IMG/VR virus record: IMGVR_UViG_3300046817_000760
Coordinates: 1-56,899 of that record
Direction: 5' to 3' (one strand)
Source of the DNA: a virus
Length of the DNA stretch: 56,899 bases
Shown: positions 1 through 56,899 of the stretch, one piece after another
Layout: each line of letters opens with the position of its first letter
How positions within the stretch are numbered: the stretch's first letter is position 1
Notes under the pieces: model-generated
The model's database searches: none
What the model was told of the DNA's origin: nothing
What the model saw: only the letters and a program-made list of their open reading frames with translations
Position numbers and translations under genes: made by a program

Positions 1-127
1 CTGCCGCGCGTGCGCAAGGCCTGGCTTGTGGTGCTCGTCTCGACGCCGGGCCGCGTCTCGACGCCGGGCCGCGTCTCGACGCCGGGCCGCGTCTCGACGC
101 CGGGCCGCGTCTCGACGCCGGGCCGCG
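1..127. repeat. 127-bp direct terminal redundancy (left copy)
   Basis: Bases 1-127 are identical to bases 56773-56899. The identity stops exactly at 127, a typical assembler k-mer length, so it most likely marks an artificial opening of a circular or circularly permuted molecule rather than a biological terminal repeat. The unique length would then be about 56,772 bp. Confidence 0.9.
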
Positions 128-136
128 TCTCGACGC
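37..136. repeat. Tandem array of an 18-bp unit
   Basis: GTCTCGACGCCGGGCCGC is repeated five times exactly from 37 to 126 and then partially to 136. The same array forms the right end of the window because of the terminal redundancy. Translation gives an (RRRAAS)n peptide from 26 that I regard as spurious. The array sits in a long gene-free region spanning the circle junction (56242 through 396), so it may be part of a cis site for packaging, resolution or replication. Confidence 0.9.
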
Positions 137-396
137 TCAGCTCGAAAGCACGCCGCGCACGTAATCATTAGGGAAATCGGCCCAATCCCGACCCGAACCG
201 GCCTACGTATCACGTTTGAGCCTATGTATCACGCGTGAGACCTATGGCGAGGCGTGTCTCTCGCGCCTAGCCGGAACATGAGCACGACCGAGCTCTTTCA
301 GTGTCCCACCCCACCGAAAGTGCAGATAGGCACGCATTCCCGGTGCAAGGTCGTGCATGATTATCTTGTCACCGAGACACGAAACGGAGCCCGACC
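137..396. promoter_or_regulatory. Gene-free region upstream of the first operon, with short direct repeats
   Basis: No convincing gene lies here. Two near-identical 19-20 bp units, CCTACGTATCACGTTTGAG (202-220) and CCTATGTATCACGCGTGAGA (221-240), are followed by a truncated third start, CCTATGG (241). Spaced direct repeats just upstream of an operon suggest an operator or activator site. TAATCATTAGG near 163-175 also occurs beside the iterons at about 5356. No clear sigma-70 promoter was found. Confidence 0.45.
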
Positions 397-546
397 ATGA
401 ACCCCGCCATCTTGAAGCCCCTCGACCACGTTGCTCTTCTCCTCACCCTCAAGCCCGCAAAGACCGCCGAAGGCCGCAAAGTCCAAGAGCGCGTCTTGTT
501 CCGAGTCGAGGTTGCCATGTGGATCAACGAAATGAAGGCGGTCTGA
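397..546 (+). CDS. Small hypothetical protein (49 aa)
   Basis: ATG at 397 follows a purine-rich CGGAG. The reading frame ends one base before the ATG of the next gene (548), the tight packing expected of a real phage operon. The protein is basic with a hydrophobic N-terminal half (MNPAILKPLDHVALLLTLK). No family is recognised. It is the first gene of the 0.4-1.7 kb cluster. Confidence 0.6.
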   Translation: MNPAILKPLDHVALLLTLKPAKTAEGRKVQERVLFRVEVAMWINEMKAV

Positions 547-547
547 A

Positions 548-730
548 ATGTCTCTCAAACTGTCTACCGTCTCTGTCTCTGTCTCTGATGCCATCTCCGC
601 CCTCAAAGGTTGCCCACGAGAGTGGAACGAAGATGCAGGGACCTACGTGTTCACGCTGCCGCTGGGCAGCAAAGCGACCCTCTCCGGCAACGCTGCCGAA
701 GTGTCTGCAGTCCTGAAAGGAACCAAGTGA
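548..730 (+). CDS. Small hypothetical protein (60 aa)
   Basis: It starts one base after the preceding stop and its TGA overlaps the ATG of the next gene (TGATG at 728-732), so translation is probably coupled. The sequence is Ser/Val-rich with no recognised motif. Confidence 0.65.
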   Translation: MSLKLSTVSVSVSDAISALKGCPREWNEDAGTYVFTLPLGSKATLSGNAAEVSAVLKGTK

Positions 731-918
731 TGGACCCCGTATCAATCACCTTTAACAGCAGCGTCCGCACGGGCAACGTGTCCGTGAAGGAAGCGATCGC
801 CAAGCTTGCTGGCTACACCAGCTACGTCTCGGGGAAGTACCGCAAGGGTAGCGATTACGCCGAAGTCTGCGGCTCACTCGAGTCCCGGTCTTTCATCCGC
901 CGCGCACTCACGAAGTAA
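730..918 (+). CDS. Small hypothetical protein (62 aa)
   Basis: The ATG at 730 overlaps the upstream stop codon, which fixes the start and implies coupling. The protein begins MDPVSITFNSSVRTGNV and contains YTSYVSGKYRKGSDYAE. No recognised domain. Confidence 0.65.
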   Translation: MDPVSITFNSSVRTGNVSVKEAIAKLAGYTSYVSGKYRKGSDYAEVCGSLESRSFIRRALTK

Positions 919-981
919 TCAAACCTCTGCTCCCCACGGGGAGTCTTGGTTTGCGTACATCGCAAGGAAAGTAGTACTCAA

Positions 982-1374
982 GTGGAACTGAACATCACTC
1001 GTTTCGTCCGCAAGCACTCTGACTGTATGGCCCGGTTCTCGGACTCGATTGCCAACAGCGGACTCCAGAACATCGGTGCCGTTACGTGGCGCAATGCCAT
1101 GGCTGCCATGGCCGACGAGTCCGAGTGGTTGTGCTCCGACCTAGAGGCGCTCCACGCCTATTTTGCAGGCTTTGGAGCGTGGGAACGCGCGGAACTGGAG
1201 GCGATGAGCGGACAGGAACTGAACGCCCTCTTGGTCCAGTTCATCGCTGGCGAGTATCAGAACTACACCGATGCTCGCGAGCAAGGCCGCAAGGCATTCC
1301 GTGAGTACCGTGAGAACCAGGGAGGCAGTCTGTACGGCCATCGTGGCCGGTGGTTCTATCTCGCCAGCATGTGA
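982..1374 (+). CDS. Conserved phage protein of the 'NITRFV...GAWE' type (130 aa)
   Basis: I choose GTG 982 because AAGGAAAG (964-971) lies 10 bases upstream and because similar small phage proteins begin (M)ELNITRFV. The interior shows VTWRNAMAAM, a GAW segment and ELNALLVQFIAGEY, an arrangement I recognise from other tailed-phage genomes; its function is unknown. A longer start at 946 is possible but would add residues not seen in such proteins. Confidence 0.7.
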   Translation: MELNITRFVRKHSDCMARFSDSIANSGLQNIGAVTWRNAMAAMADESEWLCSDLEALHAYFAGFGAWERAELEAMSGQELNALLVQFIAGEYQNYTDAREQGRKAFREYRENQGGSLYGHRGRWFYLASM

Positions 1375-1383
1375 CAGCCTCGC

Positions 1384-1397
1384 GCGCGCTTGCGCGC
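1384..1397 (+). terminator. GC hairpin between genes
   Basis: GCGCGC-TT-GCGCGC forms a short perfect hairpin just after the stop at 1374. There is no T-tract, so it may be a transcript-processing or pause site rather than a classical terminator. An almost identical hairpin lies at 2708-2722. Confidence 0.4.
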
Positions 1398-1465
1398 TCA
1401 CCAGAGTGTCTAAGCCACGGCTCGGACCCTCCGATGAGCTCACTAGCTCGGAAGGAAGCCCCACC

Positions 1466-1735
1466 ATGTTCGCCCATATCATCACTCAGTCCGCCCTCAC
1501 GTCTGCACTCGGCTCGCTCTACTGCGAGGCAGTGGCGGAACAGTGGGACCTGCCTCTCGACGTCCGCTTGTGCATCGATGGCGAGACGTGGACCTTACGC
1601 TCGGGAGACGTCTCTTTCGACACGTATCACTCGGCCCTTTGCGGGGCAGGGGAACTGGACGGGGAGACCATTCTCGCGGACCTTGCGGCCGACTTGCTCG
1701 CCCAGTGCGAGGAACAGGCCGCTGAAATAGAGTGA
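1466..1735 (+). CDS. Small acidic hypothetical protein (89 aa)
   Basis: ATG 1466 is preceded by GGAAGG at good spacing; the open frame extends upstream to 1271 only through the previous gene. The product is acidic (pI clearly low from its D/E-rich C-terminus, ILADLAADLLAQCEEQAAEIE). No family recognised. A small hairpin-rich gap (1736-1865) follows. Confidence 0.65.
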   Translation: MFAHIITQSALTSALGSLYCEAVAEQWDLPLDVRLCIDGETWTLRSGDVSFDTYHSALCGAGELDGETILADLAADLLAQCEEQAAEIE

Positions 1736-1903
1736 AGTGCTCATGCGAGCGCAGCGCATGTGTACGCAACTTAGGCGCACTCCTGCGCACCCCACACACT
1801 CAGACTTTTGCCGCTAGCGGACCCCAGTGAACATTCATTCACTGCAGTCCGGTGCCTGCAAAACACCCCAAGATTTTTTGACCCAACTACTGGAGTTCAC
1901 CCC

Positions 1904-2134
1904 ATGTCTAAGCCGTACCAAGGCCACAAGAGTTACAACGCTTGGAACGTGTGTCTCTGGCTTTTCAATGACGAAGCCTTGTATGGCCTAGTCCGCGACA
2001 GAGTCCAAGGATCGGACAATCTAGACGAAGCCGCAGAACACCTTTACGAGGACCTAGAAGGACGCTCCACACCTGACGGTGTTCCGTACACAAAGAGCAA
2101 CATTCGTCTCGCACTTCGCGGCGAGAAAAAGTAA
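1904..2134 (+). CDS. Small conserved phage protein (76 aa)
   Basis: ATG 1904 follows CTGGAG and a type B leader (1866). The N-terminus YQGHKSYNAWNVCLWLFNDEALY matches a pattern (K-S-x-N-A-W-N-V-x-L-W) seen in a family of small phage and plasmid proteins of unknown function. The gene is the first downstream of a hairpin-rich gap and ends 27 bases before the next gene. Confidence 0.7.
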   Translation: MSKPYQGHKSYNAWNVCLWLFNDEALYGLVRDRVQGSDNLDEAAEHLYEDLEGRSTPDGVPYTKSNIRLALRGEKK

Positions 2135-2161
2135 CCCCAAGATTTTTCAGGAGTAAGACAC

Positions 2162-2701
2162 ATGACTACCTTTCAAGAGTTCTGCACTGACAACGCGCTG
2201 ACCATGACGGCCAAGTACGTGGGCATTCGAGCCGACAAGCGGTCCACGCACAAGCCCAACACACGTGAACTAGCCGAACCGTGGCAACACTTTCTCTGGG
2301 CTTGCACACTCGAGTATCAGGGCCGCACGTACACGACAGAGTACAGACTCGGACTCGGCCACTGTACCAAAGGCAGGACCCACAAAGTACCTTGTGAGAT
2401 CGTGACAAACGATATTGCTCGCGCACTCAAGCCTTATGGTCGCATCGCGATAGCAGACGTGGAAGGGTACGTCACCCCTACGGCTCCTAGTCTAGTGGAC
2501 GTACTTGGCTCGCTTACAAGCGACGCTAGCGCGGCCCTGCACTGCAGAGACTTCGAGGATTTCTGCAACGAGTATGGGTACGATACGGACTCACGAGCCG
2601 CAGAGAAAGTGTACGCCGCTTGCACGCAAGTACACTTCGAGTTGTACAAGCTTCTAGGTGGGGGTCTGTACGAGACACTCCTAGCTTGCTCAGAAGAGTG
2701 A
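2162..2701 (+). CDS. Conserved phage protein of unknown function (179 aa)
   Basis: The start at 2162 is preceded by CAGGAGTAAG and a type B leader. The central W(x)CTLEYQGRTYTTEYRLGLGH strand pattern and the C-terminal DVLGSLTSDASA...FEDFCNEYGYDTDSRAAEKVY segment are typical of a protein found in many unrelated tailed phages. Its role is not known to me. It is followed by a GC hairpin (2708-2722). Confidence 0.75.
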   Translation: MTTFQEFCTDNALTMTAKYVGIRADKRSTHKPNTRELAEPWQHFLWACTLEYQGRTYTTEYRLGLGHCTKGRTHKVPCEIVTNDIARALKPYGRIAIADVEGYVTPTAPSLVDVLGSLTSDASAALHCRDFEDFCNEYGYDTDSRAAEKVYAACTQVHFELYKLLGGGLYETLLACSEE

Positions 2702-2707
2702 ACTAGG

Positions 2708-2722
2708 GCGCGCTTTGCGCGC
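2708..2722 (+). terminator. GC hairpin after the 179-aa gene
   Basis: GCGCGC-TTT-GCGCGC immediately downstream of a stop codon. No T-run follows, so it may pause or process the transcript. It matches the hairpin at 1384-1397. Confidence 0.4.
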
Positions 2723-2778
2723 TCACTCAAGTTCCCAATGGGTATTTGAGTGAGTCTGCAAACCCAAGGATTTTTACC

Positions 2779-3057
2779 ATGCAAGCCTACGTACACACTA
2801 AGGTACTTGGACACTACGGGATGGACACTCTCGCTACCGTTAGCGTGGACGTCAAGGTCGCACTCTTGCCGTGGCAAGAACGTGGACTCCAGTTCACTCG
2901 CACGGGTTACGGGCCAAAGATTCCCACACCTTACATGGTGCGATTCAATGGCCGCTGGCGTCGCGTGTACTGCTGTATCTACAGCAACAGTGGTACCTGC
3001 TACATCGGCAAGTTCGGCGGGCAGGCCGAGTCCCTAATCGTTCAGATTGAACAGTAA
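2779..3057 (+). CDS. Hypothetical protein (92 aa)
   Basis: ATG 2779 lies directly after the type A leader (2761-2778), which fixes the start. The protein has alternating hydrophobic segments (LATVSVDVKVALL, YMVRFNGRWRRVYCCIYS) consistent with a small beta-fold. No family recognised. Confidence 0.7.
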   Translation: MQAYVHTKVLGHYGMDTLATVSVDVKVALLPWQERGLQFTRTGYGPKIPTPYMVRFNGRWRRVYCCIYSNSGTCYIGKFGGQAESLIVQIEQ

Positions 3058-3098
3058 TCGTCCAAGATTTTTTGACTGCAAACCCAAGGATTTTTCAA

Positions 3099-3320
3099 AT
3101 GGCAAAAGCACTAGTCCGATTCACGCGCGAGCACACGGTAATCCGCCCAGCCACGGTCTTGGAGACCCACAACTTCGACGGCACTGTCACGCACATCGCG
3201 GACATTCCCGAGGCACGTACGGTCTACGTGACCGGCGAGACACACACGTTCCGCTCGGCAAAGGATGCGCTCGCCTTCGTCAAAGCGATGGACGGTGCCG
3301 CAGATCTCGTCAAAGCCTAA
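3099..3320 (+). CDS. Hypothetical protein (73 aa)
   Basis: ATG 3099 follows a type A leader (3081-3098). Read in frame from 3072, the leader would add the peptide NPRIFQ, which I regard as non-coding. The protein begins MAKALVRFTREHTVIRP and ends in an alanine-rich helix. Unknown function. Confidence 0.7.
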   Translation: MAKALVRFTREHTVIRPATVLETHNFDGTVTHIADIPEARTVYVTGETHTFRSAKDALAFVKAMDGAADLVKA

Positions 3321-3336
3321 ACCCAAGGATTTTTCA

Positions 3337-3609
3337 ATGCCTGTATCCACGACCATAAACGAACGAAACCTATTGCTCGCCATCCTTCAGTCCGATTTCC
3401 AGGATGGCAAGGAACCCGTCATGCACGCTGTGTGGTCCGATGACCTATGTGGGACACACACTCGAGCTGCGACGCTGGGCAGCCTGGTCAAGAAAGGACT
3501 GGCTGGCCAGCATGGCAAAGGTAGCGAAGCCGTCTGCTGGCTGACTGAGGCAGGCGCCGAAGTGATCGCCAACGAAGTGACGGCATACCGACTCGAGTAC
3601 AAGCTCTAG
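3337..3609 (+). CDS. Small winged-helix-like hypothetical protein (90 aa)
   Basis: The start at 3337 abuts a perfect type A leader (3320-3336) that begins at the previous stop codon. NERNLLLAILQSDF...TLGSLVKKGLAGQ...VCWLTEAGAEVI looks like a small winged-helix fold with a 'LTEAG' wing, as in phage proteins that read 'T..GL..LVKKGLV'. A DNA-binding role is an inference. Confidence 0.65.
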   Translation: MPVSTTINERNLLLAILQSDFQDGKEPVMHAVWSDDLCGTHTRAATLGSLVKKGLAGQHGKGSEAVCWLTEAGAEVIANEVTAYRLEYKL

Positions 3610-3712
3610 CCCCTGGCCGCGCCCACAGTGCGCGCTTGCCACAGCACCCCAACTTTTGATGGAGTGTTGCGGCGAGCTCACACTCGAGTTCTCAACCCAA
3701 GGATTTTTCATC

Positions 3713-4081
3713 ATGACCATGACCATCGAAGCACTCGAGAACGTAGAAGAGACTGGCATTGACCCCAACAAGGATATCGCTCGCGTTCGAGCTGGCTTGT
3801 CCTTTGAAGCCCTACTGGCCGAGTGCCTAGACGGCGCCGACCACGATCGTGAGACTGGCTGGCACGATTACGTCGAGTACGTGGCTGCCCACGCTTTCCC
3901 CCGGTTCGGGTTCGAGTGCTGGGACGATGAAGCCAAGCGCTGGGATGCCTCCCTATGTGGGCACCAAGACCGCTCCAACTGCTTCGCCACTCGTGCCGAG
4001 GCAGAGGCAGAGCTCCCCCGCTTGGCTAGCGTGATGGGCTGCCCAGTGTCGAAGCTGCGCGTGTCCTGGCTCGACGTCTGA
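3713..4081 (+). CDS. Acidic hypothetical protein (122 aa)
   Basis: A type A leader (3694-3710) precedes ATG 3713; a second ATG two codons later (3719) could also be used. The product is acidic and contains HDYVEYVAAHAFPRFGFECWDD. No known domain recognised. Confidence 0.65.
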   Translation: MTMTIEALENVEETGIDPNKDIARVRAGLSFEALLAECLDGADHDRETGWHDYVEYVAAHAFPRFGFECWDDEAKRWDASLCGHQDRSNCFATRAEAEAELPRLASVMGCPVSKLRVSWLDV

Positions 4082-4103
4082 CTTTCAACCCAAGGATTTT
4101 TCA

Positions 4104-4283
4104 ATGACCAAGTACCGAGTCACGAAACTTTTCATCTCCGGCGCACTGCAAGGGCTGACCTACGTCGAAACCTTGCCTGCAGACCTGGCCGCGCGCTTCC
4201 CTATCGGCACGGTCGTCCGCAAGCCCATCGGCGGGTCTCCCTACCGCATCATTGCGAACGAGCTTTCCACGTCCAGCCAGTAG
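4104..4283 (+). CDS. Small basic conserved phage protein (59 aa)
   Basis: ATG 4104 directly follows a perfect type A leader (4087-4103). The protein begins MTKYRVTKLFISGALQGL, a pattern shared with short phage proteins of unknown role, and contains YVETLPADLAARFPIGTVV. Frame is intact to TAG at 4281. Confidence 0.65.
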   Translation: MTKYRVTKLFISGALQGLTYVETLPADLAARFPIGTVVRKPIGGSPYRIIANELSTSSQ

Positions 4284-4330
4284 CACTGACACGACTCTTC
4301 ACGCCAACTACCGCGCCACCGAAGGGTCAC

Positions 4331-4525
4331 GTGCTCGTTGTGCACAGCGAGCACAATCGCGCGTCGCACACGTCCATCGCCAAGCTGACGATATCGGACA
4401 CTCTGACCAGCTATGAGTTCACCCAACTTTGCCAAGACACGCTCCATGTAAGTGAAGCTCACATGCCCCCATCCAGGGATACCGTGATGTTGGGGTCTCA
4501 TTTCAACCCAAGGATTTTTTCATGA
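4331..4525 (+). CDS. Doubtful small ORF
   Basis: GTG 4331 opens a 64-codon frame that runs through the leader at 4505 and ends overlapping the next ATG. Composition is unremarkable and the last residues (FNPRIFS) are the translated leader, so this may be non-coding. If it is not a gene, the stretch 4284-4504 holds nothing else I can identify; an opposing frame (4241-4501, minus) is equally unconvincing. Confidence 0.25.
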   Translation: MLVVHSEHNRASHTSIAKLTISDTLTSYEFTQLCQDTLHVSEAHMPPSRDTVMLGSHFNPRIFS

Positions 4526-4698
4526 CCAAGCAACACATTCAGTCGCCCTACGGAACAACTCTCTGCGGGCTCAACCAAACGGCACGCAAGACATGGGGTC
4601 TTAAGACTTGTGAGGTGTGTGCTCGTATCAATGCCCGCGCTGACGAGCTGCGTCAGCAAGCCACGGACAGGGCTAAGACCAAGCTCCCTAACAGATAA
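4522..4698 (+). CDS. Small Cys-containing protein (58 aa)
   Basis: ATG 4522 follows the type A leader at 4505-4521. Contains TLCGLNQTARKTWGLKTCEVCARINARADEL split as a C...CxxC arrangement (C15, C30, C33), possibly a small zinc-binding knuckle, followed by a basic helix. Function unknown. Confidence 0.6.
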   Translation: MTKQHIQSPYGTTLCGLNQTARKTWGLKTCEVCARINARADELRQQATDRAKTKLPNR

Positions 4699-4716
4699 GC
4701 TGGGCGAGGCAGCCAG

Positions 4717-4890
4717 GTGAACACCCCGCCCAAGATCGTGAAGCGCGTGTACGGCTACGCCTACCCTCGCAACGGCAACTTTCACAATCCCACACCGCGC
4801 GTCGCATGGGACCTGTTCGTCAACGGCAAGCTCGTTGACTCGTTCCCTACCAAGCGCGAAGCACTAGCCGCCATTGCTTCATACAAGTGA
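4717..4890 (+). CDS. Small hypothetical protein (57 aa)
   Basis: GTG 4717 lies 18 bases after the previous stop with GCGAGG upstream. Aromatic and basic (VKRVYGYAYPRNGNFHNP), then WDLFVNGKLVDSFPTKREAL, which looks like a short beta-hairpin followed by a helix. No family recognised. Confidence 0.6.
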   Translation: MNTPPKIVKRVYGYAYPRNGNFHNPTPRVAWDLFVNGKLVDSFPTKREALAAIASYK

Positions 4891-4922
4891 TTCCTTCCCC
4901 AAGATTTTTTAGGAGTACCCCC

Positions 4923-5096
4923 ATGTCCCACAAGCTTCCCCGAATCCTGCACCCCCGCTTCATCGACGAGACTCTCGAACGAGCACCCAAAGGTGCGACC
5001 ACCCTACATGCCCTCTACTGCATACCCGAGGGGGAGAACGTTCGGGTCATCGAGGATTGGAACTGCCTCCTGCGGCCACAGGACAAGGCATCGTGA
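4923..5096 (+). CDS. Small hypothetical protein (57 aa)
   Basis: AGGAG 9 bases before ATG 4923 and a type B leader (4897-4910) fix the start. The protein begins MSHKLPRILHPRFIDETLE. It is the last leader-bearing gene of the cluster. Confidence 0.65.
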   Translation: MSHKLPRILHPRFIDETLERAPKGATTLHALYCIPEGENVRVIEDWNCLLRPQDKAS

Positions 5097-5097
5097 T

Positions 5098-5205
5098 GTG
5101 GTGGATGCAGCCATCTCCGTAGCTACCTTCGTACCCAACCACTACGGCGGGTATGACCGTGTCGCACCTGACCCCACCATGGTGGATAGGATTCTCTGGG
5201 GCTGA
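5098..5205 (+). CDS. Possible micro-protein (35 aa)
   Basis: GTG 5098 (or 5101) begins one or four bases after the preceding stop, with AAGG upstream. Encodes VDAAISVATFVPNHYGGYDR and ends ...VDRILWG. The tight spacing favours translation, but the frame is short and unrecognised. Confidence 0.4.
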   Translation: MVDAAISVATFVPNHYGGYDRVAPDPTMVDRILWG

Positions 5206-5404
5206 CCGCTCTGTAACCACCGGCCGTAACCGCTTTGGGGTCGCCTTTCCTGAATGATTCCGGGCTTGCACCGTTGTAACCGGTTTTCTGCACTATACTC
5301 TCTATATCCTCCACAGAACTTTTGGCTGTTTTGACGGTTACATGGTTACATGGTTGTAATCATTAGGTAAGTACCGGTTACAAAACGGTTACAACGGTTA
5401 CAAA
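5206..5404. repeat. Iteron-like GGTTACA/TGTAACC cluster; possible replication origin
   Basis: GGTTACA occurs at 5336, 5344, 5376, 5387 and 5396, plus GGTTGTAA at 5352. Inverted copies (TGTAACC or GTAACC) lie at about 5212, 5226 and 5275. The copies flank an AT-richer stretch (5284-5335, with TATACTCTCTATATCC). Clustered iterons and an AT-rich segment beside a prim-pol/SF3 helicase gene, in the gap between convergent genes, fit an origin of the P4 or theta-plasmid type. The last repeat overlaps the helicase stop codon. Confidence 0.6.
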
Positions 5405-7716
5405 CCTCCTTCCATCAAGATGCCTGAGATTTTTTCCTCAAGTTCCTCCTCCAACCCCTCGTTCACGGCAAGTTGCCGAAGGGTGGACAGTCTGACGGCC
5501 CGCAGCTTCACGGGCTTGTCCTCGCCCAGCAGGTCCTTGCCAAACCTCAATGCCTTGCCCGAGCCTGGCTCTACCAAGGTCTTCATCACGTCGCCGAAGT
5601 CCTCGGGAACGTCCACCTTGCTCAGCAAGCTTGACCAGTACGTTTTGAGGTTGGTCTGCGATACCCACACCCGCCCATCACGAATGCAGCACACCCTCTC
5701 GTAGCGTTGGTCCTTGTCCAGAAGGGCATTGAGCAGTGCCCGCAGCACGGGTCCTGAGGCTTTCCCCCCCGCGCCAAGCAGCTCCGCCATGCCCCCTCGC
5801 CCCTGAACCAGGAAGCGCAGTCCCTTTGCCACCTGGCGGGTCTCCTGCAGCCACTGGACGTGCCGGGGCAGCCCGCCTCCAGCTACCCAAGCGTCTGTGG
5901 CTTCTCGACCCCCTAGCGCCTCCAGAAACCGCCTTGCTCCCTCGGTGGGCCGGACAAGCAGCACACGCTCGTCGAGCGCTTGGATGTCACTGTCAGTCAG
6001 CTGCCGGTCAAACTTGAACGACCCGGTGTTGTTGGTGGCCATGATGACCCGGTTGGCCCCCAAGAGGCGTGTAGGGTGGGCGTACTTCAACTCGACTTGC
6101 CGGGACGTGTTGCTGATCAGCTCTTTGAGGGCATCTACTGCGTTGCCGGTGTAACCCCGCGGGGCCCGTATGCCCTCGTTGGCCACCACCAAGGGCGAGG
6201 CCAGGAGCTCCTTGTTGAACTGCCCGAGCGTCCTATCGAAGGCGGTTCGCTGGCCGTCCCAGATGGCCGACAACCCATCGATCAACAAGTCCTTGCCCGC
6301 CCCGCTGAGGCCCATCACGCACAAGGCCGCCGTGGGCCGGGACAGTTCCCCCAGGGTGGCGAGCCAATCGAGCAAGGCATCACGGTGCTCCCCACCGAAC
6401 AGCTCTAGCCACTCAGCAATCTGAGGGTTGAACTCTGCTTTCCAAGGCTGCGGCTGCCCTACCTTTTGGACGAAGACGTTATCTACGAGCGTGCTGCGCT
6501 CGACCACGTAGGAGTAATGGACCTCGGTGAGAGACCGTCCGTACCTGTCGAGCAAAGTGGCCAGAGGTAAGAGTCTGCCTTCCTCGTTCTTGAGTTTCAC
6601 GGGTAAGACGTCGCGAGCCATGTTGACCACGAACTCGCGAAGGACCGGCCCCACGTACGAGCCCCTCGTCTCACGGAGGAAGTACCCAGCCGGGGTCCCC
6701 AGGATCCATCCCTTCTCGTCAGGTAGTATCAACTTGCTCCCATCCGGCCTTTGCCTGGAGGCAACCAGCTTGCCCCGGTACACCCCGTCCGTGACCGAGA
6801 GGGCATCGAGCTTGCGGAAAAACCAAGCCTTGTCGGTCTTTTCCGCGCAGTTCTCCAGTTTAGCTGTGGCCTCGAGAGTCCCCTTGAACACCTCGTACAA
6901 GCTCTCTCGGTCCAGGGGGACGTGGTCGACAAAGTTCCTCAACCCCCCCATCAGTTTATTGAACACGTCAGTCCGAGAGCCGTACTCCGCCCACGTCCTG
7001 CCAGCCAGGATCCTTTCCCCTGCCTCCACCACGTCCTGAGCGTCCTCGAACCTCTTTTTGTAGGTGATGAACGCTTCCATGTCTGAGCGTGTGAAGAGGC
7101 GTGTTCCCTCCAACTCGACAGGGGGAGCTGAGGGCAATACGTTCTGCTTGATCTTCTCCACGACCCACGAGGGAGCAGCCCGTAGTTTCTTCCGCTCGAT
7201 CTCCCCTTCGTACCTGGCCCCCGTCCAGTGAACGGAAGGGGGAACCACGATGTACCCCCCGGCCCCACGAACATCGATGTGTTGGGCACCAAGTCCACCC
7301 CGCGAGTTCGTGATACCCTCCTCGTACTGGTAGAGAAGGTGCGTACCCCCGCTCCCTGTTCGTAGGGCGATGGGTTCCCCCTCATCCCCGTACTGGTCCT
7401 GCAGCTCGCCCCATTCCCCAGGTCCATCGGGCAGGTCCAGGTCAATCACGAAGAACCCGGACTTGCCCGTGACCAGACCAATCCCGGCGTCCGGCCACTC
7501 AGCCCACCACCTAAGGATCTGCTCCTGGTCCCTGGAAGCATGGTCTTGCCAGGGGATGCGAGGGTGCTTGGCCTGGCACTCCCCCGCCCCTTTCCCAAGT
7601 GGTTTCCCGCACGAGCACTTGTCCCCTTGGGGTGAGTGCAAGGGGACGACGTAGAAACCCTCCATGGCATACTGGAGGGCATGGGGGGTGTTGGTCGCAG
7701 GGACGAGTGTGGGCAT
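5398..7716 (-). CDS. Bifunctional prim-pol primase / SF3 helicase
   Basis: Replication initiator: an archaeo-eukaryotic primase-type domain joined to a superfamily 3 (D5/P4 alpha-like) helicase, 772 aa. N-terminal motifs are a CxC...C...H zinc knuckle (C34, C36, C47, H51), IDLD (91-94), GSGGTH (121-126) and HIDVRG (146-151), the three catalytic prim-pol motifs. The helicase has Walker A GLSGAGKD (469-476), Walker B-like LVVANEG (509-515) and sensor VIMATNN (557-563). Its start follows a promoter-like TTGCCG-N16-GGTACT. The iteron cluster lies at its 3' end. Such proteins synthesise primers and unwind the origin. Confidence 0.92.
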   Translation of the reverse strand: MPTLVPATNTPHALQYAMEGFYVVPLHSPQGDKCSCGKPLGKGAGECQAKHPRIPWQDHASRDQEQILRWWAEWPDAGIGLVTGKSGFFVIDLDLPDGPGEWGELQDQYGDEGEPIALRTGSGGTHLLYQYEEGITNSRGGLGAQHIDVRGAGGYIVVPPSVHWTGARYEGEIERKKLRAAPSWVVEKIKQNVLPSAPPVELEGTRLFTRSDMEAFITYKKRFEDAQDVVEAGERILAGRTWAEYGSRTDVFNKLMGGLRNFVDHVPLDRESLYEVFKGTLEATAKLENCAEKTDKAWFFRKLDALSVTDGVYRGKLVASRQRPDGSKLILPDEKGWILGTPAGYFLRETRGSYVGPVLREFVVNMARDVLPVKLKNEEGRLLPLATLLDRYGRSLTEVHYSYVVERSTLVDNVFVQKVGQPQPWKAEFNPQIAEWLELFGGEHRDALLDWLATLGELSRPTAALCVMGLSGAGKDLLIDGLSAIWDGQRTAFDRTLGQFNKELLASPLVVANEGIRAPRGYTGNAVDALKELISNTSRQVELKYAHPTRLLGANRVIMATNNTGSFKFDRQLTDSDIQALDERVLLVRPTEGARRFLEALGGREATDAWVAGGGLPRHVQWLQETRQVAKGLRFLVQGRGGMAELLGAGGKASGPVLRALLNALLDKDQRYERVCCIRDGRVWVSQTNLKTYWSSLLSKVDVPEDFGDVMKTLVEPGSGKALRFGKDLLGEDKPVKLRAVRLSTLRQLAVNEGLEEELEEKISGILMEGGL

Positions 7717-7805
7717 AGGGGTAGACAGTACCGCTCAGACCGTACCCACGGCAACGTCCAGCTTCTCTCTTGACCCCTGCCCGTGATCTGCCCGATAGTG
7801 GACAA
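7714..7805 (-). promoter_or_regulatory. Divergent promoter region of the prim-pol gene
   Basis: On the minus strand TTGCCG (7754-7749), 16 bases, then GGTACT (7732-7727), with the ATG 10 bases further on. The same TTGCCG-N16-GGTACC arrangement precedes the leftward microgene operon at 18090. On the plus strand TTGACC (7770-7775) and GATAGT (7794-7799) lie in front of ATG 7806. Confidence 0.5.
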
Positions 7806-8060
7806 ATGCCGCGCCCACCGAGCCATCTCAAAGCCGACAAGTTCCGCTTACCCAAAGATAAAAAGACTCCCACGGTCTTCACCCCACCCCCCACCATCTC
7901 GCTACCCCTGTTTGACTTCGAGGCAGCGTACGTGATTGGTGCCTTGATCGACGCTCAAGAACGAGCTGCTTCGCAGGAAGGGGAAGTCTTTCAGCAAAAG
8001 GCCAAGGCCCTTTCCCTCATTGCTGCACGAATCGCCAAGGCATTTCGGGAACGGAAGTAG
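7806..8060 (+). CDS. Small hypothetical protein (84 aa)
   Basis: ATG 7806 is preferred; TTG 7770, also in frame, appears to be part of a -35 box. No Shine-Dalgarno is visible, and the putative -10 (GATAGT) is only six bases upstream, so the message may be leaderless. The N-terminal half is basic and proline-rich (HLKADKFRLPKDKKTPTVF), the C-terminal half helical and alanine-rich. A terminator follows. Confidence 0.6.
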   Translation: MPRPPSHLKADKFRLPKDKKTPTVFTPPPTISLPLFDFEAAYVIGALIDAQERAASQEGEVFQQKAKALSLIAARIAKAFRERK

Positions 8061-8068
8061 TTCTAGAC

Positions 8069-8098
8069 AAGGGACAAGACCAGAGGGTCTCCCTTTTC
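8069..8098 (+). terminator. Rho-independent terminator
   Basis: AAGGG-ACA-AGACC-AGAG-GGTCT-CCCTT followed by TT: a ten-base-pair stem with a three-base bulge, ending in a short T-run, nine bases after the stop of the preceding gene. Confidence 0.65.
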
Positions 8099-8118
8099 CT
8101 TGGTGTACTTGCGCTGCT

Positions 8119-8138
8119 GATCGGTGTATTCACCGATC
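8119..8138. promoter_or_regulatory. Perfect inverted repeat abutting a start codon
   Basis: GATCGGTG-TATT-CACCGATC, an 8-bp dyad with a four-base loop, ends directly at ATG 8139. It could be a repressor operator or an mRNA hairpin occluding the start. Confidence 0.6.
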
Positions 8139-8396
8139 ATGCAAGAGCGCACGCACCTGAGGGTTGTGCCTTCTCCAGTGGACACGTCCGACAAGGACAT
8201 GAGCACGTCCGACAAGGACATGAGCACGTCCGAAGCGGACATGTCTGATGTGTACATGGCAGCAGACGATGTGGACATGGCAGAGACACCCACATCCTCC
8301 GATATGGTCAAGCGCTATTTGTGTGTCGCACTGATTACGTTCTTGATCGAACTCACAATCTTCGCAATCATCGGACTCGTAATGGCTAGTCAGTAG
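8139..8396 (+). CDS. Small membrane protein with Asp/Ser/Met repeats (85 aa)
   Basis: ATG 8139 immediately follows a perfect inverted repeat; an upstream in-frame GTG (8124) lies inside that repeat and is less likely. The middle carries repeats of the form T-S-D-K-D-M-S, encoded by two identical 21-bp units (8184-8225) and a degenerate third. The C-terminus is a single transmembrane segment (LCVALITFLIELTIFAIIG). Topology suggests an acidic N-terminal domain and a C-terminal anchor. Function unknown; a superinfection or lysis-control role is only a guess. Confidence 0.55.
   Translation: MQERTHLRVVPSPVDTSDKDMSTSDKDMSTSEADMSDVYMAADDVDMAETPTSSDMVKRYLCVALITFLIELTIFAIIGLVMASQ
8184..8246 (+). repeat. 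21-bp tandem coding repeat
   Basis: Two identical 21-bp units (8184-8204 and 8205-8225) and one degenerate copy (8226-8246) encode the T-S-D-K-D-M-S motif of the small membrane protein, a sign of recent slippage or duplication. Confidence 0.85.
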
Positions 8397-8446
8397 ACCA
8401 TTTAGGGACAGCAAGTAAACAATACAAAAATAGTTTGGGGGGTTGG

Positions 8447-8647
8447 ATGTTCTACGTGATTACACTGCCCGCGTGCCGCGTGATGGGGTTCAAGTCGGAC
8501 ATCCGTTCGGCCCAACAGATCGTCGAGTGCTTGGGCGAGGGGGCCGAGTACGAAGAGATGGAGGGGCCGTACCCTCGTGACGAATGGACGATGGCCCTGA
8601 CGATTGAGCGGTACAAACGCGGCAAGGGGCTAAGGCTGGTTGTCTAG
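8447..8647 (+). CDS. Small hypothetical protein (66 aa)
   Basis: ATG 8447 follows a G-rich GGGGGGTTGG. The protein begins MFYVITLPACRVMGFKSD and has an acidic centre (GEGAEYEEMEGPYPRDEW). Unrecognised. The following gap (8648-8749) contains a promoter. Confidence 0.55.
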   Translation: MFYVITLPACRVMGFKSDIRSAQQIVECLGEGAEYEEMEGPYPRDEWTMALTIERYKRGKGLRLVV

Positions 8648-8713
8648 ATCCCCCCATCACGATTGCCGGACCAGGGGGCATGACTCGACCATGGGGGCCA
8701 AACAGGTATTTCC

Positions 8714-8743
8714 TTGACCCGGTGGGCAGGCAGGCCCTAACCT
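8714..8743 (+). promoter_or_regulatory. Putative promoter of a possibly leaderless gene
   Basis: TTGACC (8714-8719), 18-base spacer, TAACCT (8738-8743); the ATG is only six bases after the -10 box and no Shine-Dalgarno is present. A leaderless transcript is inferred. Confidence 0.5.
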
Positions 8744-8749
8744 TGGGGA

Positions 8750-9142
8750 ATGCAATCACGTTACGGAGCCACCCTCAAGACCCGCCCTGAAGAGGTCCAA
8801 GTCCGACTCGTCCCCAAAGTCCTTGGACCGCCAGTGCAGGTGACCTTTACGGAAGACGAGCGCAAGGCCGTTTTCCGCGCCACTTTGGAATTCGGCACGC
8901 CCCTGTCCACGTTCCTCCGAGACCTGGCCGTAGAAGCCGGTTCCCACCTGCACGAAAGGGCGGCCCAAGAGGCCCCCGCCGACAGGCGAGTGCAGTGGGT
9001 GGTGGAGCAAGGGGCAGCGGAGTGCTCGATGAGACCGGGGGAGTTTATGCGCTTCCTGGCCCTAGAGGCCGTGGGCTACACGCGCGGCGTCGAGCTAGCG
9101 ATGGCAGCGAGGCAAGCACTCGCGGCAAGGAAAAAGCTCTGA
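8750..9142 (+). CDS. Ribbon-helix-helix-like DNA-binding protein (130 aa)
   Basis: PVQVTFTEDERKAVFRATLEF followed by LSTFLRDLAVEAGSHL has the strand-helix-helix spacing of RHH proteins related to plasmid mobilisation regulators. A second, weaker helix-turn-helix-like pair (VVEQGAAECSMRPGEFMRFLALEAVG) follows, so it may be an internal duplication. The gene has its own promoter and sits at the head of a rightward operon, fitting a regulator. Assignment is by pattern only. Confidence 0.55.
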   Translation: MQSRYGATLKTRPEEVQVRLVPKVLGPPVQVTFTEDERKAVFRATLEFGTPLSTFLRDLAVEAGSHLHERAAQEAPADRRVQWVVEQGAAECSMRPGEFMRFLALEAVGYTRGVELAMAARQALAARKKL

Positions 9143-9163
9143 CCTGGGTTTGACCAAGGCGGA

Positions 9164-9201
9164 GTGGTCTCGGTCTGCCGTTTGTGGTACTCACCTGCAT
9201 G
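9164..9201 (+). promoter_or_regulatory. GGTAC-type promoter or operator motif
   Basis: TTTGTGGTACTCACCTGCATG, overlapping the start codon at 9199, matches the motifs at 18171 and 20551. The hexamer 16 bases upstream of GGTACT is GTGGTC, a weak -35 match. See the finding on the GGTAC family. Confidence 0.5.
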
Positions 9202-9417
9202 GAAGAAGAAGCCTGTGGTGTGGGCAGTGTCGAACGCAAGGCGGTCCTGGCTGCCATGGAAGGGCGAGCGGACGCCCTACACGCGATGCCGATATGGCAG
9301 CTCGAGGAAGCTGCGGCAGCACTCGCTTATTGCAAACGACAAGGGTGCAGACTCCATAACGACCCTGCCGCACAAGACCTTATCGAACAGATTCTGGACA
9401 GGGGACCGTGGTGGTAG
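9199..9417 (+). CDS. Small hypothetical protein (72 aa)
   Basis: ATG 9199 directly follows the GGTAC motif; the frame open to 9184 lies in the motif. Acidic N-terminus, then helices (LEEAAAALAYCKRQGCRLHN). The 3' end overlaps the start of the nuclease gene by ten bases, so the two are probably co-translated. Confidence 0.6.
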   Translation: MEEEACGVGSVERKAVLAAMEGRADALHAMPIWQLEEAAAALAYCKRQGCRLHNDPAAQDLIEQILDRGPWW

Positions 9418-10847
9418 ACTCCCACCTCTCCCCTACAGGAGCACCTTTCCTCTCTGTGTCCCAGGTAGAGACCGCCTTCGGCAATGAAGGGTGTCTGTTC
9501 AAGTGGGGACAGAGGTACCTTGCTCGTAACCTCCCACCACGTGATGGGTCTGCAGACTTGGGGACTCGTATCCATGAGATCAATCAGACCTTCATGGAAA
9601 CAGGGGCGGAGCCTGACTACTCCGAAACTCTGACACTCTGGCACAAGAGGAGGGCCGAATGGATCACGTACCAACCCGCACTGATCTGGAAGGTAGGGAT
9701 GCCCCTTCTCCCCCCGAGGGAGAGGGTCAAGTGCGAGGGGAAGTTCCAGTTTACAACGTCCATACATGGAGACCCGGTCTACTGGCGAGGGGCCAAGGAT
9801 ATGGAGTGGCAAGATTCCTCCGGCCTGTGGCACGTAGGGGATTTGAAAACATCCGTGTCGTTCACGTACCAGAAGACCGAAGAGAAGCTAAGGGCCGATT
9901 GGCAAGGGAACTTGTACGCCTACGAAGCTATGCAAAGGCATGGTGTCAAAGCCGTGGCTTTGGATTGGTTCACGTACATCACTGATCCAACGAAAACCCG
10001 AGAGTGCCGCCCCACCTCGATAGTGGTCCTCTATCCCGAAGTTTATGAGATCGTGGCCGCCATAGAAGGCAAGGGACGGGTCTTGCTTTCACACTACGCA
10101 CGCCCCCTGATCGTCGATAGACTGCCGAAGAACAGGTCAGCCTGCCAAGCGTTCGGCGGGTGCCCCTATTTGAATTCCCCGGCTTGCCCGGCTGAAACTC
10201 TAGAGGAAATGTTCGATATGCCCCTACATGATGATTTCCTGCAATCGATGACGACAAGGCTGGCGCCTCCTCCTCAACCATGGCGCCCTGGTGACCCCCT
10301 GAACTCGGCCCAAGAATACTTGCAAAATGCAGGGGCACCGCTCAGTGCAATTGCCAATGCAGCCGACGTCCCGCCCCTACCCGAGGTGGCCGCGGGCTAC
10401 GTGCCACCCCCGCCACCCCCGCCCCCGGTACTCCCATGGCCTCCTGTGGAGTCTGGCCTAATAAATCCGCCCGAGTCGAAGGGCCTTGTTGCTCCCCTCG
10501 CCCCCGAGGACATGGCTGCACCCCCCATCACGACACCTCCACCCACGCCCCCCATGCCCGATGACCTGGACACTCTGGACAGGGAGGAGATCAAGGCGCT
10601 TGGCGTCGAGCTGGGCCTGTTCGATGCCCACTGCCGATGGCAGATTGCACGCATGAGGGAGGCTGTACGAGCGAAGCGCAAGAGCAATGGTCTGCAAGGT
10701 ATTGCCCCCCCTGTGGAGGAGACTCCCACCCCACCAGTGCCTTTCATTGCTACCCCTGCACCTGACGGTTTGGAGATGCAGCAAATCTCGGAGACAAGGA
10801 TTCGTCAGATTGTCCGAGAAGAACTCCGCGCCCTATTTGTACCATGA
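9408..10847 (+). CDS. Cas4/RecB-type Fe-S nuclease with C-terminal SAP-like domain
   Basis: PD-(D/E)xK exonuclease-type protein, 479 aa. It has LGTRIHE (51-57), GDLKTS (144-149, catalytic D and K) and a following Q (166). Cysteines at 29, 246, 252 and 260 match the one-plus-three pattern that holds a 4Fe-4S cluster in Cas4 and AddB. A proline-rich linker (about 335-380) leads to DREEIKALGVELGLFDAH, resembling a SAP or Rho-N DNA-binding helix pair. Such proteins resect DNA ends for recombination; with the nearby helicase and polymerase a role in phage recombination or replication is likely. The GTG start overlaps the preceding gene. Confidence 0.82.
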   Translation: MVVDSHLSPTGAPFLSVSQVETAFGNEGCLFKWGQRYLARNLPPRDGSADLGTRIHEINQTFMETGAEPDYSETLTLWHKRRAEWITYQPALIWKVGMPLLPPRERVKCEGKFQFTTSIHGDPVYWRGAKDMEWQDSSGLWHVGDLKTSVSFTYQKTEEKLRADWQGNLYAYEAMQRHGVKAVALDWFTYITDPTKTRECRPTSIVVLYPEVYEIVAAIEGKGRVLLSHYARPLIVDRLPKNRSACQAFGGCPYLNSPACPAETLEEMFDMPLHDDFLQSMTTRLAPPPQPWRPGDPLNSAQEYLQNAGAPLSAIANAADVPPLPEVAAGYVPPPPPPPPVLPWPPVESGLINPPESKGLVAPLAPEDMAAPPITTPPPTPPMPDDLDTLDREEIKALGVELGLFDAHCRWQIARMREAVRAKRKSNGLQGIAPPVEETPTPPVPFIATPAPDGLEMQQISETRIRQIVREELRALFVP

Positions 10848-11194
10848 GAATCAGATGTATCTCGGTAGACCCGTTCTGTGATGCCTTCTTGGCCAAGCAG
10901 GACAATGCCAGCAAGACTATCCGTACGGCGTTGCAGCTCTATGCGGACAAGCACGAGAGCTTGCAGGCTGGGGACATAGTCCAGCTCGACCCCGAGCAGA
11001 GTCCCTGGGGGCCCCTCCTGTGCATTGTCACGGAGGTGTGTGAATGGGGAGTCAAGTGCTTTTGGCTGCAGGCAGACGAGCGCGACAAGCCACCCTTGGT
11101 CTGCCACTACCGAGCGAAGACAGGGACCTTCGAGGTTGTGGGAAGCGCAAGGTGGGTGCTTAGCGCGACCACCGATACCCAGGGCGAAGGCTGA
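10844..11194 (+). CDS. Small RHH-like protein with C-terminal beta domain (116 aa)
   Basis: Starts in an ATGA overlap with the nuclease gene. SVDPFCDAFLAKQ-x-NASKTIRTALQLYADK resembles the ribbon-helix-helix of CopG/ParD proteins. The second half (AGDIVQLDPEQSPWGPLLCIVTEV) looks like a small beta-barrel. The 3' end overlaps the convergent helicase gene by 35 bases. Function unknown; DNA binding inferred. Confidence 0.6.
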   Translation: MRIRCISVDPFCDAFLAKQDNASKTIRTALQLYADKHESLQAGDIVQLDPEQSPWGPLLCIVTEVCEWGVKCFWLQADERDKPPLVCHYRAKTGTFEVVGSARWVLSATTDTQGEG

Positions 11195-12902
11195 CTTCCT
11201 CGACAGAAGGTAGCGTGGTGGTTGCGTAGCAGAGCCTCTGAGCGTCCCCAGTCAACTGTTCGACGTACACCGCATTGCCTACCTCTCGCTCGAACGCGGC
11301 CACGTGTTCGTAGCAGCCGACGAACAGGTCGACGGTGACCTTCTCCGCCTCCTGCCCTGGTCGGTGCGTCCGCCCGATCACCTGTTCACTGGGAGTCGTG
11401 AAGAAGAGGTTCGAGCTCCACCCCTTCTGCAAGTTCCTGCCTGTCCCGTTCGCCTGTTTGGATGCAATCATCGGGAACCCTGGACGATGGTCGAGAATGA
11501 ACTTGCCGTCCTTGCTCAAGCCCTCCGCCCCGTAGAAGGGCAAAGACAACTCCCTCTCGAGGGCTACGCCGAGCGCGATGTTGCCGGTCCAGATAATGCC
11601 TCGGTTTTGTTCCATCCACTCTCCAGCTGTCCTTATGCTTTCGTCCGATACCCACTCCACCACTTGGTGATCTTCGGGATTGTAAATCGGACTGACCCGC
11701 TCCCAATCAAGGAGCAGAGCACCACCATCACGCAGCAGACCAGACCGCACGCTCTCCTTGACCAAGGCTTCGCTGTCATATCCGGCATATCTGACCTTGT
11801 CTCGACAATAGCCCGCCCATTCACGCCGCGCCTCCAGCCACTCCTCAGGAGGCCGAGGCCGATAATCGAGGTAGTACCCGCAGCCAATGGTTTTCGCCTG
11901 CCTGGCGAGCTCGAGGCCATCCGCAATCGGCATTCCCGTGGGCAACTCCCATCTGAGTCTTATGCTCTCGAACGCCTGGTCAACTTTTGGATCAATGGAG
12001 ACAGGTCCCACTTCCCTGATTTCCAGGGGGATGGACAGCGGCCCGTCCTGTGTCCCGACTACACCTTCTGTTTCCACGAGCCTACGTTGGACGGCAGCTC
12101 GGACCTGAGGGAGGGAATGTCCCCCGTTGCAGAACTTCAGCAGAGCCCCTGGCCTAGCCCTGGGAGCAAGCGCGTCTGCTTCATCCAGAGCTGAGGACCA
12201 GACCTCCAGATCTGAGTAAGTTGTGGGCAGAGGGGATTTGGTTCTAAGGCACCATTGCGCGATGTGCGCGAAGTCCTTGAGGGAACGTCGCGTGAGTGAG
12301 CCAGACATCGCACACACCTTAGTGTGTGGATAACTCTGCAAATACCTCTTCACTCTCTTCGTGCACACGGCACCGTGGTTCTTGACGCGATGCACCTCAT
12401 CGAAGATCAGAAGGTCAGGGCGGAGCCTCTCCAGTAGTTCATCACGTAGGACTAGTCCTCTACTGTCCCTCTGTTTCCCGTTCTGGACACTGCTCAACCT
12501 CTCATAGGAGACGAACGTAGGAATGCTTGCGTGCCAATGGAGGAACAGTTTCTTGAACTCGAGAGCGTAGTCTCTCTCGAGAGCTGCAGGAGCAAACACG
12601 ATCGGCCTCTTTGCCCCCATCACGATGGGCAGGAGAAAGGCCAGAAGAGTCTTGCCCGAGCCCACGCGCGCGGGAGCAAGCAGACCGCCACACAGCCATG
12701 CTTCATAGAGTGCCGCGGCCTGCATCGTGTTGAGCGTGCCGGGATACGGGCATGGGTGGCGGGCCAAGACCTTTGTCAATCTTGCCGCGAGATCGTCCGG
12801 CCCCGGAGGAGGGCGTCTTTTTAGGGCGAATATTCGCTGAAACTCCGCGCTGTCAGGAACTTCATCGACGTCTTCCCACTGGTCCGCGTTTGCTTGGGTC
12901 AC
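11160..12902 (-). CDS. SNF2/SF2-type DNA helicase
   Basis: DNA-dependent ATPase of 580 aa. Walker A GSGKT at 81-85, DEVH box at 168-171, motif III-like SGSLTRR, and motif VI QVIGRTHRPGQ near residue 510 identify an SF2 enzyme of the SNF2 style. Such phage helicases accompany replication or recombination modules. GTG start at 12902: the promoter-like TTGCAC-N17-TATCGC ends six bases before it and there is no Shine-Dalgarno, so the message may be leaderless. The gene is isolated on the minus strand between two rightward operons. Confidence 0.9.
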   Translation of the reverse strand: MTQANADQWEDVDEVPDSAEFQRIFALKRRPPPGPDDLAARLTKVLARHPCPYPGTLNTMQAAALYEAWLCGGLLAPARVGSGKTLLAFLLPIVMGAKRPIVFAPAALERDYALEFKKLFLHWHASIPTFVSYERLSSVQNGKQRDSRGLVLRDELLERLRPDLLIFDEVHRVKNHGAVCTKRVKRYLQSYPHTKVCAMSGSLTRRSLKDFAHIAQWCLRTKSPLPTTYSDLEVWSSALDEADALAPRARPGALLKFCNGGHSLPQVRAAVQRRLVETEGVVGTQDGPLSIPLEIREVGPVSIDPKVDQAFESIRLRWELPTGMPIADGLELARQAKTIGCGYYLDYRPRPPEEWLEARREWAGYCRDKVRYAGYDSEALVKESVRSGLLRDGGALLLDWERVSPIYNPEDHQVVEWVSDESIRTAGEWMEQNRGIIWTGNIALGVALERELSLPFYGAEGLSKDGKFILDHRPGFPMIASKQANGTGRNLQKGWSSNLFFTTPSEQVIGRTHRPGQEAEKVTVDLFVGCYEHVAAFEREVGNAVYVEQLTGDAQRLCYATTTLPSVEEVSLRPGYRWSR

Positions 12903-12949
12903 GTACTTGCGATACTGTCCTGCAGGTTCGGGTGCAAGGGAGGAACGTG
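12903..12949. promoter_or_regulatory. Divergent intergenic region between helicase and the rightward operon
   Basis: Minus-strand TTGCAC (12935-12930) and TATCGC (12912-12907), 17 bases apart, fit a promoter for the helicase. On the plus strand GGGAGGAA (12938-12945) is the Shine-Dalgarno of ATG 12950. Confidence 0.5.
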
Positions 12950-13522
12950 ATGGACGATCTACTAGAAGGTTCGAGTGCTGGTGATGTGGCGCGTGGTCCA
13001 GGTGAGAAGGTACCAGCGGGTCACTACCCCAAACTTCGCTTGCTCAAGTGCGAGGTGTTCAAGGCCCAAACGGGCCGTAAAGCTCGGTGCTTCAAGGCCA
13101 CGAGTGAAGTCGTGGAAGCCGCGAACGGCAAACAGGTGGGCGATAGGGTTGAGCAGTTCTGCCAGCTCGAGTTCAACACCCACGACTATTACGACAAGGA
13201 CAGCCGCGCCCAAGTCATGCAGTTCCTGGGAGCGTTGTTTGGGTATGGGTCGATCGGAGAGATCGATGCCAACATTTCGACACAGACTCTCTTGGACGTG
13301 ACGGGCCCTGGGCAGCCTAAGACGGGGACCGTCTTCGCAGCAGACGTGTCCTATAAGAAGCCTGATAGTCCGTTCGCGAAGTGGTTGTGCCGTCCCGTGG
13401 CAAAGAATGGGGCTGCCTCGGTCCCAGCTTTCACCATCCCTGACGGCTGGAAGCCCCACCCCGCGGACCCACGCTACATCTACAACGTGGCTGTGCCTTC
13501 GGAGATGAGGTTGATCCCATGA
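12950..13522 (+). CDS. Phage protein, possibly ssDNA-binding (190 aa)
   Basis: Start fixed by AGGA upstream. The protein contains YPKLRLLKCEVFKAQTGRKA, EQFCQLEFNTHDYYDKDS and QVMQFLGALFGYGS, then a lysine/proline-rich C-terminus. The pattern of strands followed by 'MQFLGALFG' resembles phage single-strand-binding or DUF669-like proteins, and the neighbourhood (helicases, nuclease) agrees, but I could not confirm the family. Confidence 0.6.
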   Translation: MDDLLEGSSAGDVARGPGEKVPAGHYPKLRLLKCEVFKAQTGRKARCFKATSEVVEAANGKQVGDRVEQFCQLEFNTHDYYDKDSRAQVMQFLGALFGYGSIGEIDANISTQTLLDVTGPGQPKTGTVFAADVSYKKPDSPFAKWLCRPVAKNGAASVPAFTIPDGWKPHPADPRYIYNVAVPSEMRLIP

Positions 13523-13659
13523 CGATAAATCTAGGGGACTACTACAAAGCCTTCATCACGAAGCAGCTGGAGAGCAAGCGCTATGGCACGGCCAGCGCGG
13601 TGGTGAAGGCAGCGCTGAGGCTGTTGGAAGAGAAGGAAACGCCCAAGGCAGACTCGTGA
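13519..13659 (+). CDS. ParD-like antitoxin (ribbon-helix-helix), orphan
   Basis: 46 aa starting in an ATGA overlap with the previous gene. NLGDYYKAFITKQLESKRYG followed by TASAVVKAALRLLEEKE is a close match to the RHH domain of ParD antitoxins (LGD..AFI..Q..SGRY.SASEVVR.ALRLLEE). The C-terminal toxin-binding tail of ParD is nearly absent, and no ParE toxin gene is adjacent. It may act as a transcriptional regulator or decoy antitoxin. Confidence 0.75.
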   Translation: MTINLGDYYKAFITKQLESKRYGTASAVVKAALRLLEEKETPKADS

Positions 13660-13991
13660 CCTCCCGGAAAGGGATGCCAGTCTTTGAAGGCTTCATCGCG
13701 TACTTCCCAGACGCGATCAATGCAGTCTCGGAAGTGTCCCGATTAGGGAGTGAACAGCACAGTCCAGGGGAGCCGATCCACTGGGCTTGGGGCAAGTCCC
13801 CAGACCATAAATCAGCCTTGATTCGGCATCTCGAGGACACGGGTGAACTGGATGAGGATGGGTGTTTGCACGATGCCAAGGCCGCTTGGCGAGCCATGGC
13901 CAATCTGCAGACCTTACTCGAATCTAGGGACCCTGAACTCCATGCACGTAGGCAGGGGCAAAGGGACAAGGCTGCCGCCGGTGCACGTTGA
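13656..13991 (+). CDS. dATP/dGTP diphosphohydrolase-like protein (111 aa)
   Basis: The GTG start overlaps the previous stop (GTGA). FIAYFPDAINAVSEVSRLGSE, HWAW, and SALIRHLEDTGELDEDGCLHDAKAAWRAMANLQ match the all-alpha fold (RHL...GE..DEDG..H) of small phage proteins named dATP/dGTP diphosphohydrolase N-terminal domain. In Z-genome phages related enzymes shape the nucleotide pool; no PurZ gene is seen here. Substrate is therefore unknown. Confidence 0.65.
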   Translation: MTSRKGMPVFEGFIAYFPDAINAVSEVSRLGSEQHSPGEPIHWAWGKSPDHKSALIRHLEDTGELDEDGCLHDAKAAWRAMANLQTLLESRDPELHARRQGQRDKAAAGAR

Positions 13992-14040
13992 TCTAGCTTT
14001 CTCGGTCCTGTTCGACTACTAAACCCTCAGGGGGGAGAAC

Positions 14041-14367
14041 ATGACCGAGAAGCTAGAACCGTGGCGTCCGTGGATGGATTACTCCGAGCCTGAGATCAGA
14101 GACCTGCTCGAAACAATCGAGCTAGCGGGCAACATTCTCCGCAAAGGCATCACGACACGCAGCGCCGAGGACCCACTCAATCGGCTGCTGGTACGAGTGG
14201 CGCAGGGTGATGCTGCAAAGCGAGCTTTGGCAGCCCTGGAGGAGGGGCAGGCGACAGCACTGCTCGACAAGATCCGCGACTGGTACGAGCTTGTGCCGCT
14301 CACGCCCAAGGCTGCGGACTGGGAGCAGCTCAAGGCACTGCTGGACGAGCACAAGGACCCGTCATGA
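14041..14367 (+). CDS. Helical hypothetical protein (108 aa)
   Basis: A strong GGGGGGAGA precedes ATG 14041. The protein is mostly helical (EIRDLLETIELAGNILRKG, AAKRALAALEEGQATALLDK). It is translationally coupled (ATGA) to the next gene. No family recognised. Confidence 0.65.
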   Translation: MTEKLEPWRPWMDYSEPEIRDLLETIELAGNILRKGITTRSAEDPLNRLLVRVAQGDAAKRALAALEEGQATALLDKIRDWYELVPLTPKAADWEQLKALLDEHKDPS

Positions 14368-14639
14368 CGCTGAAACACATTGAGTGCGTGCAGTGCCGCC
14401 ATCAGCCAGCGAGCATGAAGGTCAACGCCATGTTGCTGTGCGAGACTTGTGCAGCGGCTTGGGCGAGAGACGATGCCCTAAAAGGGAAGGTCAACACCAT
14501 CATTCTCCGGGACATCACTCAGGAGCTGGCCGATCGTGATGAGGAGATAAAGAGGCTGCAGCAAACGATCGCTGACCTCGTGCGAGTGCACAACGAGGCC
14601 GTGGCAGAAGTTGCTCGGTTACAAAATGAAAAAGCGTAG
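14364..14639 (+). CDS. Zinc-ribbon plus coiled-coil protein (91 aa)
   Basis: CVQC near residue 8 and CETC near residue 26 form a likely zinc ribbon, followed by a coiled coil (ADRDEEIKRLQQTIADLV). Starts in an ATGA overlap and ends beyond the start of the next gene. Function unknown. Confidence 0.65.
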   Translation: MTLKHIECVQCRHQPASMKVNAMLLCETCAAAWARDDALKGKVNTIILRDITQELADRDEEIKRLQQTIADLVRVHNEAVAEVARLQNEKA

Positions 14640-14823
14640 AGTCACCCAAGAGCAAGCCAAGTGCGACGAGTGCGGCTGCTTCCCAGACATGGGCGTGACC
14701 AGCGGCGGGCTCGTTATCCTGCTTTGCTTTCCTTGCGCGTCTAGGCTCGCGATAGAGAACGATCTACCGACGTTGGCTGCACAGATCGCTCATGCAAAAG
14801 CCAACAAAACACCCAGCAACTGA
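14626..14823 (+). CDS. Small zinc-finger protein (65 aa)
   Basis: ATG 14626 lies inside the preceding frame. CDECGC and CFPCAS give a CxxC...CxxC zinc site similar to the previous gene; the two may be diverged duplicates. The rest is basic. Confidence 0.6.
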   Translation: MKKRRVTQEQAKCDECGCFPDMGVTSGGLVILLCFPCASRLAIENDLPTLAAQIAHAKANKTPSN

Positions 14824-14843
14824 CCTTTCCGGGGGGAAAAGCC

Positions 14844-15056
14844 ATGCTAGTCGTCAAAATCGAGTTGTGGCCCGAAGGGCAAGAGAGCGGAGCTCGTGAA
14901 ATAGGGACGATGCGAATCGCCAATATCAAGGGGAACCTGGACATTGCGGACTATCAGGTAGTCATGGACGGGCAGCAAGGACAGGTCCTGGGGCACGCGC
15001 GGTCTCTCCCTGTCTGGTGTCTGGTGAATCGAGCTCTGAGCGAGCTGGGGTTCTGA
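14844..15056 (+). CDS. Small conserved phage protein (70 aa)
   Basis: GGGGGGAAAA upstream of ATG 14844. VKIELWPEGQESGAREIG then IANIKGNLDIADYQVVM and a WCLVNRALSEL end. Proteins of this layout ('V.I..WP.G.E..AR.IG...IAN') are common in tailed phages with no known function. Confidence 0.65.
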   Translation: MLVVKIELWPEGQESGAREIGTMRIANIKGNLDIADYQVVMDGQQGQVLGHARSLPVWCLVNRALSELGF

Positions 15057-15059
15057 GCC

Positions 15060-15251
15060 ATGACCAGTTATCAAGACTGGGTCTTGATCGACCGCACTCT
15101 GATTGCCGTGATCATGGTCGTGTGGGCGACCCATTCGATTTCCCTGTTGTGGTTCCCTGGGCCATGGCTCCCATACACGGGCACGTTGCTCTTTGCCCTG
15201 GTGTTGGGGAGTGTCGTGGTGGCTTGGCGTCGACACAAGGCCAGCCTATGA
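15060..15251 (+). CDS. Small membrane protein (63 aa)
   Basis: Two predicted transmembrane segments (LIAVIMVVWATHSISLLWF and YTGTLLFALVLGSVVVAW) with a basic C-terminus. Starts three bases after the previous stop; its stop overlaps the next ATG. Holin-like topology, but not in a lysis context. Confidence 0.6.
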   Translation: MTSYQDWVLIDRTLIAVIMVVWATHSISLLWFPGPWLPYTGTLLFALVLGSVVVAWRRHKASL

Positions 15252-15523
15252 CTGCCGAGGAGCATTACCGCAGGGCCCGCCTTTGGGGTGACCGGTTTGA
15301 CGTGCTGTTGGGCTGGGTGACCCCGATCCGGTACGCGAATGTCCTGTTGATAGGCATCACGTTGGGTGCCTATTCCGTGGACGTACAGGCTGGGGACGTG
15401 GGCCTGGCCTTACTGTTGTTTTGGACCTGCGTGCGGAGCATGCACCAAACTGCGGCCAAGTTCTGTCTTCGGCGGTTGGAGCTGCACGGTGAACGTTATA
15501 TGAAGATGCAGGGATGCAAGTAA
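15248..15523 (+). CDS. Membrane protein (91 aa)
   Basis: ATG 15248 overlaps the preceding stop (ATGA). Hydrophobic segments YANVLLIGITLGAYSVDV and GLALLLFWTCVRSMH, then a basic C-terminus. The pair with the preceding membrane protein suggests a two-component membrane function. Confidence 0.6.
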   Translation: MTAEEHYRRARLWGDRFDVLLGWVTPIRYANVLLIGITLGAYSVDVQAGDVGLALLLFWTCVRSMHQTAAKFCLRRLELHGERYMKMQGCK

Positions 15524-15530
15524 GGAGTTC

Positions 15531-15618
15531 CGGGGGATGCCCGAGCAGCAAAGGGGCCAGGCTGTAAACCTGGTGGACGAGGAGTCCTTCGTGGGTGCAA
15601 GTCCCTCTCCCCCGACTA
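15531..15618 (+). tRNA. tRNA-Tyr (anticodon GTA)
   Basis: Seven-pair acceptor stem (CGGGGGA with TCCCCCG), D-arm, a five-pair anticodon stem (CCAGG/CCTGG) around CTGTAAA, a long variable arm (GGAC/GTCC) and a T-arm (GTGGG-TGCAAGT-CCCTC, one mismatch). Anticodon GTA and the class II variable arm identify tRNA-Tyr. The 3' end reads ACTA rather than ACCA, so CCA must be added enzymatically. The D-loop lacks the usual GG. Its last three bases overlap the stop codon of the opposing gene (15616-15813). Confidence 0.8.
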
Positions 15619-15813
15619 AGACCACTTCTTTCTGACCTTGTAGAGCAGGTGCAAGGAGACTGCAGCAATCACCACGACCGTGCACGTGGCCGCTGCGCCG
15701 ATCCAATCGCTTCGTGATGCTCGGTCAAAGACCACGGCTAGGTTGAGACCGATGCACAGCCAGCTAAAGAAAATCACAATACGTAAATGACGTCTTACTT
15801 CTTGCTCCACCAC
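15616..15813 (-). CDS. Small membrane protein (65 aa)
   Basis: Two hydrophobic helices (IVIFFSWLCIGLNLAVVF and AAATCTVVVIAAVSLHLLY) and a basic C-terminus. Last gene of the leftward microgene operon; its stop lies within the 3' end of the tRNA gene. Confidence 0.6.
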   Translation of the reverse strand: MVEQEVRRHLRIVIFFSWLCIGLNLAVVFDRASRSDWIGAAATCTVVVIAAVSLHLLYKVRKKWS

Positions 15814-15956
15814 ACCTTCACCCAGTCCTGTTCAAAGTCCTCTGATCCACAATAGGTGCACCGGAGAAGGTCCCCGAAAATGGCAGACTCCCCGACCTTC
15901 TCCACTCGGTGCCAACCGAGGATGCAGAGGAGCTTTCTGTGAAGGGGAGCTACCAT
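15795..15956 (-). CDS. Small zinc-ribbon protein (53 aa)
   Basis: The start at 15956 overlaps the end of the upstream gene. KLLCILGWHRVEK then LLRCTYCGSEDFEQDW: a C...H...CxxC pattern common in small phage proteins. Function unknown. Confidence 0.55.
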   Translation of the reverse strand: MVAPLHRKLLCILGWHRVEKVGESAIFGDLLRCTYCGSEDFEQDWVKVWWSKK

Positions 15957-16042
15957 TTGTTCATCCAACGAAGCCAAAGGAGCATTGCCACGGTACCGCA
16001 GACCACGCACACGGAACCGAAGATGGCATCGGGCCAGGTCAC
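15950..16042 (-). CDS. Micro-membrane protein (30 aa)
   Basis: GTG 16042 begins in a GTGA overlap with the upstream stop; the stop overlaps the next ATG. One transmembrane segment (FGSVCVVCGTVAMLLWLRW). It is a short frame, supported by double overlap with neighbours. Confidence 0.45.
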   Translation of the reverse strand: MTWPDAIFGSVCVVCGTVAMLLWLRWMNKW

Positions 16043-16278
16043 GGTTTGAGACACTCCAGTATGAGTGCCTTCTCGTGCTTGGCCCCATCCCCACTATCGT
16101 TCCATTCGATGGCGCGCATGGCCGCGGCAACCTTCTCCAGATGATCCTTGAACTTGGCCCGGAGCTCATAGTCCACGTACGAGTCGATGCCTTCATCGAA
16201 GACCATGGACCTGATTTCCAGGTTCTCTGCAAAGTCTTCCACTTTCCTGTAGGCATAGTTGTAGTGGCCGCCGCTCAT
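16039..16278 (-). CDS. Conserved phage 'MSGGHYNY' protein (79 aa)
   Basis: I choose ATG 16278 because phage homologues begin MSGGHFNY or similar; ATG 16290 (MDTT) is an alternative. The protein is helical with FKDHLEKVAAAMRAIEWNDSGD. Widespread in phages, function unknown. Confidence 0.7.
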   Translation of the reverse strand: MSGGHYNYAYRKVEDFAENLEIRSMVFDEGIDSYVDYELRAKFKDHLEKVAAAMRAIEWNDSGDGAKHEKALILECLKP

Positions 16279-16550
16279 GGTGGTGTCCATCCGTGCTTCC
16301 GAGCTGTCCGAGCCCACAGGGGCTCTTCCAATGGCTGCCCGATAGCCAACCGGACTTTGTTGGCCGTGTCCTCGTCACCTTCTTTTTCGATGTCTTCAAG
16401 AAGTGCTTGGCAAGATACCGGGCGGACTGCGTCTCCGTGCGCCATCTTCATGAAGCAGCACCCATCTGCATCGACACAGAACTCTGTGGGGATGTCCCAG
16501 CCGCGGTTATCGTACTCGCCTGTCAGGCGAAAGGGTTCTTTGGGTTTCAT
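16275..16550 (-). CDS. Hypothetical protein (91 aa)
   Basis: ATG 16550 overlaps the upstream stop (ATGA). Contains GWDIPTEFCVDADGCCFMK and a helical centre (CQALLEDIEKEGDEDTANKV). Unrecognised. Ends overlapping the next start. Confidence 0.6.
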   Translation of the reverse strand: MKPKEPFRLTGEYDNRGWDIPTEFCVDADGCCFMKMAHGDAVRPVSCQALLEDIEKEGDEDTANKVRLAIGQPLEEPLWARTARKHGWTPP

Positions 16551-16735
16551 GACTGTCCCTGCAACCTTTTCATGAGCTGTTCAAAGCATGGCTTACACAG
16601 CCACCACGCGCCGTCTGCGCCGTGTACACAGAGGATGGAGGGGGACCCGCAGACACACGGTTTCTTCTTGGGTGCGTTGGCGATGAGAGCAGCCTCGAGT
16701 GGCGTTGCCGGACCTTTGACGATGATTGGTTTCAT
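16547..16735 (-). CDS. Zinc-binding hypothetical protein (62 aa)
   Basis: Start ATG 16735 overlaps the upstream gene end. KPCVCGSPSILCVHGADG and CKPCFEQLMK give a C-x-C...C...CxxC cluster, likely zinc-binding. Function unknown. Confidence 0.6.
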   Translation of the reverse strand: MKPIIVKGPATPLEAALIANAPKKKPCVCGSPSILCVHGADGAWWLCKPCFEQLMKRLQGQS

Positions 16736-17037
16736 GGCTTGGTCCTGAGCTTGTTGAACTCCTCCAACATCTTTGCGTACACAGGCGCGGCTCCTTCGTT
16801 GATCAGGTCCAGGATGGTCTTGTCCCCGTCCTGACCCCACGGGCAGTCACCGAGGCTGTATCGCGCGGGCAAGTAAGACAAAGGGCAAGCTGAGACCTCT
16901 CCCTCTTCGAGCTCATCACGCATCCCGTACTCGTTGCGGAGATCCGTCTCGAACTCCTGCATCACCTCGGAGATGTCCTCACTCTCGGATGCAAAGACGA
17001 ACGTGGTTTCGACCGTGACTGTGTAGAGGTGTTTCAT
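16732..17037 (-). CDS. Hypothetical protein (101 aa)
   Basis: ATG 17037 overlaps the upstream stop. MKHLYTVTVETTFVFASES begins with a beta strand, followed by an acidic helix (SEVMQEFETDLRNEYGM). Resembles short ferredoxin-like phage proteins; not assigned. Confidence 0.6.
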   Translation of the reverse strand: MKHLYTVTVETTFVFASESEDISEVMQEFETDLRNEYGMRDELEEGEVSACPLSYLPARYSLGDCPWGQDGDKTILDLINEGAAPVYAKMLEEFNKLRTKP

Positions 17038-17300
17038 GTCTTGCTCCTCGTGCGCTCTGAGACTTTCTCTTTGATCCAAGGCCCTGGAGGGTCCCCTGTC
17101 CCGTCCCACAAGCGGAGAGATTCCGTTGCATCCTTGGCCGAGGGGTAGCAGTAGCGAGCGCTATAGCCGTACGTGGGCCCGTCAAAGGTCATGTTTACGA
17201 GCAGCCCGCACGTGTAGATGAACCGTTGTACCCCGCACAGCCCACGGTCTGGGATCTCCCGCAGTTCTAGGAACTCGGGCTGCCAGATCTCGGGGATCAC
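17034..17300 (-). CDS. Conserved phage protein (88 aa)
   Basis: GTG 17300 overlaps the upstream stop (GTGA), which supports this start over the internal ATG. LREIPDRGLCGVQRFIYTCGLLV, GYSARYCYPSAKDA and WDGTGDPPGPWIKEK match a small phage protein found in many genomes; function unknown. Confidence 0.7.
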   Translation of the reverse strand: MIPEIWQPEFLELREIPDRGLCGVQRFIYTCGLLVNMTFDGPTYGYSARYCYPSAKDATESLRLWDGTGDPPGPWIKEKVSERTRSKT

Positions 17301-17542
17301 AGGAACCTGCTCAGGGCAGCGAGGAGAGATATCACGCTTACCACCATGACCCCGTAGTTGGCCCAACGTGCCTTCTTCTCAGCCTCCTTGCTGCACTCCA
17401 AGGCTATCTCGAGGATAGGTCTCACCCGCTCGGCCCCATCCCTGCGCGCGGCTTCAATAGCCTTGGTCAGGCAGTCTAGGTGCGCCTCGCCGAGCCCCAG
17501 GGCCCCTGCCAGGCGCACGGCCTCTTCATGGGCGGGCAGCAC
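17297..17542 (-). CDS. Small protein with C-terminal membrane helix (81 aa)
   Basis: GTG 17542 starts inside the upstream gene's 3' end (17-base overlap). Helical N-terminus, then a membrane segment (ANYGVMVVSVISLLAALSRF) at the extreme C-terminus. Function unknown. Confidence 0.55.
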   Translation of the reverse strand: MLPAHEEAVRLAGALGLGEAHLDCLTKAIEAARRDGAERVRPILEIALECSKEAEKKARWANYGVMVVSVISLLAALSRFL

Positions 17543-17978
17543 AAATCTGCTCCGCCAGGTCCTCTACTTCCTTCATCACGTAGCCCTGGTCCCTGTAGGA
17601 AAGGAACACGTCTAGCTTCTTCCGAAGCTCGTTCGCTACCAGCTCCCCCATCAAGGCTTCCATGCGAGGGGCCAGGTCCATGTAGTGGGCGCAGTCAAAC
17701 CCGATCCACCAGACATGGTCGGGTTCCCCCGGTTCGGGGACGTGGCAAACGGTTCCGTGGCACGGGCCAGCAAATGTCACGCCCCCGTGTACCTGCGCGT
17801 CCGGCTCCTGCCCGTACCAAGGATGCCCCTCCACGGTCGCTGCATAGCCGCACCAAGCGCCGGTACTCTCGGACCTGACCATGAGGCACGGGACGCCTCT
17901 ATGGGTCCATGAAACGCGATCGGGTTCGTCCCGGCCCGCAGGCCAGGTGGACTTGTCGATGTAGGTCTCAGTCTTCAT
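17526..17978 (-). CDS. Conserved phage protein (150 aa)
   Basis: ATG 17978 overlaps the end of the upstream gene. VSWTHRGVPCLMVRSESTGAW, CGYAATVEGHPWYGQ, VHGGVTFAGPC and WWIGFDCAHYMDLAP are hallmarks of a protein frequent in tailed-phage accessory regions. Histidine- and cysteine-rich; possible metal binding. Confidence 0.7.
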   Translation of the reverse strand: MKTETYIDKSTWPAGRDEPDRVSWTHRGVPCLMVRSESTGAWCGYAATVEGHPWYGQEPDAQVHGGVTFAGPCHGTVCHVPEPGEPDHVWWIGFDCAHYMDLAPRMEALMGELVANELRKKLDVFLSYRDQGYVMKEVEDLAEQICAARP

Positions 17979-18090
17979 GAGGCTTACCTTCTCTCTTAGC
18001 CCAGCGATAGCCCGCCCGGAAGCCAGCTTCAAACCCTTCCTCGTACTCGGTCGGTTCTTGTTGGCGTGGTTGTTCCTGCTGTTTTTCCAT
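17968..18090 (-). CDS. Small charged protein (40 aa)
   Basis: First gene of the leftward operon. GGGGGGAA precedes ATG 18090. Gln/Glu-rich N-terminus, then GFEAGFRAGYRWAKREGK. Overlaps the next gene by 11 bases. Confidence 0.55.
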   Translation of the reverse strand: MEKQQEQPRQQEPTEYEEGFEAGFRAGYRWAKREGKPHED

Positions 18091-18186
18091 GTTTCCCCCC
18101 TGTCCGCACTGGTACCGCAAACGAGTCATTGGCGGCAAGAGGAAACGTAGGTTGCGTTTGGACCTGCTTTTGTGGTACCCACTTGC
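18091..18186. promoter_or_regulatory. Divergent promoter region with paired GGTAC motifs
   Basis: Plus strand: TTGCGT (18152-18157), 16 bases, GGTACC (18174-18179), ATG seven bases on. Minus strand: TTGCCG (18138-18133), 16 bases, GGTACC (18116-18111), then a 20-base leader with Shine-Dalgarno to ATG 18090. The XRE regulator gene at 18187 may control both directions. The equal spacing on both strands supports a promoter. Confidence 0.6.
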
Positions 18187-18441
18187 ATGAGCGATGCCCT
18201 ACGAAGTGCCCTCGCCGTCACGTTGCGTCGGACCCGCAAGAAAATAGGCATGAAGTATCGTGATGTGGGGATCTCGAGTCTTGCTCGGATAGAGAGTGGG
18301 CAGCACGGGGTCAACACCACGATGTTGTTCCGACTGGCTCAGACGTATGGGGTCCTGCCAAGCCAAATACTGTTAGAGGCCGAAGAGATCGCGAGCACGC
18401 AAGGGAAGGTTCACACCTGTCCTTGGTGCGGTAAGCCGTGA
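18187..18441 (+). CDS. XRE-family helix-turn-helix regulator (84 aa)
   Basis: ATG 18187 lies seven bases after a GGTACC box. LRSALAVTLRRTRKKIGMK...DVGISSLARIESGQHGVNTTMLFRLAQTYGVLPSQI has the lambda-Cro/CI-type HTH with the typical I-E-S-G-x-H and 'LA..YGV' segments. The C-terminal CPWC may bind metal. Likely a lysogeny or early-gene regulator acting on the divergent region. Confidence 0.75.
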   Translation: MSDALRSALAVTLRRTRKKIGMKYRDVGISSLARIESGQHGVNTTMLFRLAQTYGVLPSQILLEAEEIASTQGKVHTCPWCGKP

Positions 18442-18662
18442 GACGCCCCAAGCCAGGTGATCGCATCCTCACGTTCAAGATCAACGTGAGCGAGGTAGCA
18501 CGTACCAACCAGACAAAGGGCCAGCACCCATACCGTGCTGTCTTTGAGATTCTTGGTCTGTTGCTAGAGGACATGGCCGAAAACCCCGCTGTAACGGGTA
18601 AGTCCATTGTTTGGAATGGTGTGGACTGCGGCGAAATCAAAATCTCCTGGAAGGCACCGTGA
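18438..18662 (+). CDS. Hypothetical protein upstream of DNA polymerase (74 aa)
   Basis: GTG 18438 overlaps the upstream stop; the gene ends in a GTGA overlap with the polymerase start. Contains RILTFKINVSEVART and FEILGLLLEDMAEN. Unrecognised; position suggests a polymerase-associated role. Confidence 0.55.
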   Translation: MRRPKPGDRILTFKINVSEVARTNQTKGQHPYRAVFEILGLLLEDMAENPAVTGKSIVWNGVDCGEIKISWKAP

Positions 18663-20551
18663 CCCTCCCGCTTTTCGCGGCAGACACGGAGACGAGTCTG
18701 ATCTTCCCTGGCTGCCAGGCTCCACCTCTCGTGTGCCTGACGTTCACCGTGGACGACTCTCCCCCGTCCATCATCCACGCGCGTGACCCTGCCTGCCGAA
18801 GGACAGTAGAGTGGGCTTTGCAGAATGCCCAGTGGACCCTGCACAACACCAGTTTTGATCTCGCTGTCATCTGCGCGGCCTACCCTGACCTTACTCCCTT
18901 GGTCTTCTCTGCCTATGATGCGGACAGAGTCTCGTGCACGATGGTGCTGGCTCGCCTTGTCGCGATTGCAGAGGGCAAGTTCAAGAGTCTGTCAGGTCGT
19001 AAAGGAGCATGGGCACTCGATGGTGTGGCCTCCAGATTCAAGGTCGAGCTCGAGATCAACAAAGGGGACGTCTGGAGACTGAGGTACGGGACTTTGTATG
19101 CAGTGGACCTGAAGGACTGGCCCAAGGAAGCAATCTCCTATGCCCTTACGGACGCGGTCGCAGCCAGGGCCGTGTACCATGCAATCCATGAGTATGCTGG
19201 GCGCCGGGGCATTCCCTTGGACGATGGTCCACGCCAGGCACGGGCAGCCTTTTGGCTGCGTCTGATGGAGTGCAGAGGGGTCCGTGTTGATAGAGACCAG
19301 GTGGAGAAGTACATTCTCGAGGTAGAAGAAGACATCACGAAAGCCCATGCCATTGCCTACGAGGCGGGGTTTATTCGGCAGAACGGTACCAAAGACACGA
19401 AGGCCGCGAAGGCTCATATGCTCAGGCTTTGTCGAGCTGTGGGCGTGGAGCCTCCCACGACCGAGACGGGAGAAGTCTCGCTCGACAAAGACGCGATCGA
19501 TCAATACGGCGATGAACGTTTGGAAGCATATGCAACGTTCACGAGCGCGAGCACACTCAGAAAACGTGTTGCCGGGCTAAGGACAAATGCCTGCATCCAA
19601 GCCTCGTACGAGCCCATCATCGACACAGGGAGAACGTCCTGTCGGATGGGCAACGGGAGAAATGCACACGGCGCGCAGATGCAAAATCCACCCAAGCAAG
19701 GAGGGTTTCGGAACTGCTTCGTGGCACGTCCGGGGTTCGTTTTCTCTTCCGTTGACTATCAGTCGATGGAACTGGCCACGTTCGCGTTCTGCTGTCTCAA
19801 GCTCGTGGGCTTCTCGCGCATGGCGGACATCATAAACAAGGGAGGAGACATAAACACCGTCACAGGGGCCGCGTTCGCGGGGATCAGTGCAGAGGAAGGG
19901 TATGCAAGGCGCAGGGGTGAAAGAGGGTTGGAAGCGAAGACCATCTTCGACACGAAGCACAGAGCACTCGGAAAAACGTTTTCATATGGAGGGCTCGGTG
20001 GCATGGGCGCGGGCAAGCTCGCGATTGCCGCGCGCAAGCAAGCGGGCATCGAGCTGACTCTCCAGGAATCACGTTACTACCTGCAGACATGGAAGCGGAC
20101 GTACCCCGAGGTGCCGGAGTTCTTTGCACACGCGAACAGACTGTTGGCAGGGAGAGAGACGGCAACAGTCAGACACCTGGTGTCAGGGCGGATGCGAGGC
20201 GGGGTCTTCTACTGTCAAATCTTGAACGGCTTCTTCCAGGGGCTTGCTGCGGACATCGCCAAGGACGCGGGCTGGCGCATTGCGCGCGAGTGCTACACGG
20301 TCCCCTCTTCTCCACTTTTTGGGTCGCGGCTCTGCATCTTTTTGCATGACGAGCACTTCCTGGAGGTCCGGGAGGACTGTATGCACGACGCAGCCATGCG
20401 CCAGGCGCAGATCATGGTGGAGACTGCGGAACAGTGGTGCCCAGGGGTGAAGTTCAGCGCGACCCCAGCTCTCATGCGGCGCTGGGATAAGCACGCCACG
20501 GACGTCTATCGTGATGGAAGGCTCGTTCCCTGGGTACCGTTGGTCACTTGA
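18659..20551 (+). CDS. Family A DNA polymerase with 3'-5' exonuclease
   Basis: Replicative phage Pol I-type enzyme, 630 aa. The GTG start overlaps the previous stop. Exonuclease motifs: DTE (9-11), N-x-x-x-D (N63, D67) and Y-x-x-x-D (Y161, D165). Polymerase motif A SVDYQSMEL (D366), O-helix HRALGKTFSYGG (K439, Y443), motif C LHDE (563-565) and the QNG-like FQGLAADI. Tyr443 sits at the position that lets T7 polymerase accept dideoxynucleotides. The canonical second O-helix tyrosine is replaced by Gly. Confidence 0.93.
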   Translation: MTLPLFAADTETSLIFPGCQAPPLVCLTFTVDDSPPSIIHARDPACRRTVEWALQNAQWTLHNTSFDLAVICAAYPDLTPLVFSAYDADRVSCTMVLARLVAIAEGKFKSLSGRKGAWALDGVASRFKVELEINKGDVWRLRYGTLYAVDLKDWPKEAISYALTDAVAARAVYHAIHEYAGRRGIPLDDGPRQARAAFWLRLMECRGVRVDRDQVEKYILEVEEDITKAHAIAYEAGFIRQNGTKDTKAAKAHMLRLCRAVGVEPPTTETGEVSLDKDAIDQYGDERLEAYATFTSASTLRKRVAGLRTNACIQASYEPIIDTGRTSCRMGNGRNAHGAQMQNPPKQGGFRNCFVARPGFVFSSVDYQSMELATFAFCCLKLVGFSRMADIINKGGDINTVTGAAFAGISAEEGYARRRGERGLEAKTIFDTKHRALGKTFSYGGLGGMGAGKLAIAARKQAGIELTLQESRYYLQTWKRTYPEVPEFFAHANRLLAGRETATVRHLVSGRMRGGVFYCQILNGFFQGLAADIAKDAGWRIARECYTVPSSPLFGSRLCIFLHDEHFLEVREDCMHDAAMRQAQIMVETAEQWCPGVKFSATPALMRRWDKHATDVYRDGRLVPWVPLVT

Positions 20552-20572
20552 TTGTGGTACGCACTTGGAATG
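20534..20572 (+). promoter_or_regulatory. GGTAC-type promoter or operator motif
   Basis: ATTGTGGTACGCACTTGGA directly before ATG 20570 repeats the motif seen at 9181 and 18171. The -35 position 16 bases upstream reads GTACCG, a poor match. A promoter or operator overlapping the start codon is inferred. Confidence 0.45.
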
Positions 20573-21121
20573 ACCGACCCCGCAAAAACAAATGACCTTC
20601 GGTACTGCCTCTTGGACTTGGAGACCACCGGCCTGGACCCCTTCGAAGATTCCATCCTCGAAGTGGCCGCCATCGCGCTGACCCAGGACTTGGAAGAGAT
20701 CAGCCGGATTCACCATGTTGTGAAGAGAGGGAAACCCCGGGACATCTCTCCCAAGGTCCAGCGGATGCACGAGGACAATGGTTTGTGGAAGGAGTGCGAG
20801 GCTGCCCAGCTGTGCGAGCTCGAAGTAGACATAGAGCTGGCGTACTGGATGTCTACGTTCCAGGTGCCCCCAAAGAGCATCATAATAATGGGAAACTCAC
20901 CCCACTTCGACCATAAGTTCCTCCTGGCTCGCATGCCATTGACCGGGTCCTGGCTGCATTACCGACTCATGGATATTGGTGCACTCGGGAGATGGCTCGC
21001 GGACTTCGGCCTCCCCATCACGAAGCCCGACTTCATCGCTCATCGAGCCCTGCAGGACTGTGAGAGCGAACTGGCCCAGGCTCGGATGATGAGGGACCTG
21101 GTGAAGGGATTGCAGCCATGA
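20570..21121 (+). CDS. Oligoribonuclease-like 3'-5' exonuclease (DEDDh)
   Basis: 183 aa resembling Orn: LLDLETTGLDPFEDSILEVA (first D-x-E), GNSPHFDHKFLLARMP, HYRLMDIGALGRW and HRALQDCESELAQA (second H-x-x-x-x-D). Degrades short RNA or DNA oligonucleotides to mononucleotides, which could recycle nucleotides for replication. Several phages carry such genes beside their polymerase. The ATG at 20570 directly follows a GGTAC motif. Confidence 0.88.
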   Translation: MTDPAKTNDLRYCLLDLETTGLDPFEDSILEVAAIALTQDLEEISRIHHVVKRGKPRDISPKVQRMHEDNGLWKECEAAQLCELEVDIELAYWMSTFQVPPKSIIIMGNSPHFDHKFLLARMPLTGSWLHYRLMDIGALGRWLADFGLPITKPDFIAHRALQDCESELAQARMMRDLVKGLQP

Positions 21122-21321
21122 CCGAGGAAGAAGAAAAGGCGTGTGAGATTGTCGAACGTCTCTTGAGGGAGTCAGACACGAGCAGCGTGCATCTCTGGCG
21201 CAAGCCTTGGTTTCGTGCAGACGATGGAGCGGAAGTAGACACGTCCATCTACACGCGAGGAAGCCCCGCATTCGAGGTCACGGGCCTTGGCCTTGCAGAA
21301 GTCATCAGGAGAGCGAAATGA
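21118..21321 (+). CDS. Small acidic hypothetical protein (67 aa)
   Basis: Starts in an ATGA overlap. The N-terminus is a glutamate-rich helix (MTEEEEKACEIVERLL), then DTSSVHLWRKPWFRADDGAE. Unrecognised; ends overlapping the next start. Confidence 0.6.
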   Translation: MTEEEEKACEIVERLLRESDTSSVHLWRKPWFRADDGAEVDTSIYTRGSPAFEVTGLGLAEVIRRAK

Positions 21322-21518
21322 CGAAAGTACAGATCACGAAGCTCGCCTTGCTCCTTTCTGTCATGAGCTACGGCCACGGGTTCGCGGGAGCCTTCCTTGC
21401 CCGAATGGGAGAGGGACAGCTCGCGATCTGGGCCGAGGTTGTGGCTGTCGTGATGGGGTTGATCGGAGTCTGTTTGCTGATTCTAAAGAATAGAGCCAGT
21501 GATCCTCCTGTCCCTTGA
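21318..21518 (+). CDS. Small membrane protein (66 aa)
   Basis: ATG 21318 overlaps the preceding stop. Two transmembrane segments (KLALLLSVMSYGHGFAGAF and IWAEVVAVVMGLIGVCLLIL). Holin-like topology; the 3' end overlaps the resolvase start by 20 bases. Confidence 0.6.
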   Translation: MTKVQITKLALLLSVMSYGHGFAGAFLARMGEGQLAIWAEVVAVVMGLIGVCLLILKNRASDPPVP

Positions 21519-22020
21519 CCCAGGCAAGCACGTTTTGGGCTGGTGTGCCTGGAAGGACACCGTCCTTACGCATGCTGGGTTGAGTACGATAGTCCCGACC
21601 CCCAGGACCCGCGTGAACGTGCTGGCAGCCATTCACGAGCACAACATCAGACAGTGTTTTTCTGGTCACCCTGACCAGGTCTACGTCGAGCAAATGAGCT
21701 TGAACACCGGACGAGACTACTCCCGCGGGAAAGCCATTAGGACCGCGAACGATCTCCTTGTCATCACGAACATCGCGGCCTCGGTTGTGTCCCTATTGGG
21801 GGGTGAACTTGTGCATGTCCCGGTCGGGACGTGGAAGGGCAGCTGCCCCAAAACAGTAACAAAGAACCGAGTCTTGGCCACGCTTGACAAAACAGAGCGA
21901 CAAGTCCTCGAAGCCTCGTTCAGAGGCGTGCGCTCTAGCCTGCACAACAACCTCTACGATGCGGCGGGGATAGGTCTCTACGCCGCGCGGCGGTACTTCC
22001 TGCGAGGGAACCATGGCTAA
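21499..22020 (+). CDS. RuvC-like Holliday-junction resolvase
   Basis: RNase H-fold nuclease, 173 aa. ILLSLDPGKHVLGWCAW (first Asp), VYVEQM (catalytic Glu) and LYDAAGIGLYAAR (C-terminal Asp) match the RuvC active-site layout. The GTG start lies inside the membrane-protein gene. Expected to resolve recombination intermediates before packaging. Followed directly by an HNH gene. Confidence 0.82.
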   Translation: MILLSLDPGKHVLGWCAWKDTVLTHAGLSTIVPTPRTRVNVLAAIHEHNIRQCFSGHPDQVYVEQMSLNTGRDYSRGKAIRTANDLLVITNIAASVVSLLGGELVHVPVGTWKGSCPKTVTKNRVLATLDKTERQVLEASFRGVRSSLHNNLYDAAGIGLYAARRYFLRGNHG

Positions 22021-22465
22021 GTCTTTAGCAGAGCGTATTGCAGCGCGTGCCGTGCGCGTCGGCTCCTGTCTCATTTGGCTAGGACAGGCACGTAGGTACG
22101 TGCGGACGTCTATCGCGGGTAGGCACAGCTATGTGCATCGTTTTGTCTTGGAAGGAAAGCTAGGTCGGGCTTTACAGCCAGGCGAAGTCGCGTGCCATAC
22201 CTGCGATAATCATAAGTGTGTGAATGCCGAGCATCTCTGGGTAGGCACCATGAAAGACAACCAAGGAGACATGGCCAGGAAAGGAAGGTCAGCACACGGC
22301 ATGCGTCAGCACCAGGCCAAGTTGACCGATCAGCAGGTACGACAGATCCGCATTGAGTACGCAGAAGGCGGAACGTCCTGCAAGAAGCTGGGGCGCAAGT
22401 ACGGAGTAAACCATAACTCGATATGGGTGATGCTGAAGGGCAGGACCTGGCGACACGTCGCTTAG
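22013..22465 (+). CDS. HNH endonuclease with C-terminal HTH
   Basis: HRFVLEGKLGRAL...ACHTCDNHKCVNAEHLWVGT is the beta-beta-alpha-metal HNH_3 core; the C-terminus (LTDQQVRQIRIEYAEGG, YGVNHNSIWVMLKG) is a small helix-turn-helix typical of homing-type endonucleases. 150 aa, overlapping the resolvase end by 8 bases. Probably a free-standing homing endonuclease. Confidence 0.88.
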   Translation: MAKSLAERIAARAVRVGSCLIWLGQARRYVRTSIAGRHSYVHRFVLEGKLGRALQPGEVACHTCDNHKCVNAEHLWVGTMKDNQGDMARKGRSAHGMRQHQAKLTDQQVRQIRIEYAEGGTSCKKLGRKYGVNHNSIWVMLKGRTWRHVA

Positions 22466-22500
22466 GGCAATCAATCCCGTGACCAAGGCACAGCCTGTGG

Positions 22501-23769
22501 ATGAGAGCTGCATTTCTCCTCCTCCTGGTCCCATCCCTCGCCTTCGCCCAATCGGCCACGGTGACTCTGACCTGTCCCGAAGGCCCGCCCATCGTGGTGG
22601 TGGATGGCGGGGTCCCTCCCGGCGAGGATGCAGGACCTCCTCCTGAGATTGATGCAGGTCCCCCTCCCGTAGTGGACGCTGGGCCGCCCCCATCCAATCA
22701 TCGTCCCTCGGCATCCAAGGGCACGGGCTTTTATGTGGTCGGCCGCGAGCTGTACGATGGCAACGGGGCGCAGTTCACGATGAGGGGAACCAACAAAACC
22801 CATCAGGATAACTGGGGCCCTGGTTTGGGCCATACCGCGTCCAATACGACTAGATGGCTTGTCTATTTCTCCGATGATCCAACCCGTACCATCGAGGACA
22901 TGCAGAGTCCCAGTATCGGAGGCAGCACGACCTTTGGCAAGGCAGTGCAAGTACCCGGCTATTGGGATGGCACCTGCAAGTCAGACACGGGCACGTTCAA
23001 CACGATGGTCAACAGGTGGGTACGTGATGCTTCCAAATACCAGAGCATCGAACGCTACATGGTCCTGAACATCGCCAACGAATGGGGCTCTGACCATCGA
23101 GCGTGGCGAGACGCATACGTGGGAGCGATCCCCAAGATCCGCAACGCAGGCTGGCACGGGGCCATCATGGTCGACGCCCCTGGTTGTGGGCAGGATGCCC
23201 TGGCGATCGTGGAGTACGGGCAGGCCGTGTTCGACTCGGACCCCGAGAAAAACACACTCTTCGACTTCCACATCTACGGCAACTGGTCAGACAGTGGAGG
23301 GGGCGTGCCCCCGCAGTGGAATGGTCAACATGACCTCGGCCCCACGTTCGCCAAGCTCTACAACACGGGCCTGACCATCGTGGTGGGCGAGTTCGGACCC
23401 GGCCGCAACGTTGGCCCTTCCCCGACCATGATCACTCCCCAACGGGTGATAGAGGTTTCGGAACAATACGGGTTCGGGTGGCTCAGTTGGAGCTGGGAGG
23501 ACAACGACCAAGCCAATGCCAAGTGCTCGAACAACAGCTTCTGCCACACCTATGACACTTCGGACCCCAGTATCGAGCGGGCCAATCTCACCGACTTTGG
23601 CAACGTGATGGTTCCCCAGTGGGCGGCCTTGGCGCGAAAGGCTTCCGTGCTTGTGGAGTCGGGTACGCAGAGCTGGCCGTACTACCTGCTCCTCATCCCT
23701 CTCCTGGTCATCATTCTCGTGGTCGTGTTCTTGGTTAGGCGGAAGCGTCACCCGGGGTCGCGGCTTTGA
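22501..23769 (+). CDS. Secreted, membrane-anchored GH5-family glycoside hydrolase
   Basis: 422 aa. Residues 1-16 (RAAFLLLLVPSLAFAQ) are a signal peptide; 33-66 is a D-A-G-P-P-rich linker of a style typical of myxobacterial secreted proteins. The GH5-like barrel follows (GTGFYVVGRELYDGNG, 74-89), with acid/base Glu194 in NIANEWG and nucleophile Glu297 in VVGEFGP, HIYG (257-260) and a WLSWSWED end, resembling GH5_8 mannanases. Residues 394-412 form a membrane helix followed by RRKRH. The phage-encoded enzyme is thus probably exported and anchored, cutting a beta-mannan or related glycan at the host surface. Confidence 0.8.
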   Translation: MRAAFLLLLVPSLAFAQSATVTLTCPEGPPIVVVDGGVPPGEDAGPPPEIDAGPPPVVDAGPPPSNHRPSASKGTGFYVVGRELYDGNGAQFTMRGTNKTHQDNWGPGLGHTASNTTRWLVYFSDDPTRTIEDMQSPSIGGSTTFGKAVQVPGYWDGTCKSDTGTFNTMVNRWVRDASKYQSIERYMVLNIANEWGSDHRAWRDAYVGAIPKIRNAGWHGAIMVDAPGCGQDALAIVEYGQAVFDSDPEKNTLFDFHIYGNWSDSGGGVPPQWNGQHDLGPTFAKLYNTGLTIVVGEFGPGRNVGPSPTMITPQRVIEVSEQYGFGWLSWSWEDNDQANAKCSNNSFCHTYDTSDPSIERANLTDFGNVMVPQWAALARKASVLVESGTQSWPYYLLLIPLLVIILVVVFLVRRKRHPGSRL

Positions 23770-24400
23770 CCGGGTCATAGCCTGGGTGCATGGTCCCGAA
23801 GAAGCGGCCTGAAGGGTTCATGTCGGTTGGCCATTTCTCGAACGGAGCGACCACGAAGCCGCGCTTGCTGTAGCGCGTGATCACTCCGTGCCAGATACGA
23901 ACCGTGGACGCGGTCTCAAGGATCACGTTCACGACTTCCTCACGCCCTGGCACGAACTCTAGGGAGCCTTCGGGCCGGGGTTGTCCGCTTGGGTTCAGCA
24001 CTCGCCACGCCTCCATCACGAAGGCAACAGCGCGTGCTTCTCCAAACATGGCCATGGCGTGCGTGAGTAGGCACAAGGCGTTCTTCACTGCACCACTCCC
24101 GTGTGCTTCGGGCATCGTGATGGAGGTGCTGTACAAGGGGTCCTGCTCTTCACCCCCCATCACGTCCTGCCTGCAGAACACGTACGCGGTTGTGGAGCAG
24201 CCCCCGCCCCCGCGGCGCATGAGCTCGACTGCCCCCTTGTGCAGGAACTCCCCCATCTCGTCGAATGCTGCTTCCTCTCCCTGGAGGGCTCGTTCCAAGA
24301 GAGGGACAGGGTAGCCCCCGGGGACAAGTTTGGGGGCACTGATGGGCGCCCCCGCATACATAGCTTCGATGCGTTTTCGTCTTTGGTCTGCGTCGGTCAT
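23735..24400 (-). CDS. Hypothetical protein (221 aa)
   Basis: ATG 24400 is preferred over upstream in-frame starts, which have unlikely composition. Contains GAPISAPKLVPGGYPVPLLE, an AVELMRRGGGGCS segment and a C-terminal FGTMHPGYDP. Convergent with the GH5 gene (35-base overlap) and divergent from 24495. No family recognised. Confidence 0.6.
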   Translation of the reverse strand: MTDADQRRKRIEAMYAGAPISAPKLVPGGYPVPLLERALQGEEAAFDEMGEFLHKGAVELMRRGGGGCSTTAYVFCRQDVMGGEEQDPLYSTSITMPEAHGSGAVKNALCLLTHAMAMFGEARAVAFVMEAWRVLNPSGQPRPEGSLEFVPGREEVVNVILETASTVRIWHGVITRYSKRGFVVAPFEKWPTDMNPSGRFFGTMHPGYDPVKAATPGDASA

Positions 24401-24494
24401 GGCCGCTTTTTGCCATGCCCGCACGAGCAGCACAAAGGGGCGTTCAGAACGTATTTTCCTTGACCAAAGTCCCCGGCTTTGAGATATGCTTGGG
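24401..24494 (+). promoter_or_regulatory. Divergent intergenic region with a TTGACC promoter
   Basis: TTGACC (24460-24465), 17-base spacer, GATATG (24483-24488), ATG 24495 only six bases on and no Shine-Dalgarno: a likely leaderless promoter for the recombination-integration operon. No matching box is clear for the leftward gene. Confidence 0.5.
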
Positions 24495-25103
24495 ATGGGG
24501 ACACAACTACAGCTGATTGACGACTCGGTCCTGGCCGTAGACCAGACCAAACTGCAACAGAGTGAGAAAGCGGGAAAGACGGCTCTCGAGGCTATCCGGG
24601 TTGCTACCTGCGACGAAACCACGTTCGCCGACTTTATGAAGCGCGCGCACTTGATCGTTCAAGAGTTGGAACAGGAACGTGAGTTCATGGTCCGGCCCCT
24701 CTTGGACGGGAAAGCGGAGATAGACAAGCTGTACAAGGCCGCGCGCACGCCCTGGGAGCAGGTCAAGTCCACCTGCAAGAGTAAGATTGCAGAGAGTCAA
24801 CAGGCTCGTCGGCAGCACGAGGAGGAGGCCCGGAAGCAAGCCTTAGAAGCAGCCCTTCAGGAAGACATGGAAGGGTGCTCGGAAGCTCTCTCCACCATCA
24901 CGCCAGCTACACCTTCAGTGGGGGCATCTGTTTCGTGGGAGTGGGTGGTGAAGGAGACAAGGAAGCAGGCCATGCCCATCGCATTTCTTACTCCTGACTT
25001 GGTAGCGCTTGGTCACGTCTGCAAGCTGGCTCGGAACTCGGAACACTCGCCCACGGTTGCGGGTGTGACCTTTGAACGTGTCGCTCGCGTAGGAGTTCGG
25101 TGA
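24495..25103 (+). CDS. Coiled-coil hypothetical protein (202 aa)
   Basis: ATG 24495 follows the promoter closely. Long helices rich in E, K and Q (VQELEQEREFMVRPLL, KIAESQQARRQHEEEARKQA) and a C-terminal VTFERVARVGVR end. The layout resembles phage proteins found next to recombination or single-strand annealing genes, but I cannot name a family. Overlaps the next ATG. Confidence 0.6.
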   Translation: MGTQLQLIDDSVLAVDQTKLQQSEKAGKTALEAIRVATCDETTFADFMKRAHLIVQELEQEREFMVRPLLDGKAEIDKLYKAARTPWEQVKSTCKSKIAESQQARRQHEEEARKQALEAALQEDMEGCSEALSTITPATPSVGASVSWEWVVKETRKQAMPIAFLTPDLVALGHVCKLARNSEHSPTVAGVTFERVARVGVR

Positions 25104-25456
25104 TGAATATCAACTACAGAAAGTGCGGGTGTGGCGTGATGCTCCGACCGTTGGAGCAGTGCTCTGCATGCCTCTCGTTACGGAGAGCCGAGGCCATGGC
25201 CAAAGCAGGGCCACGGGCTGAAGCTCCACCCCTTGTCATTCGAGGATGGGCGCCTCCCGGATGGGCACAAATGGAACTGCTACCGCTATGGATGCCTCCA
25301 GTCCCACACGGAATGCCGAGACTAACCCCGGAGCAAACGGCCTCGGCCTCGGTCGCGGACGTGAAGCGTTTGCTCAAGGAGTCAGAGTCCTCGTGCTTGA
25401 AGGCGATCTATCCCGATGCCATGTCCGAGTGCTTGAAGATTATCTACCGTGGCTGA
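25103..25456 (+). CDS. Cys-containing hypothetical protein (117 aa)
   Basis: ATG 25103 overlaps the upstream TGA. KCGCGVM...CSACLSLRR is a likely zinc ribbon; a proline-rich segment and a C-terminal helix (ASVADVKRLLKESESSC) follow. Function unknown. Confidence 0.55.
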   Translation: MNINYRKCGCGVMLRPLEQCSACLSLRRAEAMAKAGPRAEAPPLVIRGWAPPGWAQMELLPLWMPPVPHGMPRLTPEQTASASVADVKRLLKESESSCLKAIYPDAMSECLKIIYRG

Positions 25457-25469
25457 GAGCGAGGGCAAA

Positions 25470-25733
25470 ATGAGCAATAAAGAAATACTGAACAGTCTCA
25501 TTGCGCAAGGCATCGACCGCGACGCACAGTTGGGTGACCTTCGGGCACGAATAGAGGACCTTCTCGAGAAGGTAAGCAAGTTAGAGGCACTCCAGAACGA
25601 AGTGTTCATGCTGCGCATGACTGTGCAAATGCTGCGTGACGAGCTGGAGGATAGCGACGGGCAGACAGCCGAGGTGCTAGAACTGCTCAAAGCGCGGCAC
25701 GAGAGTCCTGCTGGTTGGAGTGCTCCCTCGTGA
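25470..25733 (+). CDS. Coiled-coil protein (87 aa)
   Basis: ATG 25470 (or GTG 25449) with GAGGGC upstream. Leucine-rich heptads (LGDLRARIEDLLEKVSKL and MLRMTVQMLRDELEDS) predict a coiled coil. Ends overlapping the excisionase-like gene. Confidence 0.6.
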   Translation: MSNKEILNSLIAQGIDRDAQLGDLRARIEDLLEKVSKLEALQNEVFMLRMTVQMLRDELEDSDGQTAEVLELLKARHESPAGWSAPS

Positions 25734-25999
25734 CCGAGTCCCCCTGGCTCACCACTCGAGAAGCCGCGGTCTACCTCAAGACCACGCCGGGGGCATTGCT
25801 CCAACACGTCAACCGTGGACATCTCGTGCCGGACAGCTTGGCACAGAGAAATCGTTTCCGAGGTCACCGTTTCTCGCTGAATACCCTAGACAGGTTCCTT
25901 TGCGGTCATCTATCATCCTCGGATGACAAAGACAGCGTGGACAGACGGCGTAAAGAAACTGGCACCCGGCAAGTACCTCGTACGCGTTACCTGGACTGA
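25730..25999 (+). CDS. Excisionase-like HTH protein (89 aa)
   Basis: GTG 25730 overlaps the previous stop. SPWLTTREAAVYLKTTPGAL...NRGHLVP...RNRFRGHRFSLNTLDRFL is a MerR/AlpA-type winged helix common to excisionases (Xis) and helix-turn-helix domain 17 proteins. Its 3' end overlaps the integrase by 77 bases, a frequent xis-int arrangement. Likely controls directionality of recombination. Confidence 0.75.
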   Translation: MTESPWLTTREAAVYLKTTPGALLQHVNRGHLVPDSLAQRNRFRGHRFSLNTLDRFLCGHLSSSDDKDSVDRRRKETGTRQVPRTRYLD

Positions 26000-27086
26000 C
26001 AAAATAGGCAAACGCCACGACACAGAACGCAAAGTGCTGGCCGACACGAAGGCCAAGGCCCAGCAGGCTCGCGCAGAGTTGCAACGCGAGCTAGCGGGTC
26101 CACGTGACCGAGGATGGCTACTCTCCCATGCCTTGGACCAGTACATCGCGACCACTCGTGATGGTACCAAGCACTGTTGGGACAGCTACGCCCGTCGTAT
26201 CAATAGGGCATTCGGGGGGCGCCGCCTCGGGGACATCACGACTGCCGAGATCCAGCGTTTCTTGTACAACCTGCCTCTTGCGGACAACACGGCGAACGGG
26301 TACCGCACGCTCTTTATCGGCACGTATAAGCACGCGCGGATCTGTGGAGAGTACGCAGGCGTGAACGTTGCCAAGGAGACTGAGGCGCGACGCCCAAAGA
26401 AGACCGAGGCAGAGCGACTAGCCGCCCTGGAAAACCCGGTCAAGCGTGCCTACCTGGGGGACGAGACGCAGCGCTTCCTAGCGGCCTTGGACCCGAACCT
26501 TCGCGCCCTGCAAATCATCCAGATATTTCTCGGTTGCCGATTTGGGGAGGCGAGCGCCCTCGAGTGGCGTGATGTGGACCTCGAGACGGGGGACGTCAAC
26601 ATTCGCCGCAAGCAGTACGTCAACGCTGTGAGCGTGCCCAAGAACGGCAAGGAACGGCCCACGGCTCTTGGGGCACAGGGCATCATGGTGCTCAAGGCGC
26701 ACAAGGCCCGGATGGAAGAGCTCAAGTGGCCTGGCTGGGATCGCCTGGTCTTCCCGCGCCCGGTCTCCTACCACGCCAGAGCCTCAGATATGTGGTCGAG
26801 CCGCACCGCGATCCTCAAGGTGACCCAAGCCCAAAAGGCTGCGGGCATCACGGTGAAGTCCAAGACCCACGCAGCCCGGCACACCCACATCACGCTGGCC
26901 GAGGTGGATCGGGTGCTCCACGTAGAAGCTTCCGTGGACCTTGGTGTCATCCACAGGCAGATGGTTGGCCACGCGAGCGAAGCGCAGAGTCGAGCTTACG
27001 TGGACAAAAGCGCTCTTCCCCGGCGCCGTCTCGCTGCTTCGATAGAAAAAGCAATAGTGGGAGAAATCCTGGGAACTGAGCCGTAA
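25923..27086 (+). CDS. int: Tyrosine integrase
   Basis: Site-specific recombinase of 387 aa. Catalytic pattern: R206 (GCRFGEA), K240/K243 region, H316-x-x-R319 (HAARH), H350 (VGHAS) and Tyr359 (SRAYVDK). The N-terminal part is an arm-binding and SAM-like core-binding domain. ATG 25923 overlaps the excisionase-like gene. A perfect inverted repeat (27107-27131) lies 20 bases downstream and is the likely attP core. Confidence 0.93.
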   Translation: MTKTAWTDGVKKLAPGKYLVRVTWTDKIGKRHDTERKVLADTKAKAQQARAELQRELAGPRDRGWLLSHALDQYIATTRDGTKHCWDSYARRINRAFGGRRLGDITTAEIQRFLYNLPLADNTANGYRTLFIGTYKHARICGEYAGVNVAKETEARRPKKTEAERLAALENPVKRAYLGDETQRFLAALDPNLRALQIIQIFLGCRFGEASALEWRDVDLETGDVNIRRKQYVNAVSVPKNGKERPTALGAQGIMVLKAHKARMEELKWPGWDRLVFPRPVSYHARASDMWSSRTAILKVTQAQKAAGITVKSKTHAARHTHITLAEVDRVLHVEASVDLGVIHRQMVGHASEAQSRAYVDKSALPRRRLAASIEKAIVGEILGTEP

Positions 27087-27106
27087 GTCGTTGAAACCAC
27101 GGGCTG

Positions 27107-27131
27107 TGCATTCACGGGAATGGTGAATGCA
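27107..27131. other. Candidate attP core site
   Basis: TGCATTCAC and GTGAATGCA form a perfect nine-base inverted repeat with a 7-base spacer (GGGAATG), immediately downstream of the integrase gene. Arms of 9-13 bp flanking a 6-8 bp crossover region are the standard tyrosine-recombinase core layout. No tRNA fragment is visible here. Confidence 0.6.
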
Positions 27132-27195
27132 ATAGCCTGACCCGACTAGACACGGTCTCACACGCCATAACACGGCCCGCGAAGTGACAAGGAAA

Positions 27196-27232
27196 AGAGG
27201 GCCTCTTCTAGCCTACGCTAGACAGGCCCTCT
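27196..27232. terminator. Bidirectional terminator between int and the late region
   Basis: AGAGGGCCT (27196-27204) pairs with AGGCCCTCT (27224-27232), and inside it TCTAGC pairs with GCTAGA around CTAC. A-rich sequence on the left and TTGGCTTT on the right would allow termination in both directions, separating the rightward integration operon from the leftward late genes. Confidence 0.75.
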
Positions 27233-27275
27233 CTTGGCTTTACAGGGCAGTGTGGGAGAGAAAGTGGGGGTGGCC

Positions 27276-27446
27276 CTAGAGCCGAAGCACATCGTACTGC
27301 CGCAGAAACCCGAGCAGGACGATGAGCGCCACGATCAGGAACACGATGACCTGGGCCGGCTGGGGCAGGGGCAGCAGCGTCAGCACGTACCAGATCAGGG
27401 CCAGGATCAGCAGGGCCAGGAGGACGAAGACCAGTAGGGAGATCAT
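27276..27446 (-). CDS. Holin-like membrane protein (56 aa)
   Basis: Two strong transmembrane segments (LLVFVLLALLILALIWYVL and AQVIVFLIVALIVLLGFL) joined by a short Pro/Gln loop, ending in a charged tail. It is the last gene of the late operon, downstream of the tailspike, where holins are often found. A GGGGCAACG element lies upstream. No endolysin is adjacent. Confidence 0.6.
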   Translation of the reverse strand: MISLLVFVLLALLILALIWYVLTLLPLPQPAQVIVFLIVALIVLLGFLRQYDVLRL

Positions 27447-27488
27447 GCCCCAGGGGTACCGTGATGGGGGGCGGCGTTGCCCCCGGCC

Positions 27489-29618
27489 TCACAAGTTGCC
27501 CTCGGACACCCACGTTCCAGGCGTGCCGGCGACCGTGCAGATCCAACCCTTCGGCGAGCCGACTGCAGCCGTAGCGTTGAACACCCGGTCCCCTACGGAG
27601 AAGGACCCCTGGGCTGCCACGGGAACTGCTGTCCCGTACATGACGGTATGCCCGCCTAGCCGGACAGCTCCCGTGGGGGAGTAGTCCGTGCGCTGCTTCA
27701 GCGCCTGGGAGCCATTGTCGAAGCTGTCTAGCCGCGCGAAGTAATCAATCTCGATCGTGGCGTAACCGCCTGCAGCTAGCCCTGCGTCAAACAAAACGTC
27801 CAGACGATGGGTATCTGTACCGTTCACCTGTGCTGTGTTGAACACCTCCTGTCCGTTTGTCTGGGCAGGGGGCGAGAATAGTGCCGTGATGTTTATGCCA
27901 TTGAACGTGGCTGTGTCCTGCAAAAAGGCTTGAGACGCCAAGAATGCAGTGCTGGAGTACACCCGGATTGCTGCCAACATGCCTACTGGAAGATTAGAAA
28001 ACGAGACGTTCTGACCTGCGACATAACGAATCGTGTTTGACCACGTTCTACGCTCCCTCTTGATACCCCCGTGTTCGAAGTACCCGAAATGGGTCCCTAA
28101 AGACATGGCCAGCACGCGCGGGCCTGCGAGCGTAAAGTCCTCGGTTCGTGCCAACAGAGACGACGTCCCGAAGTAAGAAACGACTTGCTTATCCTGGACA
28201 GTGGAGGTGAAGGTGCCCCGCCGAACCACCACGCCTGTGCAACCACCTCCGATCGAGATCATTGCATCAGACCCCGCTCCGGGGGACGCATCAGAGCCGT
28301 ACGAGATGTGCAGGTTCTCGATAAGTACGCCGCGGCACTGCGTCTCCAAGTACACAGCAAAACGCTCAATGTCTTCGGCAAAGATGTTACGAGCTGAAGC
28401 GTTGCGGCAGCCGTTGAAAGAGATGACCCCCCCTGCAGCGCTGTGGGCATTGCGGTCTACGTGCCTCGCGTAGATGTTGCGGAATTCCACGTTTTCACAG
28501 TTGCTCTGTCCAACGGGGCCGTTGCTACTGCGGATGAAGATGTCCCGCACAACCACGTTTCTGCCGAAGATCACGTTGCCCGTGATGTTCTGGATGATAC
28601 CGGGAGTCATGTCAGTCGCGAAGTTGCCGATCTGACAGTTCTGGCAAATGGAGGCTGGCTTTATAATCCTGTTTGAGAACGTGAACGGATTAGGGATGGC
28701 CTCGCTGACGCCAACACGCAGGGTGACGACTTGGCCTACCACGGACTCCACAATATCGAAATACTTTACGTACCACTCGTTGGGGTCCCCGGGGTCTGAC
28801 CCGAAGAAGCAGAACACATCATCCCCCGGGACCCATCCAGTCAGGTCCCCAACTACGGTGAATGTGCGATCCCCAACGGCCAGGGTGCCTGTTCCAAAAG
28901 TAACTTCGTTCGTCCCCATCTCCGAGACGGCCAGGAAGTTGTCATTTTGCCCAACAGTAGCCGCAGTCAACTTTATTGTAGTGGTTGACCCCTGCCCTAG
29001 TAGGCTGACAGACCCACGAATGATGGGGCTCACCGGATACGAATAGGTCCGCGGTCCCATGGTCACAGTCCCTGACGGGAAGGCAGTGTCTAGAGCTCGC
29101 TGGATGCAATCCGTGGCGTTGAAACCAAACCAGTCCACATGGTACTCCCCCGCAGGGTGTAGCCGTAGCCAACGGCCCGTAGGGGCGGAGCCGATCACCG
29201 TGCCGCCGTTCGTCGGGGTTGTGGACGACACGTTCCAGTAGAAGTTCCCACCACCCCCATCACCAGGAGTGTAGTAACCCAAGAGCGTGGCAACCTGGCC
29301 AGCTGCACCACCCGCCAAAGCAGCCAAATCGGCTATCGTGTTGACAAACAATCCACCCCCTCCCGAGCCAGGAGGTCCCTGTGGACCTGGGGGCCCAGAC
29401 GGGCCTGGGGGTCCAACCACGACTACGGGAGGCAAGGGTGAAGGGTTAGGGTTTTCTGCTTCGCTATCACGAGACAGCAAAGCGCCTTCACGGACCAGCC
29501 CGTCAATCTCATCAGTCTTCGTGACCGTGGCCCCGTCTGCCGTGATGACGGTGCCGTTGTCGAGCGTGACCGTCTCGTTGACCTCGGGGTTTGGCCATAC
29601 ATCTAGGAGAGTGGCCAT
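27489..29618 (-). CDS. Tailspike / beta-helix receptor-binding protein
   Basis: 709 aa. A short N-terminal adaptor region, then a collagen-like Gly-x-x segment (GPPGPSGPPGPQGPPGS, 69-85), an LLGYYTPGDGGGGNFYW segment typical of phage spike entry domains, and a long pectate-lyase-like right-handed beta-helix (repeated V-x-F-x-N and N-C-x-N-x-x-F-x-N strands, such as NCENVEFRN and GCRNASARN). Probably trimeric and binds or degrades surface polysaccharide. Active-site residues were not located. Confidence 0.8.
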   Translation of the reverse strand: MATLLDVWPNPEVNETVTLDNGTVITADGATVTKTDEIDGLVREGALLSRDSEAENPNPSPLPPVVVVGPPGPSGPPGPQGPPGSGGGGLFVNTIADLAALAGGAAGQVATLLGYYTPGDGGGGNFYWNVSSTTPTNGGTVIGSAPTGRWLRLHPAGEYHVDWFGFNATDCIQRALDTAFPSGTVTMGPRTYSYPVSPIIRGSVSLLGQGSTTTIKLTAATVGQNDNFLAVSEMGTNEVTFGTGTLAVGDRTFTVVGDLTGWVPGDDVFCFFGSDPGDPNEWYVKYFDIVESVVGQVVTLRVGVSEAIPNPFTFSNRIIKPASICQNCQIGNFATDMTPGIIQNITGNVIFGRNVVVRDIFIRSSNGPVGQSNCENVEFRNIYARHVDRNAHSAAGGVISFNGCRNASARNIFAEDIERFAVYLETQCRGVLIENLHISYGSDASPGAGSDAMISIGGGCTGVVVRRGTFTSTVQDKQVVSYFGTSSLLARTEDFTLAGPRVLAMSLGTHFGYFEHGGIKRERRTWSNTIRYVAGQNVSFSNLPVGMLAAIRVYSSTAFLASQAFLQDTATFNGINITALFSPPAQTNGQEVFNTAQVNGTDTHRLDVLFDAGLAAGGYATIEIDYFARLDSFDNGSQALKQRTDYSPTGAVRLGGHTVMYGTAVPVAAQGSFSVGDRVFNATAAVGSPKGWICTVAGTPGTWVSEGNL

Positions 29619-29619
29619 G

Positions 29620-31119
29620 TCAGCTCACCAGTCCCGTTCTGGTCAGAATCGCGTTGTAGACAATGGCGTACTCTTCCGAGGTCAGCTCGCGGTCAAAGAC
29701 GAGCAGACTCTCCCATGCCGCTCGCATCACATCCGAGGCACTTCGACCCAAGGTCATCACCTGCGAACTGGACGACGGTCCTGCAAGTAAGATGTTGTTC
29801 GTGGAGACCGCGGACCCGGAGACCTTGAGCGTTGCTCGGGGAGTGCCGGCATCACGTTGGCGCCACGACACCAAGGTTCCAACACCTTGGACCTGTGGGG
29901 GGCCTGCAATGCTCGACACTGCTGTTGCAGCGTCAATCGCAAATGCCTGGATAGTGCCCACGCCCGGTGTAGAGAAAAGAGTAAAGCCCGTAACACCTGC
30001 AGCTATCCCCGTCGCAGACGCTAACAGCAGGCTGTTTTGCGTCGGGTTCTGGGGTGCATACGCGAAAAACACTGTCGCCCCCGTACCCCTGACCAAAAAG
30101 TTCCAAGAGCTAGCAACCAGGTTGCTGGTATAAGAGCTGGCTCCGCCAAAGATGGCCGCAGGCGCACCTCCGAACAACGCGGACGGCGTAGGAGCAACTA
30201 CTTGCTGTGCTACCGCAGCACCAAAGCTGTGGCCTATACGCGCCTTGTCGAGGAAGGCAGAGGCATTCGCTCCGGCCAACGTAAAGGCCCCGGCCCTGAA
30301 ATCGCAGAAGGGCACCAACTTTAGGATTTCACGGTCTGGACCGACAATTGCCGGGGAGGCGATGGCATAGCGATCCTGGATGTACTCCCGGACGATCTGC
30401 CTCTCGTACTCGGAGAGGACTCGCCGAAAGACAAGAGTCTCACACCAGCGCATGTGCGGGCCATAACCCCCGGATGCTCCGATCTTCAGCGGGCCAACGT
30501 CCCCCGCAGCCGGTGCCAGAGGGACGGCAACGGTGTTCATTGCGCCTAGAGGGGTGGACAGGACACTCTCCAGTGGAGCCCCGTCCTTCCATGCCCAGTC
30601 AACGTACAAGGCGGTATTCAGTGCCACCACTCCAGCCGGGGACAACTGCGATAGGATGGCTGGTGAAGCGTCAATCTGGATATTGAGCTGGCCCGATGGG
30701 TTGAAGTTTAGGTTCGTCCCGTTGTTGCCCGCAAAAGTCGTGACGACCACATCCACGAGTGGGCCGAATCCCGTAGGGGCGAAGACGACAAAGGTCTCGG
30801 CTCCTGCGCCAGCTTGCATGAACTTCCAGTCTGTTGCTGGAAGGTTGCTCTGAAAGTACGTGTCCCCTGTGAAGCTTATAGACTTGGCACCCCCAAAGAG
30901 AATGTCAGGGACAGGTGCGGCAGCCACAGTAGCCCCTGTCACGAGGACGTCTGCACCCTTCCTATTAGGGATGGTCTGCACGTTGGGGCCAGACAGAGTG
31001 ACCGTGTCCGCACGGTATTGATAGTCAGGCAAGAGGGCATCGAGCGCGGCCTCGGCGGCACTCTTCCCAATCCCTCCACCATGGAAGAGATCCCTGATCC
31101 TCCGCCCTCCACGTCTCAT
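29620..31119 (-). CDS. Tandem lectin-like (concanavalin/LamG) virion protein
   Basis: 499 aa made of two related halves (about 35-245 and 255-499). Both contain a 'DILFGG...SNL.A..W.F' segment, a 'VVFAP / VFFAYAP' strand and a closing 'RVLSEYERQIV / RELTSEEYAIV' helix, the signature of jelly-roll lectin domains found in tail fibres. Ends overlapping the next gene. Likely a carbohydrate-binding tail or capsid decoration protein. Confidence 0.7.
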   Translation of the reverse strand: MRRGGRRIRDLFHGGGIGKSAAEAALDALLPDYQYRADTVTLSGPNVQTIPNRKGADVLVTGATVAAAPVPDILFGGAKSISFTGDTYFQSNLPATDWKFMQAGAGAETFVVFAPTGFGPLVDVVVTTFAGNNGTNLNFNPSGQLNIQIDASPAILSQLSPAGVVALNTALYVDWAWKDGAPLESVLSTPLGAMNTVAVPLAPAAGDVGPLKIGASGGYGPHMRWCETLVFRRVLSEYERQIVREYIQDRYAIASPAIVGPDREILKLVPFCDFRAGAFTLAGANASAFLDKARIGHSFGAAVAQQVVAPTPSALFGGAPAAIFGGASSYTSNLVASSWNFLVRGTGATVFFAYAPQNPTQNSLLLASATGIAAGVTGFTLFSTPGVGTIQAFAIDAATAVSSIAGPPQVQGVGTLVSWRQRDAGTPRATLKVSGSAVSTNNILLAGPSSSSQVMTLGRSASDVMRAAWESLLVFDRELTSEEYAIVYNAILTRTGLVS

Positions 31120-31544
31120 GCCCCTGTCCGCTCGCCCGAGATGGAAGCCTCGAAGAAGCCTGTGCCTGCAGAGGAGACGAAGATCAGACGTCGAGCTCTG
31201 GTCGAAATGTAATAATGCTCGGGGGTCCTATCGAGGAGGGTCTGCGCAGCTCCGGCTACCCCTGTCCCCGTCACGGAGGGGGTGTTGTAGATGAGCGTGG
31301 GAGTGGTATCGACCCCCGAGATGCCATCCTGGTCCAACAGGATCGCCCACTGGACGTCCGCTCCTATGGTCAGGAGGCGCCAGTACCTGCCCCGGCAAGC
31401 CTTAGGAATGTCCGCGGCCGTAGCAGGTCCGAAGGCCGTACTGTTCGCGACCCTGAAGATCAGGCCCGACTGATGGGTCGGGTCCGCAACATTCGAGGCG
31501 TAGGGAGCGATCACGTAAGCCGCTGCGTCGAGACGTGCAGTCAT
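31116..31544 (-). CDS. Structural hypothetical protein (142 aa)
   Basis: ATG 31544 preferred. Contains RLDAAAYVIAPYASN, YWRLLTIGADVQWAILLDQ and a beta-rich middle. Position between the endonuclease and the lectin-like gene suggests a minor tail component. Confidence 0.55.
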   Translation of the reverse strand: MTARLDAAAYVIAPYASNVADPTHQSGLIFRVANSTAFGPATAADIPKACRGRYWRLLTIGADVQWAILLDQDGISGVDTTPTLIYNTPSVTGTGVAGAAQTLLDRTPEHYYISTRARRLIFVSSAGTGFFEASISGERTGA

Positions 31545-31583
31545 GCCTCCCAATGTGAAGAAGGCAGGAGGATGGTTGCCCCA

Positions 31584-32060
31584 TCACGTCAAACGAGCGA
31601 ACTCCCCGTGCAGCGTGATGGCGGCCTTGCAGTAGGCGTCGTACGCGAGCTCGGGGGTCTCGAACCGACCAAGGTGGTAGGACTTCCCGAACTTCTTGAT
31701 CACGGCCACCCACTTTTCTCTATTCCGCGCGACCCCCTTGTACCCAGAAGTGTTTCTCTTCGTTTTGGTCCTGTTCCAATGATTCTCAAAGACCGTGCAC
31801 AGCCTCAGGTTCTCTCGGCGACAGTCTAAACCATTGCCATTGACGTGATCGACCTGCAGGCCTTGGGGCGCGTTTGTCAAAAACCTGTGAAGGTAGATAT
31901 TACTATGGCGACGTCCTTGGGACGCTTGAGCATATACCTTGCCGCAATGGACCATCGGCACGACACACCACCGCAAAGTCATCACGCGGTCATAGTCCAC
32001 ATCGTCGACCAGGGCCGTGTACCTGTCCCCGTTACGCCTCACGATTGCTATTTCGCGCAT
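31584..32060 (-). CDS. HNH/AP2-type homing endonuclease
   Basis: 158 aa from ATG 32060 (GTG 32075 is also possible). YLHRFLTNAPQGLQVDHVNGNGLDCRRENLRL is an HNH_3 core with the typical D-H-x-N-G-x-x-x-D-x-R-x-x-N. The C-terminal GYKGVARNREKWVAVIKKFGK-x-YHLGRFETPELAYDAY matches the AP2/ERF-like DNA-binding domain. It is inserted directly after the terminase gene, as homing endonucleases often are. Confidence 0.88.
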   Translation of the reverse strand: MREIAIVRRNGDRYTALVDDVDYDRVMTLRWCVVPMVHCGKVYAQASQGRRHSNIYLHRFLTNAPQGLQVDHVNGNGLDCRRENLRLCTVFENHWNRTKTKRNTSGYKGVARNREKWVAVIKKFGKSYHLGRFETPELAYDAYCKAAITLHGEFARLT

Positions 32061-32086
32061 CCCACTGGGTACCACGAACCCTGTAC

Positions 32087-33487
32087 TCAGTCGAAGAAGC
32101 CCAACCCGTTTTCTGCCCTCTCTCTTGCTCGGCGTTGCCTTTCTAGGAATGCCTCATGTGCTAGTTCTGTTGCCGTTTTGGGAGGGGGCGTTTCTTCGGG
32201 AATGTCGGTCATATGCGCGAAAATCGCGTACCGGGCCGCGTCACTAAGATGGTTCTGGAAGGACGGGTCTACCTCCTCGTGTTTCTCGTCCTTCCAAGGG
32301 AGGAGCGTCCACTCGTCCGCAAGCGTTTGTGCGGCAGGGAGCACCTTGATTCGCCCTGAACCGAGCTCCCCGTTGACTATGGCAATCTGGCCTAGTTTGC
32401 CGCGCTTGTCCGCGGGCTGTACCCAACGGTCCATCAGGTACCCATACTTACGATTGAACACACGCACGTACGCTGCGCCTAAGCCCCCACCGTCACCTAC
32501 TATCTTTTGCGGGCTCCACCGTTCAATCAGAACACGGGTGAGGTCTGCAGCATCGTCGGGCAACATCTTGTGCTGCTGCTGAGACTCCACCACGTAGACA
32601 GAGCGCGAGCCTTTGGGCGACCACACGCATACCCACGCGCACGCATCTTCGACCGTGCCGTAATCGATGCCTAGCGTGCAGAAGCCCCTTGAGACGTGGA
32701 CAGGCAAGCACTCCGAAGCATTGCGCTCATGCACGTATTGAAAGACCTGACTGTTCGTGTCGTTGACGAACTCGCCCAACCACTCTCTTTTGAAGATGGG
32801 GTTGTCCTCCGTCCACACGTTGCGGAGCAAGACCTGCTGCAGCATGGACTCCACATCACGAGGGAACCGCTTGTTCTCCCTGACTGTCCACGAGTGGATC
32901 GACCAGCCGGGAATCTTGCCTAAACAGAGGTCTGCCCAGTGGCCGATACGGGTAACACTCGGAGTACCAAACAAAGTGCATGACCCGCCCGTGTCTGATA
33001 GTGCAGGCTCCAAGACTGTCGAGATGAGTCTTGGAAGCATGTTCGAGTAAGCCTGCACTTCGTCAAATAGTGCTGCTTTGAGTTTGTATCCACGAAGCAG
33101 TTCCACAGCGCCTGCATCGGATAATCCCCAGAATAGAATCTTTGCACCCCACGGTGCAGTCCATGTCCCATCTTGCAGGTTCGGCGTGAACGGAAGCTTG
33201 TGGCGTAGCACCAGGGCATGCAGGTTCTGCCAGTGCAGACTTTTGGCCTTCTTCGCGGTCTCCGCCGCGATGACTATGACCTCCATGAACCCAGCATCCA
33301 GTGCACACAAGATCGCATCACGGTGGATGACTTCCGACTTGCCCGCGCGTCTACCAGGATGACACGCCCTGAACTGCGCCGGGTCATCGACCACAGCCAA
33401 CTGCTTATCGAACAGCTCCGCGCGAATAGCCTGCTTCCACTGCTCGCGGCGGATGAGTTCAATGATGACTTCCCGGTCTTTGCTCAT
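32087..33487 (-). CDS. terL: Terminase large subunit
   Basis: Packaging ATPase-nuclease, 466 aa. Walker A HPGRRAGKSE (43-52), Walker B AALFDEVQ (138-145), GTPSVTR coupling motif, then RNase H-like nuclease Asp residues at about 275 (GIDYG), 332 (GDGGG) and 416 (LSDAAR). It lies some 19 kb downstream of the small-terminase candidate, an unusual separation. Confidence 0.92.
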   Translation of the reverse strand: MSKDREVIIELIRREQWKQAIRAELFDKQLAVVDDPAQFRACHPGRRAGKSEVIHRDAILCALDAGFMEVIVIAAETAKKAKSLHWQNLHALVLRHKLPFTPNLQDGTWTAPWGAKILFWGLSDAGAVELLRGYKLKAALFDEVQAYSNMLPRLISTVLEPALSDTGGSCTLFGTPSVTRIGHWADLCLGKIPGWSIHSWTVRENKRFPRDVESMLQQVLLRNVWTEDNPIFKREWLGEFVNDTNSQVFQYVHERNASECLPVHVSRGFCTLGIDYGTVEDACAWVCVWSPKGSRSVYVVESQQQHKMLPDDAADLTRVLIERWSPQKIVGDGGGLGAAYVRVFNRKYGYLMDRWVQPADKRGKLGQIAIVNGELGSGRIKVLPAAQTLADEWTLLPWKDEKHEEVDPSFQNHLSDAARYAIFAHMTDIPEETPPPKTATELAHEAFLERQRRARERAENGLGFFD

Positions 33488-33524
33488 CCATCACGATGAA
33501 CAAGCAAAAGACCTGATTGCACCT

Positions 33525-36392
33525 CTAGGCCATAGCCCTGTCCGCCTTGCCCGAGACATTCTCTCCCCCAGACAGATGCGCCGTGACCGACTTCACCTGT
33601 TGCGGAAGCTCAGGCTCCGGGGGTGGTTCGTTCGCGGACATGCCTTGCCAAAAACTCATGTAATCCCCTTGCATCGAGGGATGGAGAGGGAGCTTGAGGG
33701 CCCCAGCTACGGCCAGCTGCTGGTCATAATCGAGATTCTTGTCTGCAAGCCCCTGGACCGCTGTCTGTTGGAACTCCTCCCACAAACGGGGATATTGGGA
33801 TTCGAGCACTTCATAGTCCTCGGGCAGAGCTTGCCCGTCTCCGACTCGAGCTAGAGCTTCGCTTGGATCATTCATGGCTCCGATGTAACGTGATAGTTGT
33901 TCTTCAGTCTCAGGGTCAATCTGGCGCTTGGGAGGAGGGCCCCCGAATGGGGAGGGGGGAGGCTTGGGCCCCGCCTTTTCGAGGATGAACTCGTTCTGAG
34001 CGGTCATCTTGTCTCGGAGTGCTTTGACGACTTCAGGACCGGCCTCCACCTCCATCTCCTGCCACATGGAGGTGGTTTTCTGGGCTTCGTCTGAGGTTGG
34101 GTCCTGAAGCTTCTCTGCATGGTCGATGACCTTTTCCGGGTTAATGGCTTCCTTCAAATCCCTGCCCACCGTGATGGCGGGGATCGCTTTCGGACTCACC
34201 AGGCCACTGAGCTTCGCCGCCTTCTTGACTGCCTCCTGCACCTTGACCGCCCGCTTGGCATTGCGCGCCAAGGTCGTGGACATTAGAAAGTTGCCACGCT
34301 CGCGTAGGTACTTGTTGGCAAGTCCCCCAGCCGCACCCGTGATGAGGGCGCCGGGCGTAATGCCCTCGCCCCCGGACACTGCACCTCCCACAGCTCCGCC
34401 AATAGACGCAGCCGTCCCGCCGATCAATGTGTCGCTCAGGCTGAACGTGCGGTTGGCCTCCTTGCGCCTCATCGTCTCATTCAGCAAGTCACTACCGACC
34501 GCGACCTTGGCGTATCGGTCCTTCAAGACCTGAAGCTCGTGGATGGCCTCTGGGTTCCCAGACTTCTTTGCGGCTTCCTCGGCCGCGTCCATCCAGTGCC
34601 GGTCCAGCACGCCGCGCATCTTGCGATACAGCTCTGCTTTGACGTCGTCCTGCTGCCCAAACTTGTGGTACTTCGCGCGCTTCTGATCAATGTCGATGCG
34701 GTCTCTGTTCAACGCATCGAACGAGATCTCGTCAGGGTCAATCAGTAGCTCTCCCGGCTCCCAGACTTCGGTAGTGGGCTGGGGTTTGACTCCTGTGATG
34801 TTCAGACCCGCGCCCGACTTGGGTACGTCTCCAATGGGGAGGGGCTGCCCCATCGAATCAAGTGGAATGGGCACTCTCTCGTTGCCCATGAAGTTGCCCG
34901 TACCCGCGAATGCCTCCTGAGGTGCCGTGCCCCCTTTCGGTGCTCTGAAAGCCGACTGCCTGTGCGCCATATCCGCGGTGATCTCTTCAGGTGTCGCTTC
35001 ACGGAGCTTGCCATCGGCATACTTGGACCTCTTCGGCTGCTTGAGCAGGCCAAACGAGTCGTATTCCGGTACGTATCGATTGGCCTCCAGCTTCTGGAAG
35101 TAGGGCTTGTTCTCCGAAACAAACGCCTTGTACTCCTTTGCCGTGACGCCGTGCTCTCTGGCAGGGGCAAGGACCTCGCGCTCGATCTTGTCCATGAGGC
35201 CACTGGCGCTCGGCGCATCGCCCATGCCGCCAAACTTCGCGCGTGCCTTGCCTAGCTCCTGCCCGAGAAGAGTCCGCACCACGTCCGCACGTTGCGCCGT
35301 ACCCTCAAGAGTTAGATCGCTCCCCGTGATGATGCCTTCGTCCATCAGGGTGCGGCCAACCTCGTTACCGCCACCCTTGATCCGCATCTCCGCAAGGGCA
35401 ATATCACCCTTCTTGCCGCCCAGCCCTTTGAAGGCTTTCCCATTGGCTATGTCCAGAACCTCACGACCCTCAGGAATGGCTTTTCGCGCAAGGCCAATCG
35501 CGCCCATGACAGGGGCACCGTACTTGACACCCGTGATCATCTCATCACGCATGCCCCCAAGCATCTTCTCCCCGATGCTGTCCCAGTCCTTGGTCTCGTA
35601 AGCCTTGTCCAGTGCGTCCGCTGCACCGAACGGAGCTGAACCAAGGGCTGCTTCTGTGGTGATCTCCGCGGTCTTGCCCAGGGCCTTAGAAAACAGTCCC
35701 TGCCGAATGGGCGCGACTTCCGCAGCACCTTTCAGTTTGGCTAGGGCCTTGGCCGTGTACCCCGCAACATTCGCCCCAACCTTCTCCCCAGCCCACTCGG
35801 CACCCTTACCAATCAAGCCTACGGGAGTCTTGGGCAGGAAGGCCGTGCCCACCGTGCCCGTGATCTCGCCAGCGGCATGAAGACCACGAGCTTTCTCCTC
35901 GGCCTCTTTTCTGATTGCACTCGTGGCTTCCAGGGACTGGTCAAAGTCTGACGCTAGTTCACCACTATCTAGCCCTGGCTTGGTTGCACCACGAGGGATT
36001 GGGACGTAGTTGGGGTCCGTAAGTCGCTGGGCCGAGTCGATCGGAAGAGCAGACTCGAGGCCCCTCTCCACTGCTGCCGTAGCGTAATCAAGGGGAGCTC
36101 TCGTGTTGAGCGTGACACCTTGCGCGATGCCACCAAAGCCCGACGTGATGTCTTCGCCGATCGTCGACTCTTGCCTGATTCCGTGCTCCGGTAGGGTCTT
36201 ACCCTTGAGCTTGAGCCTCGGGTCGTCCGCAGCTACGGAGTTGAAGACAGGTGGGGCCTCGGCGGGCTCTGCAACCTGTCCCCCGAACTCAGCGAACGGG
36301 TCATCAGCTTTCCCGCCGAACTCGGCAAACGCATCCGCCTGTCCACCGAACTCGGCAAAGGGGTCCGTGGCCTTCGGGTCCTTGTCTGCCAC
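33525..36392 (-). CDS. Large internal (ejection) virion protein
   Basis: 955 aa. The N-terminus carries four repeats of a DPFAEFGG-type octad (about 11-45). A long helical, Ala/Gly-rich body follows, including several glycine-rich hydrophobic stretches (LIGGTAASIGGAVGGAVSGG near 655-675) that could cross a membrane, and a C-terminal acidic tail. Size, composition and position beside two other such proteins fit an ejected internal protein of podoviruses. No lysozyme-like motif was found. Confidence 0.65.
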   Translation of the reverse strand: MADKDPKATDPFAEFGGQADAFAEFGGKADDPFAEFGGQVAEPAEAPPVFNSVAADDPRLKLKGKTLPEHGIRQESTIGEDITSGFGGIAQGVTLNTRAPLDYATAAVERGLESALPIDSAQRLTDPNYVPIPRGATKPGLDSGELASDFDQSLEATSAIRKEAEEKARGLHAAGEITGTVGTAFLPKTPVGLIGKGAEWAGEKVGANVAGYTAKALAKLKGAAEVAPIRQGLFSKALGKTAEITTEAALGSAPFGAADALDKAYETKDWDSIGEKMLGGMRDEMITGVKYGAPVMGAIGLARKAIPEGREVLDIANGKAFKGLGGKKGDIALAEMRIKGGGNEVGRTLMDEGIITGSDLTLEGTAQRADVVRTLLGQELGKARAKFGGMGDAPSASGLMDKIEREVLAPAREHGVTAKEYKAFVSENKPYFQKLEANRYVPEYDSFGLLKQPKRSKYADGKLREATPEEITADMAHRQSAFRAPKGGTAPQEAFAGTGNFMGNERVPIPLDSMGQPLPIGDVPKSGAGLNITGVKPQPTTEVWEPGELLIDPDEISFDALNRDRIDIDQKRAKYHKFGQQDDVKAELYRKMRGVLDRHWMDAAEEAAKKSGNPEAIHELQVLKDRYAKVAVGSDLLNETMRRKEANRTFSLSDTLIGGTAASIGGAVGGAVSGGEGITPGALITGAAGGLANKYLRERGNFLMSTTLARNAKRAVKVQEAVKKAAKLSGLVSPKAIPAITVGRDLKEAINPEKVIDHAEKLQDPTSDEAQKTTSMWQEMEVEAGPEVVKALRDKMTAQNEFILEKAGPKPPPSPFGGPPPKRQIDPETEEQLSRYIGAMNDPSEALARVGDGQALPEDYEVLESQYPRLWEEFQQTAVQGLADKNLDYDQQLAVAGALKLPLHPSMQGDYMSFWQGMSANEPPPEPELPQQVKSVTAHLSGGENVSGKADRAMA

Positions 36393-38993
36393 TTAGAGCC
36401 TCTTCGCGTCAGGGTACTTCTTCTGGAAAGCATCGGCCTGAGCGGCAGGCACGCTGCCTTTGTTTCCGTTGAGCATGAACTCGACCATGTCTGTCGCAGG
36501 CTTGCCCTCACCCTTGGGCGCCGGCTTCTCCGGGGGCTTGGTCCCCGCTTCATACCGAGGAGGGGCCTTTTCCGGCGCCTTAGGCTGCTTTGCGTCCCAT
36601 TCAGCCCACTTCGCATCTGCCTCCTCGGAGGGTGCATTGCCCATGCCTCGGAGCTTCGCGTCTGCCTGCGACTGGTAGAAAGTCGCCGCATCGTCATAAG
36701 CCCGCGACGGGTCTTCGCCCTTGGCCCAGTTCTCCGAAGCTTTGGCCCAACCAGCCTTATCAAGGGGCAACGTGGGCGCGTCATTGCCTGTACGTTCCGC
36801 GTCCGACTTCGTGATGGTGCCCTGACCCGTACCCACAGAAAGGGAAGACAGGTAGTCGTTACGCCGCGCGTTGTAGGACACACGGGCCTTTGCACGCTCT
36901 TCTTCGGGGGTATTCGGGTCCATCACGATATTCCAAAGACGCTGCGCCTCCTTCGCCGCGTACACCAAGGCAATGGAGTTCTTCTGAATATCGTCAATCT
37001 GCCGGATATCTGCCTGTTCCAGCTTCCTCTGGTTGGGCAAGCGCTTCCAGCCTGCTGCGATCTCGCGGCGCTCGTCTGCCGCAGCCGTAGCCGCCTTCTC
37101 CTCGGCCGTCTCCTGCTTGTTCTCAGCATTGCCCCTTGTCAGCAGTTGCGCAGCACGCCGCGTAGCAATCGCGTCTTCCGCAGCAGTCAGGGGCAGCCCT
37201 GCGTTCTGCCTAGCAAGCAGCTCATCCGCAACATACGTCTTATTATCTTTGGCCGAACCACGAGCCCCAGACATCCGGGCACGGTCCACACCTGCCAAGA
37301 GCTTGGCCTCCTCCAGTTTCGAATCCTGATCGTTCTTCTCTTTGAGCACCACACCGGCCGCCCGAACGTTGTCGTTCTTGGACATCGCCGCTTGCGCTGC
37401 CAACTCTGCCGTGTACTTCTGGCTGTTCAGAAGGTTGGTGAACTTGTCCGCCTCAGGGGTCTGGCCGAAGATGTTCACTGCCATCGCGTACTGATCACCC
37501 GCGCGCTTGGCTGCTTCCTTGTCGTTGTTGTACCTCTCCCTTTGCTGGGCCAAGTCCTGCTCCACGATCTTGTCTAGCCCCGCCTGGGCACGTGCAAGAT
37601 GCTGCGGGTTCATGTCCCCGCCACGTATGGCGAGGGCATCGCCGAACATCCCGCCCGCCAAGGCGAGCAGACCAGCAATCTTGGAACGTGTCGTCTCCTT
37701 GTGCTCGATATGGGACGACTGGTCTGATCGAAGGTTAGCGTCTTCCATCGCGGCCTTGGTACGCCGGATATCTGTCATCTGCTCGTCAATGGCCGCATTG
37801 TGCCGTTTGAGCCGCTCATCTATGTCGTTGGCTTGTTTCTGGGTCAGATCCGCTTCTGCCTTTTCTCCTTGGGCTTGGATAAGGGCTGCTCTCTTCTCGG
37901 CCACACCTCGCTCCTCCGCCTCCTCGATATAGTCCTTGAGAGCACCTGGGAGCTTCTTGGCCGCGGGGCGGAATGGCGTGATGGCTTCAGGGGGGATGGC
38001 AGTTTCGGCAGCTGCCCGTACCTGAGGATTCTTCCCCATGTACTCCACAGCCTCGTGCTCGTTCTTCACGCCCACGTCATTCGGGTCCTTGCCCGTGGCC
38101 CGCATGAAATACTCCATCCACGCCGTGGGATGGTCAGGGGCCTTGAGCATCTGGCCGTTATCGAGTGAGCTACTCCAGTGGTACTTACCATCGTGCTTGT
38201 AGACGGCAGGCACAACGCCCCCCTTCCACGCACCACGGTAATCGTAATCGTTTTCTGGATCGTCGAAGTCAGGGGCGTGCCCCCAGTCCTTCTTGGCTGC
38301 CTCGTACCAATCCTTGTACCCAGGCTTGGTGACCATATCCTTCTGAAACTGAGCCTCTTCCTCGGGCGTGAGCTTGGTCTGCGACCAATCTCCTCGTGAT
38401 GGAGGAGAGGACTGAACTTGTTCCGGCTGCTCGGTCGCAGCCAAGGCAGACGGGGGTACCGCGGCCACGGCCATGGCCGTGGGGTCAGGATTGGTTGACT
38501 GCTGCGCCAGCTCCGCGCCCTTGGCCCAGTTTTGCGCAGCGGCCATCTTCTCGTCCTGGGAACGGGCGTCCACACCGTTTCGTTGGGCGTACTGCGCAGA
38601 CTCCTCTTGCGCGGCCACGTCCGTAGCCTGCGGGTGCAACATCTGTGCGTCCGAAACTAGCCCTGGCGTGAGCCCCTGCGCAGGGGGCGCTCCATACCCA
38701 GTCAAAGCCGCGTTCCCGAGAGCCCTTTGGTCCTCAAGAGAAAGACCTGGAGTCTTAGCTCCCACCCCTTGCAGGGCTGCGTTTGCAATGGCCTGCTGGT
38801 CCTCGGGAGGGAGGCCAGGGGATTGCCCGTACCCTTGCAGTGCTTGATTGGCGAGTGGAGCCAGGGAAGGCGGGGGCGGAGCCGCGTAACTCTGCAGTGC
38901 ATGGTCCGCAATGGCCGGGTCCCAGGCAGGGGGTTGGCTCGTGTAGTTCTGGGCGGCCTGAGCACCGAGTAGGCGCTGCTCCTCTGGAGTCAT
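36393..38993 (-). CDS. Large helical internal virion protein
   Basis: 866 aa. N-terminal imperfect repeats of 'IANAALQGYG' type (about 30-100), a charged middle and long coiled coils (AAIDEQMTDIRRTKAAMEDA, QQRERYNNDKEAAKRAG), then a proline/lysine-rich tail. Starts one base from the next gene's region and belongs to the ejection-protein cluster. Confidence 0.65.
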   Translation of the reverse strand: MTPEEQRLLGAQAAQNYTSQPPAWDPAIADHALQSYAAPPPPSLAPLANQALQGYGQSPGLPPEDQQAIANAALQGVGAKTPGLSLEDQRALGNAALTGYGAPPAQGLTPGLVSDAQMLHPQATDVAAQEESAQYAQRNGVDARSQDEKMAAAQNWAKGAELAQQSTNPDPTAMAVAAVPPSALAATEQPEQVQSSPPSRGDWSQTKLTPEEEAQFQKDMVTKPGYKDWYEAAKKDWGHAPDFDDPENDYDYRGAWKGGVVPAVYKHDGKYHWSSSLDNGQMLKAPDHPTAWMEYFMRATGKDPNDVGVKNEHEAVEYMGKNPQVRAAAETAIPPEAITPFRPAAKKLPGALKDYIEEAEERGVAEKRAALIQAQGEKAEADLTQKQANDIDERLKRHNAAIDEQMTDIRRTKAAMEDANLRSDQSSHIEHKETTRSKIAGLLALAGGMFGDALAIRGGDMNPQHLARAQAGLDKIVEQDLAQQRERYNNDKEAAKRAGDQYAMAVNIFGQTPEADKFTNLLNSQKYTAELAAQAAMSKNDNVRAAGVVLKEKNDQDSKLEEAKLLAGVDRARMSGARGSAKDNKTYVADELLARQNAGLPLTAAEDAIATRRAAQLLTRGNAENKQETAEEKAATAAADERREIAAGWKRLPNQRKLEQADIRQIDDIQKNSIALVYAAKEAQRLWNIVMDPNTPEEERAKARVSYNARRNDYLSSLSVGTGQGTITKSDAERTGNDAPTLPLDKAGWAKASENWAKGEDPSRAYDDAATFYQSQADAKLRGMGNAPSEEADAKWAEWDAKQPKAPEKAPPRYEAGTKPPEKPAPKGEGKPATDMVEFMLNGNKGSVPAAQADAFQKKYPDAKRL

Positions 38994-39030
38994 GCGCCAA
39001 CTCTGCCTGATGCCTCATCACGAATGCCCC

Positions 39031-39897
39031 TTAGGCTACCGCCTTGCCGATCATGTTCATCCCGCCACCAATCAAGTTGCCTCCCAACTGGAACCACCGA
39101 TCACTCTTGCGCTGCTTGTCGCCCTGTCTCGCCTGCTCGTAGGCGAGGTTCAAGGCCGTCTGCTGGTCATTGAGGTTCTGATTCTGGCCAAGGTACTGCT
39201 GCTGCCCCTCAAGCCCCGCCTGCGTCTGCATGTTCGCTGACTGGATCGCTTGATTCCCCGCTATGCCCGCGATCTGTCCACCCACGCCCAAGAGCTGGGC
39301 CTTCTGGGCTGCAGCCTGTTGGTCCGACTGGAACTGCTGCATCTGATTCGTGTTCGCCTGGGCAACCTGGGCCTGCGTGTACGCCTGCTCCTCTTGAGCT
39401 CGCTGCACTGCCAACCCCTGAGCCGTCTGTGCACCCGTGGTGGCATTTGCATTCAAGGCATTTCGAAGGCCAAGTGCTCCTCCAGAGCGAGCAGCCCCGA
39501 AAGCAGCTGCCGTGTTGGCGTCTAGGGCCTGCTTCGCCTGGGCCGCAGCCACCTCTCCCGGATGGTACTGGTTGAGAATGGTTGCGCCTTGGTTGGTGAC
39601 AGCGACGGGCCGAACCTCCCCGGCACTCTGCATGGCCCGGACACCCATGCCTCCGAGCTTGAGTGCATCGTGCTGCCTCTTCTGCAGGTCCGAATAGCCT
39701 TGCGTGGCCTGGGCATTACCTTGCTGGACACCACCAAGGTACGTCTCCTCCAGCGCGTCTTTCTTGTCCTGTGACCCGCCATAAATGGTCGCTTTGGGCG
39801 CGGTCTTCATCCTGTTGGCTTTGATCGCAGCACCGACACCGCCACCCACGGCAGCCGCACCTAGAGCACCCGCTGCAATCGCTGCTGTAATCGCCAT
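39031..39897 (-). CDS. Internal virion protein (288 aa)
   Basis: Hydrophobic N-terminus (AITAAIAAGALGAAAVGGGVG) followed by Gln/Ala-rich helices (QANTNQMQQFQSDQQAAAQK) and a GGNLIGGGMNMIGK end. Such short Gly/Ala-then-Gln-rich proteins are typical of the smaller ejection proteins of podoviruses. Confidence 0.65.
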   Translation of the reverse strand: MAITAAIAAGALGAAAVGGGVGAAIKANRMKTAPKATIYGGSQDKKDALEETYLGGVQQGNAQATQGYSDLQKRQHDALKLGGMGVRAMQSAGEVRPVAVTNQGATILNQYHPGEVAAAQAKQALDANTAAAFGAARSGGALGLRNALNANATTGAQTAQGLAVQRAQEEQAYTQAQVAQANTNQMQQFQSDQQAAAQKAQLLGVGGQIAGIAGNQAIQSANMQTQAGLEGQQQYLGQNQNLNDQQTALNLAYEQARQGDKQRKSDRWFQLGGNLIGGGMNMIGKAVA

Positions 39898-39906
39898 GCC
39901 CTTCTC

Positions 39907-40380
39907 CTACTCCTCTTTCTCGTCAGATTGCACCGGGTCCCTGTACACCCAGGTCTTGCCATCTCCTCGGTCTGGGAGAACCTCAAACCCGTTCTGCAAA
40001 CACCCCTTGAGAGAGACGTGGTTGCCAGGGCTGATACCCCCCGTGAGCGTGAACCCGTGCTTGTCGAGGAAGGTGAATCGTGATGCTTGCAGTTCCTTGG
40101 CAATGCCCTGGCCGCGGTACGCCCGCTCTATGCCGATGTGCCCGAACACGACGTCTTCCTGGCCAAGGTCGTAAACGGACGCATGCCCAATGATGCGGCA
40201 GTTTCTTGTCACGACCCAAACGCGCGACCAGCCAGGTTCCCGAAGGCTCTTGCCCAAGTTCTCCTCTGAGCAGATGCGCGCGAACTCGCCCTCGGGCGCG
40301 TCCGCAAACCCCTCCTCCTTGGCCTCGAGTTCATGGCGAACAAAGTGCTCGTAGAGCTGGGTCAGGTAGGCCGGGGTCAC
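39907..40380 (-). CDS. GNAT-family acetyltransferase
   Basis: 157 aa. Motif A is visible as GHIGIERAYRGQGIAKEL (acetyl-CoA binding), preceded by RIIGHASVYDLG and followed by ...FEVLPDRGDGKTWVYRD. GTG start overlaps the tail-protein stop (GTGA). GNAT genes occur in phage tail regions; substrate unknown, possibly virion or host proteins. Confidence 0.85.
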   Translation of the reverse strand: MTPAYLTQLYEHFVRHELEAKEEGFADAPEGEFARICSEENLGKSLREPGWSRVWVVTRNCRIIGHASVYDLGQEDVVFGHIGIERAYRGQGIAKELQASRFTFLDKHGFTLTGGISPGNHVSLKGCLQNGFEVLPDRGDGKTWVYRDPVQSDEKEE

Positions 40381-43300
40381 TTGATCGCCCCTTCTCGAAG
40401 GGTCCTGCGCCGTATCCCGGGCGAAGCCCCATAGGTCACAACCAGGGACAGGGGCTGACCCCCTTCATCAGGGCCCTCGGGCGTGAACTCGACCAGGACA
40501 CGGATAGCGCGTGCCGGCATGGCCTCGCAGTTCATCCCGATCGTGTACCTCCCATCTTGCAGCAAAGGTACGAGCTCGAGATCCGTCCAGGTCTGTTCCC
40601 GGAAAAAGGTCGTGTCGTAATCGAACGTGGCCCGGACCCTGACCGAGTGCGGGTTATTGTAGATCACGTGCACCCAAAACTCTCGGATGCGGCAGTCTCC
40701 GTGGGGACCCTCAGGTGCCACCCATCCTCGCTCGACCAACAGGGGACGGGCGGGGTCCACGTCCACCGTGTCCGAGTCCATGATAAGCAAAGACCCGTCC
40801 GACGCGTAATAGTAGGTCCTGGACCGTTCCTCCGTTTGGAGCATCGTGGTGGAGGGGAGAACGCGCGTGGCCGTGGGCCACTTGGTCCACCCGTTCGCGA
40901 GCCAGTTGTAGACGATTGACCCTGTCCCATCGGAGAGGGGATAGACCACTTCATTTTGGAGCAGGTGCACGGTCGGAGGCCCGACCTCGTAGACCCCGAA
41001 CGTCTCAAACCTCTGCACGGACCCGGTCATCAGAGCCATGTGCCCATCGTTGCACTGAAACAGCACCCCGACGTTCGGTACCTGGGCCACGCTCAACCGC
41101 GACCTGCACCCGATGTTGGAGACGAGCTGCGGGTCCGTGAAACTCCCGCCCATGCCGGCATTATCGGGGCCGTACCCATCGATGCGCCAGATTCCTCGTT
41201 CCGCCAGCACGAACGGGTTCCCGCCCACGTCGACCACGGCAACGAGACGCCCATATTGCTGATCGAATCCGATGATCTCGAGGTTCGAGTTGAACTCAAA
41301 CGCAATGCCTTGCTGCTTGAGCAGGGACGGCAGGAGCCTGTACCTGTTCTCTGCATCGATGAGCCACAGCCTCCCCGCGATAGAGCGGACGTCCTGGGCA
41401 GGTGGAGGGCACTCCGGGAGCAAGGGTTCGTTGCTCCCTCCGAGGGAGTACAGCTGGACCGTCCCAATCTTGGTGTCCAGGATGTACTCAAAACGCCAGC
41501 AGCCTACGATACCCTTGGTCGGGGGGAGGCTGAGGATCGCGTAGAAGATGACCCCACCCGGCATGGTCGCGTAAAGTGAGAGCTCGAACTCTGGCTGTCT
41601 GACACCACTACGCATCGTGAGAGGGATCGAGACGTCGATACGAGGACTGCTCCCTGCAAGTACCACGGTCACGGGGAGTGCCGGAGCAGACCTTCGAACG
41701 TTGTCCGCTGCGTCTCGCCACGAAACAACAGCTGTGTAGAGGTACGTGCCCGTCAAGGAAGGACCCGAACCTCCCAGGCCATTCACGGCAATCTTGGGCC
41801 TCGTGAAAGGCCCGTACTCCGTGGTTTCCTTCCCATCCCAAACAGCGACCAGACCCGAGGCATTGACCCCCACGGGCCCTACGTCCGCGGCCACACCGGG
41901 CTGCCCCGAGGACGCCAAATCAAACACGCAGTACCGGACAGGCTTCAGCTCGTTCGCACTGATGGGCTGGTCCCAACGCTCCGCAAGGTAAACAAGACCG
42001 AACCGCCCATCCGCGCTGAGAGCGCTCGGGGACGAGTTGCCGTTGGCTCCTGCCTGCAAGACACGATCAACTCCACACCTCATAACGGGCGTGTACACCT
42101 GGACGGCTCCCGTGCTGTCCGGGGCATACGGGGTCACCACCACGATTTGCGGCGTGTCCATGAAGTTGGTAGGTACCCCTCCAGGGAGAGTGGGCACCAC
42201 GTTGTTCGTCCCCCACCGAGGATTGAGGGGGAAGTACGGGTAAATCTCTTGGTTAGAGATCCTATGGGCCACGCCATTGGACTGCAGCGTGTACCACGGC
42301 ACGGAGACCGTCCCGATAAGTGTGCCTGCTGCACGCGAGCGCTCCTCAAACACGGTCTGCGTCAGGTCTGTCCCGACACCCACGGCACCTGTCGTGGAGA
42401 GCGCGAAAATGACTGAATCTCTTCCTGACTGCACGTAGGGCTGGCCACTCACGGGGCCGTAGCCGACCGTGGAAGCGCTCGACCAAAACACAGTGAGGGA
42501 AGTCGGGTTGTGCAGCCCGCGATAGCAGACGCCTGTGAAGTCCGACGTGGCCACAGCCAGCCGTGCCCCGCTTGGCCCCGAATAGTAAGTGACACAAAAG
42601 TACGGAGGGGAGGCCGTGTTCGAGACCGCGTTGATAAGAGTCGTTATCGTCACCATGCTGAAGGTAGTCAGGTCAAACCGCTGCAAGACCACGTCTGTAA
42701 AGCCAGCGATGGCCCTGGCAATGAGCCATGCAGAGTTCACTCCATCACTCACCACGTCTGCCTGAATAACGGGGGAAGCTCCTACGGGCGTGTGCATCAC
42801 GTGCTCTGTGCCCGCGAAGAGTGCACCTGCAGAGAAGGTGACCTTTCGACAAGAGATCGCGCCCGCAGTGCCCGAGTACCAGACAATCATGCCGCCCGTG
42901 CACGGCGTGATGCCGAGCCAACTGACTCCAACATTCTGCGTGTGCACCATGGTCGGAGTGATCAGGTCCTTCTCCTCGTGGATGATCGAGACAAAGACCT
43001 TCCCTTGGCCCACAGCACTCTTGGACGTCACAAACCACTGCCTGCCCTCAGGGTCAAAAGCAGTGGCGGGCGTGAAGCTCGCATCGGTTGCACTTACTTG
43101 TCCAGCTTCGATGAGAGGGTACGGGTAGTAAGCGTTTTGCCCGTAAACACCGAGCAGAGTCGAGTACACCGTGTTGACGGTCTTGTCGATGATGCGGCGT
43201 GGCTGCGGGTGCGGCTTGAGATAAGCAATGACGCTCTCTCGCATCCCCGTGACCATGCCTCCGCAAGTCGGGGCATTCGGGACAGTGCCGATGACCTCTT

Positions 43301-43451
43301 CCTTGGGACGGCGTGATACGGTGCCCTTGAGCTTGCTCAGGCGAGTGTTCTCAGATCGAATCACGACGCCCTCGGCAACCTCCTCGGCCACGCCCTCGGT
43401 CAAACCGTCCGTGAAAGAAACAACTAGTTGCTGGCCGTCTTTCTCAGCCAT
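40377..43451 (-). CDS. Large tail protein, probably tail nozzle
   Basis: 1,024 aa, almost entirely beta-rich. N-terminus LVVSFTDGLTEGVAEEV and LLGVYGQNAYYPYPL, a middle rich in W-V-x-x-W strands, and a C-terminal FEYILDTKIGTVQLYSLGG, VFVLAERGIWRIDGYGPD and TYGASPGIRRRTLRE end. Its size, position directly downstream of two adaptor-like proteins and preceding the ejection proteins fit the nozzle (tail tubular B-like) protein of podoviruses. Confidence 0.65.
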   Translation of the reverse strand: MAEKDGQQLVVSFTDGLTEGVAEEVAEGVVIRSENTRLSKLKGTVSRRPKEEVIGTVPNAPTCGGMVTGMRESVIAYLKPHPQPRRIIDKTVNTVYSTLLGVYGQNAYYPYPLIEAGQVSATDASFTPATAFDPEGRQWFVTSKSAVGQGKVFVSIIHEEKDLITPTMVHTQNVGVSWLGITPCTGGMIVWYSGTAGAISCRKVTFSAGALFAGTEHVMHTPVGASPVIQADVVSDGVNSAWLIARAIAGFTDVVLQRFDLTTFSMVTITTLINAVSNTASPPYFCVTYYSGPSGARLAVATSDFTGVCYRGLHNPTSLTVFWSSASTVGYGPVSGQPYVQSGRDSVIFALSTTGAVGVGTDLTQTVFEERSRAAGTLIGTVSVPWYTLQSNGVAHRISNQEIYPYFPLNPRWGTNNVVPTLPGGVPTNFMDTPQIVVVTPYAPDSTGAVQVYTPVMRCGVDRVLQAGANGNSSPSALSADGRFGLVYLAERWDQPISANELKPVRYCVFDLASSGQPGVAADVGPVGVNASGLVAVWDGKETTEYGPFTRPKIAVNGLGGSGPSLTGTYLYTAVVSWRDAADNVRRSAPALPVTVVLAGSSPRIDVSIPLTMRSGVRQPEFELSLYATMPGGVIFYAILSLPPTKGIVGCWRFEYILDTKIGTVQLYSLGGSNEPLLPECPPPAQDVRSIAGRLWLIDAENRYRLLPSLLKQQGIAFEFNSNLEIIGFDQQYGRLVAVVDVGGNPFVLAERGIWRIDGYGPDNAGMGGSFTDPQLVSNIGCRSRLSVAQVPNVGVLFQCNDGHMALMTGSVQRFETFGVYEVGPPTVHLLQNEVVYPLSDGTGSIVYNWLANGWTKWPTATRVLPSTTMLQTEERSRTYYYASDGSLLIMDSDTVDVDPARPLLVERGWVAPEGPHGDCRIREFWVHVIYNNPHSVRVRATFDYDTTFFREQTWTDLELVPLLQDGRYTIGMNCEAMPARAIRVLVEFTPEGPDEGGQPLSLVVTYGASPGIRRRTLREGAIK

Positions 43452-43790
43452 CTAATAGATCCAAGCTCGTACGTAGATGTCCGTGGGGACAGGCGTAGCC
43501 CCGGCCACCACCACGTACTGCGTGATGTCGAGGCCCATCGCCTTTTCTGCTTGTTCAGGGAACAGAACAACCAAGGGCGTGGGGATGGGGATGTCCTGGC
43601 CTACGAGAATCCCCGCGAGATAGCCACGCCCCAGCGAATGCCGAATGACCACGCGAGACTTCCCAGACAAGATCACGCCCTCCACGTGCTGCCCATACAA
43701 AAGGGGAAGGCGTGAAAGCTGCTCCACGTAATCACGAACAGTCTGCAGACTGTCTTCAGGCTTGGCCTTTCTCTTTCCTAGCTGCTGCAT
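43452..43790 (-). CDS. Small tail or connector protein (112 aa)
   Basis: ATG 43790 abuts the next gene. Basic N-terminus, then a strongly beta-rich body (VEGVILSGKSRVVIRHS, IPTPLVVLFPEQ). Stop one base before the tail-protein ATG region. Probably a head-completion or tail accessory protein. Confidence 0.6.
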   Translation of the reverse strand: MQQLGKRKAKPEDSLQTVRDYVEQLSRLPLLYGQHVEGVILSGKSRVVIRHSLGRGYLAGILVGQDIPIPTPLVVLFPEQAEKAMGLDITQYVVVAGATPVPTDIYVRAWIY

Positions 43791-44491
43791 CAGAAGCCCC
43801 TACGGCCGAAGAACGCATCGAGCTCGTTGCGCACGTCTCGAATCTGGTAGACGGCCAGTCGATCACGCTGTTGGGCCTGGTCCCTGAGGTTGGCTTCAAT
43901 CTCCCCCTTTGCCATGAGAAAGTTAGTGGCGTCCTTGTCCTCTCTGGACCGAACCACAATGCACGCATCGAGCGCGAGCCAATCGGCCCAGCTCGTGTCT
44001 TGTGCACTGATGGTGTCCGTGAGTGACGTGATGGCGAGCCCTGCCTGGTAGGCACATCGAAGCGTGTAAACGGCTGCAGGGGGTGGGGTCAGTCGAATCA
44101 CGTTGCCTTCGAGCACGTACTCGGACTTGCGCGACTCCCAGAGCCTGGGGGAGCCCGCCCAGTTCTCAGGCCGCGGGGAGTAGTCAACGTCATGCGCGCG
44201 GTCTAGCAAGACAGCGTTCTCTCCGTGCACCCAGTGGAGACTGGTCAGGGTTCGGAAACCCGAGGGCAGAGACACGAGGTCTACGTTCGCCTGGGTAGTG
44301 AGCGTCGCAGTGCGTGCCCAATAGCCGTCAGAGAAGGAGCGAGTGAGGAGCTCGCCCAGACGGGCCACGCTCCTCTTCATCAGCTGCAGCATCTGGTCAG
44401 ACGTGATGAACGTCGTGGTCCCTATGGTTGGGACATGCAGGCGAAACTGCACGTCCTCAACCACGTCAGCGATGTTGATCGTCACGGCCAT
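43790..44491 (-). CDS. Head-to-tail adaptor protein (233 aa)
   Basis: Contains DVVEDVQFRLHVPTIGTTTFI, LMKRSVARLGELLTRSFSDGYW, and an ALDACIVVRSREDKDATNF helix region, the pattern of podovirus tail-adaptor (gp4 / tubular A-like) proteins. It follows the capsid-decoration genes and precedes the nozzle candidate, matching its expected place. Confidence 0.7.
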   Translation of the reverse strand: MAVTINIADVVEDVQFRLHVPTIGTTTFITSDQMLQLMKRSVARLGELLTRSFSDGYWARTATLTTQANVDLVSLPSGFRTLTSLHWVHGENAVLLDRAHDVDYSPRPENWAGSPRLWESRKSEYVLEGNVIRLTPPPAAVYTLRCAYQAGLAITSLTDTISAQDTSWADWLALDACIVVRSREDKDATNFLMAKGEIEANLRDQAQQRDRLAVYQIRDVRNELDAFFGRRGF

Positions 44492-44527
44492 GTGGAGACC
44501 ATGACCGGGGCATCGTGGTGGTTGCCC

Positions 44528-44734
44528 TTAGGCTTCCTCGTCCTTGGGCTCTTCGACCTCTTCCCCAGCCTCGAGAGTGTCCCAAGCCGCGAGGGCTTCG
44601 GTCACGTCACCGGAGTTGATCGCTTCAATCAGTCCCTTCATGGCCAACTCCCGCGGAGACTCGGCCTCCTCGCCCTTCTTCGGCTTCTTCGGGCCCCCTA
44701 CAATGAGGAGATCGAGAGATTTGGGCGTAGCCAT
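44528..44734 (-). CDS. Small acidic protein (68 aa)
   Basis: ATG 44734 overlaps the upstream stop (TAATG). Basic N-terminus, then a strongly acidic C-terminus (LEAGEEVEEPKDEEA). Possibly a virion accessory or assembly protein. Confidence 0.55.
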   Translation of the reverse strand: MATPKSLDLLIVGGPKKPKKGEEAESPRELAMKGLIEAINSGDVTEALAAWDTLEAGEEVEEPKDEEA

Positions 44735-45093
44735 TAGCTGCTCCTCCGCGCCATGATCTGCACGTCCACGCGCGCGGTCAGGGTATCCACGGCTGTTCCA
44801 CCACCTGCCGTGACTTGCTTGATCGTGATGACCCGGGACGCCGGGTCCGCGGCTGTTACGAGGAACAACTGAGCGGTAGAAGCGGCGATCGTCGTCACGG
44901 ACAAGTTGATGTTCTTGTAGATCTGCCCGAGCGCGATCTCGTAGGTCCCCACGCCCACGCGCGTGACCGTGCAACCTTGCTCTTCGACCACCGTGATGGT
45001 GGCACCTGTTACGATGAAGCAGCATTGCAGGATGCGGCCCCCACTGGGCCCGTAGGTCTTCGGGATATGCGCGTCTTTCAGATTCCGGGCCAT
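44734..45093 (-). CDS. Capsid-decoration-like protein (119 aa)
   Basis: ATG 45093 preferred; the frame extends further upstream only with unlikely residues. Beta-rich (FIVTGATITVVEEQGCTVTRVGVGTYEIA), typical of small head-decoration or head-completion proteins. First leftward gene downstream of the regulatory island. Confidence 0.6.
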   Translation of the reverse strand: MARNLKDAHIPKTYGPSGGRILQCCFIVTGATITVVEEQGCTVTRVGVGTYEIALGQIYKNINLSVTTIAASTAQLFLVTAADPASRVITIKQVTAGGGTAVDTLTARVDVQIMARRSS

Positions 45094-45173
45094 GGGTGCT
45101 CCCCTTCTGCGCTTGCGCGCTTCCTCCCTGGGAGGGAGGCGTGTGGTGAGCGAGGAGCCTGGGCCTCTTGGAA

Positions 45174-45207
45174 GTTTGGTTGCCCCGTCCCTGATGTTTG
45201 GTTGCCC
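45174..45207. promoter_or_regulatory. Two 12-bp direct repeats in the divergent region
   Basis: GTTTGGTTGCCC at 45174-45185 and again at 45196-45207, 22 bases apart (about two helical turns), between the leftward gene 44734-45093 and the rightward regulator at 45259. Likely an operator; the reverse complement GGGCAACCAAAC matches the element seen before other late genes. Confidence 0.55.
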
Positions 45208-45258
45208 GATCCAGGTCAGATGGGCTAAAAGGGTCAAGGAAAAGAGGGGGCACTCAAC

Positions 45259-45627
45259 ATGGCGCTACGAGCAATAAACGGCGGCCGTCGACAACTATCG
45301 TTTCCCGAGCACGAGTTCGCGAGCGACCATCGAATCTCCGCCGCACTCAAGGAATACAAGACCAAGGCTAGGCTCAAGGCAGCTGCAGAGCGGCCCCCGT
45401 GTGCGGAAGTCGCAGCGCGAAGGATCCGCGAATACTTCTTTGACCTCGGCGCGGAGCTCAACTACACGCGCTGGATGGCCGAAGTCAGCCGCAAGGCGGG
45501 CATGAACTACACGACCGTTTGCGCGATCATCCACGGGCAAAAGACGCGGGTGGGGCCGAACGTTGTTGACCAGATCGCCCGTAGTACGGGCTGCCCTGTC
45601 GCGGTGTTTTATGATGCAGAGTTCTAG
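45259..45627 (+). CDS. XRE-like regulator (122 aa)
   Basis: AGAGGGGGC precedes ATG 45259. A basic N-terminal half leads to WMAEVSRKAGMNYTTVCAIIHGQKTRVGPNVVDQIARSTG, a lambda-repressor-like HTH ('SRKAG.NYTTV..I..G.....P..V..IA'). It opens a rightward island inside the leftward late region, so it may control late expression or lysogeny. Confidence 0.65.
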   Translation: MALRAINGGRRQLSFPEHEFASDHRISAALKEYKTKARLKAAAERPPCAEVAARRIREYFFDLGAELNYTRWMAEVSRKAGMNYTTVCAIIHGQKTRVGPNVVDQIARSTGCPVAVFYDAEF

Positions 45628-46396
45628 GCCGATCCCCATCGTCGGCGAGACTCGCTTACAGCTCCTCGCACGCTTTGACCAGAACCCCGAACAGGCCAAA
45701 GCGATTGCCAAGGGAGCGGGGATCTCGGAGATCACCCTTCACGACTGGGCCACGACCTACAAGACCTCGGGGGACTTGGGGGAGGCGCCTCCGCCAGAAG
45801 CACCCCAAGGAGACAACCGCCAAGGTCCGCGGAAAGGTGGCCGAGGCAGGGGCTACAGCCATGAAACACGGATGGCAGCGGTCCAAGCGTGCTTGAATGG
45901 GGAGGGTTCCTCAGAGACTATCGGGAAGCGCTTTGGGACCAGTGGCCGGAGCATTCGTGATTGGCTCGTGGCCTACCAGAAGGGCGAACTCAAACCAGGT
46001 AAAAACGAGAGCAAGAGCAGTATGGTTAAGAAACGCAGAAGCTTCACTGAAGAGTTCCGATACGACGTGGCCAAGGGCGTAGACGAGGGCAACTTCACAA
46101 TCGCAGCAGCAGCCGCCAGATTTGACCTGTCTCCGGGCTTGGTCAGCGGTTGGGTCAAGCTCCTTCGGACCAAGAAGCTCAAGCCTCCACGGGGTAAGCC
46201 TGGACCAAAGCCCAAGCCCAAGACCGAGATCGTGGAGGAGTACGGCCAAACATCGCTCGCGCTCCCTACGGCCCCGCGTACCCAGCTCGCTCGCGTGACC
46301 ACGACCCACGATGAGATCGCTCGCCTCAAGGCCGAAAACGAACGGCTGAAGTACGTCCTTCGAAAGACTCAAGCGATGTTGCTCGGCGATGAGTGA
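45611..46396 (+). CDS. Triple-HTH, IS3 OrfA-like DNA-binding protein (261 aa)
   Basis: The ATG pair at 45611/45614 overlaps the preceding gene. Three HTH units of the kind found in IS3-family OrfA transposase subunits: about 25-52 (AKAIAKGAGISEITLHDW), 80-115 (ETIGKRFGTSGRSIRDW) and 145-180 (TIAAAAARFDLSPGLVSGW), the last two followed by a Lys/Gly-rich linker. A leucine zipper (ARLKAENERLKYVLRK) ends the protein as in OrfA. No transposase catalytic gene (OrfB) or terminal repeats are nearby, so it looks domesticated as a regulator. Confidence 0.75.
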   Translation: MMQSSRPIPIVGETRLQLLARFDQNPEQAKAIAKGAGISEITLHDWATTYKTSGDLGEAPPPEAPQGDNRQGPRKGGRGRGYSHETRMAAVQACLNGEGSSETIGKRFGTSGRSIRDWLVAYQKGELKPGKNESKSSMVKKRRSFTEEFRYDVAKGVDEGNFTIAAAAARFDLSPGLVSGWVKLLRTKKLKPPRGKPGPKPKPKTEIVEEYGQTSLALPTAPRTQLARVTTTHDEIARLKAENERLKYVLRKTQAMLLGDE

Positions 46397-46673
46397 CGAC
46401 CCGATCTACGCCACGCCCCCACGGAAGAAGCCTGGGCCAAAGCCTGGGAGCAGACGCCTGCTTCCCGTGCCCCAGGAGAAGGAGGAGGGTCAGTGCCCGT
46501 GCTGCGCCCGCACCGCGGCCCCGATAGGGCTAGAGCTGCTTCGCGAACTCGTGCGGTCCGCAAGAGATCGGCTACTTGATGACGAGAGCAACGAGGCAAA
46601 GCACGACCTGCTCTACCTCGCTGCCCGTCTGGATGGGTACTGCTCGCTCACGTGCTGGAGGAAGACTCAATGA
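46389..46673 (+). CDS. AT-hook-like, Cys-rich protein (94 aa)
   Basis: Starts 8 bases before the previous stop. KKPGPKPGSRR is an AT-hook-like basic motif; CPCC and C-x-L-T-C form a possible zinc site. Suggests DNA binding. Overlaps the next gene by four bases. Confidence 0.55.
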   Translation: MSDDPIYATPPRKKPGPKPGSRRLLPVPQEKEEGQCPCCARTAAPIGLELLRELVRSARDRLLDDESNEAKHDLLYLAARLDGYCSLTCWRKTQ

Positions 46674-47086
46674 CAGACTTCGAAGCATTCCGGCCAAAGA
46701 CGCAATGGCAGGCAGTCCCTACGTCTGAGTTCGTACGTCGAGAAGGCCACGTGATTGATCTGGGCACGTACGTGCAGCCGCTACGTGATGGCTTGCGCGC
46801 CATCGTTACCATAGACCTAGCCTCTGACGTGGGCGCGGGGGACTGGCTGCATCTCAGCATTTCGCGAGCACGGCGCCTGCCCACGTGGGGAGACCTCGTC
46901 ACAGCACGCGATGCCCTCGGCTACGAAGACATCTACTTCGTGCAACAACTGCCGCCCCGCCGCAACTGGCTCAATGTCCATAGTTTCTGCCTCCACCTCT
47001 TGCATCGACTAGATCAAGAGACAGTGCCGCGCCTCCTTTGGGCAGACCAAGAAGGCGCGACAGGCAAAAACTACGAACACGGCTAG
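46670..47086 (+). CDS. DUF7694-like conserved phage protein (138 aa)
   Basis: ATG 46670 overlaps the upstream stop. GDWLHLSISRARRLPTWGDLVTARDALG...QQLPPRRNWLNVHSFCLHLLHRLD matches a phage family with 'W.H.S.SR..R.P....L......F......QVLPP...WVN.H..CLHL'. Last gene of the rightward island; converges on the capsid gene with one base between stops. Confidence 0.65.
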   Translation: MTDFEAFRPKTQWQAVPTSEFVRREGHVIDLGTYVQPLRDGLRAIVTIDLASDVGAGDWLHLSISRARRLPTWGDLVTARDALGYEDIYFVQQLPPRRNWLNVHSFCLHLLHRLDQETVPRLLWADQEGATGKNYEHG

Positions 47087-47087
47087 G

Positions 47088-48290
47088 TTACTGTGCCGGC
47101 CAGATCCCTCGGGCAAGACCGTGAGTTTTCACACCAACGAAATCCGCATCGATTAGTGCGGCCAAGGTGTAGTTATCACCTGCAGCCTTGCGCATGGACA
47201 GACCATCATTCTCATCGATCGTGACACCCGAGATGGAGTGCAGCTCGAACGCGCCTTCACCGATCACGAAGAAGGTTCCCTGCGGGCAGAACACGTCAGG
47301 AACGACCGTGTTCGTGCCGACCTTGAACGCCTCGATACCCATCTCGTACGGGCCTGAGTCATCGATGAAGCGAGAGCCCTCCTTCGCGACCTGGATACCG
47401 GCGAAGTCGATCTCCGAGCACATGATCTTGGCATTCTTGAACGCGCCACCGGGGCGAGTCTTCAAATAGGCCATGCTCGTGATCAAGACCGTCTCAATGT
47501 TCGCGCCGGTCGTTACCAGTCGAACTCCCGCTAGTGCCTCGGGGTTCACGCTGCGATCCACGCCAGCGCCGAAGACTGCATCACCAGGGGCCGGGGCCAC
47601 TGCGGGGCAGTAGGACGAGAGTCCGTGATAGGACGCGTTCGTGTCGCCCTCCACGTACATCGAGTCACCGTCTGTGAACGTCGTGATGTTGCCCCAAGTG
47701 GTGGACGTCAGAGTTCCGTTGGCCGTGTCCACTCCAGTGAGCACAGCCGCGGTACCTCCCCGAAGCGCTCCACCCTCAACTTGACCTGCCTTGACCTTGT
47801 CTCCGATGTTCCAGTAGAGGGCATCAGAGGGGACAGAGAGCTGTAGAACGTTGCCCACGAGTGAACCGCGGAAACCACGCCGCCCCGTGTCCGAGGCATA
47901 CGCACCACGGGCAAGGTTCTGGTTGAGCGTGTCCTGGGCGAGTTGCATCTCCTGGGTCAAGTAGTCCAAGAACTGCGTCGTCACTCCACCCTTCAAGGCA
48001 GCCCGTACCAGGGCTCCGTTCATGATGCGAGTGTCATAGTCATGGCGAGGGGAGACAGAGAACCGCGCGTACGCGCCGTTCACGTCATTGGCCTCAGCAT
48101 TCGTGATGGAGTGCGAGCGTCCGCCAAGACCGGCATATGCGATAGACCAGTCAAAGGTGGCTCCGAAGAAATCTTCTTCGTGTGGAAGAAGAGCCATGAG
48201 CTTCGACGTGCGCGCGAGGGCGTTTTTGTCGAAGCGATCGTCATAAACAGTCTTCAGAATCGAAGACAGAGCATTCGCGGGAGCAGCCAT
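47088..48290 (-). CDS. Major capsid protein
   Basis: 400 aa with length, beta-rich composition and position (directly downstream of the scaffold gene) expected of an HK97-fold coat protein: LSSILKTVYDDRFDKNALART N-terminal helix, then DFFGATFDWSIAYAGLGG, LQLSVPSDALYWNIGDKVK, and DNYTLAALIDADFVGVKTHG at the end. Separated from the scaffold gene by only seven bases, implying co-translation. Confidence 0.82.
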   Translation of the reverse strand: MAAPANALSSILKTVYDDRFDKNALARTSKLMALLPHEEDFFGATFDWSIAYAGLGGRSHSITNAEANDVNGAYARFSVSPRHDYDTRIMNGALVRAALKGGVTTQFLDYLTQEMQLAQDTLNQNLARGAYASDTGRRGFRGSLVGNVLQLSVPSDALYWNIGDKVKAGQVEGGALRGGTAAVLTGVDTANGTLTSTTWGNITTFTDGDSMYVEGDTNASYHGLSSYCPAVAPAPGDAVFGAGVDRSVNPEALAGVRLVTTGANIETVLITSMAYLKTRPGGAFKNAKIMCSEIDFAGIQVAKEGSRFIDDSGPYEMGIEAFKVGTNTVVPDVFCPQGTFFVIGEGAFELHSISGVTIDENDGLSMRKAAGDNYTLAALIDADFVGVKTHGLARGIWPAQ

Positions 48291-48297
48291 CTAAACC

Positions 48298-49383
48298 TTA
48301 CCTTCCAAGAATCGTGGTGTTGATACGCGCGGCGAGATCAGCGGAGCTGGTCCTTCCGGGCGCACGACTAGGGACCGTGGACGCCACCTTGTGAGTGATC
48401 GTCTTCGGAGGCGTCCCCTTCTCGGATGGCTTGGCCGGGGCAGTGGCGGAAACGGGTGCTGATGGCTGCAGCTCTTCGAGGATGGCAGCTCGAAGTTCGG
48501 CGTTGCCCAACAAGGCTTTCAGGGACGGTTTGTGTCCAAGAAGTTGGGTCGCTTCCTTGAGCAGACCGTCATTGAACAGCTTCGCGACGGCGCGGAAATC
48601 CGGCTCTTCCCCCGTCTGCTCCATCTGCAACGTGATGTAGCCAAGCAGCCGCTCGGCCGTATTTATCGCACCTCCGAGTGCGGGGAAATCGGCCTGGAAG
48701 TCAGGCTGATTCACCACCTCACTCACCTTTTTCAGGTTTTCGGATCGGACCTCAGCCTCTTGTGCAGCGAGGGCATCCTGTTCGGCCTTCTTCTTGGCCG
48801 CCTTGCCCTGCTCGATCAGTTCAAGGACCTCCGGGGGAAGTTCAAGCTTCGCCTCCTGGACCTGAGCCGCTGTGATCTTCCCGTCTCGCATGGCCTCGGC
48901 GAAAGAGACCGGGTCCATGCCCGCCAGAGCGAGAGCGATCTTCGGGTCCTTGGCCGCTGCATCGAGCTTGGCTTGGAGCTCGGCGAGTTTCGCTTCACTT
49001 GCTTTGGCACGTTCACCTTCTGCAAGGGCCTTGGCCTCTGCCCTTTGCGTAGCCAACTGGGCCGCAGCTACCCTGTGCGCGTACTGCTTGGGGCTCTCTC
49101 CCTCTACCTTGGGCGGGGGAGTGGGCTCTCCCTCAACCTTTTCCTCTGAAGGAGGACTTTCCCCTTCGGGAGTGGGGGCAGGGGTTTCCCCTTCCACAGG
49201 AGGAGCGGGCTCGGGGGTTGCCCCCGCCGCGATTGCGCTGTTCACCTTCTCGAGAAAGGCCGCTCGCCTTTGTCCAATCGAGTCTGGTTTGCGCTCGCCA
49301 GTGCCCCCCTCCTTAGGAGCGGGAGGGGCCTCGGGGGCAGGAGTCGTGGTCGCGGGGGCAGTAACAGAAGTGTCTTGGCTCAT
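48298..49383 (-). CDS. Scaffolding protein
   Basis: 361 aa. The N-terminal third is rich in Pro, Glu and Thr (EGETPAPTPEGESPPSEE), followed by a long Ala/Lys/Glu coiled coil (EGERAKASEAKLAELQAKLD). This P/E-rich plus coiled-coil composition immediately upstream of the capsid gene is typical of podovirus scaffold proteins. A GGGCAATCA element precedes it. Confidence 0.75.
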   Translation of the reverse strand: MSQDTSVTAPATTTPAPEAPPAPKEGGTGERKPDSIGQRRAAFLEKVNSAIAAGATPEPAPPVEGETPAPTPEGESPPSEEKVEGEPTPPPKVEGESPKQYAHRVAAAQLATQRAEAKALAEGERAKASEAKLAELQAKLDAAAKDPKIALALAGMDPVSFAEAMRDGKITAAQVQEAKLELPPEVLELIEQGKAAKKKAEQDALAAQEAEVRSENLKKVSEVVNQPDFQADFPALGGAINTAERLLGYITLQMEQTGEEPDFRAVAKLFNDGLLKEATQLLGHKPSLKALLGNAELRAAILEELQPSAPVSATAPAKPSEKGTPPKTITHKVASTVPSRAPGRTSSADLAARINTTILGR

Positions 49384-49420
49384 GCCCGAACCGTGAATGC
49401 CCTGCTATCTTGATTGCCCG

Positions 49421-49753
49421 ATGCCCTTCACAGACCTCCACGAGTTGCGTGATGAGATGGATGGGTTCACCGATCATGAGAAGGTGGATGCAAGTCACCT
49501 AGACAAGATCGCGGGGCAGTGGCGACACGACCGCGAATGGCTCTCCCGTGATTGGCACATCCCTAAAACCAAGTTTCAGGTTCGTGCAGAGAGATGGGCG
49601 GCAAGGGCCGCACGCGCTCTGCCCTCAGACCCTGATGAACTCCGCCTTCTCCTCTACAAGGTCAGACAGGAGGCGGGGCGCCGGGAGGTAGCGCCATCGG
49701 ATCGGCCTGGGGCAAAGCTATATCCCCGCCAGGGGGTAAGGCACCGGGAATAG
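49421..49753 (+). CDS. Small hypothetical protein (110 aa)
   Basis: ATG 49421 chosen; a TATCTT box 9 bases upstream could make the message leaderless. Contains DLHELRDEMDGFTDHEK and a tryptophan-rich segment (WRHDREWLSRDWHIP). Its 3' end overlaps the portal gene on the other strand by 92 bases. Function unknown. Confidence 0.5.
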   Translation: MPFTDLHELRDEMDGFTDHEKVDASHLDKIAGQWRHDREWLSRDWHIPKTKFQVRAERWAARAARALPSDPDELRLLLYKVRQEAGRREVAPSDRPGAKLYPRQGVRHRE

Positions 49754-51692
49754 CTCCGGGTCCACCTGGTCCTGGCCCCATGGGTGGGAGTGTCCCCGGG
49801 TCCGGGGGCGGAGGCGCATTGGCCGCAGCCACTGCATCGGCCCGCCCCTTCACCGTGTCCATCAGCCGCCGAAACTGAGTCAGCACTTCTGGGTCCGCAC
49901 CCTCGCGCTTGGCCTTCAGGTACTCAGTCCTGAGCAGAGGCCCGAACACCGCCACGTCCAACTCAGGCGGGATGCCCACGACCTTGTTATCCAAGACTTG
50001 GTCGATCAAGAACTGAGAATAAAGCGTGTCCTCCGTGTCATCGTCCGCTTGGCCTTCCGTGTCCGGCATGGCCGAGAGCATCTTCGCGGTCTGCTGCGTG
50101 CACCACCCCGCCTCCACCCAACTTTGGACCGTGTCGAACTGCGCGGCTGTGCTGCCCACGAGCTGAGACACGGGGAGCACGGCCATCTTGGCCTCGGTCG
50201 GCTCCACCATGATGTCCTTCCACTTGCTGGACAGGAGCCAAGCATTGCGTGCAGCCCGATCCACCTGGAAGGCAGGGTTGTCCAAGGCGACTCGGTCGTT
50301 CGTGTCAACCATGGCTTGGGAGCACTGGAGAAGGAACCTCTCGAGGAAGCGGAGGGGTCGGACGTGTCTCTTCGAGGAGATGTCCTCGGCTGCCCGTTGG
50401 CCCACTGCTGAGGTAACGCCCGTGGGGGTCTGACCGGCCACCTGTTGCTGGGTCATTCCCAACATGGAAAGAGTCTGCTCGCGAATGTTCTCGATCGTGG
50501 CTTCTAGGTCATGCGGGGTGGCGTCGACCGTGAAGAAAGCCGGGGGCGTGTCCCCGTCATAGAGATGGATTTGGACTGCACTGTTTGTGACTTGCTCGGG
50601 CTCGACCATGGAGCCCTTTTTGAGGAACACTCGGGCAGTGCTCCCAAGGGTCTGACAACGTTGGACGTGGTCCGCGAGTTGTTCAATACGGAGCTGGGCA
50701 GGCTTGCAGACGTCCACCAAGGACACGCCGGGCAGGCCCAGTTGGGGTGGTTCCCACCCACGTAGGATCCCAAACGGGAGGCGCATCGTGGTCCACTCGT
50801 CCCCGATGAGCTCCGCCCCTTGGATGGAGAACGAGTGCCGCCCATCCTTGGCCTCTGCAGCCGAAGGTAGCTTCCAACCCTCGTACACCATGACCAAGTT
50901 CGCGTCCGAGCTGGTCTCTAGCTGGAAGTCGGTCTTGTCGAGCGGGCCGGGCCCGGGGGCTCTCTTGATGCAGTCCATGTGCTCGGGGTACAGCTCGATC
51001 AGCACGTCCCGGTTGTAGGGCGCGATATGGTGGAGCTCCCTTATCTCCCCCGTGACCGCAGCCTGAGGGTCCCAAATCAGGGAGAGGGGAAGGACCCGCT
51101 CGCAAGCGGTCATGGCCCCCTCGGTATCCGAGTCCTCGAAGAACTTGACTGCCCCGAGGCGACACACCAACGCATCGATGATGGCCTTGTCCACCTCTTC
51201 GAACAGACCGATCGCCTGCACCTGTTGCTGGATCGCCTGGTTCCTCAATAATACTTTCCTGCGGAGCTTCCAGTTCGCGCCCCTGGTCTGGCAGAACGGA
51301 AGGGTCCGGGCCGCACTCATCATGGACGCGCCCGTGTCCGTGATGCTCTTGATCAAGTTGTAGCGGAGCTGCTTGCCGAACAACGTGTTGCGGGTACCAT
51401 TCACGTTCATGGAGCCCGCGTACAGGCGCATGTTCTCCAGGACTTCTCGCCGGTAAGCTGTCAGTTGAACGAGGCGCAGCCCGTTCACCCGAGAGAAGAG
51501 AGCGTCCGCGGCCTCCTTGCCCTCCAGCAGGTACCAAGGCGTGGCGGCCCCTGACTCGGTGTATCGGCTCCCAGACTTCTTCTGGACCTTCGGAAGGTGT
51601 TTGTCCTCCTTGGGCTTCTTCCCGATCTTCTCAGGTACGTGTACCTTGAGTGTCGAGGGAGGCGTAGGGCGCTTACTCGTGCGGGGGGCCAT
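49662..51692 (-). CDS. Portal protein
   Basis: 676 aa, length and organisation of podovirus portals: N-terminal extension, clip and stem regions (FCQTRGANWKLRRKVLLRNQ, LPLSLIWDPQAAVTG), ELHHIAPYNRDVLIE, a TLSMLGMTQQQVAGQTPTGVTSAVGQRAAEDIS segment and a C-terminal Pro-rich tail. Follows the small-terminase module and precedes scaffold and coat genes, the usual head-gene order. Confidence 0.85.
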   Translation of the reverse strand: MAPRTSKRPTPPSTLKVHVPEKIGKKPKEDKHLPKVQKKSGSRYTESGAATPWYLLEGKEAADALFSRVNGLRLVQLTAYRREVLENMRLYAGSMNVNGTRNTLFGKQLRYNLIKSITDTGASMMSAARTLPFCQTRGANWKLRRKVLLRNQAIQQQVQAIGLFEEVDKAIIDALVCRLGAVKFFEDSDTEGAMTACERVLPLSLIWDPQAAVTGEIRELHHIAPYNRDVLIELYPEHMDCIKRAPGPGPLDKTDFQLETSSDANLVMVYEGWKLPSAAEAKDGRHSFSIQGAELIGDEWTTMRLPFGILRGWEPPQLGLPGVSLVDVCKPAQLRIEQLADHVQRCQTLGSTARVFLKKGSMVEPEQVTNSAVQIHLYDGDTPPAFFTVDATPHDLEATIENIREQTLSMLGMTQQQVAGQTPTGVTSAVGQRAAEDISSKRHVRPLRFLERFLLQCSQAMVDTNDRVALDNPAFQVDRAARNAWLLSSKWKDIMVEPTEAKMAVLPVSQLVGSTAAQFDTVQSWVEAGWCTQQTAKMLSAMPDTEGQADDDTEDTLYSQFLIDQVLDNKVVGIPPELDVAVFGPLLRTEYLKAKREGADPEVLTQFRRLMDTVKGRADAVAAANAPPPPDPGTLPPMGPGPGGPGAIPGALPPGGDIALPQADPMALPPGAPPPV

Positions 51693-51741
51693 TGAGCGAA
51701 GGGTGCTCGACCTCCGCTATTGGTTGCCCTAGACCCAAGGA

Positions 51742-51978
51742 ATGAAGAGCGAACACGACCATTGGGGCGAGATGCGGGCACTGCGCAAGAAGATGCGGCG
51801 CGCAATCGACAACCCCTACGAGCGGGCACTCCTGTGGCAGCGCTACGTGGAACTCTCCCACTCGCTCGAAGCGACCTACTCGCCCAAGTGGCAGGCGCAC
51901 GACGCGGCGATCGAACAGAGGGCCAAGCGCCGGGTGGTCCGTGCCGTCAACAAGGCCAACCCATGCTTGTCCGGGTAG
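51742..51978 (+). CDS. Small helical protein (78 aa)
   Basis: Begins only one base after an AAGGA, so translation from this ATG is not certain. Strongly helical (ALRKKMRRAIDNPYERALLW, RYVELSHSLEATYSPKW) and basic at the end. Divergent from the portal gene; overlaps the next gene. Confidence 0.5.
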   Translation: MKSEHDHWGEMRALRKKMRRAIDNPYERALLWQRYVELSHSLEATYSPKWQAHDAAIEQRAKRRVVRAVNKANPCLSG

Positions 51979-52148
51979 TCGCACCGCACTTCGTGGCAGG
52001 GCTGGAAGTCGAACGCTGCGAAGACGGCGAGGAGCGATGCGTGTACGCGGCCCCCATCTTGCGCTGGGCCGTAGGGAAGACACGCATCGATCTACAAGAA
52101 TACTTTCGCCGATCGGGCTGGAAAGCCTCGGTCGTGGCTACTGACTGA
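51963..52148 (+). CDS. Small hypothetical protein (61 aa)
   Basis: ATG 51963 lies inside the preceding gene's end. Contains VAPHFVAGLEVERCEDGEERCVYAAPILRWA. Converges on the 52138 gene with an 11-base overlap. Unrecognised. Confidence 0.5.
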   Translation: MLVRVVAPHFVAGLEVERCEDGEERCVYAAPILRWAVGKTRIDLQEYFRRSGWKASVVATD

Positions 52149-52488
52149 CCCTAAATATGCACTTGGCTGCATACGCACGGGCCGTGTCCAGGTCTGGTAG
52201 CAACTTGAACTTGGTCAGGCGATGGGCGTAGAGGAGACGTAGATTGGTACAGGCCACGTCATAGTTTCGGCCTGCCGCTCGGAGCCGTCCTAATAGCGGG
52301 AAGTCTTCTATGGAGGACACCATCACGTCCTCGCCCAAGGGGGACACGACCAGGTAGTAGACGTGGTTTCCTTCATACTCATGTGAAGCCTGAGCCTGGC
52401 GGTTCAGGCGTTGCTCGTTGTCGGCCTCGAGTTGTTCACCCACCTGGCGGCAGCGCTCGGCGAAATCCGTTCCGATGAGTTTAGACAT
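52138..52488 (-). CDS. Hypothetical protein (116 aa)
   Basis: ATG 52488 overlaps the upstream gene by 8 bases. Helical N-terminus rich in Gln/Glu, then LVVSPLGEDVMVSSIEDF. Possibly a minor virion or assembly factor. Unrecognised. Confidence 0.55.
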   Translation of the reverse strand: MSKLIGTDFAERCRQVGEQLEADNEQRLNRQAQASHEYEGNHVYYLVVSPLGEDVMVSSIEDFPLLGRLRAAGRNYDVACTNLRLLYAHRLTKFKLLPDLDTARAYAAKCIFRVSQ

Positions 52489-52855
52489 TCCACCTCTTGC
52501 TCTTCCTTTCCATGGGATGAGCTTGGGACTGGGTGACAGGGAGGAGGGTTCCTGACTGGGGCCGGTCTTGTTCCTTTTTAGGGACTTCCTTTACTGTCCC
52601 TGTTTGCGCACACGCCTCTTCCCGCATCGGGTTACACCAATAGGGGATACCCGACGCTACCACTTGGGCACCCGTGATGGAGGTGATGTAGATAGTACCG
52701 TCTTCGGACCTCTCCAGGGTCACGCGGGCATTGTCTGACCGGAAGTCTCGACGCTCAAACAAGCCCTGGGCGGAGGGGTCTTGTACGGGCATCGCAAACA
52801 CGACTCGGGAAAGCTTGGTCATCGAAGTGCCAATGGTGGTATTATTCATCTTCAT
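52481..52855 (-). CDS. Hypothetical protein (124 aa)
   Basis: ATG 52855 (52849 also possible) overlaps the small-terminase gene. Beta-rich middle (VTLERSEDGTIYITSITGAQVVASGIP) then a Lys/Arg/Pro-rich C-terminus. Unknown function. Confidence 0.5.
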   Translation of the reverse strand: MKMNNTTIGTSMTKLSRVVFAMPVQDPSAQGLFERRDFRSDNARVTLERSEDGTIYITSITGAQVVASGIPYWCNPMREEACAQTGTVKEVPKKEQDRPQSGTLLPVTQSQAHPMERKSKRWNV

Positions 52856-53819
52856 CCTTGATCCCCGCGAACTCCATGTTTCGCCCCAACCTGTCCCGCG
52901 GGGGTTCGTAGGGCTTGGGTACGCCGGACGTGTCAGCGGAAAGGGACCTTCCTTCCTTCATGGCTTGGAGCATGATCAAGAGTTCTTGAGCACTCTTGCC
53001 CGCCACTTCCGAGGCTTCGACCGTCTTATTGAGGGCCGGGCGGTTGGCCCATCGCACATGGAAACGACGTTCGAGCATGAACGCGGCAGCTCGCCAGTCC
53101 GTGACCGCTCCCTCGTTCAGGCGCGAAACCCAGTTGGCTTCGCAGCTGGCTTTGGCCACGAGCATGGCACTCCACCATCGGGCGAAGGGCGTGTCTTTGC
53201 CCTCGGCAATGTCTCGCCGGCCCCGCGCATTCCAGTTCCTTACTTTGTCTATCTTCAGTCCCATACTTGCTGCAGCGATCAGCATGTTGATCCCACTTGC
53301 AACCAGGAGGGCCATGCGCTCCGTACGGACTGCGTCACACCTCAGATCGTAGTCCGAACTCTCGAGTCCATCGTGCTCGTGGACTGCATAAGACGTCTGA
53401 CCAATAGACAAAACCTGAGGGATCGGACCCTCAGGCACTTCCGCAACCTTACTCTCCGTGTCCGGGAGAAAAGGACTCCTTCCACGAGGCTTTTTGCGGT
53501 TTCCTCTGGGCTTTCCCTCCTCGCGATGATGCCCCGTGATGTGGGGTTTGAGTCCCCCGTCTGCTGCACGACCTGAGTATCCATCTCTGAGCTTTTTGGC
53601 CTTGGCCGGGGGCTCAGACTTGACCTCAACCGGGGGCTCAGGTTTGACCTCAACCGGGGGCTCAGACTTGACCTCAACCGGGGGTTCCGGTTTGGCCTTG
53701 GCTGGGGGCACAAACACAGGCTTCAGCAGAGGCTCGTACGGAGTTCTAGCCTGCGGAGGCGTCGCAATGATCGGCGTCGCGCCTAGTTTCAGTGCCCAAT
53801 AGTTACCGCGGCGGGACAC
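52842..53819 (-). CDS. Terminase small subunit-like protein
   Basis: 325 aa. An N-terminal region carries tandem EPPVEVK(S/P) repeats, followed by a basic, low-complexity stretch. The C-terminal part (MLIAAASMGLKIDKVRNWNARG...PFARWWSAMLVAKASCEANWVSRLNEGAVTDWRAAAFMLERRF) has the HTH and 'DWRAAAWLLERRF' end typical of phage small terminases. Packaging-site recognition is inferred. Confidence 0.72.
   Translation of the reverse strand: MSRRGNYWALKLGATPIIATPPQARTPYEPLLKPVFVPPAKAKPEPPVEVKSEPPVEVKPEPPVEVKSEPPAKAKKLRDGYSGRAADGGLKPHITGHHREEGKPRGNRKKPRGRSPFLPDTESKVAEVPEGPIPQVLSIGQTSYAVHEHDGLESSDYDLRCDAVRTERMALLVASGINMLIAAASMGLKIDKVRNWNARGRRDIAEGKDTPFARWWSAMLVAKASCEANWVSRLNEGAVTDWRAAAFMLERRFHVRWANRPALNKTVEASEVAGKSAQELLIMLQAMKEGRSLSADTSGVPKPYEPPRDRLGRNMEFAGIKDEDE
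53606..53700 (-). repeat. 24-bp tandem coding repeats in the terminase-like gene
   Basis: CCGGGGG begins at about 53606, 53630, 53654 and 53678, giving a 24-bp period that encodes the EPPVEVK(S/P) octad. Copies differ by a few bases. Confidence 0.85.
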
Positions 53820-54030
53820 GGGAACTCTCCATCAGAGCTTCCCCATACGTACAGCCAGGGAACTGAACCAGAAGCCGATGAATGGTCTGCGCGTACCCTG
53901 GGTCCTCGGCAACTGCTGTTAGCTCTGTTGCTTGCGAGGCCGTGAGCTTGCCTTCGAGGTGCATCCGCACGATTCGGTGCAAGCGTCGCCCAACAATGTA
54001 TTGAACTCTGGCGCTAGGGTTGTAGCTCAT
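53803..54030 (-). CDS. Small protein (75 aa)
   Basis: ATG 54030 preferred (MSYNPSARVQYIVGRRLHR). Mainly helical (MHLEGKLTASQATELTAVAED). Overlaps the terminase-like gene by 17 bases and the upstream gene by 17. May assist packaging; function unknown. Confidence 0.55.
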   Translation of the reverse strand: MSYNPSARVQYIVGRRLHRIVRMHLEGKLTASQATELTAVAEDPGYAQTIHRLLVQFPGCTYGEALMESSRVPPR

Positions 54031-54523
54031 GCACGAGGGTAACGTGTTCGCCGGACCCAAGCAACTCCACTCTACTAGTTCTCAAGTGTAAAGCCTTGGC
54101 AACACTCGTCCTTTTCCATCCCTTAGCGAGGAGATGCCCGTCAAAACGAGTCTCGAATGCAAACAATCGGGCTTCGCCTGCTCCCTCTTCCTCGGCTAGG
54201 GCAGTTGCTGCATTTAGGAGGGAAGTGAACACTCCCTCTCTCCTACTCCAGCTCTTCGAGTACCCCATCCATAGGACAAGAGCCGAGGGCATCGCCTCCA
54301 CGCAAACCCATCCTCTAATGACGGTCGGAGTCTCGGGGTCGTGAGCCACGAGCACGATCGGATCTGCCCCCAGAATGGAAGAGCATTCGCTGTTAGCGAG
54401 TGCGTAGTAGGCCGCGTTTCCTAGATCGGAGTACGGACGCAGGCTCTTCTTCCAGGAGCTGTGTATGAAAGAGAGGTCAGAGGCACGGGCAGGGCGGAGG
54501 AGCATATCTCCAGAAAAGCCCAC
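54014..54523 (-). CDS. GNAT-like phage protein (169 aa)
   Basis: LLRPARASDLSFIHSSWKKSLRPYSD followed by IVLVAHDPETPTVIRGWVCVEAM and FTSLLNAATALAEEEGAGE resembles N-acetyltransferase-fold proteins found upstream of terminase in other phages. The acetyl-CoA motif is degenerate, so enzymatic activity is uncertain. ATG 54505 is an alternative start. Confidence 0.6.
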   Translation of the reverse strand: MGFSGDMLLRPARASDLSFIHSSWKKSLRPYSDLGNAAYYALANSECSSILGADPIVLVAHDPETPTVIRGWVCVEAMPSALVLWMGYSKSWSRREGVFTSLLNAATALAEEEGAGEARLFAFETRFDGHLLAKGWKRTSVAKALHLRTSRVELLGSGEHVTLVHELQP

Positions 54524-54695
54524 TCACCCTTCTCATTGCCCGAGTTATAAGGAGTTTAGGAGGTTATACAATGCCCTTTGGTCCCCCCGGAGCCAGGGGT
54601 CGAAAACCCTATCCATCCTCTATCTGTGCACTAAAGAGGCTATGTCCTCCTCCAAAGCGCCAGCCTCGATTCTGGGAGTCAAGTCCGACCAGTCG
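54524..54695. other. Intergenic region with tRNA-like fragments
   Basis: GAGGTTATACAATGC and AGGGGTCGAAAACCCT resemble parts of a tRNA, but no acceptor stem pairs, so I do not annotate one. A 79-codon frame (54465-54704, plus) appears spurious. A GGGCAATGA element lies at about 54532-54540. Confidence 0.4.
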
Positions 54696-54893
54696 TTAGC
54701 TTAGACTCTGCCCCGTCACCCACGCAAGCCGACGTCGGAGCATCTCATTTTCCAACCTCAGCTGCTCCTTCTCCATGGTCAGGAGCTCCTTCTCCTCCTG
54801 ATGCTCCTTAATAAGGAGAGCAACCTGCCTTGCTGCCCAAATGGGGGAGATGAAGCATTGCCACGGGGTCAAGGTTCGGAGCTCAAAGTCCAC
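54696..54893 (-). CDS. Coiled-coil protein (65 aa)
   Basis: GTG 54893 lies within the end of the upstream gene. N-terminus LRTLTPWQCFISPIWAARQ, then a leucine-zipper-like helix (LLTMEKEQLRLENEMLRRRL). Unrecognised; possibly a regulator or assembly factor. Confidence 0.55.
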   Translation of the reverse strand: MDFELRTLTPWQCFISPIWAARQVALLIKEHQEEKELLTMEKEQLRLENEMLRRRLAWVTGQSLS

Positions 54894-55209
54894 CGAACTC
54901 CTCCGTGATGGAGGGGCGATATCTCGCCAGAACCTGCATCGCCCATCGACGTGGCCGATAGCTCCCGTCCACTCCTGTCGTTCGACCCCGCACTCCTTGT
55001 TCCGTGGGAGGTGCTTTGGCCAGGAGGTGGGCAAGTACGCAAGCTGCATGTCGCTCGCCGTACATGCGAACTGCATTTTGGAAGAAAGATTGGAGAGCTG
55101 ACTCCACGTCTCGATCAAAGGCCGCCCGGACTCGATAGGACACTCGTTCCTCCCCCAACGCGATCGTGAGGAGGGTGTGTGTGCTTCGGGGGCGGTCCGA
55201 TTTGATCAA
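54883..55209 (-). CDS. Hypothetical protein (108 aa)
   Basis: TTG 55209 overlaps the upstream stop (TTGA), matching the ATGA/GTGA coupling used elsewhere. Contains VRAAFDRDVESALQSFFQNAV and a helical middle. Unrecognised. Confidence 0.55.
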   Translation of the reverse strand: MIKSDRPRSTHTLLTIALGEERVSYRVRAAFDRDVESALQSFFQNAVRMYGERHAACVLAHLLAKAPPTEQGVRGRTTGVDGSYRPRRWAMQVLARYRPSITEEFGGL

Positions 55210-55466
55210 AACCTGTCCTCCATGATCGGGGTCTCCTCCCAACGAGGGTCCGTGTCGTTAAAGGGAGAGGCAGGCACATCCTCATACAGATGATCGGTCG
55301 TGTACCCCAAGGCCCTGAGTGTCTCGAACACACCCCGTGACCGAGCCTTGGCCAGACTCCCTACGATCGTACGAACGGGGTCTTCCCCGTCTGCAATCCT
55401 CGAAGCAAGCTTGGCCGCGAGCTCCCAATCGTGTTCACGGGCTTTGGACTTGAGAAAACGGGGCAT
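55206..55466 (-). CDS. Hypothetical protein (86 aa)
   Basis: GGAGG upstream supports ATG 55466. Contains RFLKSKAREHDWELAAKLAS and LAKARSRGVFETLRALGYTTD; mostly helical. First gene of a small leftward operon divergent from the resolvase. Confidence 0.55.
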   Translation of the reverse strand: MPRFLKSKAREHDWELAAKLASRIADGEDPVRTIVGSLAKARSRGVFETLRALGYTTDHLYEDVPASPFNDTDPRWEETPIMEDRF

Positions 55467-55608
55467 GAGGACCTCCAAAATGAACTTGTTTCTTATGACG
55501 ATGGCCTCTTTCCCATGTAACGAAGCCCCCCGGCGAGGTCAACTTTGTACGGTATTTACGTTACAAATCGGTGTTTTGGTTTTGATTTTTAACAGGCCCC
55601 TCCATAAG
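55467..55608. promoter_or_regulatory. Divergent regulatory region of the resolvase
   Basis: TTTGTA (55544-55549) and TACAAA (55562-55567) form a dyad overlapping GTTACAA, the core of the 5.3 kb iterons; TGTAACG occurs at 55516. A T-rich run (TTTTGGTTTTGATTTTT) follows. Possible resolvase operator or an origin-related site. Confidence 0.5.
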
Positions 55609-55617
55609 ATGGAACCC

Positions 55618-56241
55618 ATGAGTTCAGTCTTTGGCTACGCACGAGTCAGCACGAGTGACCAAACGGTCGCGCCCCAGGTGGATGCCCTTGTCCGAGCTGG
55701 AGTTTCACCTGAAAACATCTATCGTGATGAGGGGGTTTCCGGCCTTGTTTTGGGCAAGGAACGAGTGGCTTTCGCCAAGTTGCTTCTGTCCCTGAAGCCG
55801 GGAGACACGCTTGTGGTTGTTCGGTTGGATCGACTTGGCAGGAGCGTGGTCGACGTCCTTCAACAAGTTGAAGCGTTGACCGGACGGGGGATCACAGTCC
55901 GATCCTTGGGGGAGGGAGTGGACAGTTCCACACCTGCCGGGAGAATGGTCCTCACCGTGATGGCGGGGTTGGCAGCTTATGAACGTGAGCTCATGATGGA
56001 GCGGCAACGAGCTGGGATTGAATCGGCCCGAAAACGGGGGACTCACATGGGGAGGCCGTGGAAGCTAAATGCAGCTCAGAAGGACCTCGTCCGAGATCTT
56101 CTGATCGCGGGAAAGATGATCTCGGACGTGGCTCAGGTGCTTGGTTGCTCGGAATCGACCGTTCGGCGGTGTGCCCAGAGACTTGTAGAGGAGAAGGAAG
56201 CTAGGGAATTGGCCGCCACCCAGGTTACAGCCTCACTGTAA
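55618..56241 (+). CDS. Serine recombinase (resolvase/invertase)
   Basis: 207 aa. The catalytic Ser11 lies in YARVSTSDQ; R69, R72 and R75 in VVRLDRLGRS; Glu124 in YERELMMERQ; and a C-terminal HTH (about 163-185, LLIAGKMISDVAQVLGCSEST) of the Hin/resolvase type. It could resolve dimers of a circular phage genome or invert a segment; no obvious inverted tail-fibre segment is seen. ATG 55609 is an alternative start. Confidence 0.92.
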   Translation: MSSVFGYARVSTSDQTVAPQVDALVRAGVSPENIYRDEGVSGLVLGKERVAFAKLLLSLKPGDTLVVVRLDRLGRSVVDVLQQVEALTGRGITVRSLGEGVDSSTPAGRMVLTVMAGLAAYERELMMERQRAGIESARKRGTHMGRPWKLNAAQKDLVRDLLIAGKMISDVAQVLGCSESTVRRCAQRLVEEKEARELAATQVTASL

Positions 56242-56265
56242 TCGGCTGCACGTCGCCCCCCTGGT

Positions 56266-56312
56266 CGGGCTCATGAGCAAGTTCCCTGAGGACTTCTTCA
56301 TGAGCCCGTTTT
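56266..56312 (+). terminator. Rho-independent terminator after the resolvase
   Basis: CGGGCTCATGA (56266-56276) pairs perfectly with TCATGAGCCCG (56298-56308) and is followed by TTTT; the interior can form a second short hairpin. Strong terminator for the resolvase transcript. Confidence 0.8.
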
Positions 56313-56540
56313 GCATTGGATTTGACCCCCGCGGGAGCCTCGCCGCTCATGAGCTGGCCCGTATATAAGGAAGCACACGTGTGCGTGGACGCACATTTGG
56401 TCTGGATGTCCGCAAGTTCAGGCTGTCCTGCCCTTTAGCTTGCGCACGTTTCCCTACATTGTGTGAACTTGTCCATTTTCGTTTCGGGATTAGTACAGGT
56501 ACACACCCCCCTCATACAAAACCCCTCATTTTCAAAAGGG
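56313..56540. promoter_or_regulatory. Intergenic region with TATATA and nested palindromes
   Basis: TATATA (56362-56367) is followed by the 12-bp palindrome GCACACGTGTGC (56373-56384) and the overlapping dyad GTGCGTGGACGCAC (56381-56394). No -35 box at good spacing. No gene is convincing; a frame from 56381 is not supported. Confidence 0.5.
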
Positions 56541-56541
56541 A

Positions 56542-56772
56542 GACGCGCGCCTGCGCGCAGGCGCGCGTCCGCTGGCGCGCGCGCATGACGCGCGCACGTG
56601 ACGCGCGCCTGCGCGCACGTGTTGTGATGCGCGCCCGCGCGCGTGCAGTGATGCGCGACATACCGCGCGCTGGGGAAGCGGGCGCGACATACCGCGCTCA
56701 GGCTCGCCAGCGGCACGCGAGCAGATGAGACGGGACCTTGTGCCAGGCGGAAGCCGTATGGCTGCGGCGAGC
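56542..56772. repeat. GC-rich palindrome and repeat region before the circle junction
   Basis: 56542-56569 is a perfect 28-bp palindrome (GACGCGCGC, CTGCGCGCAG, GCGCGCGTC). Alternating GC/AC tracts continue to about 56640. GCGCGACATACCGCGC occurs twice, near 56655 and 56687. No gene is visible. The composition is unlike the rest of the phage; candidate packaging, resolution or replication site. Confidence 0.8.
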
Positions 56773-56899
56773 CTGCCGCGCGTGCGCAAGGCCTGGCTTG
56801 TGGTGCTCGTCTCGACGCCGGGCCGCGTCTCGACGCCGGGCCGCGTCTCGACGCCGGGCCGCGTCTCGACGCCGGGCCGCGTCTCGACGCCGGGCCGCG
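56773..56899. repeat. 127-bp direct terminal redundancy (right copy)
   Basis: Identical to bases 1-127 and includes five complete 18-bp units (56809-56898). Joining the two copies gives a circle; the array then continues into the half unit at 127-136. Confidence 0.9.

Follow-up and report, generated by a model that had tools for sequence, protein, structure and literature searches.

The motif CCCAAG(G)ATTTTT was found in ten copies, all on the + strand, between positions 1866 and 4910 of the window (the whole stretch analysed, an IMG/VR virus record that represents a 56.9-kb phage genome), where it precedes nine dissimilar genes; no copy was found in the rest of the genome. The preferred reading, to which we assign a probability of about 0.6, is that the motif forms a start-associated leader module with two roles, setting translation initiation and serving as a recombination junction. 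Judged by the position and sequence of the copies, the role in initiation is probable, and recombination in this phage would follow by analogy with two other phage loci, L195 and L196, where the presence/absence product is seen with a different leader.

The first 127 bases of the window are identical to the last 127 (a terminal repeat), and thus the genome is probably complete and circularly assembled. It codes for a Prim-Pol primase, a DNA polymerase, a terminase, a tyrosine integrase and a serine recombinase/invertase, carries one tRNA-Tyr, and belongs to an uncultivated virus of bacteria. A DNA similarity search of positions 1750-9700 against phage records returned no relative, and scans with the primase, the polymerase and gene 2162 returned no close one. 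The terminase scan yielded a true relative, the 13.8-kb contig L188, whose terminase is 78% identical at the amino acid level and which has a single 4.1-kb block in common with the window at 94% nucleotide identity. The first-pass annotation had named the same motif in syntenic arrays as support; such arrays were not found, since L188, the sole close relative, spans other parts of the genome and leaves the leader array outside its coverage.

Leader copies and the genes behind them

The leader exists in two forms. The six type A copies (motif starts at 2763, 3083, 3322, 3696, 4089, and 4507) have in common the exact 15-mer AACCCAAGGATTTTT and contain a Shine-Dalgarno (SD) sequence, AAGGA, inside the motif, with the ATG located 2-4 nt past the 13-mer and 15-17 nt from the motif start. 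The four type B copies (CCCCAAGATTTTT; motif starts at 1866, 2135, 3061, and 4897) have one G fewer, start 26-38 nt from the ATG and are located upstream of a separate SD (TGGAG or AGGAG), except for the 3061 copy, which lies upstream of an A copy, gene 3099 having both in tandem. The features of the array are:

1866..1879, + strand: leader copy 1, type B (CCCCAAGATTTTTT); motif begins 38 nt ahead of ATG 1904, with TGGAG as a separate SD
1904..2134, + strand: gene behind copy 1; 76 aa, DUF7249 / phrog_871
2135..2147, + strand: leader copy 2, type B; lies 27 nt ahead of ATG 2162, with AGGAG as a separate SD
2162..2701, + strand: gene behind copy 2; 179 aa, phrog_4273
2714..2762, + strand: strong predicted RNA hairpin directly upstream of leader copy 3
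2761..2775, + strand: leader copy 3, type A (AACCCAAGGATTTTT); SD inside, before ATG 2779
2779..3057, + strand: gene behind copy 3; 92 aa, phrog_3436
3061..3076, + strand: leader copy 4, degenerate type B (TCCAAGATTTTTTGAC); abuts copy 5, 3062-3076 identical to 1868-1882
3076..3095, + strand: leader copy 5, type A with flank (CTGCAAACCCAAGGATTTTT); 20 nt identical to 2756-2775, before ATG 3099
3099..3320, + strand: gene behind copies 4 and 5; 73 aa, no confident family
3320..3336, + strand: leader copy 6, type A; before ATG 3337
3337..3609, + strand: gene behind copy 6; 90 aa, no family match beyond a weak one to phrog_25342 (E 0.009)
3694..3710, + strand: leader copy 7, type A; before ATG 3713
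3713..4081, + strand: gene behind copy 7; 122 aa, no family
4087..4103, + strand: leader copy 8, type A; before ATG 4104, 30-nt context 93% identical to that of copy 9
4104..4283, + strand: gene behind copy 8; 59 aa, no family
4505..4521, + strand: leader copy 9, type A; before ATG 4522
4522..4698, + strand: gene behind copy 9; 58 aa, no confident family
4897..4910, + strand: leader copy 10, type B; then SD AGGAG and ATG 4923, CCCCAAGATTTTT-AGGAGTA in common with copy 2
4923..5096, + strand: gene behind copy 10; 57 aa, no family

A scan for the 13-mer at 2 mismatches gave 11 hits, in which two B copies were counted in two registers each and the degenerate 3061 copy, caught by a looser pattern only, was absent; this count compares with a mean of 0.85 and a maximum of 5 in 100 shuffles. 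The 15-mer AACCCAAGGATTTTT has six exact matches, and no 11-mer occurred more than three times in 20 Markov genomes. Each of the ten copies is located no more than 45 nt upstream of a called start, and such zones make up 14% of the region against 4% of the whole genome. All nine start codons named in the first-pass annotation are the ATG of called genes, those of genes 1904, 2162, and 2779 being backed by homologues. The claim that leader copies precede these nine genes was thus borne out. Support was also obtained for the proposals that the leader, and not the proteins, is the conserved unit, as the nine proteins gave no mutual BLASTP match below E = 0.4, and that conservation continues past the SD, the 15-mer being exact in six copies and the flanks alike, beyond SD-level similarity. 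The array described earlier is real, but its leader had to be redescribed as two forms, with the SD in type A only, a tandem before gene 3099 and no copy before gene 4717, which lies within the array. That the array genes are early is suggested by their size and position.

The predicted SD pairing of the A copies (-5.2 kcal/mol) was ordinary when compared to the average of the other genes (-5.55 kcal/mol), indicating that SD strength alone cannot explain the sequence identity. The type B motif, itself without an SD, stands upstream of a separate one, and thus conservation involves more than the SD. The mean unpaired probability was 0.58-0.71 in eight of the nine leaders and 0.44 in that of gene 2162, and five other early starts (0.39-0.49) were predicted to be more structured than most array leaders. 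Strong hairpins (z about -3) precede copies 1, 3, and 7, which are those with a longer intergenic gap, and their sequences differ from each other; a regular hairpin at every leader was rejected, as only these three copies have one. An Rfam search gave no match, and a CsrA-like reading of the motif (CAAGGAU) was set aside because type B lacks GGA.

Descent of the copies and occurrence elsewhere

Similarity among the copies extends into their flanks. The pairs at 2756/3076 and 1868/3062 are identical over 20 and 15 nt, respectively, the pair at 4083/4501 is 93% identical over 30 nt, first codons included, and the pair at 2135/4897 is 95% identical over 21 nt. Six random anchors in the region equalled the upstream flank matches of the A copies with a probability of about 0.001. 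These flank similarities support common descent, and we infer that the copies are not convergent ribosome-binding sites and were duplicated and passed among unrelated small genes. The leader of gene 3099 is a composite, in which 15 nt identical to leader 1 and 20 nt identical to leader 3 overlap by one base; this arrangement would fit leader-to-leader joining, the extra matches amounting to a few bases each. As a whole, the flank similarities within the window are short, reaching a few nucleotides beyond the motif.

Searches for the exact 17-mer gave 14 hits in 2.9 million viral contigs of IMG/VR (about 5 expected by chance) and 48 hits in 84,980 species genomes of GTDB (about 30 expected), always one per stretch and near the chance number. 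An IMG/VR scan for the exact 15-mer returned single-copy hits only and no sister array, and a scan for the pattern of type B plus SD returned no hits. Among 399 genomes of Pseudomonadota, five had the motif with an ATG after it, and none had more than one such copy. The first-pass annotation would have given way if the motif were common in ordinary host genes; judged by the GTDB 17-mer scan and the Pseudomonadota genomes, it is not a habitual host leader in the genomes searched, and for a host outside the Pseudomonadota sample the 17-mer scan alone applies. Several unrelated phages have a single copy in front of a gene, and we read this as convergence on a workable ribosome-binding site.

No repeated start leader of comparable number was found in the phages FoX4, Ab03, PMBT23, RcCWillis, SDFMU_EhYP, Tola, and LMAVpVPP, chosen by homologues of genes 1904, 2162, or 2779, or in ctsHD2, chosen by its DNA polymerase, and the other phage early regions examined had no array of CCCAAG(G)ATTTTT. 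In a non-random sample of about 200 loci, at least four copies of an 11-mer before distinct open reading frames were present only in the window and in L195.

A leader-plus-gene unit in L195 and L196

The search for homologues of gene 2779 led to eleven loci, among them L195 and L196, in which the homologues are 54 and 53% identical at the amino acid level. Their leader is TTTAAGGATGCCGACCATG with close variants, present in six and five copies, respectively, on one strand and before consecutive small dissimilar genes. Further leader families were observed in these records, namely AAAGGCC...ATG (about four copies) and AAAGGACA...ATG (two copies). Comparison of L195 with L196 revealed one clean unit of 239 bp that consists of one leader and one gene of 75 aa (counted from the ATG at L195:5163), with the 20-bp direct repeat ATTTAAGGATGCCGACCATG at both ends. 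When this unit was deleted in silico from L195, 295 of 300 bases were identical to L196. At position 946 of L195, the leader AAAGGACA is common to both loci and is followed by different genes.

The 239-bp unit may represent a gain or a loss, as the direction is indistinguishable, and the two loci can be taken as the natural product of leader-to-leader gene gain or loss in another phage lineage with another leader. The earlier proposal of a recombination target finds indirect but concrete support in this unit and in the flanks of the window, but the product itself is seen with a different leader and in a different lineage.

Role of the leader and comparison with known systems

According to the module reading, each copy would act as the translation-initiation leader of the gene directly behind it, type A providing the SD (AAGGA) and a U-rich spacer and type B standing directly upstream of a separate SD. 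The leader would have spread by copying between unrelated small genes, and recombination of two copies would add or remove a whole leader-plus-gene unit with the neighbours unharmed, because the copies are direct repeats of 15-30 nt at gene boundaries. The outcome would be an accessory-gene array under one uniform start signal. Gene 4717 stands leaderless in the array, at odds with the module reading, and a single ribosome-binding role fails to cover both forms, as the B copies have no SD and lie 26-38 nt from the ATG.

The common post-transcriptional control proposed in the first-pass annotation would be plausible given where the copies lie. A site for a trans-acting regulator, where a phage or host RNA-binding protein would act on CCCAAG(G)AUUUUU and repress or activate all nine genes in the manner of T4 RegA, is an unlikely alternative. 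The strict conservation of 13-15 nt beyond the SD would suit it, as would the mostly unstructured state of both forms and their position near enough to the ribosome footprint for initiation control; the sites of RegA are single-stranded and rich in A+U, and they either overlap the AUG or lie next to it (PMC3014915). However, no candidate regulator was found, the roughly 45 window proteins scanned including no RegA, CsrA, Hfq or other RNA-binding family, and the two forms differ by an indel in the core and lie at distances from 15 to 38 nt from the ATG. The ordinary SD strength, the flank pairs in the window and the leader-to-leader presence/absence in L195/L196 would agree with a pure recombination linker or hitch-hiker, that is, an adequate ribosome-binding site multiplied as boundary repeats favour cassette gain and having no regulatory role, but all 15 bases, non-SD ones included, are kept in six copies, suggesting recent spread or selection, and we regard this explanation as rather improbable.

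A function at the DNA level, as an element of a phage promoter or as a same-orientation series of repressor/stoperator-like operators, is very improbable. Type A has the SD inside and a constant 15-17 nt from motif to ATG, the genome elsewhere is without copies, and no sigma-70-like promoter was found in positions 1-5400, where 1.7 were expected, even though asymmetric 13-bp repeats in a single orientation at gene boundaries have a stoperator-like layout and three copies come after intergenic hairpins. The stoperators of cluster A mycobacteriophages are GGTGGMTGTCAAG repeats bound by the phage repressor, and their consensus was at chance level in the window (4 weak matches against 3.8 expected). 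Similarity that arose by chance or is no more than that of an ordinary SD, in favour of which AAGGA is a normal SD and single 15-mer copies precede genes in unrelated phages, keeps a negligible probability, being ruled out by the shuffles and Markov genomes, which fall short of the count; in addition, the 399 Pseudomonadota genomes had at most one start-associated copy each and the other phage early regions examined had no array of this motif.

Several known systems resemble the leader array in part. The sites of T4 RegA are likewise leader-region RNA sites common to many early genes, but they have no clear sequence conservation (PMC3014915), whereas the window leader is strictly conserved and no RegA family hit was obtained among the proteins scanned. 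As far as the summary in PMC4503421 goes (after Arbiol 2010 and Comeau 2014), the promoter early stem-loops (PeSLs) of T4-type phages combine an early sigma-70 promoter with a terminator stem-loop and have a proposed part in gene shuffling; as summarized there, they resemble the window in being repeated regulatory sequences between early genes, three window copies also coming after a hairpin, and differ in that the window repeat is a start leader and that positions 1-5400 gave no sigma-70-like promoter. Short conserved boundary sequences at mosaic junctions were proposed to guide homologous recombination between modules (PMC3029335). The window leaders are also short homologies at gene boundaries, but here the boundary is a multi-copy translation leader in one genome, and the recombined product is directly visible in L195/L196.

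The closest comparison is with the Start-Associated Sequences (SAS) of cluster K mycobacteriophages, which are 13-bp asymmetric sequences with an SD core near the ATG (Pope et al., 2011; PMC3203893). They occur in one orientation about 3-9 bp ahead of start codons that are mostly ATG, the genes behind them being non-structural and of different families, and about half of them carry a conserved 17-bp inverted repeat upstream, named ESAS (PMC3203893). The window leader is similarly conserved beyond the SD core (type A; type B has no SD) and occurs in a single orientation before non-structural genes of different families. All nine starts are ATG, which follows the 13-mer by 2-4 nt in type A and lies 26-38 nt from the motif start in type B. 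It differs in belonging to an unrelated phage, in forming one 3-kb block with two forms, one of them without an SD, and in having no common ESAS-type inverted repeat, the three upstream hairpins being unlike in sequence; the SAS sequence GGGATAGGAGCCC gave 0 matches in the window at up to 2 mismatches. Since the layout is common to both and the sequence and ESAS extension are not, the window leader would work like SAS and yet stand outside the SAS family.

Together with L195/L196, the window suggests a simple route to small early gene sets rich in turnover, with identical start leaders as exchange points. It is conceivable, although we rate it somewhat short of even odds, that several unrelated phage lineages carry their own families of start-leader repeats as 'plug-in' junctions that combine a start signal with a recombination site. 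If so, an early gene arriving with its leader would be translated at once and could be cleanly lost, and the cases would be the window (CCCAAG(G)ATTTTT), L195/L196 (AAGGATGCCRACC), and possibly the SAS of cluster K. The question of SAS function has stood since 2011, and the window provides a comparable leader array outside the mycobacteriophages.

A leader-bounded unit and leader families

Sequence comparison of L195 and L196, two other phages found via a homologue of the window gene at 2779, revealed that one leader-plus-gene unit of 239 bp is cleanly present in the former (5146-5404) and absent from the latter (5146-5165), and that the 20-bp direct repeat bounding this unit is the leader itself.

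Three start-leader families, all different, were observed per phage in L195 and L196 and in the records from which they come (G401 and G402, respectively).

Start-leader families of L195/L196 (G401/G402)
Family 1: AAGGATGCCRACCATG
Family 2: AAAGGCC...ATG
Family 3: AAAGGACA...ATG

In unrelated phages, the exact 15-mer AACCCAAGGATTTTT, the type A leader of the window, lies immediately upstream of the ATG start codon in a conserved phage gene, whose protein starts with MDFNKYNSRAH... or MTPLEFLAAVL..., with one copy at each locus (L003-L011, L048, L064, L076, L097, L102, L116, L121, L125, and L138).

Window termini and large proteins

The window has identical 127-bp ends (1-127 and 56773-56899), and since most of this length is an 18-bp tandem repeat, it may have been a repeat of low complexity that closed the assembly. 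At 33525-43451 (-) lie the genes of three proteins, 866-1024 aa long, that had no match in PHROGs or Pfam; they probably belong to the virion, in a lineage not yet described.

Recombinase and cargo genes

Both recombinase types are encoded in the one window genome, and a putative glycosyl hydrolase gene adjoins the replication genes, distant from the tail genes:

25923-27086, +, tyrosine integrase
55300-56241, +, serine recombinase/invertase
22501-23769, +, glycosyl hydrolase family 5 (cellulase) match, 422 aa, E 5e-17

The predicted product of the latter gene is an unusual phage cargo.

Follow-up and report, generated by a model that had tools for sequence, protein, structure and literature searches.

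An exact heptamer dispersed over both strands of an orphan phage genome is a candidate landing site for an enzyme that copies or repairs DNA

The window analysed here, a viral record of 56,899 bp (IMGVR_UViG_3300046817_000760), encodes a phage replication and packaging set that includes a family A DNA polymerase, a DnaQ-like exonuclease subunit, helicases, a tyrosine integrase and both terminase subunits (Table 1). Its primase-polymerase (Prim-Pol) of the AEP class, an enzyme that the original prediction had not considered, matches PF09250 over the whole model, and its catalytic residues D92/D94, H126 and D148 are invariant in the alignment. The C-terminal part gives a weak match to the solved NrS-1 primase structures (6k9e/6k9c), which at E~1 is not significant alone. 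Most of the scanned proteins have no match at all; no recombinase of the RecT/Erf/Sak/UvsX type was recognised among them with Pfam or PHROGs, and the same scans recognised no methyltransferase or ParB-like gene. This bacterial virus, which lacks close known relatives, carries a single exact, direction-sensitive seven-letter word, CGTGATG (complement CATCACG).

Table 1 Genes and heptamer sites in the window
Feature	Position	Strand	Basis or detail
Prim-Pol (AEP) primase-polymerase, C-terminal DUF5906 helicase-like domain, 772 aa	5398..7716	-	PF09250 1.6e-33; PF19263 1.7e-7; phrog_1156 DNA primase
PD-(D/E)XK exonuclease-like protein	9456..10847	+	phrog_69 exonuclease 2.8e-5; PF12705 3.6e-4, just below cut-off
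DEAD-type helicase	11160..12902	-	PF00270 5.5e-6; phrog_62 2.7e-10
Family A DNA polymerase	18659..20551	+	PF00476 1.1e-15; phrog_17 3.8e-52
DnaQ-like exonuclease subunit	20570..21121	+	phrog_192 8e-24
Tyrosine integrase	25923..27086	+	phrog_1 8e-35; PF00589
Terminase large subunit	32087..33487	-	phrog_2 8.8e-32
Terminase small subunit-like	52842..53819	-	phrog_4102 1.3e-8
Motif-free end region	1..4029		p=0.0026 under uniform placement
Array of 81 copies	4030..55962	both	CATCACG 34, CGTGATG 47
CATCACG, first part	5584 5676 6313 6378 8655 10526 11726 12440 12618 13554 14148 15355 16914 17574 19333	+	
CATCACG, middle part	21016 21762 24014 24158 24896 26234 26846 26888 29850 31582 31980 32854	+	
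CATCACG, last part	33316 33489 35543 36921 39016 42795 52321	+	
CGTGATG, first part	4030 4483 5092 8479 9540 12946 14535 15713 18259 20510 21449 23023 23604 24116	+	
CGTGATG, second part	25135 26157 26568 27460 27885 28581 29541 31614 34170 34338 35325	+	
CGTGATG, third part	36144 36810 37977 38395 40079 42906 43521 44027 44402 44824 44992	+	
CGTGATG, last part	46784 47682 48102 48631 49448 51339 52673 53535 54904 55723 55956	+	

The over-representation first tallied by eye as about 32 CATCACG and 43 CGTGATG is borne out by an exact plus-strand count of 34 and 47, corresponding to a density of 1.42/kb and about eight times as many copies as chance or codon usage would give. Under Markov models built from both strands, 7.4, 8.3, 10.4 and 18.8 copies are expected at orders 0, 1, 2 and 3, and the pair ranks first among all heptamers at orders 1 and 2 (z ~25 and ~22); models of order 4 and 5 (35.5 and 72.8) absorb the excess because the sub-words ATCACG and CATCAC are themselves already enriched. 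The reversed, non-complemented heptamer does not occur, and one-mismatch neighbours show little enrichment, pointing to a strict requirement for all seven bases. Signals in the flanks are small and probably stem from codon-position composition, not from a longer hidden motif.

Copies are spaced more evenly than random placement would give (coefficient of variation 0.76, expected 0.98, p=0.0065), as had been proposed, with a mean of roughly one per 0.65 kb, or one per 1.2–1.7 kb on each strand. The empty end region is real, although the first copy lies at 4030 and not near 4482 as originally placed; several other positions given earlier were off by 1–2 (exact: 12618, 21762, 26846, 44992 and 52673). 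Density peaks at 2.0/kb in the 27 copies of the 20–33.5 kb stretch, which lies between the genes for the polymerase and the terminase large subunit (p=0.05). The proposed orientation bias holds on the right, where CGTGATG accounts for 25 of the 30 copies from 34 kb onward, whereas the dominance of CATCACG claimed for 5–24 kb is weak: orientations in the left half are mixed, with CATCACG:CGTGATG ratios of 15:8 in 4.4–20 kb and 14:13 in 20–33.5 kb. The shift along the genome is nevertheless supported by a change-point permutation (p=0.008) and is also seen within minus-strand genes alone (p=0.0002), so that it extends beyond gene direction.

Coding constraints do not account for these counts. 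Predicted genes contain 67 of the 81 copies, compared with 17±3.6 (maximum 28) in 1,000 synonymous-codon shuffles, and strict intergenic DNA holds 11 copies against 1.1 expected, a tenfold excess; the motif is therefore found both in genes and between them, as described in the original prediction, and the codon-pair explanation that could have undone that prediction fails. Although 34 of the genic copies do lie in the C-ATC-ACG frame, copies fall in several reading phases on both strands, 16 further copies occupy the CGT-GAT-G frame (1.4–1.6 expected), and the C-to-T neighbours that repair bias would drain are not depleted, making it highly improbable that the heptamer simply follows from preferences in codons or dinucleotides (Ile-Thr ATC ACG, Val-Met GTG ATG) or results from very-short-patch-type mutation bias. 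A gene-start element was likewise rejected, the excess within 80 bp upstream of predicted starts being slight (14 of 81 copies, 8.6 expected). The same figure, together with the short, non-palindromic form of the word and its mostly genic placement, gives little support to the stoperator-like repression suggested earlier, and neither an operator array nor codon bias is supported as a reading.

Comparison with relatives points to selection. A diverged sister contig carries 27 copies in 12.3 kb; in sister regions of ~75% identity, 9 of 20 sites are kept, compared with 125 of 829 composition-matched words (p=0.0017), while new sites arise at other positions. Retention above the controls combined with gain elsewhere shows that selection preserves the word while its positions turn over, a generic site being maintained instead of fixed positions. 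The enrichment is clade-specific: none of the 48 viral-contig loci with three close copies found in a scan of viral contigs was comparably enriched, and no other viral contig or phage examined reached a comparable level over its whole record. Searches returned no close phage relatives of this virus, no relative from genome-contig scans with two proteins aimed at the host, and no near relative among plasmids (resolvase, integrase, tRNA and 3-kb end-stretch queries); in the literature, neither CATCACG nor CGTGATG as a phage motif nor over-representation of a primase site was found. Most probably, an enzyme that copies or repairs DNA uses the heptamer as its landing site.

Our leading reading, to which we assign a probability of about 0.42 and which we rate slightly ahead of a Chi-like role, is that the phage's own Prim-Pol replication system uses CGTGATG as its priming-site word. 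The enzyme would read CGTGATG on single-stranded template and start primers there, so that selection would have scattered copies along both strands, about one per 0.65 kb; word direction would tend to follow local fork movement, and the polarity may thus reflect replication. The gene complement (Prim-Pol, PolA, the DnaQ-like exonuclease and helicases) is consistent with such a system, as is the sequence of the word, which contains GTGA and so fits the GTG(A/G) specificity of characterised enzymes (PMC8718748). Studied Prim-Pol enzymes prime on GTG: ORF904 uses GTG, and for NrS-1 polymerase GTGA and GTGG are among the most efficient motifs, and synthesis starts immediately 5' to the motif (PMC8718748; PMC12205980). 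A short-core primase site alone can be ruled out, as the GTGA tetramer is not enriched in its own right (461 versus 512 expected). Outside the heptamer copies it falls below expectation (380 versus 503), and the requirement here would therefore be for seven bases, longer than the 3–4 bases of the studied enzymes.

Words of this kind recur in some other Prim-Pol phages. Three Serratia phages and one Klebsiella phage, from two host genera, have a common dispersed word, AGTGGTGGAA, which contains GTGG and differs from the known enterobacterial Chi; in these phages GTGGTGGA occurs in 12–21 copies against 0.3–0.5 expected. The Prim-Pol domains of the window, Klebsiella phage KLB24 and Serratia phage Niamh all contain a cysteine-rich insertion, CxCG...KHP. 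Pseudoalteromonas phage H40/1 has this insertion too, yet it shows no such word, and it is one of seven Prim-Pol phages, its relative C7 included, in which none was found. Enriched words without GTG occur in MW202816 (CCGTCGG) and Vibrio phage 69E27.1 (AACCCAAA). Leaving T7 promoter pieces aside, a strong dispersed word is present in 4 of 11 Prim-Pol phage lineages and in none of 6 length-matched other phages, a difference that is not significant and that includes the window as the discovery case. We tentatively entertain, at rather less than even odds, the broader proposal that Prim-Pol phages write an extended, lineage-specific primase word over both strands (CGTGATG here, AGTGGTGGAA in the Klebsiella and Serratia phages), so that primase specificity could be read from sequence.

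The Chi-like role raised in the original prediction also stays live, if somewhat doubtful: CGTGATG would be a regulatory word of the host RecBCD or AddAB, and a phage without its own annealing recombinase would keep many copies that make the host enzymes recombine its DNA rather than degrade it. Phages lacking a recombinase do over-represent the host Chi (Bobay et al. 2013, PMC3784561), and the top octamer of Klebsiella phage KLB24 serves as a positive control, being the E. coli Chi GCTGGTGG (22 copies versus 0.7 expected). The excess over composition, the failure to recognise a recombinase, the mid-genome density peak and the strand-controlled polarity shift all fit, although the left half shows little polarity and, in a proteome this diverged, a recombinase may have escaped recognition. 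Against it, the word is about seven times as dense as Chi is reported to be in coliphages without a recombinase (~0.2/kb), CGTGATG is unlike every published Chi word, and the strongest dispersed word of the Serratia phages is not the known enterobacterial Chi, so that a strong word in a phage can be something else.

It is unlikely, finally, that the heptamer serves another phage or host DNA-binding protein, whether nucleoid, partition, repair or an exploited host modification mark. Selection on the word and its strict seven-base requirement would suit a sequence-specific binder or modification enzyme; the word, however, is neither palindromic nor clearly clustered at starts, the scans yielded no candidate methyltransferase or ParB-like gene, and phages usually avoid modification sites instead of enriching them.

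If CGTGATG is a priming word, the entire sequence of some phages is adapted to their primase, priming specificity becomes predictable from sequence alone, and lagging-strand initiation in AEP-primase phages opens to direct test. If it is a Chi word, it supplies a new candidate where the lineage had none and hints at which host this orphan phage infects. In both cases the heptamer is a clear example of a seven-base word under selection whose positions turn over.

Among known systems, HIP1 of cyanobacteria (GCGATCGC) is likewise a hyper-abundant genome-wide word, but it is palindromic and tied to orphan methyltransferases, whereas the heptamer is asymmetric and its phage has no recognised methyltransferase gene. 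Chi in recombinase-lacking phages is also an exact, asymmetric short word that is dispersed, over-represented and partly polar, and no recombinase was recognised in this phage; CGTGATG differs in sequence, in its far higher density and in its mixed orientation over half of the genome. The sites of the AEP Prim-Pols NrS-1 polymerase and pRN1 ORF904 belong to the enzyme class encoded here, and NrS-1 polymerase primes on GTGA, but these sites comprise 3–4 bases, or eight in a site of which NrS-1 itself has just two copies, and the papers describe no excess of a long priming word across a genome (PMC8718748, PMC7102993). A further parallel is AGTGGTGGAA, which like CGTGATG is dispersed, non-palindromic and apparently specific to a phage lineage; it contains GTGG and occurs in phages that also combine Prim-Pol with exonuclease and helicase genes, while being longer, unrelated in sequence and present in fewer copies (12–21 per ~40 kb).

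The heptamer CATCACG, with its complement CGTGATG, is a real, selected, genome-wide element of the window phage. Exact counting on the plus strand of this 56,899-bp virus record gave 34 copies of CATCACG and 47 of CGTGATG, bearing out the original prediction of about 75, against 7.4, 8.3 and 10.4 expected under Markov models of both strands at orders 0, 1 and 2; for the latter two orders it ranks first among the heptamers of the window. Most of its 21 one-mismatch neighbours occur at expectation, the best (first C of CATCACG replaced) reaching ~2.5-fold, and the motif is essentially the exact heptamer. Within genes, predicted with a home-made codon model that leaves individual borders approximate, 67 copies were observed (C-ATC-ACG 34, CGT-GAT-G 16, C-GTG-ATG 15, other 2) versus 17.1 ± 3.6 after within-gene synonymous-codon shuffling (maximum 28 in 1000 shuffles) and 13.8 with codons pooled across genes, and the 8.8 kb of strictly intergenic DNA holds 11 copies versus 1.1 expected. 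Codon usage, the alternative raised with the prediction, is ruled out as the source of the excess by the synonymous shuffles and the intergenic count, and an artefact of composition is highly improbable.

Copies are spaced more evenly than random, as had been claimed (CV 0.76 versus 0.98 expected, p = 0.0065). None lies in the first 4,029 bp (p = 0.0026), although the empty start does not extend to ~4480 as proposed. Orientation shifts along the window (p = 0.008): right of 33.5 kb the anticipated bias holds, with CGTGATG on the plus strand in 25 of 30 copies, but the left part is mixed, with CATCACG in excess. Among minus-strand genes alone, orientation is 15:5 versus 4:20 on the two sides (p = 0.0002), and hence gene direction does not fully account for the polarity. 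Density is highest at 20–33.5 kb, between the genes for the polymerase and the large terminase (27 copies, p = 0.05).

Several other features were recorded (see table). The CAACCCAAGGATTTTTCA-like elements, which resemble start-associated sequences, sit in and just after the heptamer-free end region. The terminal repeat may mean that the genome is circular or has terminal redundancy, or may be no more than a break of the assembly within a tandem repeat; the GC-rich stretch is a possible origin or packaging region.

Features of the window outside the heptamer set
Feature	Position	Strand	Remarks
127-bp direct repeat	1-163 and 56737-56899		18-bp tandem units GTCTCGACGCCGGGCCGC
CAACCCAAGGATTTTTCA-like elements (five; 3077-4530)	3077, 3316, 3690, 4083, 4501		directly before predicted starts
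tRNA-Tyr	15531-15616		GTA anticodon
GH5 cellulase-domain protein	22501-23769		PF00150, 5e-17
Protein with transposase-type HTH domains	45611-46396	plus	amid mainly minus-strand genes
Serine recombinase/invertase	55618-56241	plus	amid mainly minus-strand genes
Very GC-rich CGCGCG-type palindromic stretch	56540-56680		adjoins tandem repeats

A search of the phage collection for a close relative of the window found none. Three sister contigs, all from one other metagenome, carry 27 copies in 12.3 kb (L009; 1.9 expected), 8 in 7.1 kb (L011) and 5 in 7.3 kb (L012). Where identity falls below 80%, 9 of 20 heptamer sites are shared, versus 125 of 829 for same-composition words (p = 0.0017); six copies are unique to the sisters and five to the window, several differing by at least two substitutions. 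The word is retained, and its positions drift. More remote relatives, recognised by similarity in the portal region or in Prim-Pol (L014–L024), hold 1–4 copies, mostly near expectation. When all viral contigs were scanned for three copies lying close together, 48 loci came up, none comparably enriched over its whole record. The enrichment is specific to the window clade.

A site for another binder, or a modification mark, is an unlikely explanation of this conserved word. A Chi-like site of the phage's host is a tentative but serious possibility: phages lacking recombinases carry an excess of host Chi sites, at a density of ~0.2 per kb, and the excess is greatest in the interval from origin to packaging site (PMC3784561); no recombinase was recognised in the window phage. 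Candidate proteobacterial Chi sites in the literature are GCTGGTGG and four close variants of it, and for most lineages no Chi is known (PMC8022716), so CGTGATG could serve as that of the host; two scans of genome collections found no relative.

Our main reading, at a probability of roughly 0.4, is that the heptamer may be a priming site of the primase-polymerase (Prim-Pol). Klebsiella phage KLB24 and Serratia phages PhooPhighters, Niamh and Bonzee (L031, L082, L083, L089), all with Prim-Pol, share the dispersed word AGTGGTGGAA, whose core GTGGTGGA occurs 12–21 times (0.3–0.5 expected) and which often has a G-rich stretch 5' of it. KLB24 additionally holds 22 copies of the E. coli Chi GCTGGTGG (0.7 expected), of which PhooPhighters has 2 and Niamh 0. 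CCGTCGG occurs 43 times in the 37.6 kb of MW202816 (L026; 3.2 expected), and AACCCAAA is dispersed in Vibrio phage 69E27.1 (L084; 17 copies, 1.0 expected). Dispersed-word scoring stayed at background in Pseudoalteromonas H40/1 and C7, Streptococcus Sfi11, Methanomicrobiales vir555, MW202444 and MW202898 and, when length-matched, in Arthrobacter KingBob. It was at or near background in six phages without recognised Prim-Pol (MW202621 by Pfam; T7, HK97, BPP-1, D3112 and lambda by annotation), the top octamers of T7 being pieces of known T7 promoters. A strong dispersed word was found in 4 of 11 Prim-Pol lineages versus 0 of 6 other phages, a comparison that is no more than suggestive.

Other abundant words were noted: CTGCAG in MW202816, a Prim-Pol/DnaB phage (36 copies, 4.1 expected), GGCGGCGG in 69E27.1 (30, 1.1 expected), and CCAGTACC and CCTGTGCC in the 20-kb viral locus L015 (16 each, 0.6 and 0.8 expected), where by dispersion score both look clustered, not genome-wide.

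The replication and nuclease genes of the window encode two exonucleases, one DnaQ-like and one of the PD-(D/E)XK type, along with a DEAD helicase, a family A polymerase and Prim-Pol, which carries a DUF5906 helicase-like region. Prim-Pol keeps D92, D94, H126 and D148, invariant across an alignment of eight Prim-Pols, and has in common with those of KLB24, Niamh and H40/1 a cysteine-rich CxCG...KHP insertion, a putative zinc site, whose link with GTG was noticed post hoc. The two best-studied enzymes of the class initiate primers at GTG; NrS-1 polymerase works most efficiently on GTGA and GTGG, starting from the base immediately 5' of the motif (PMC8718748; PMC12205980). GTGA is contained in the window word CGTGATG.
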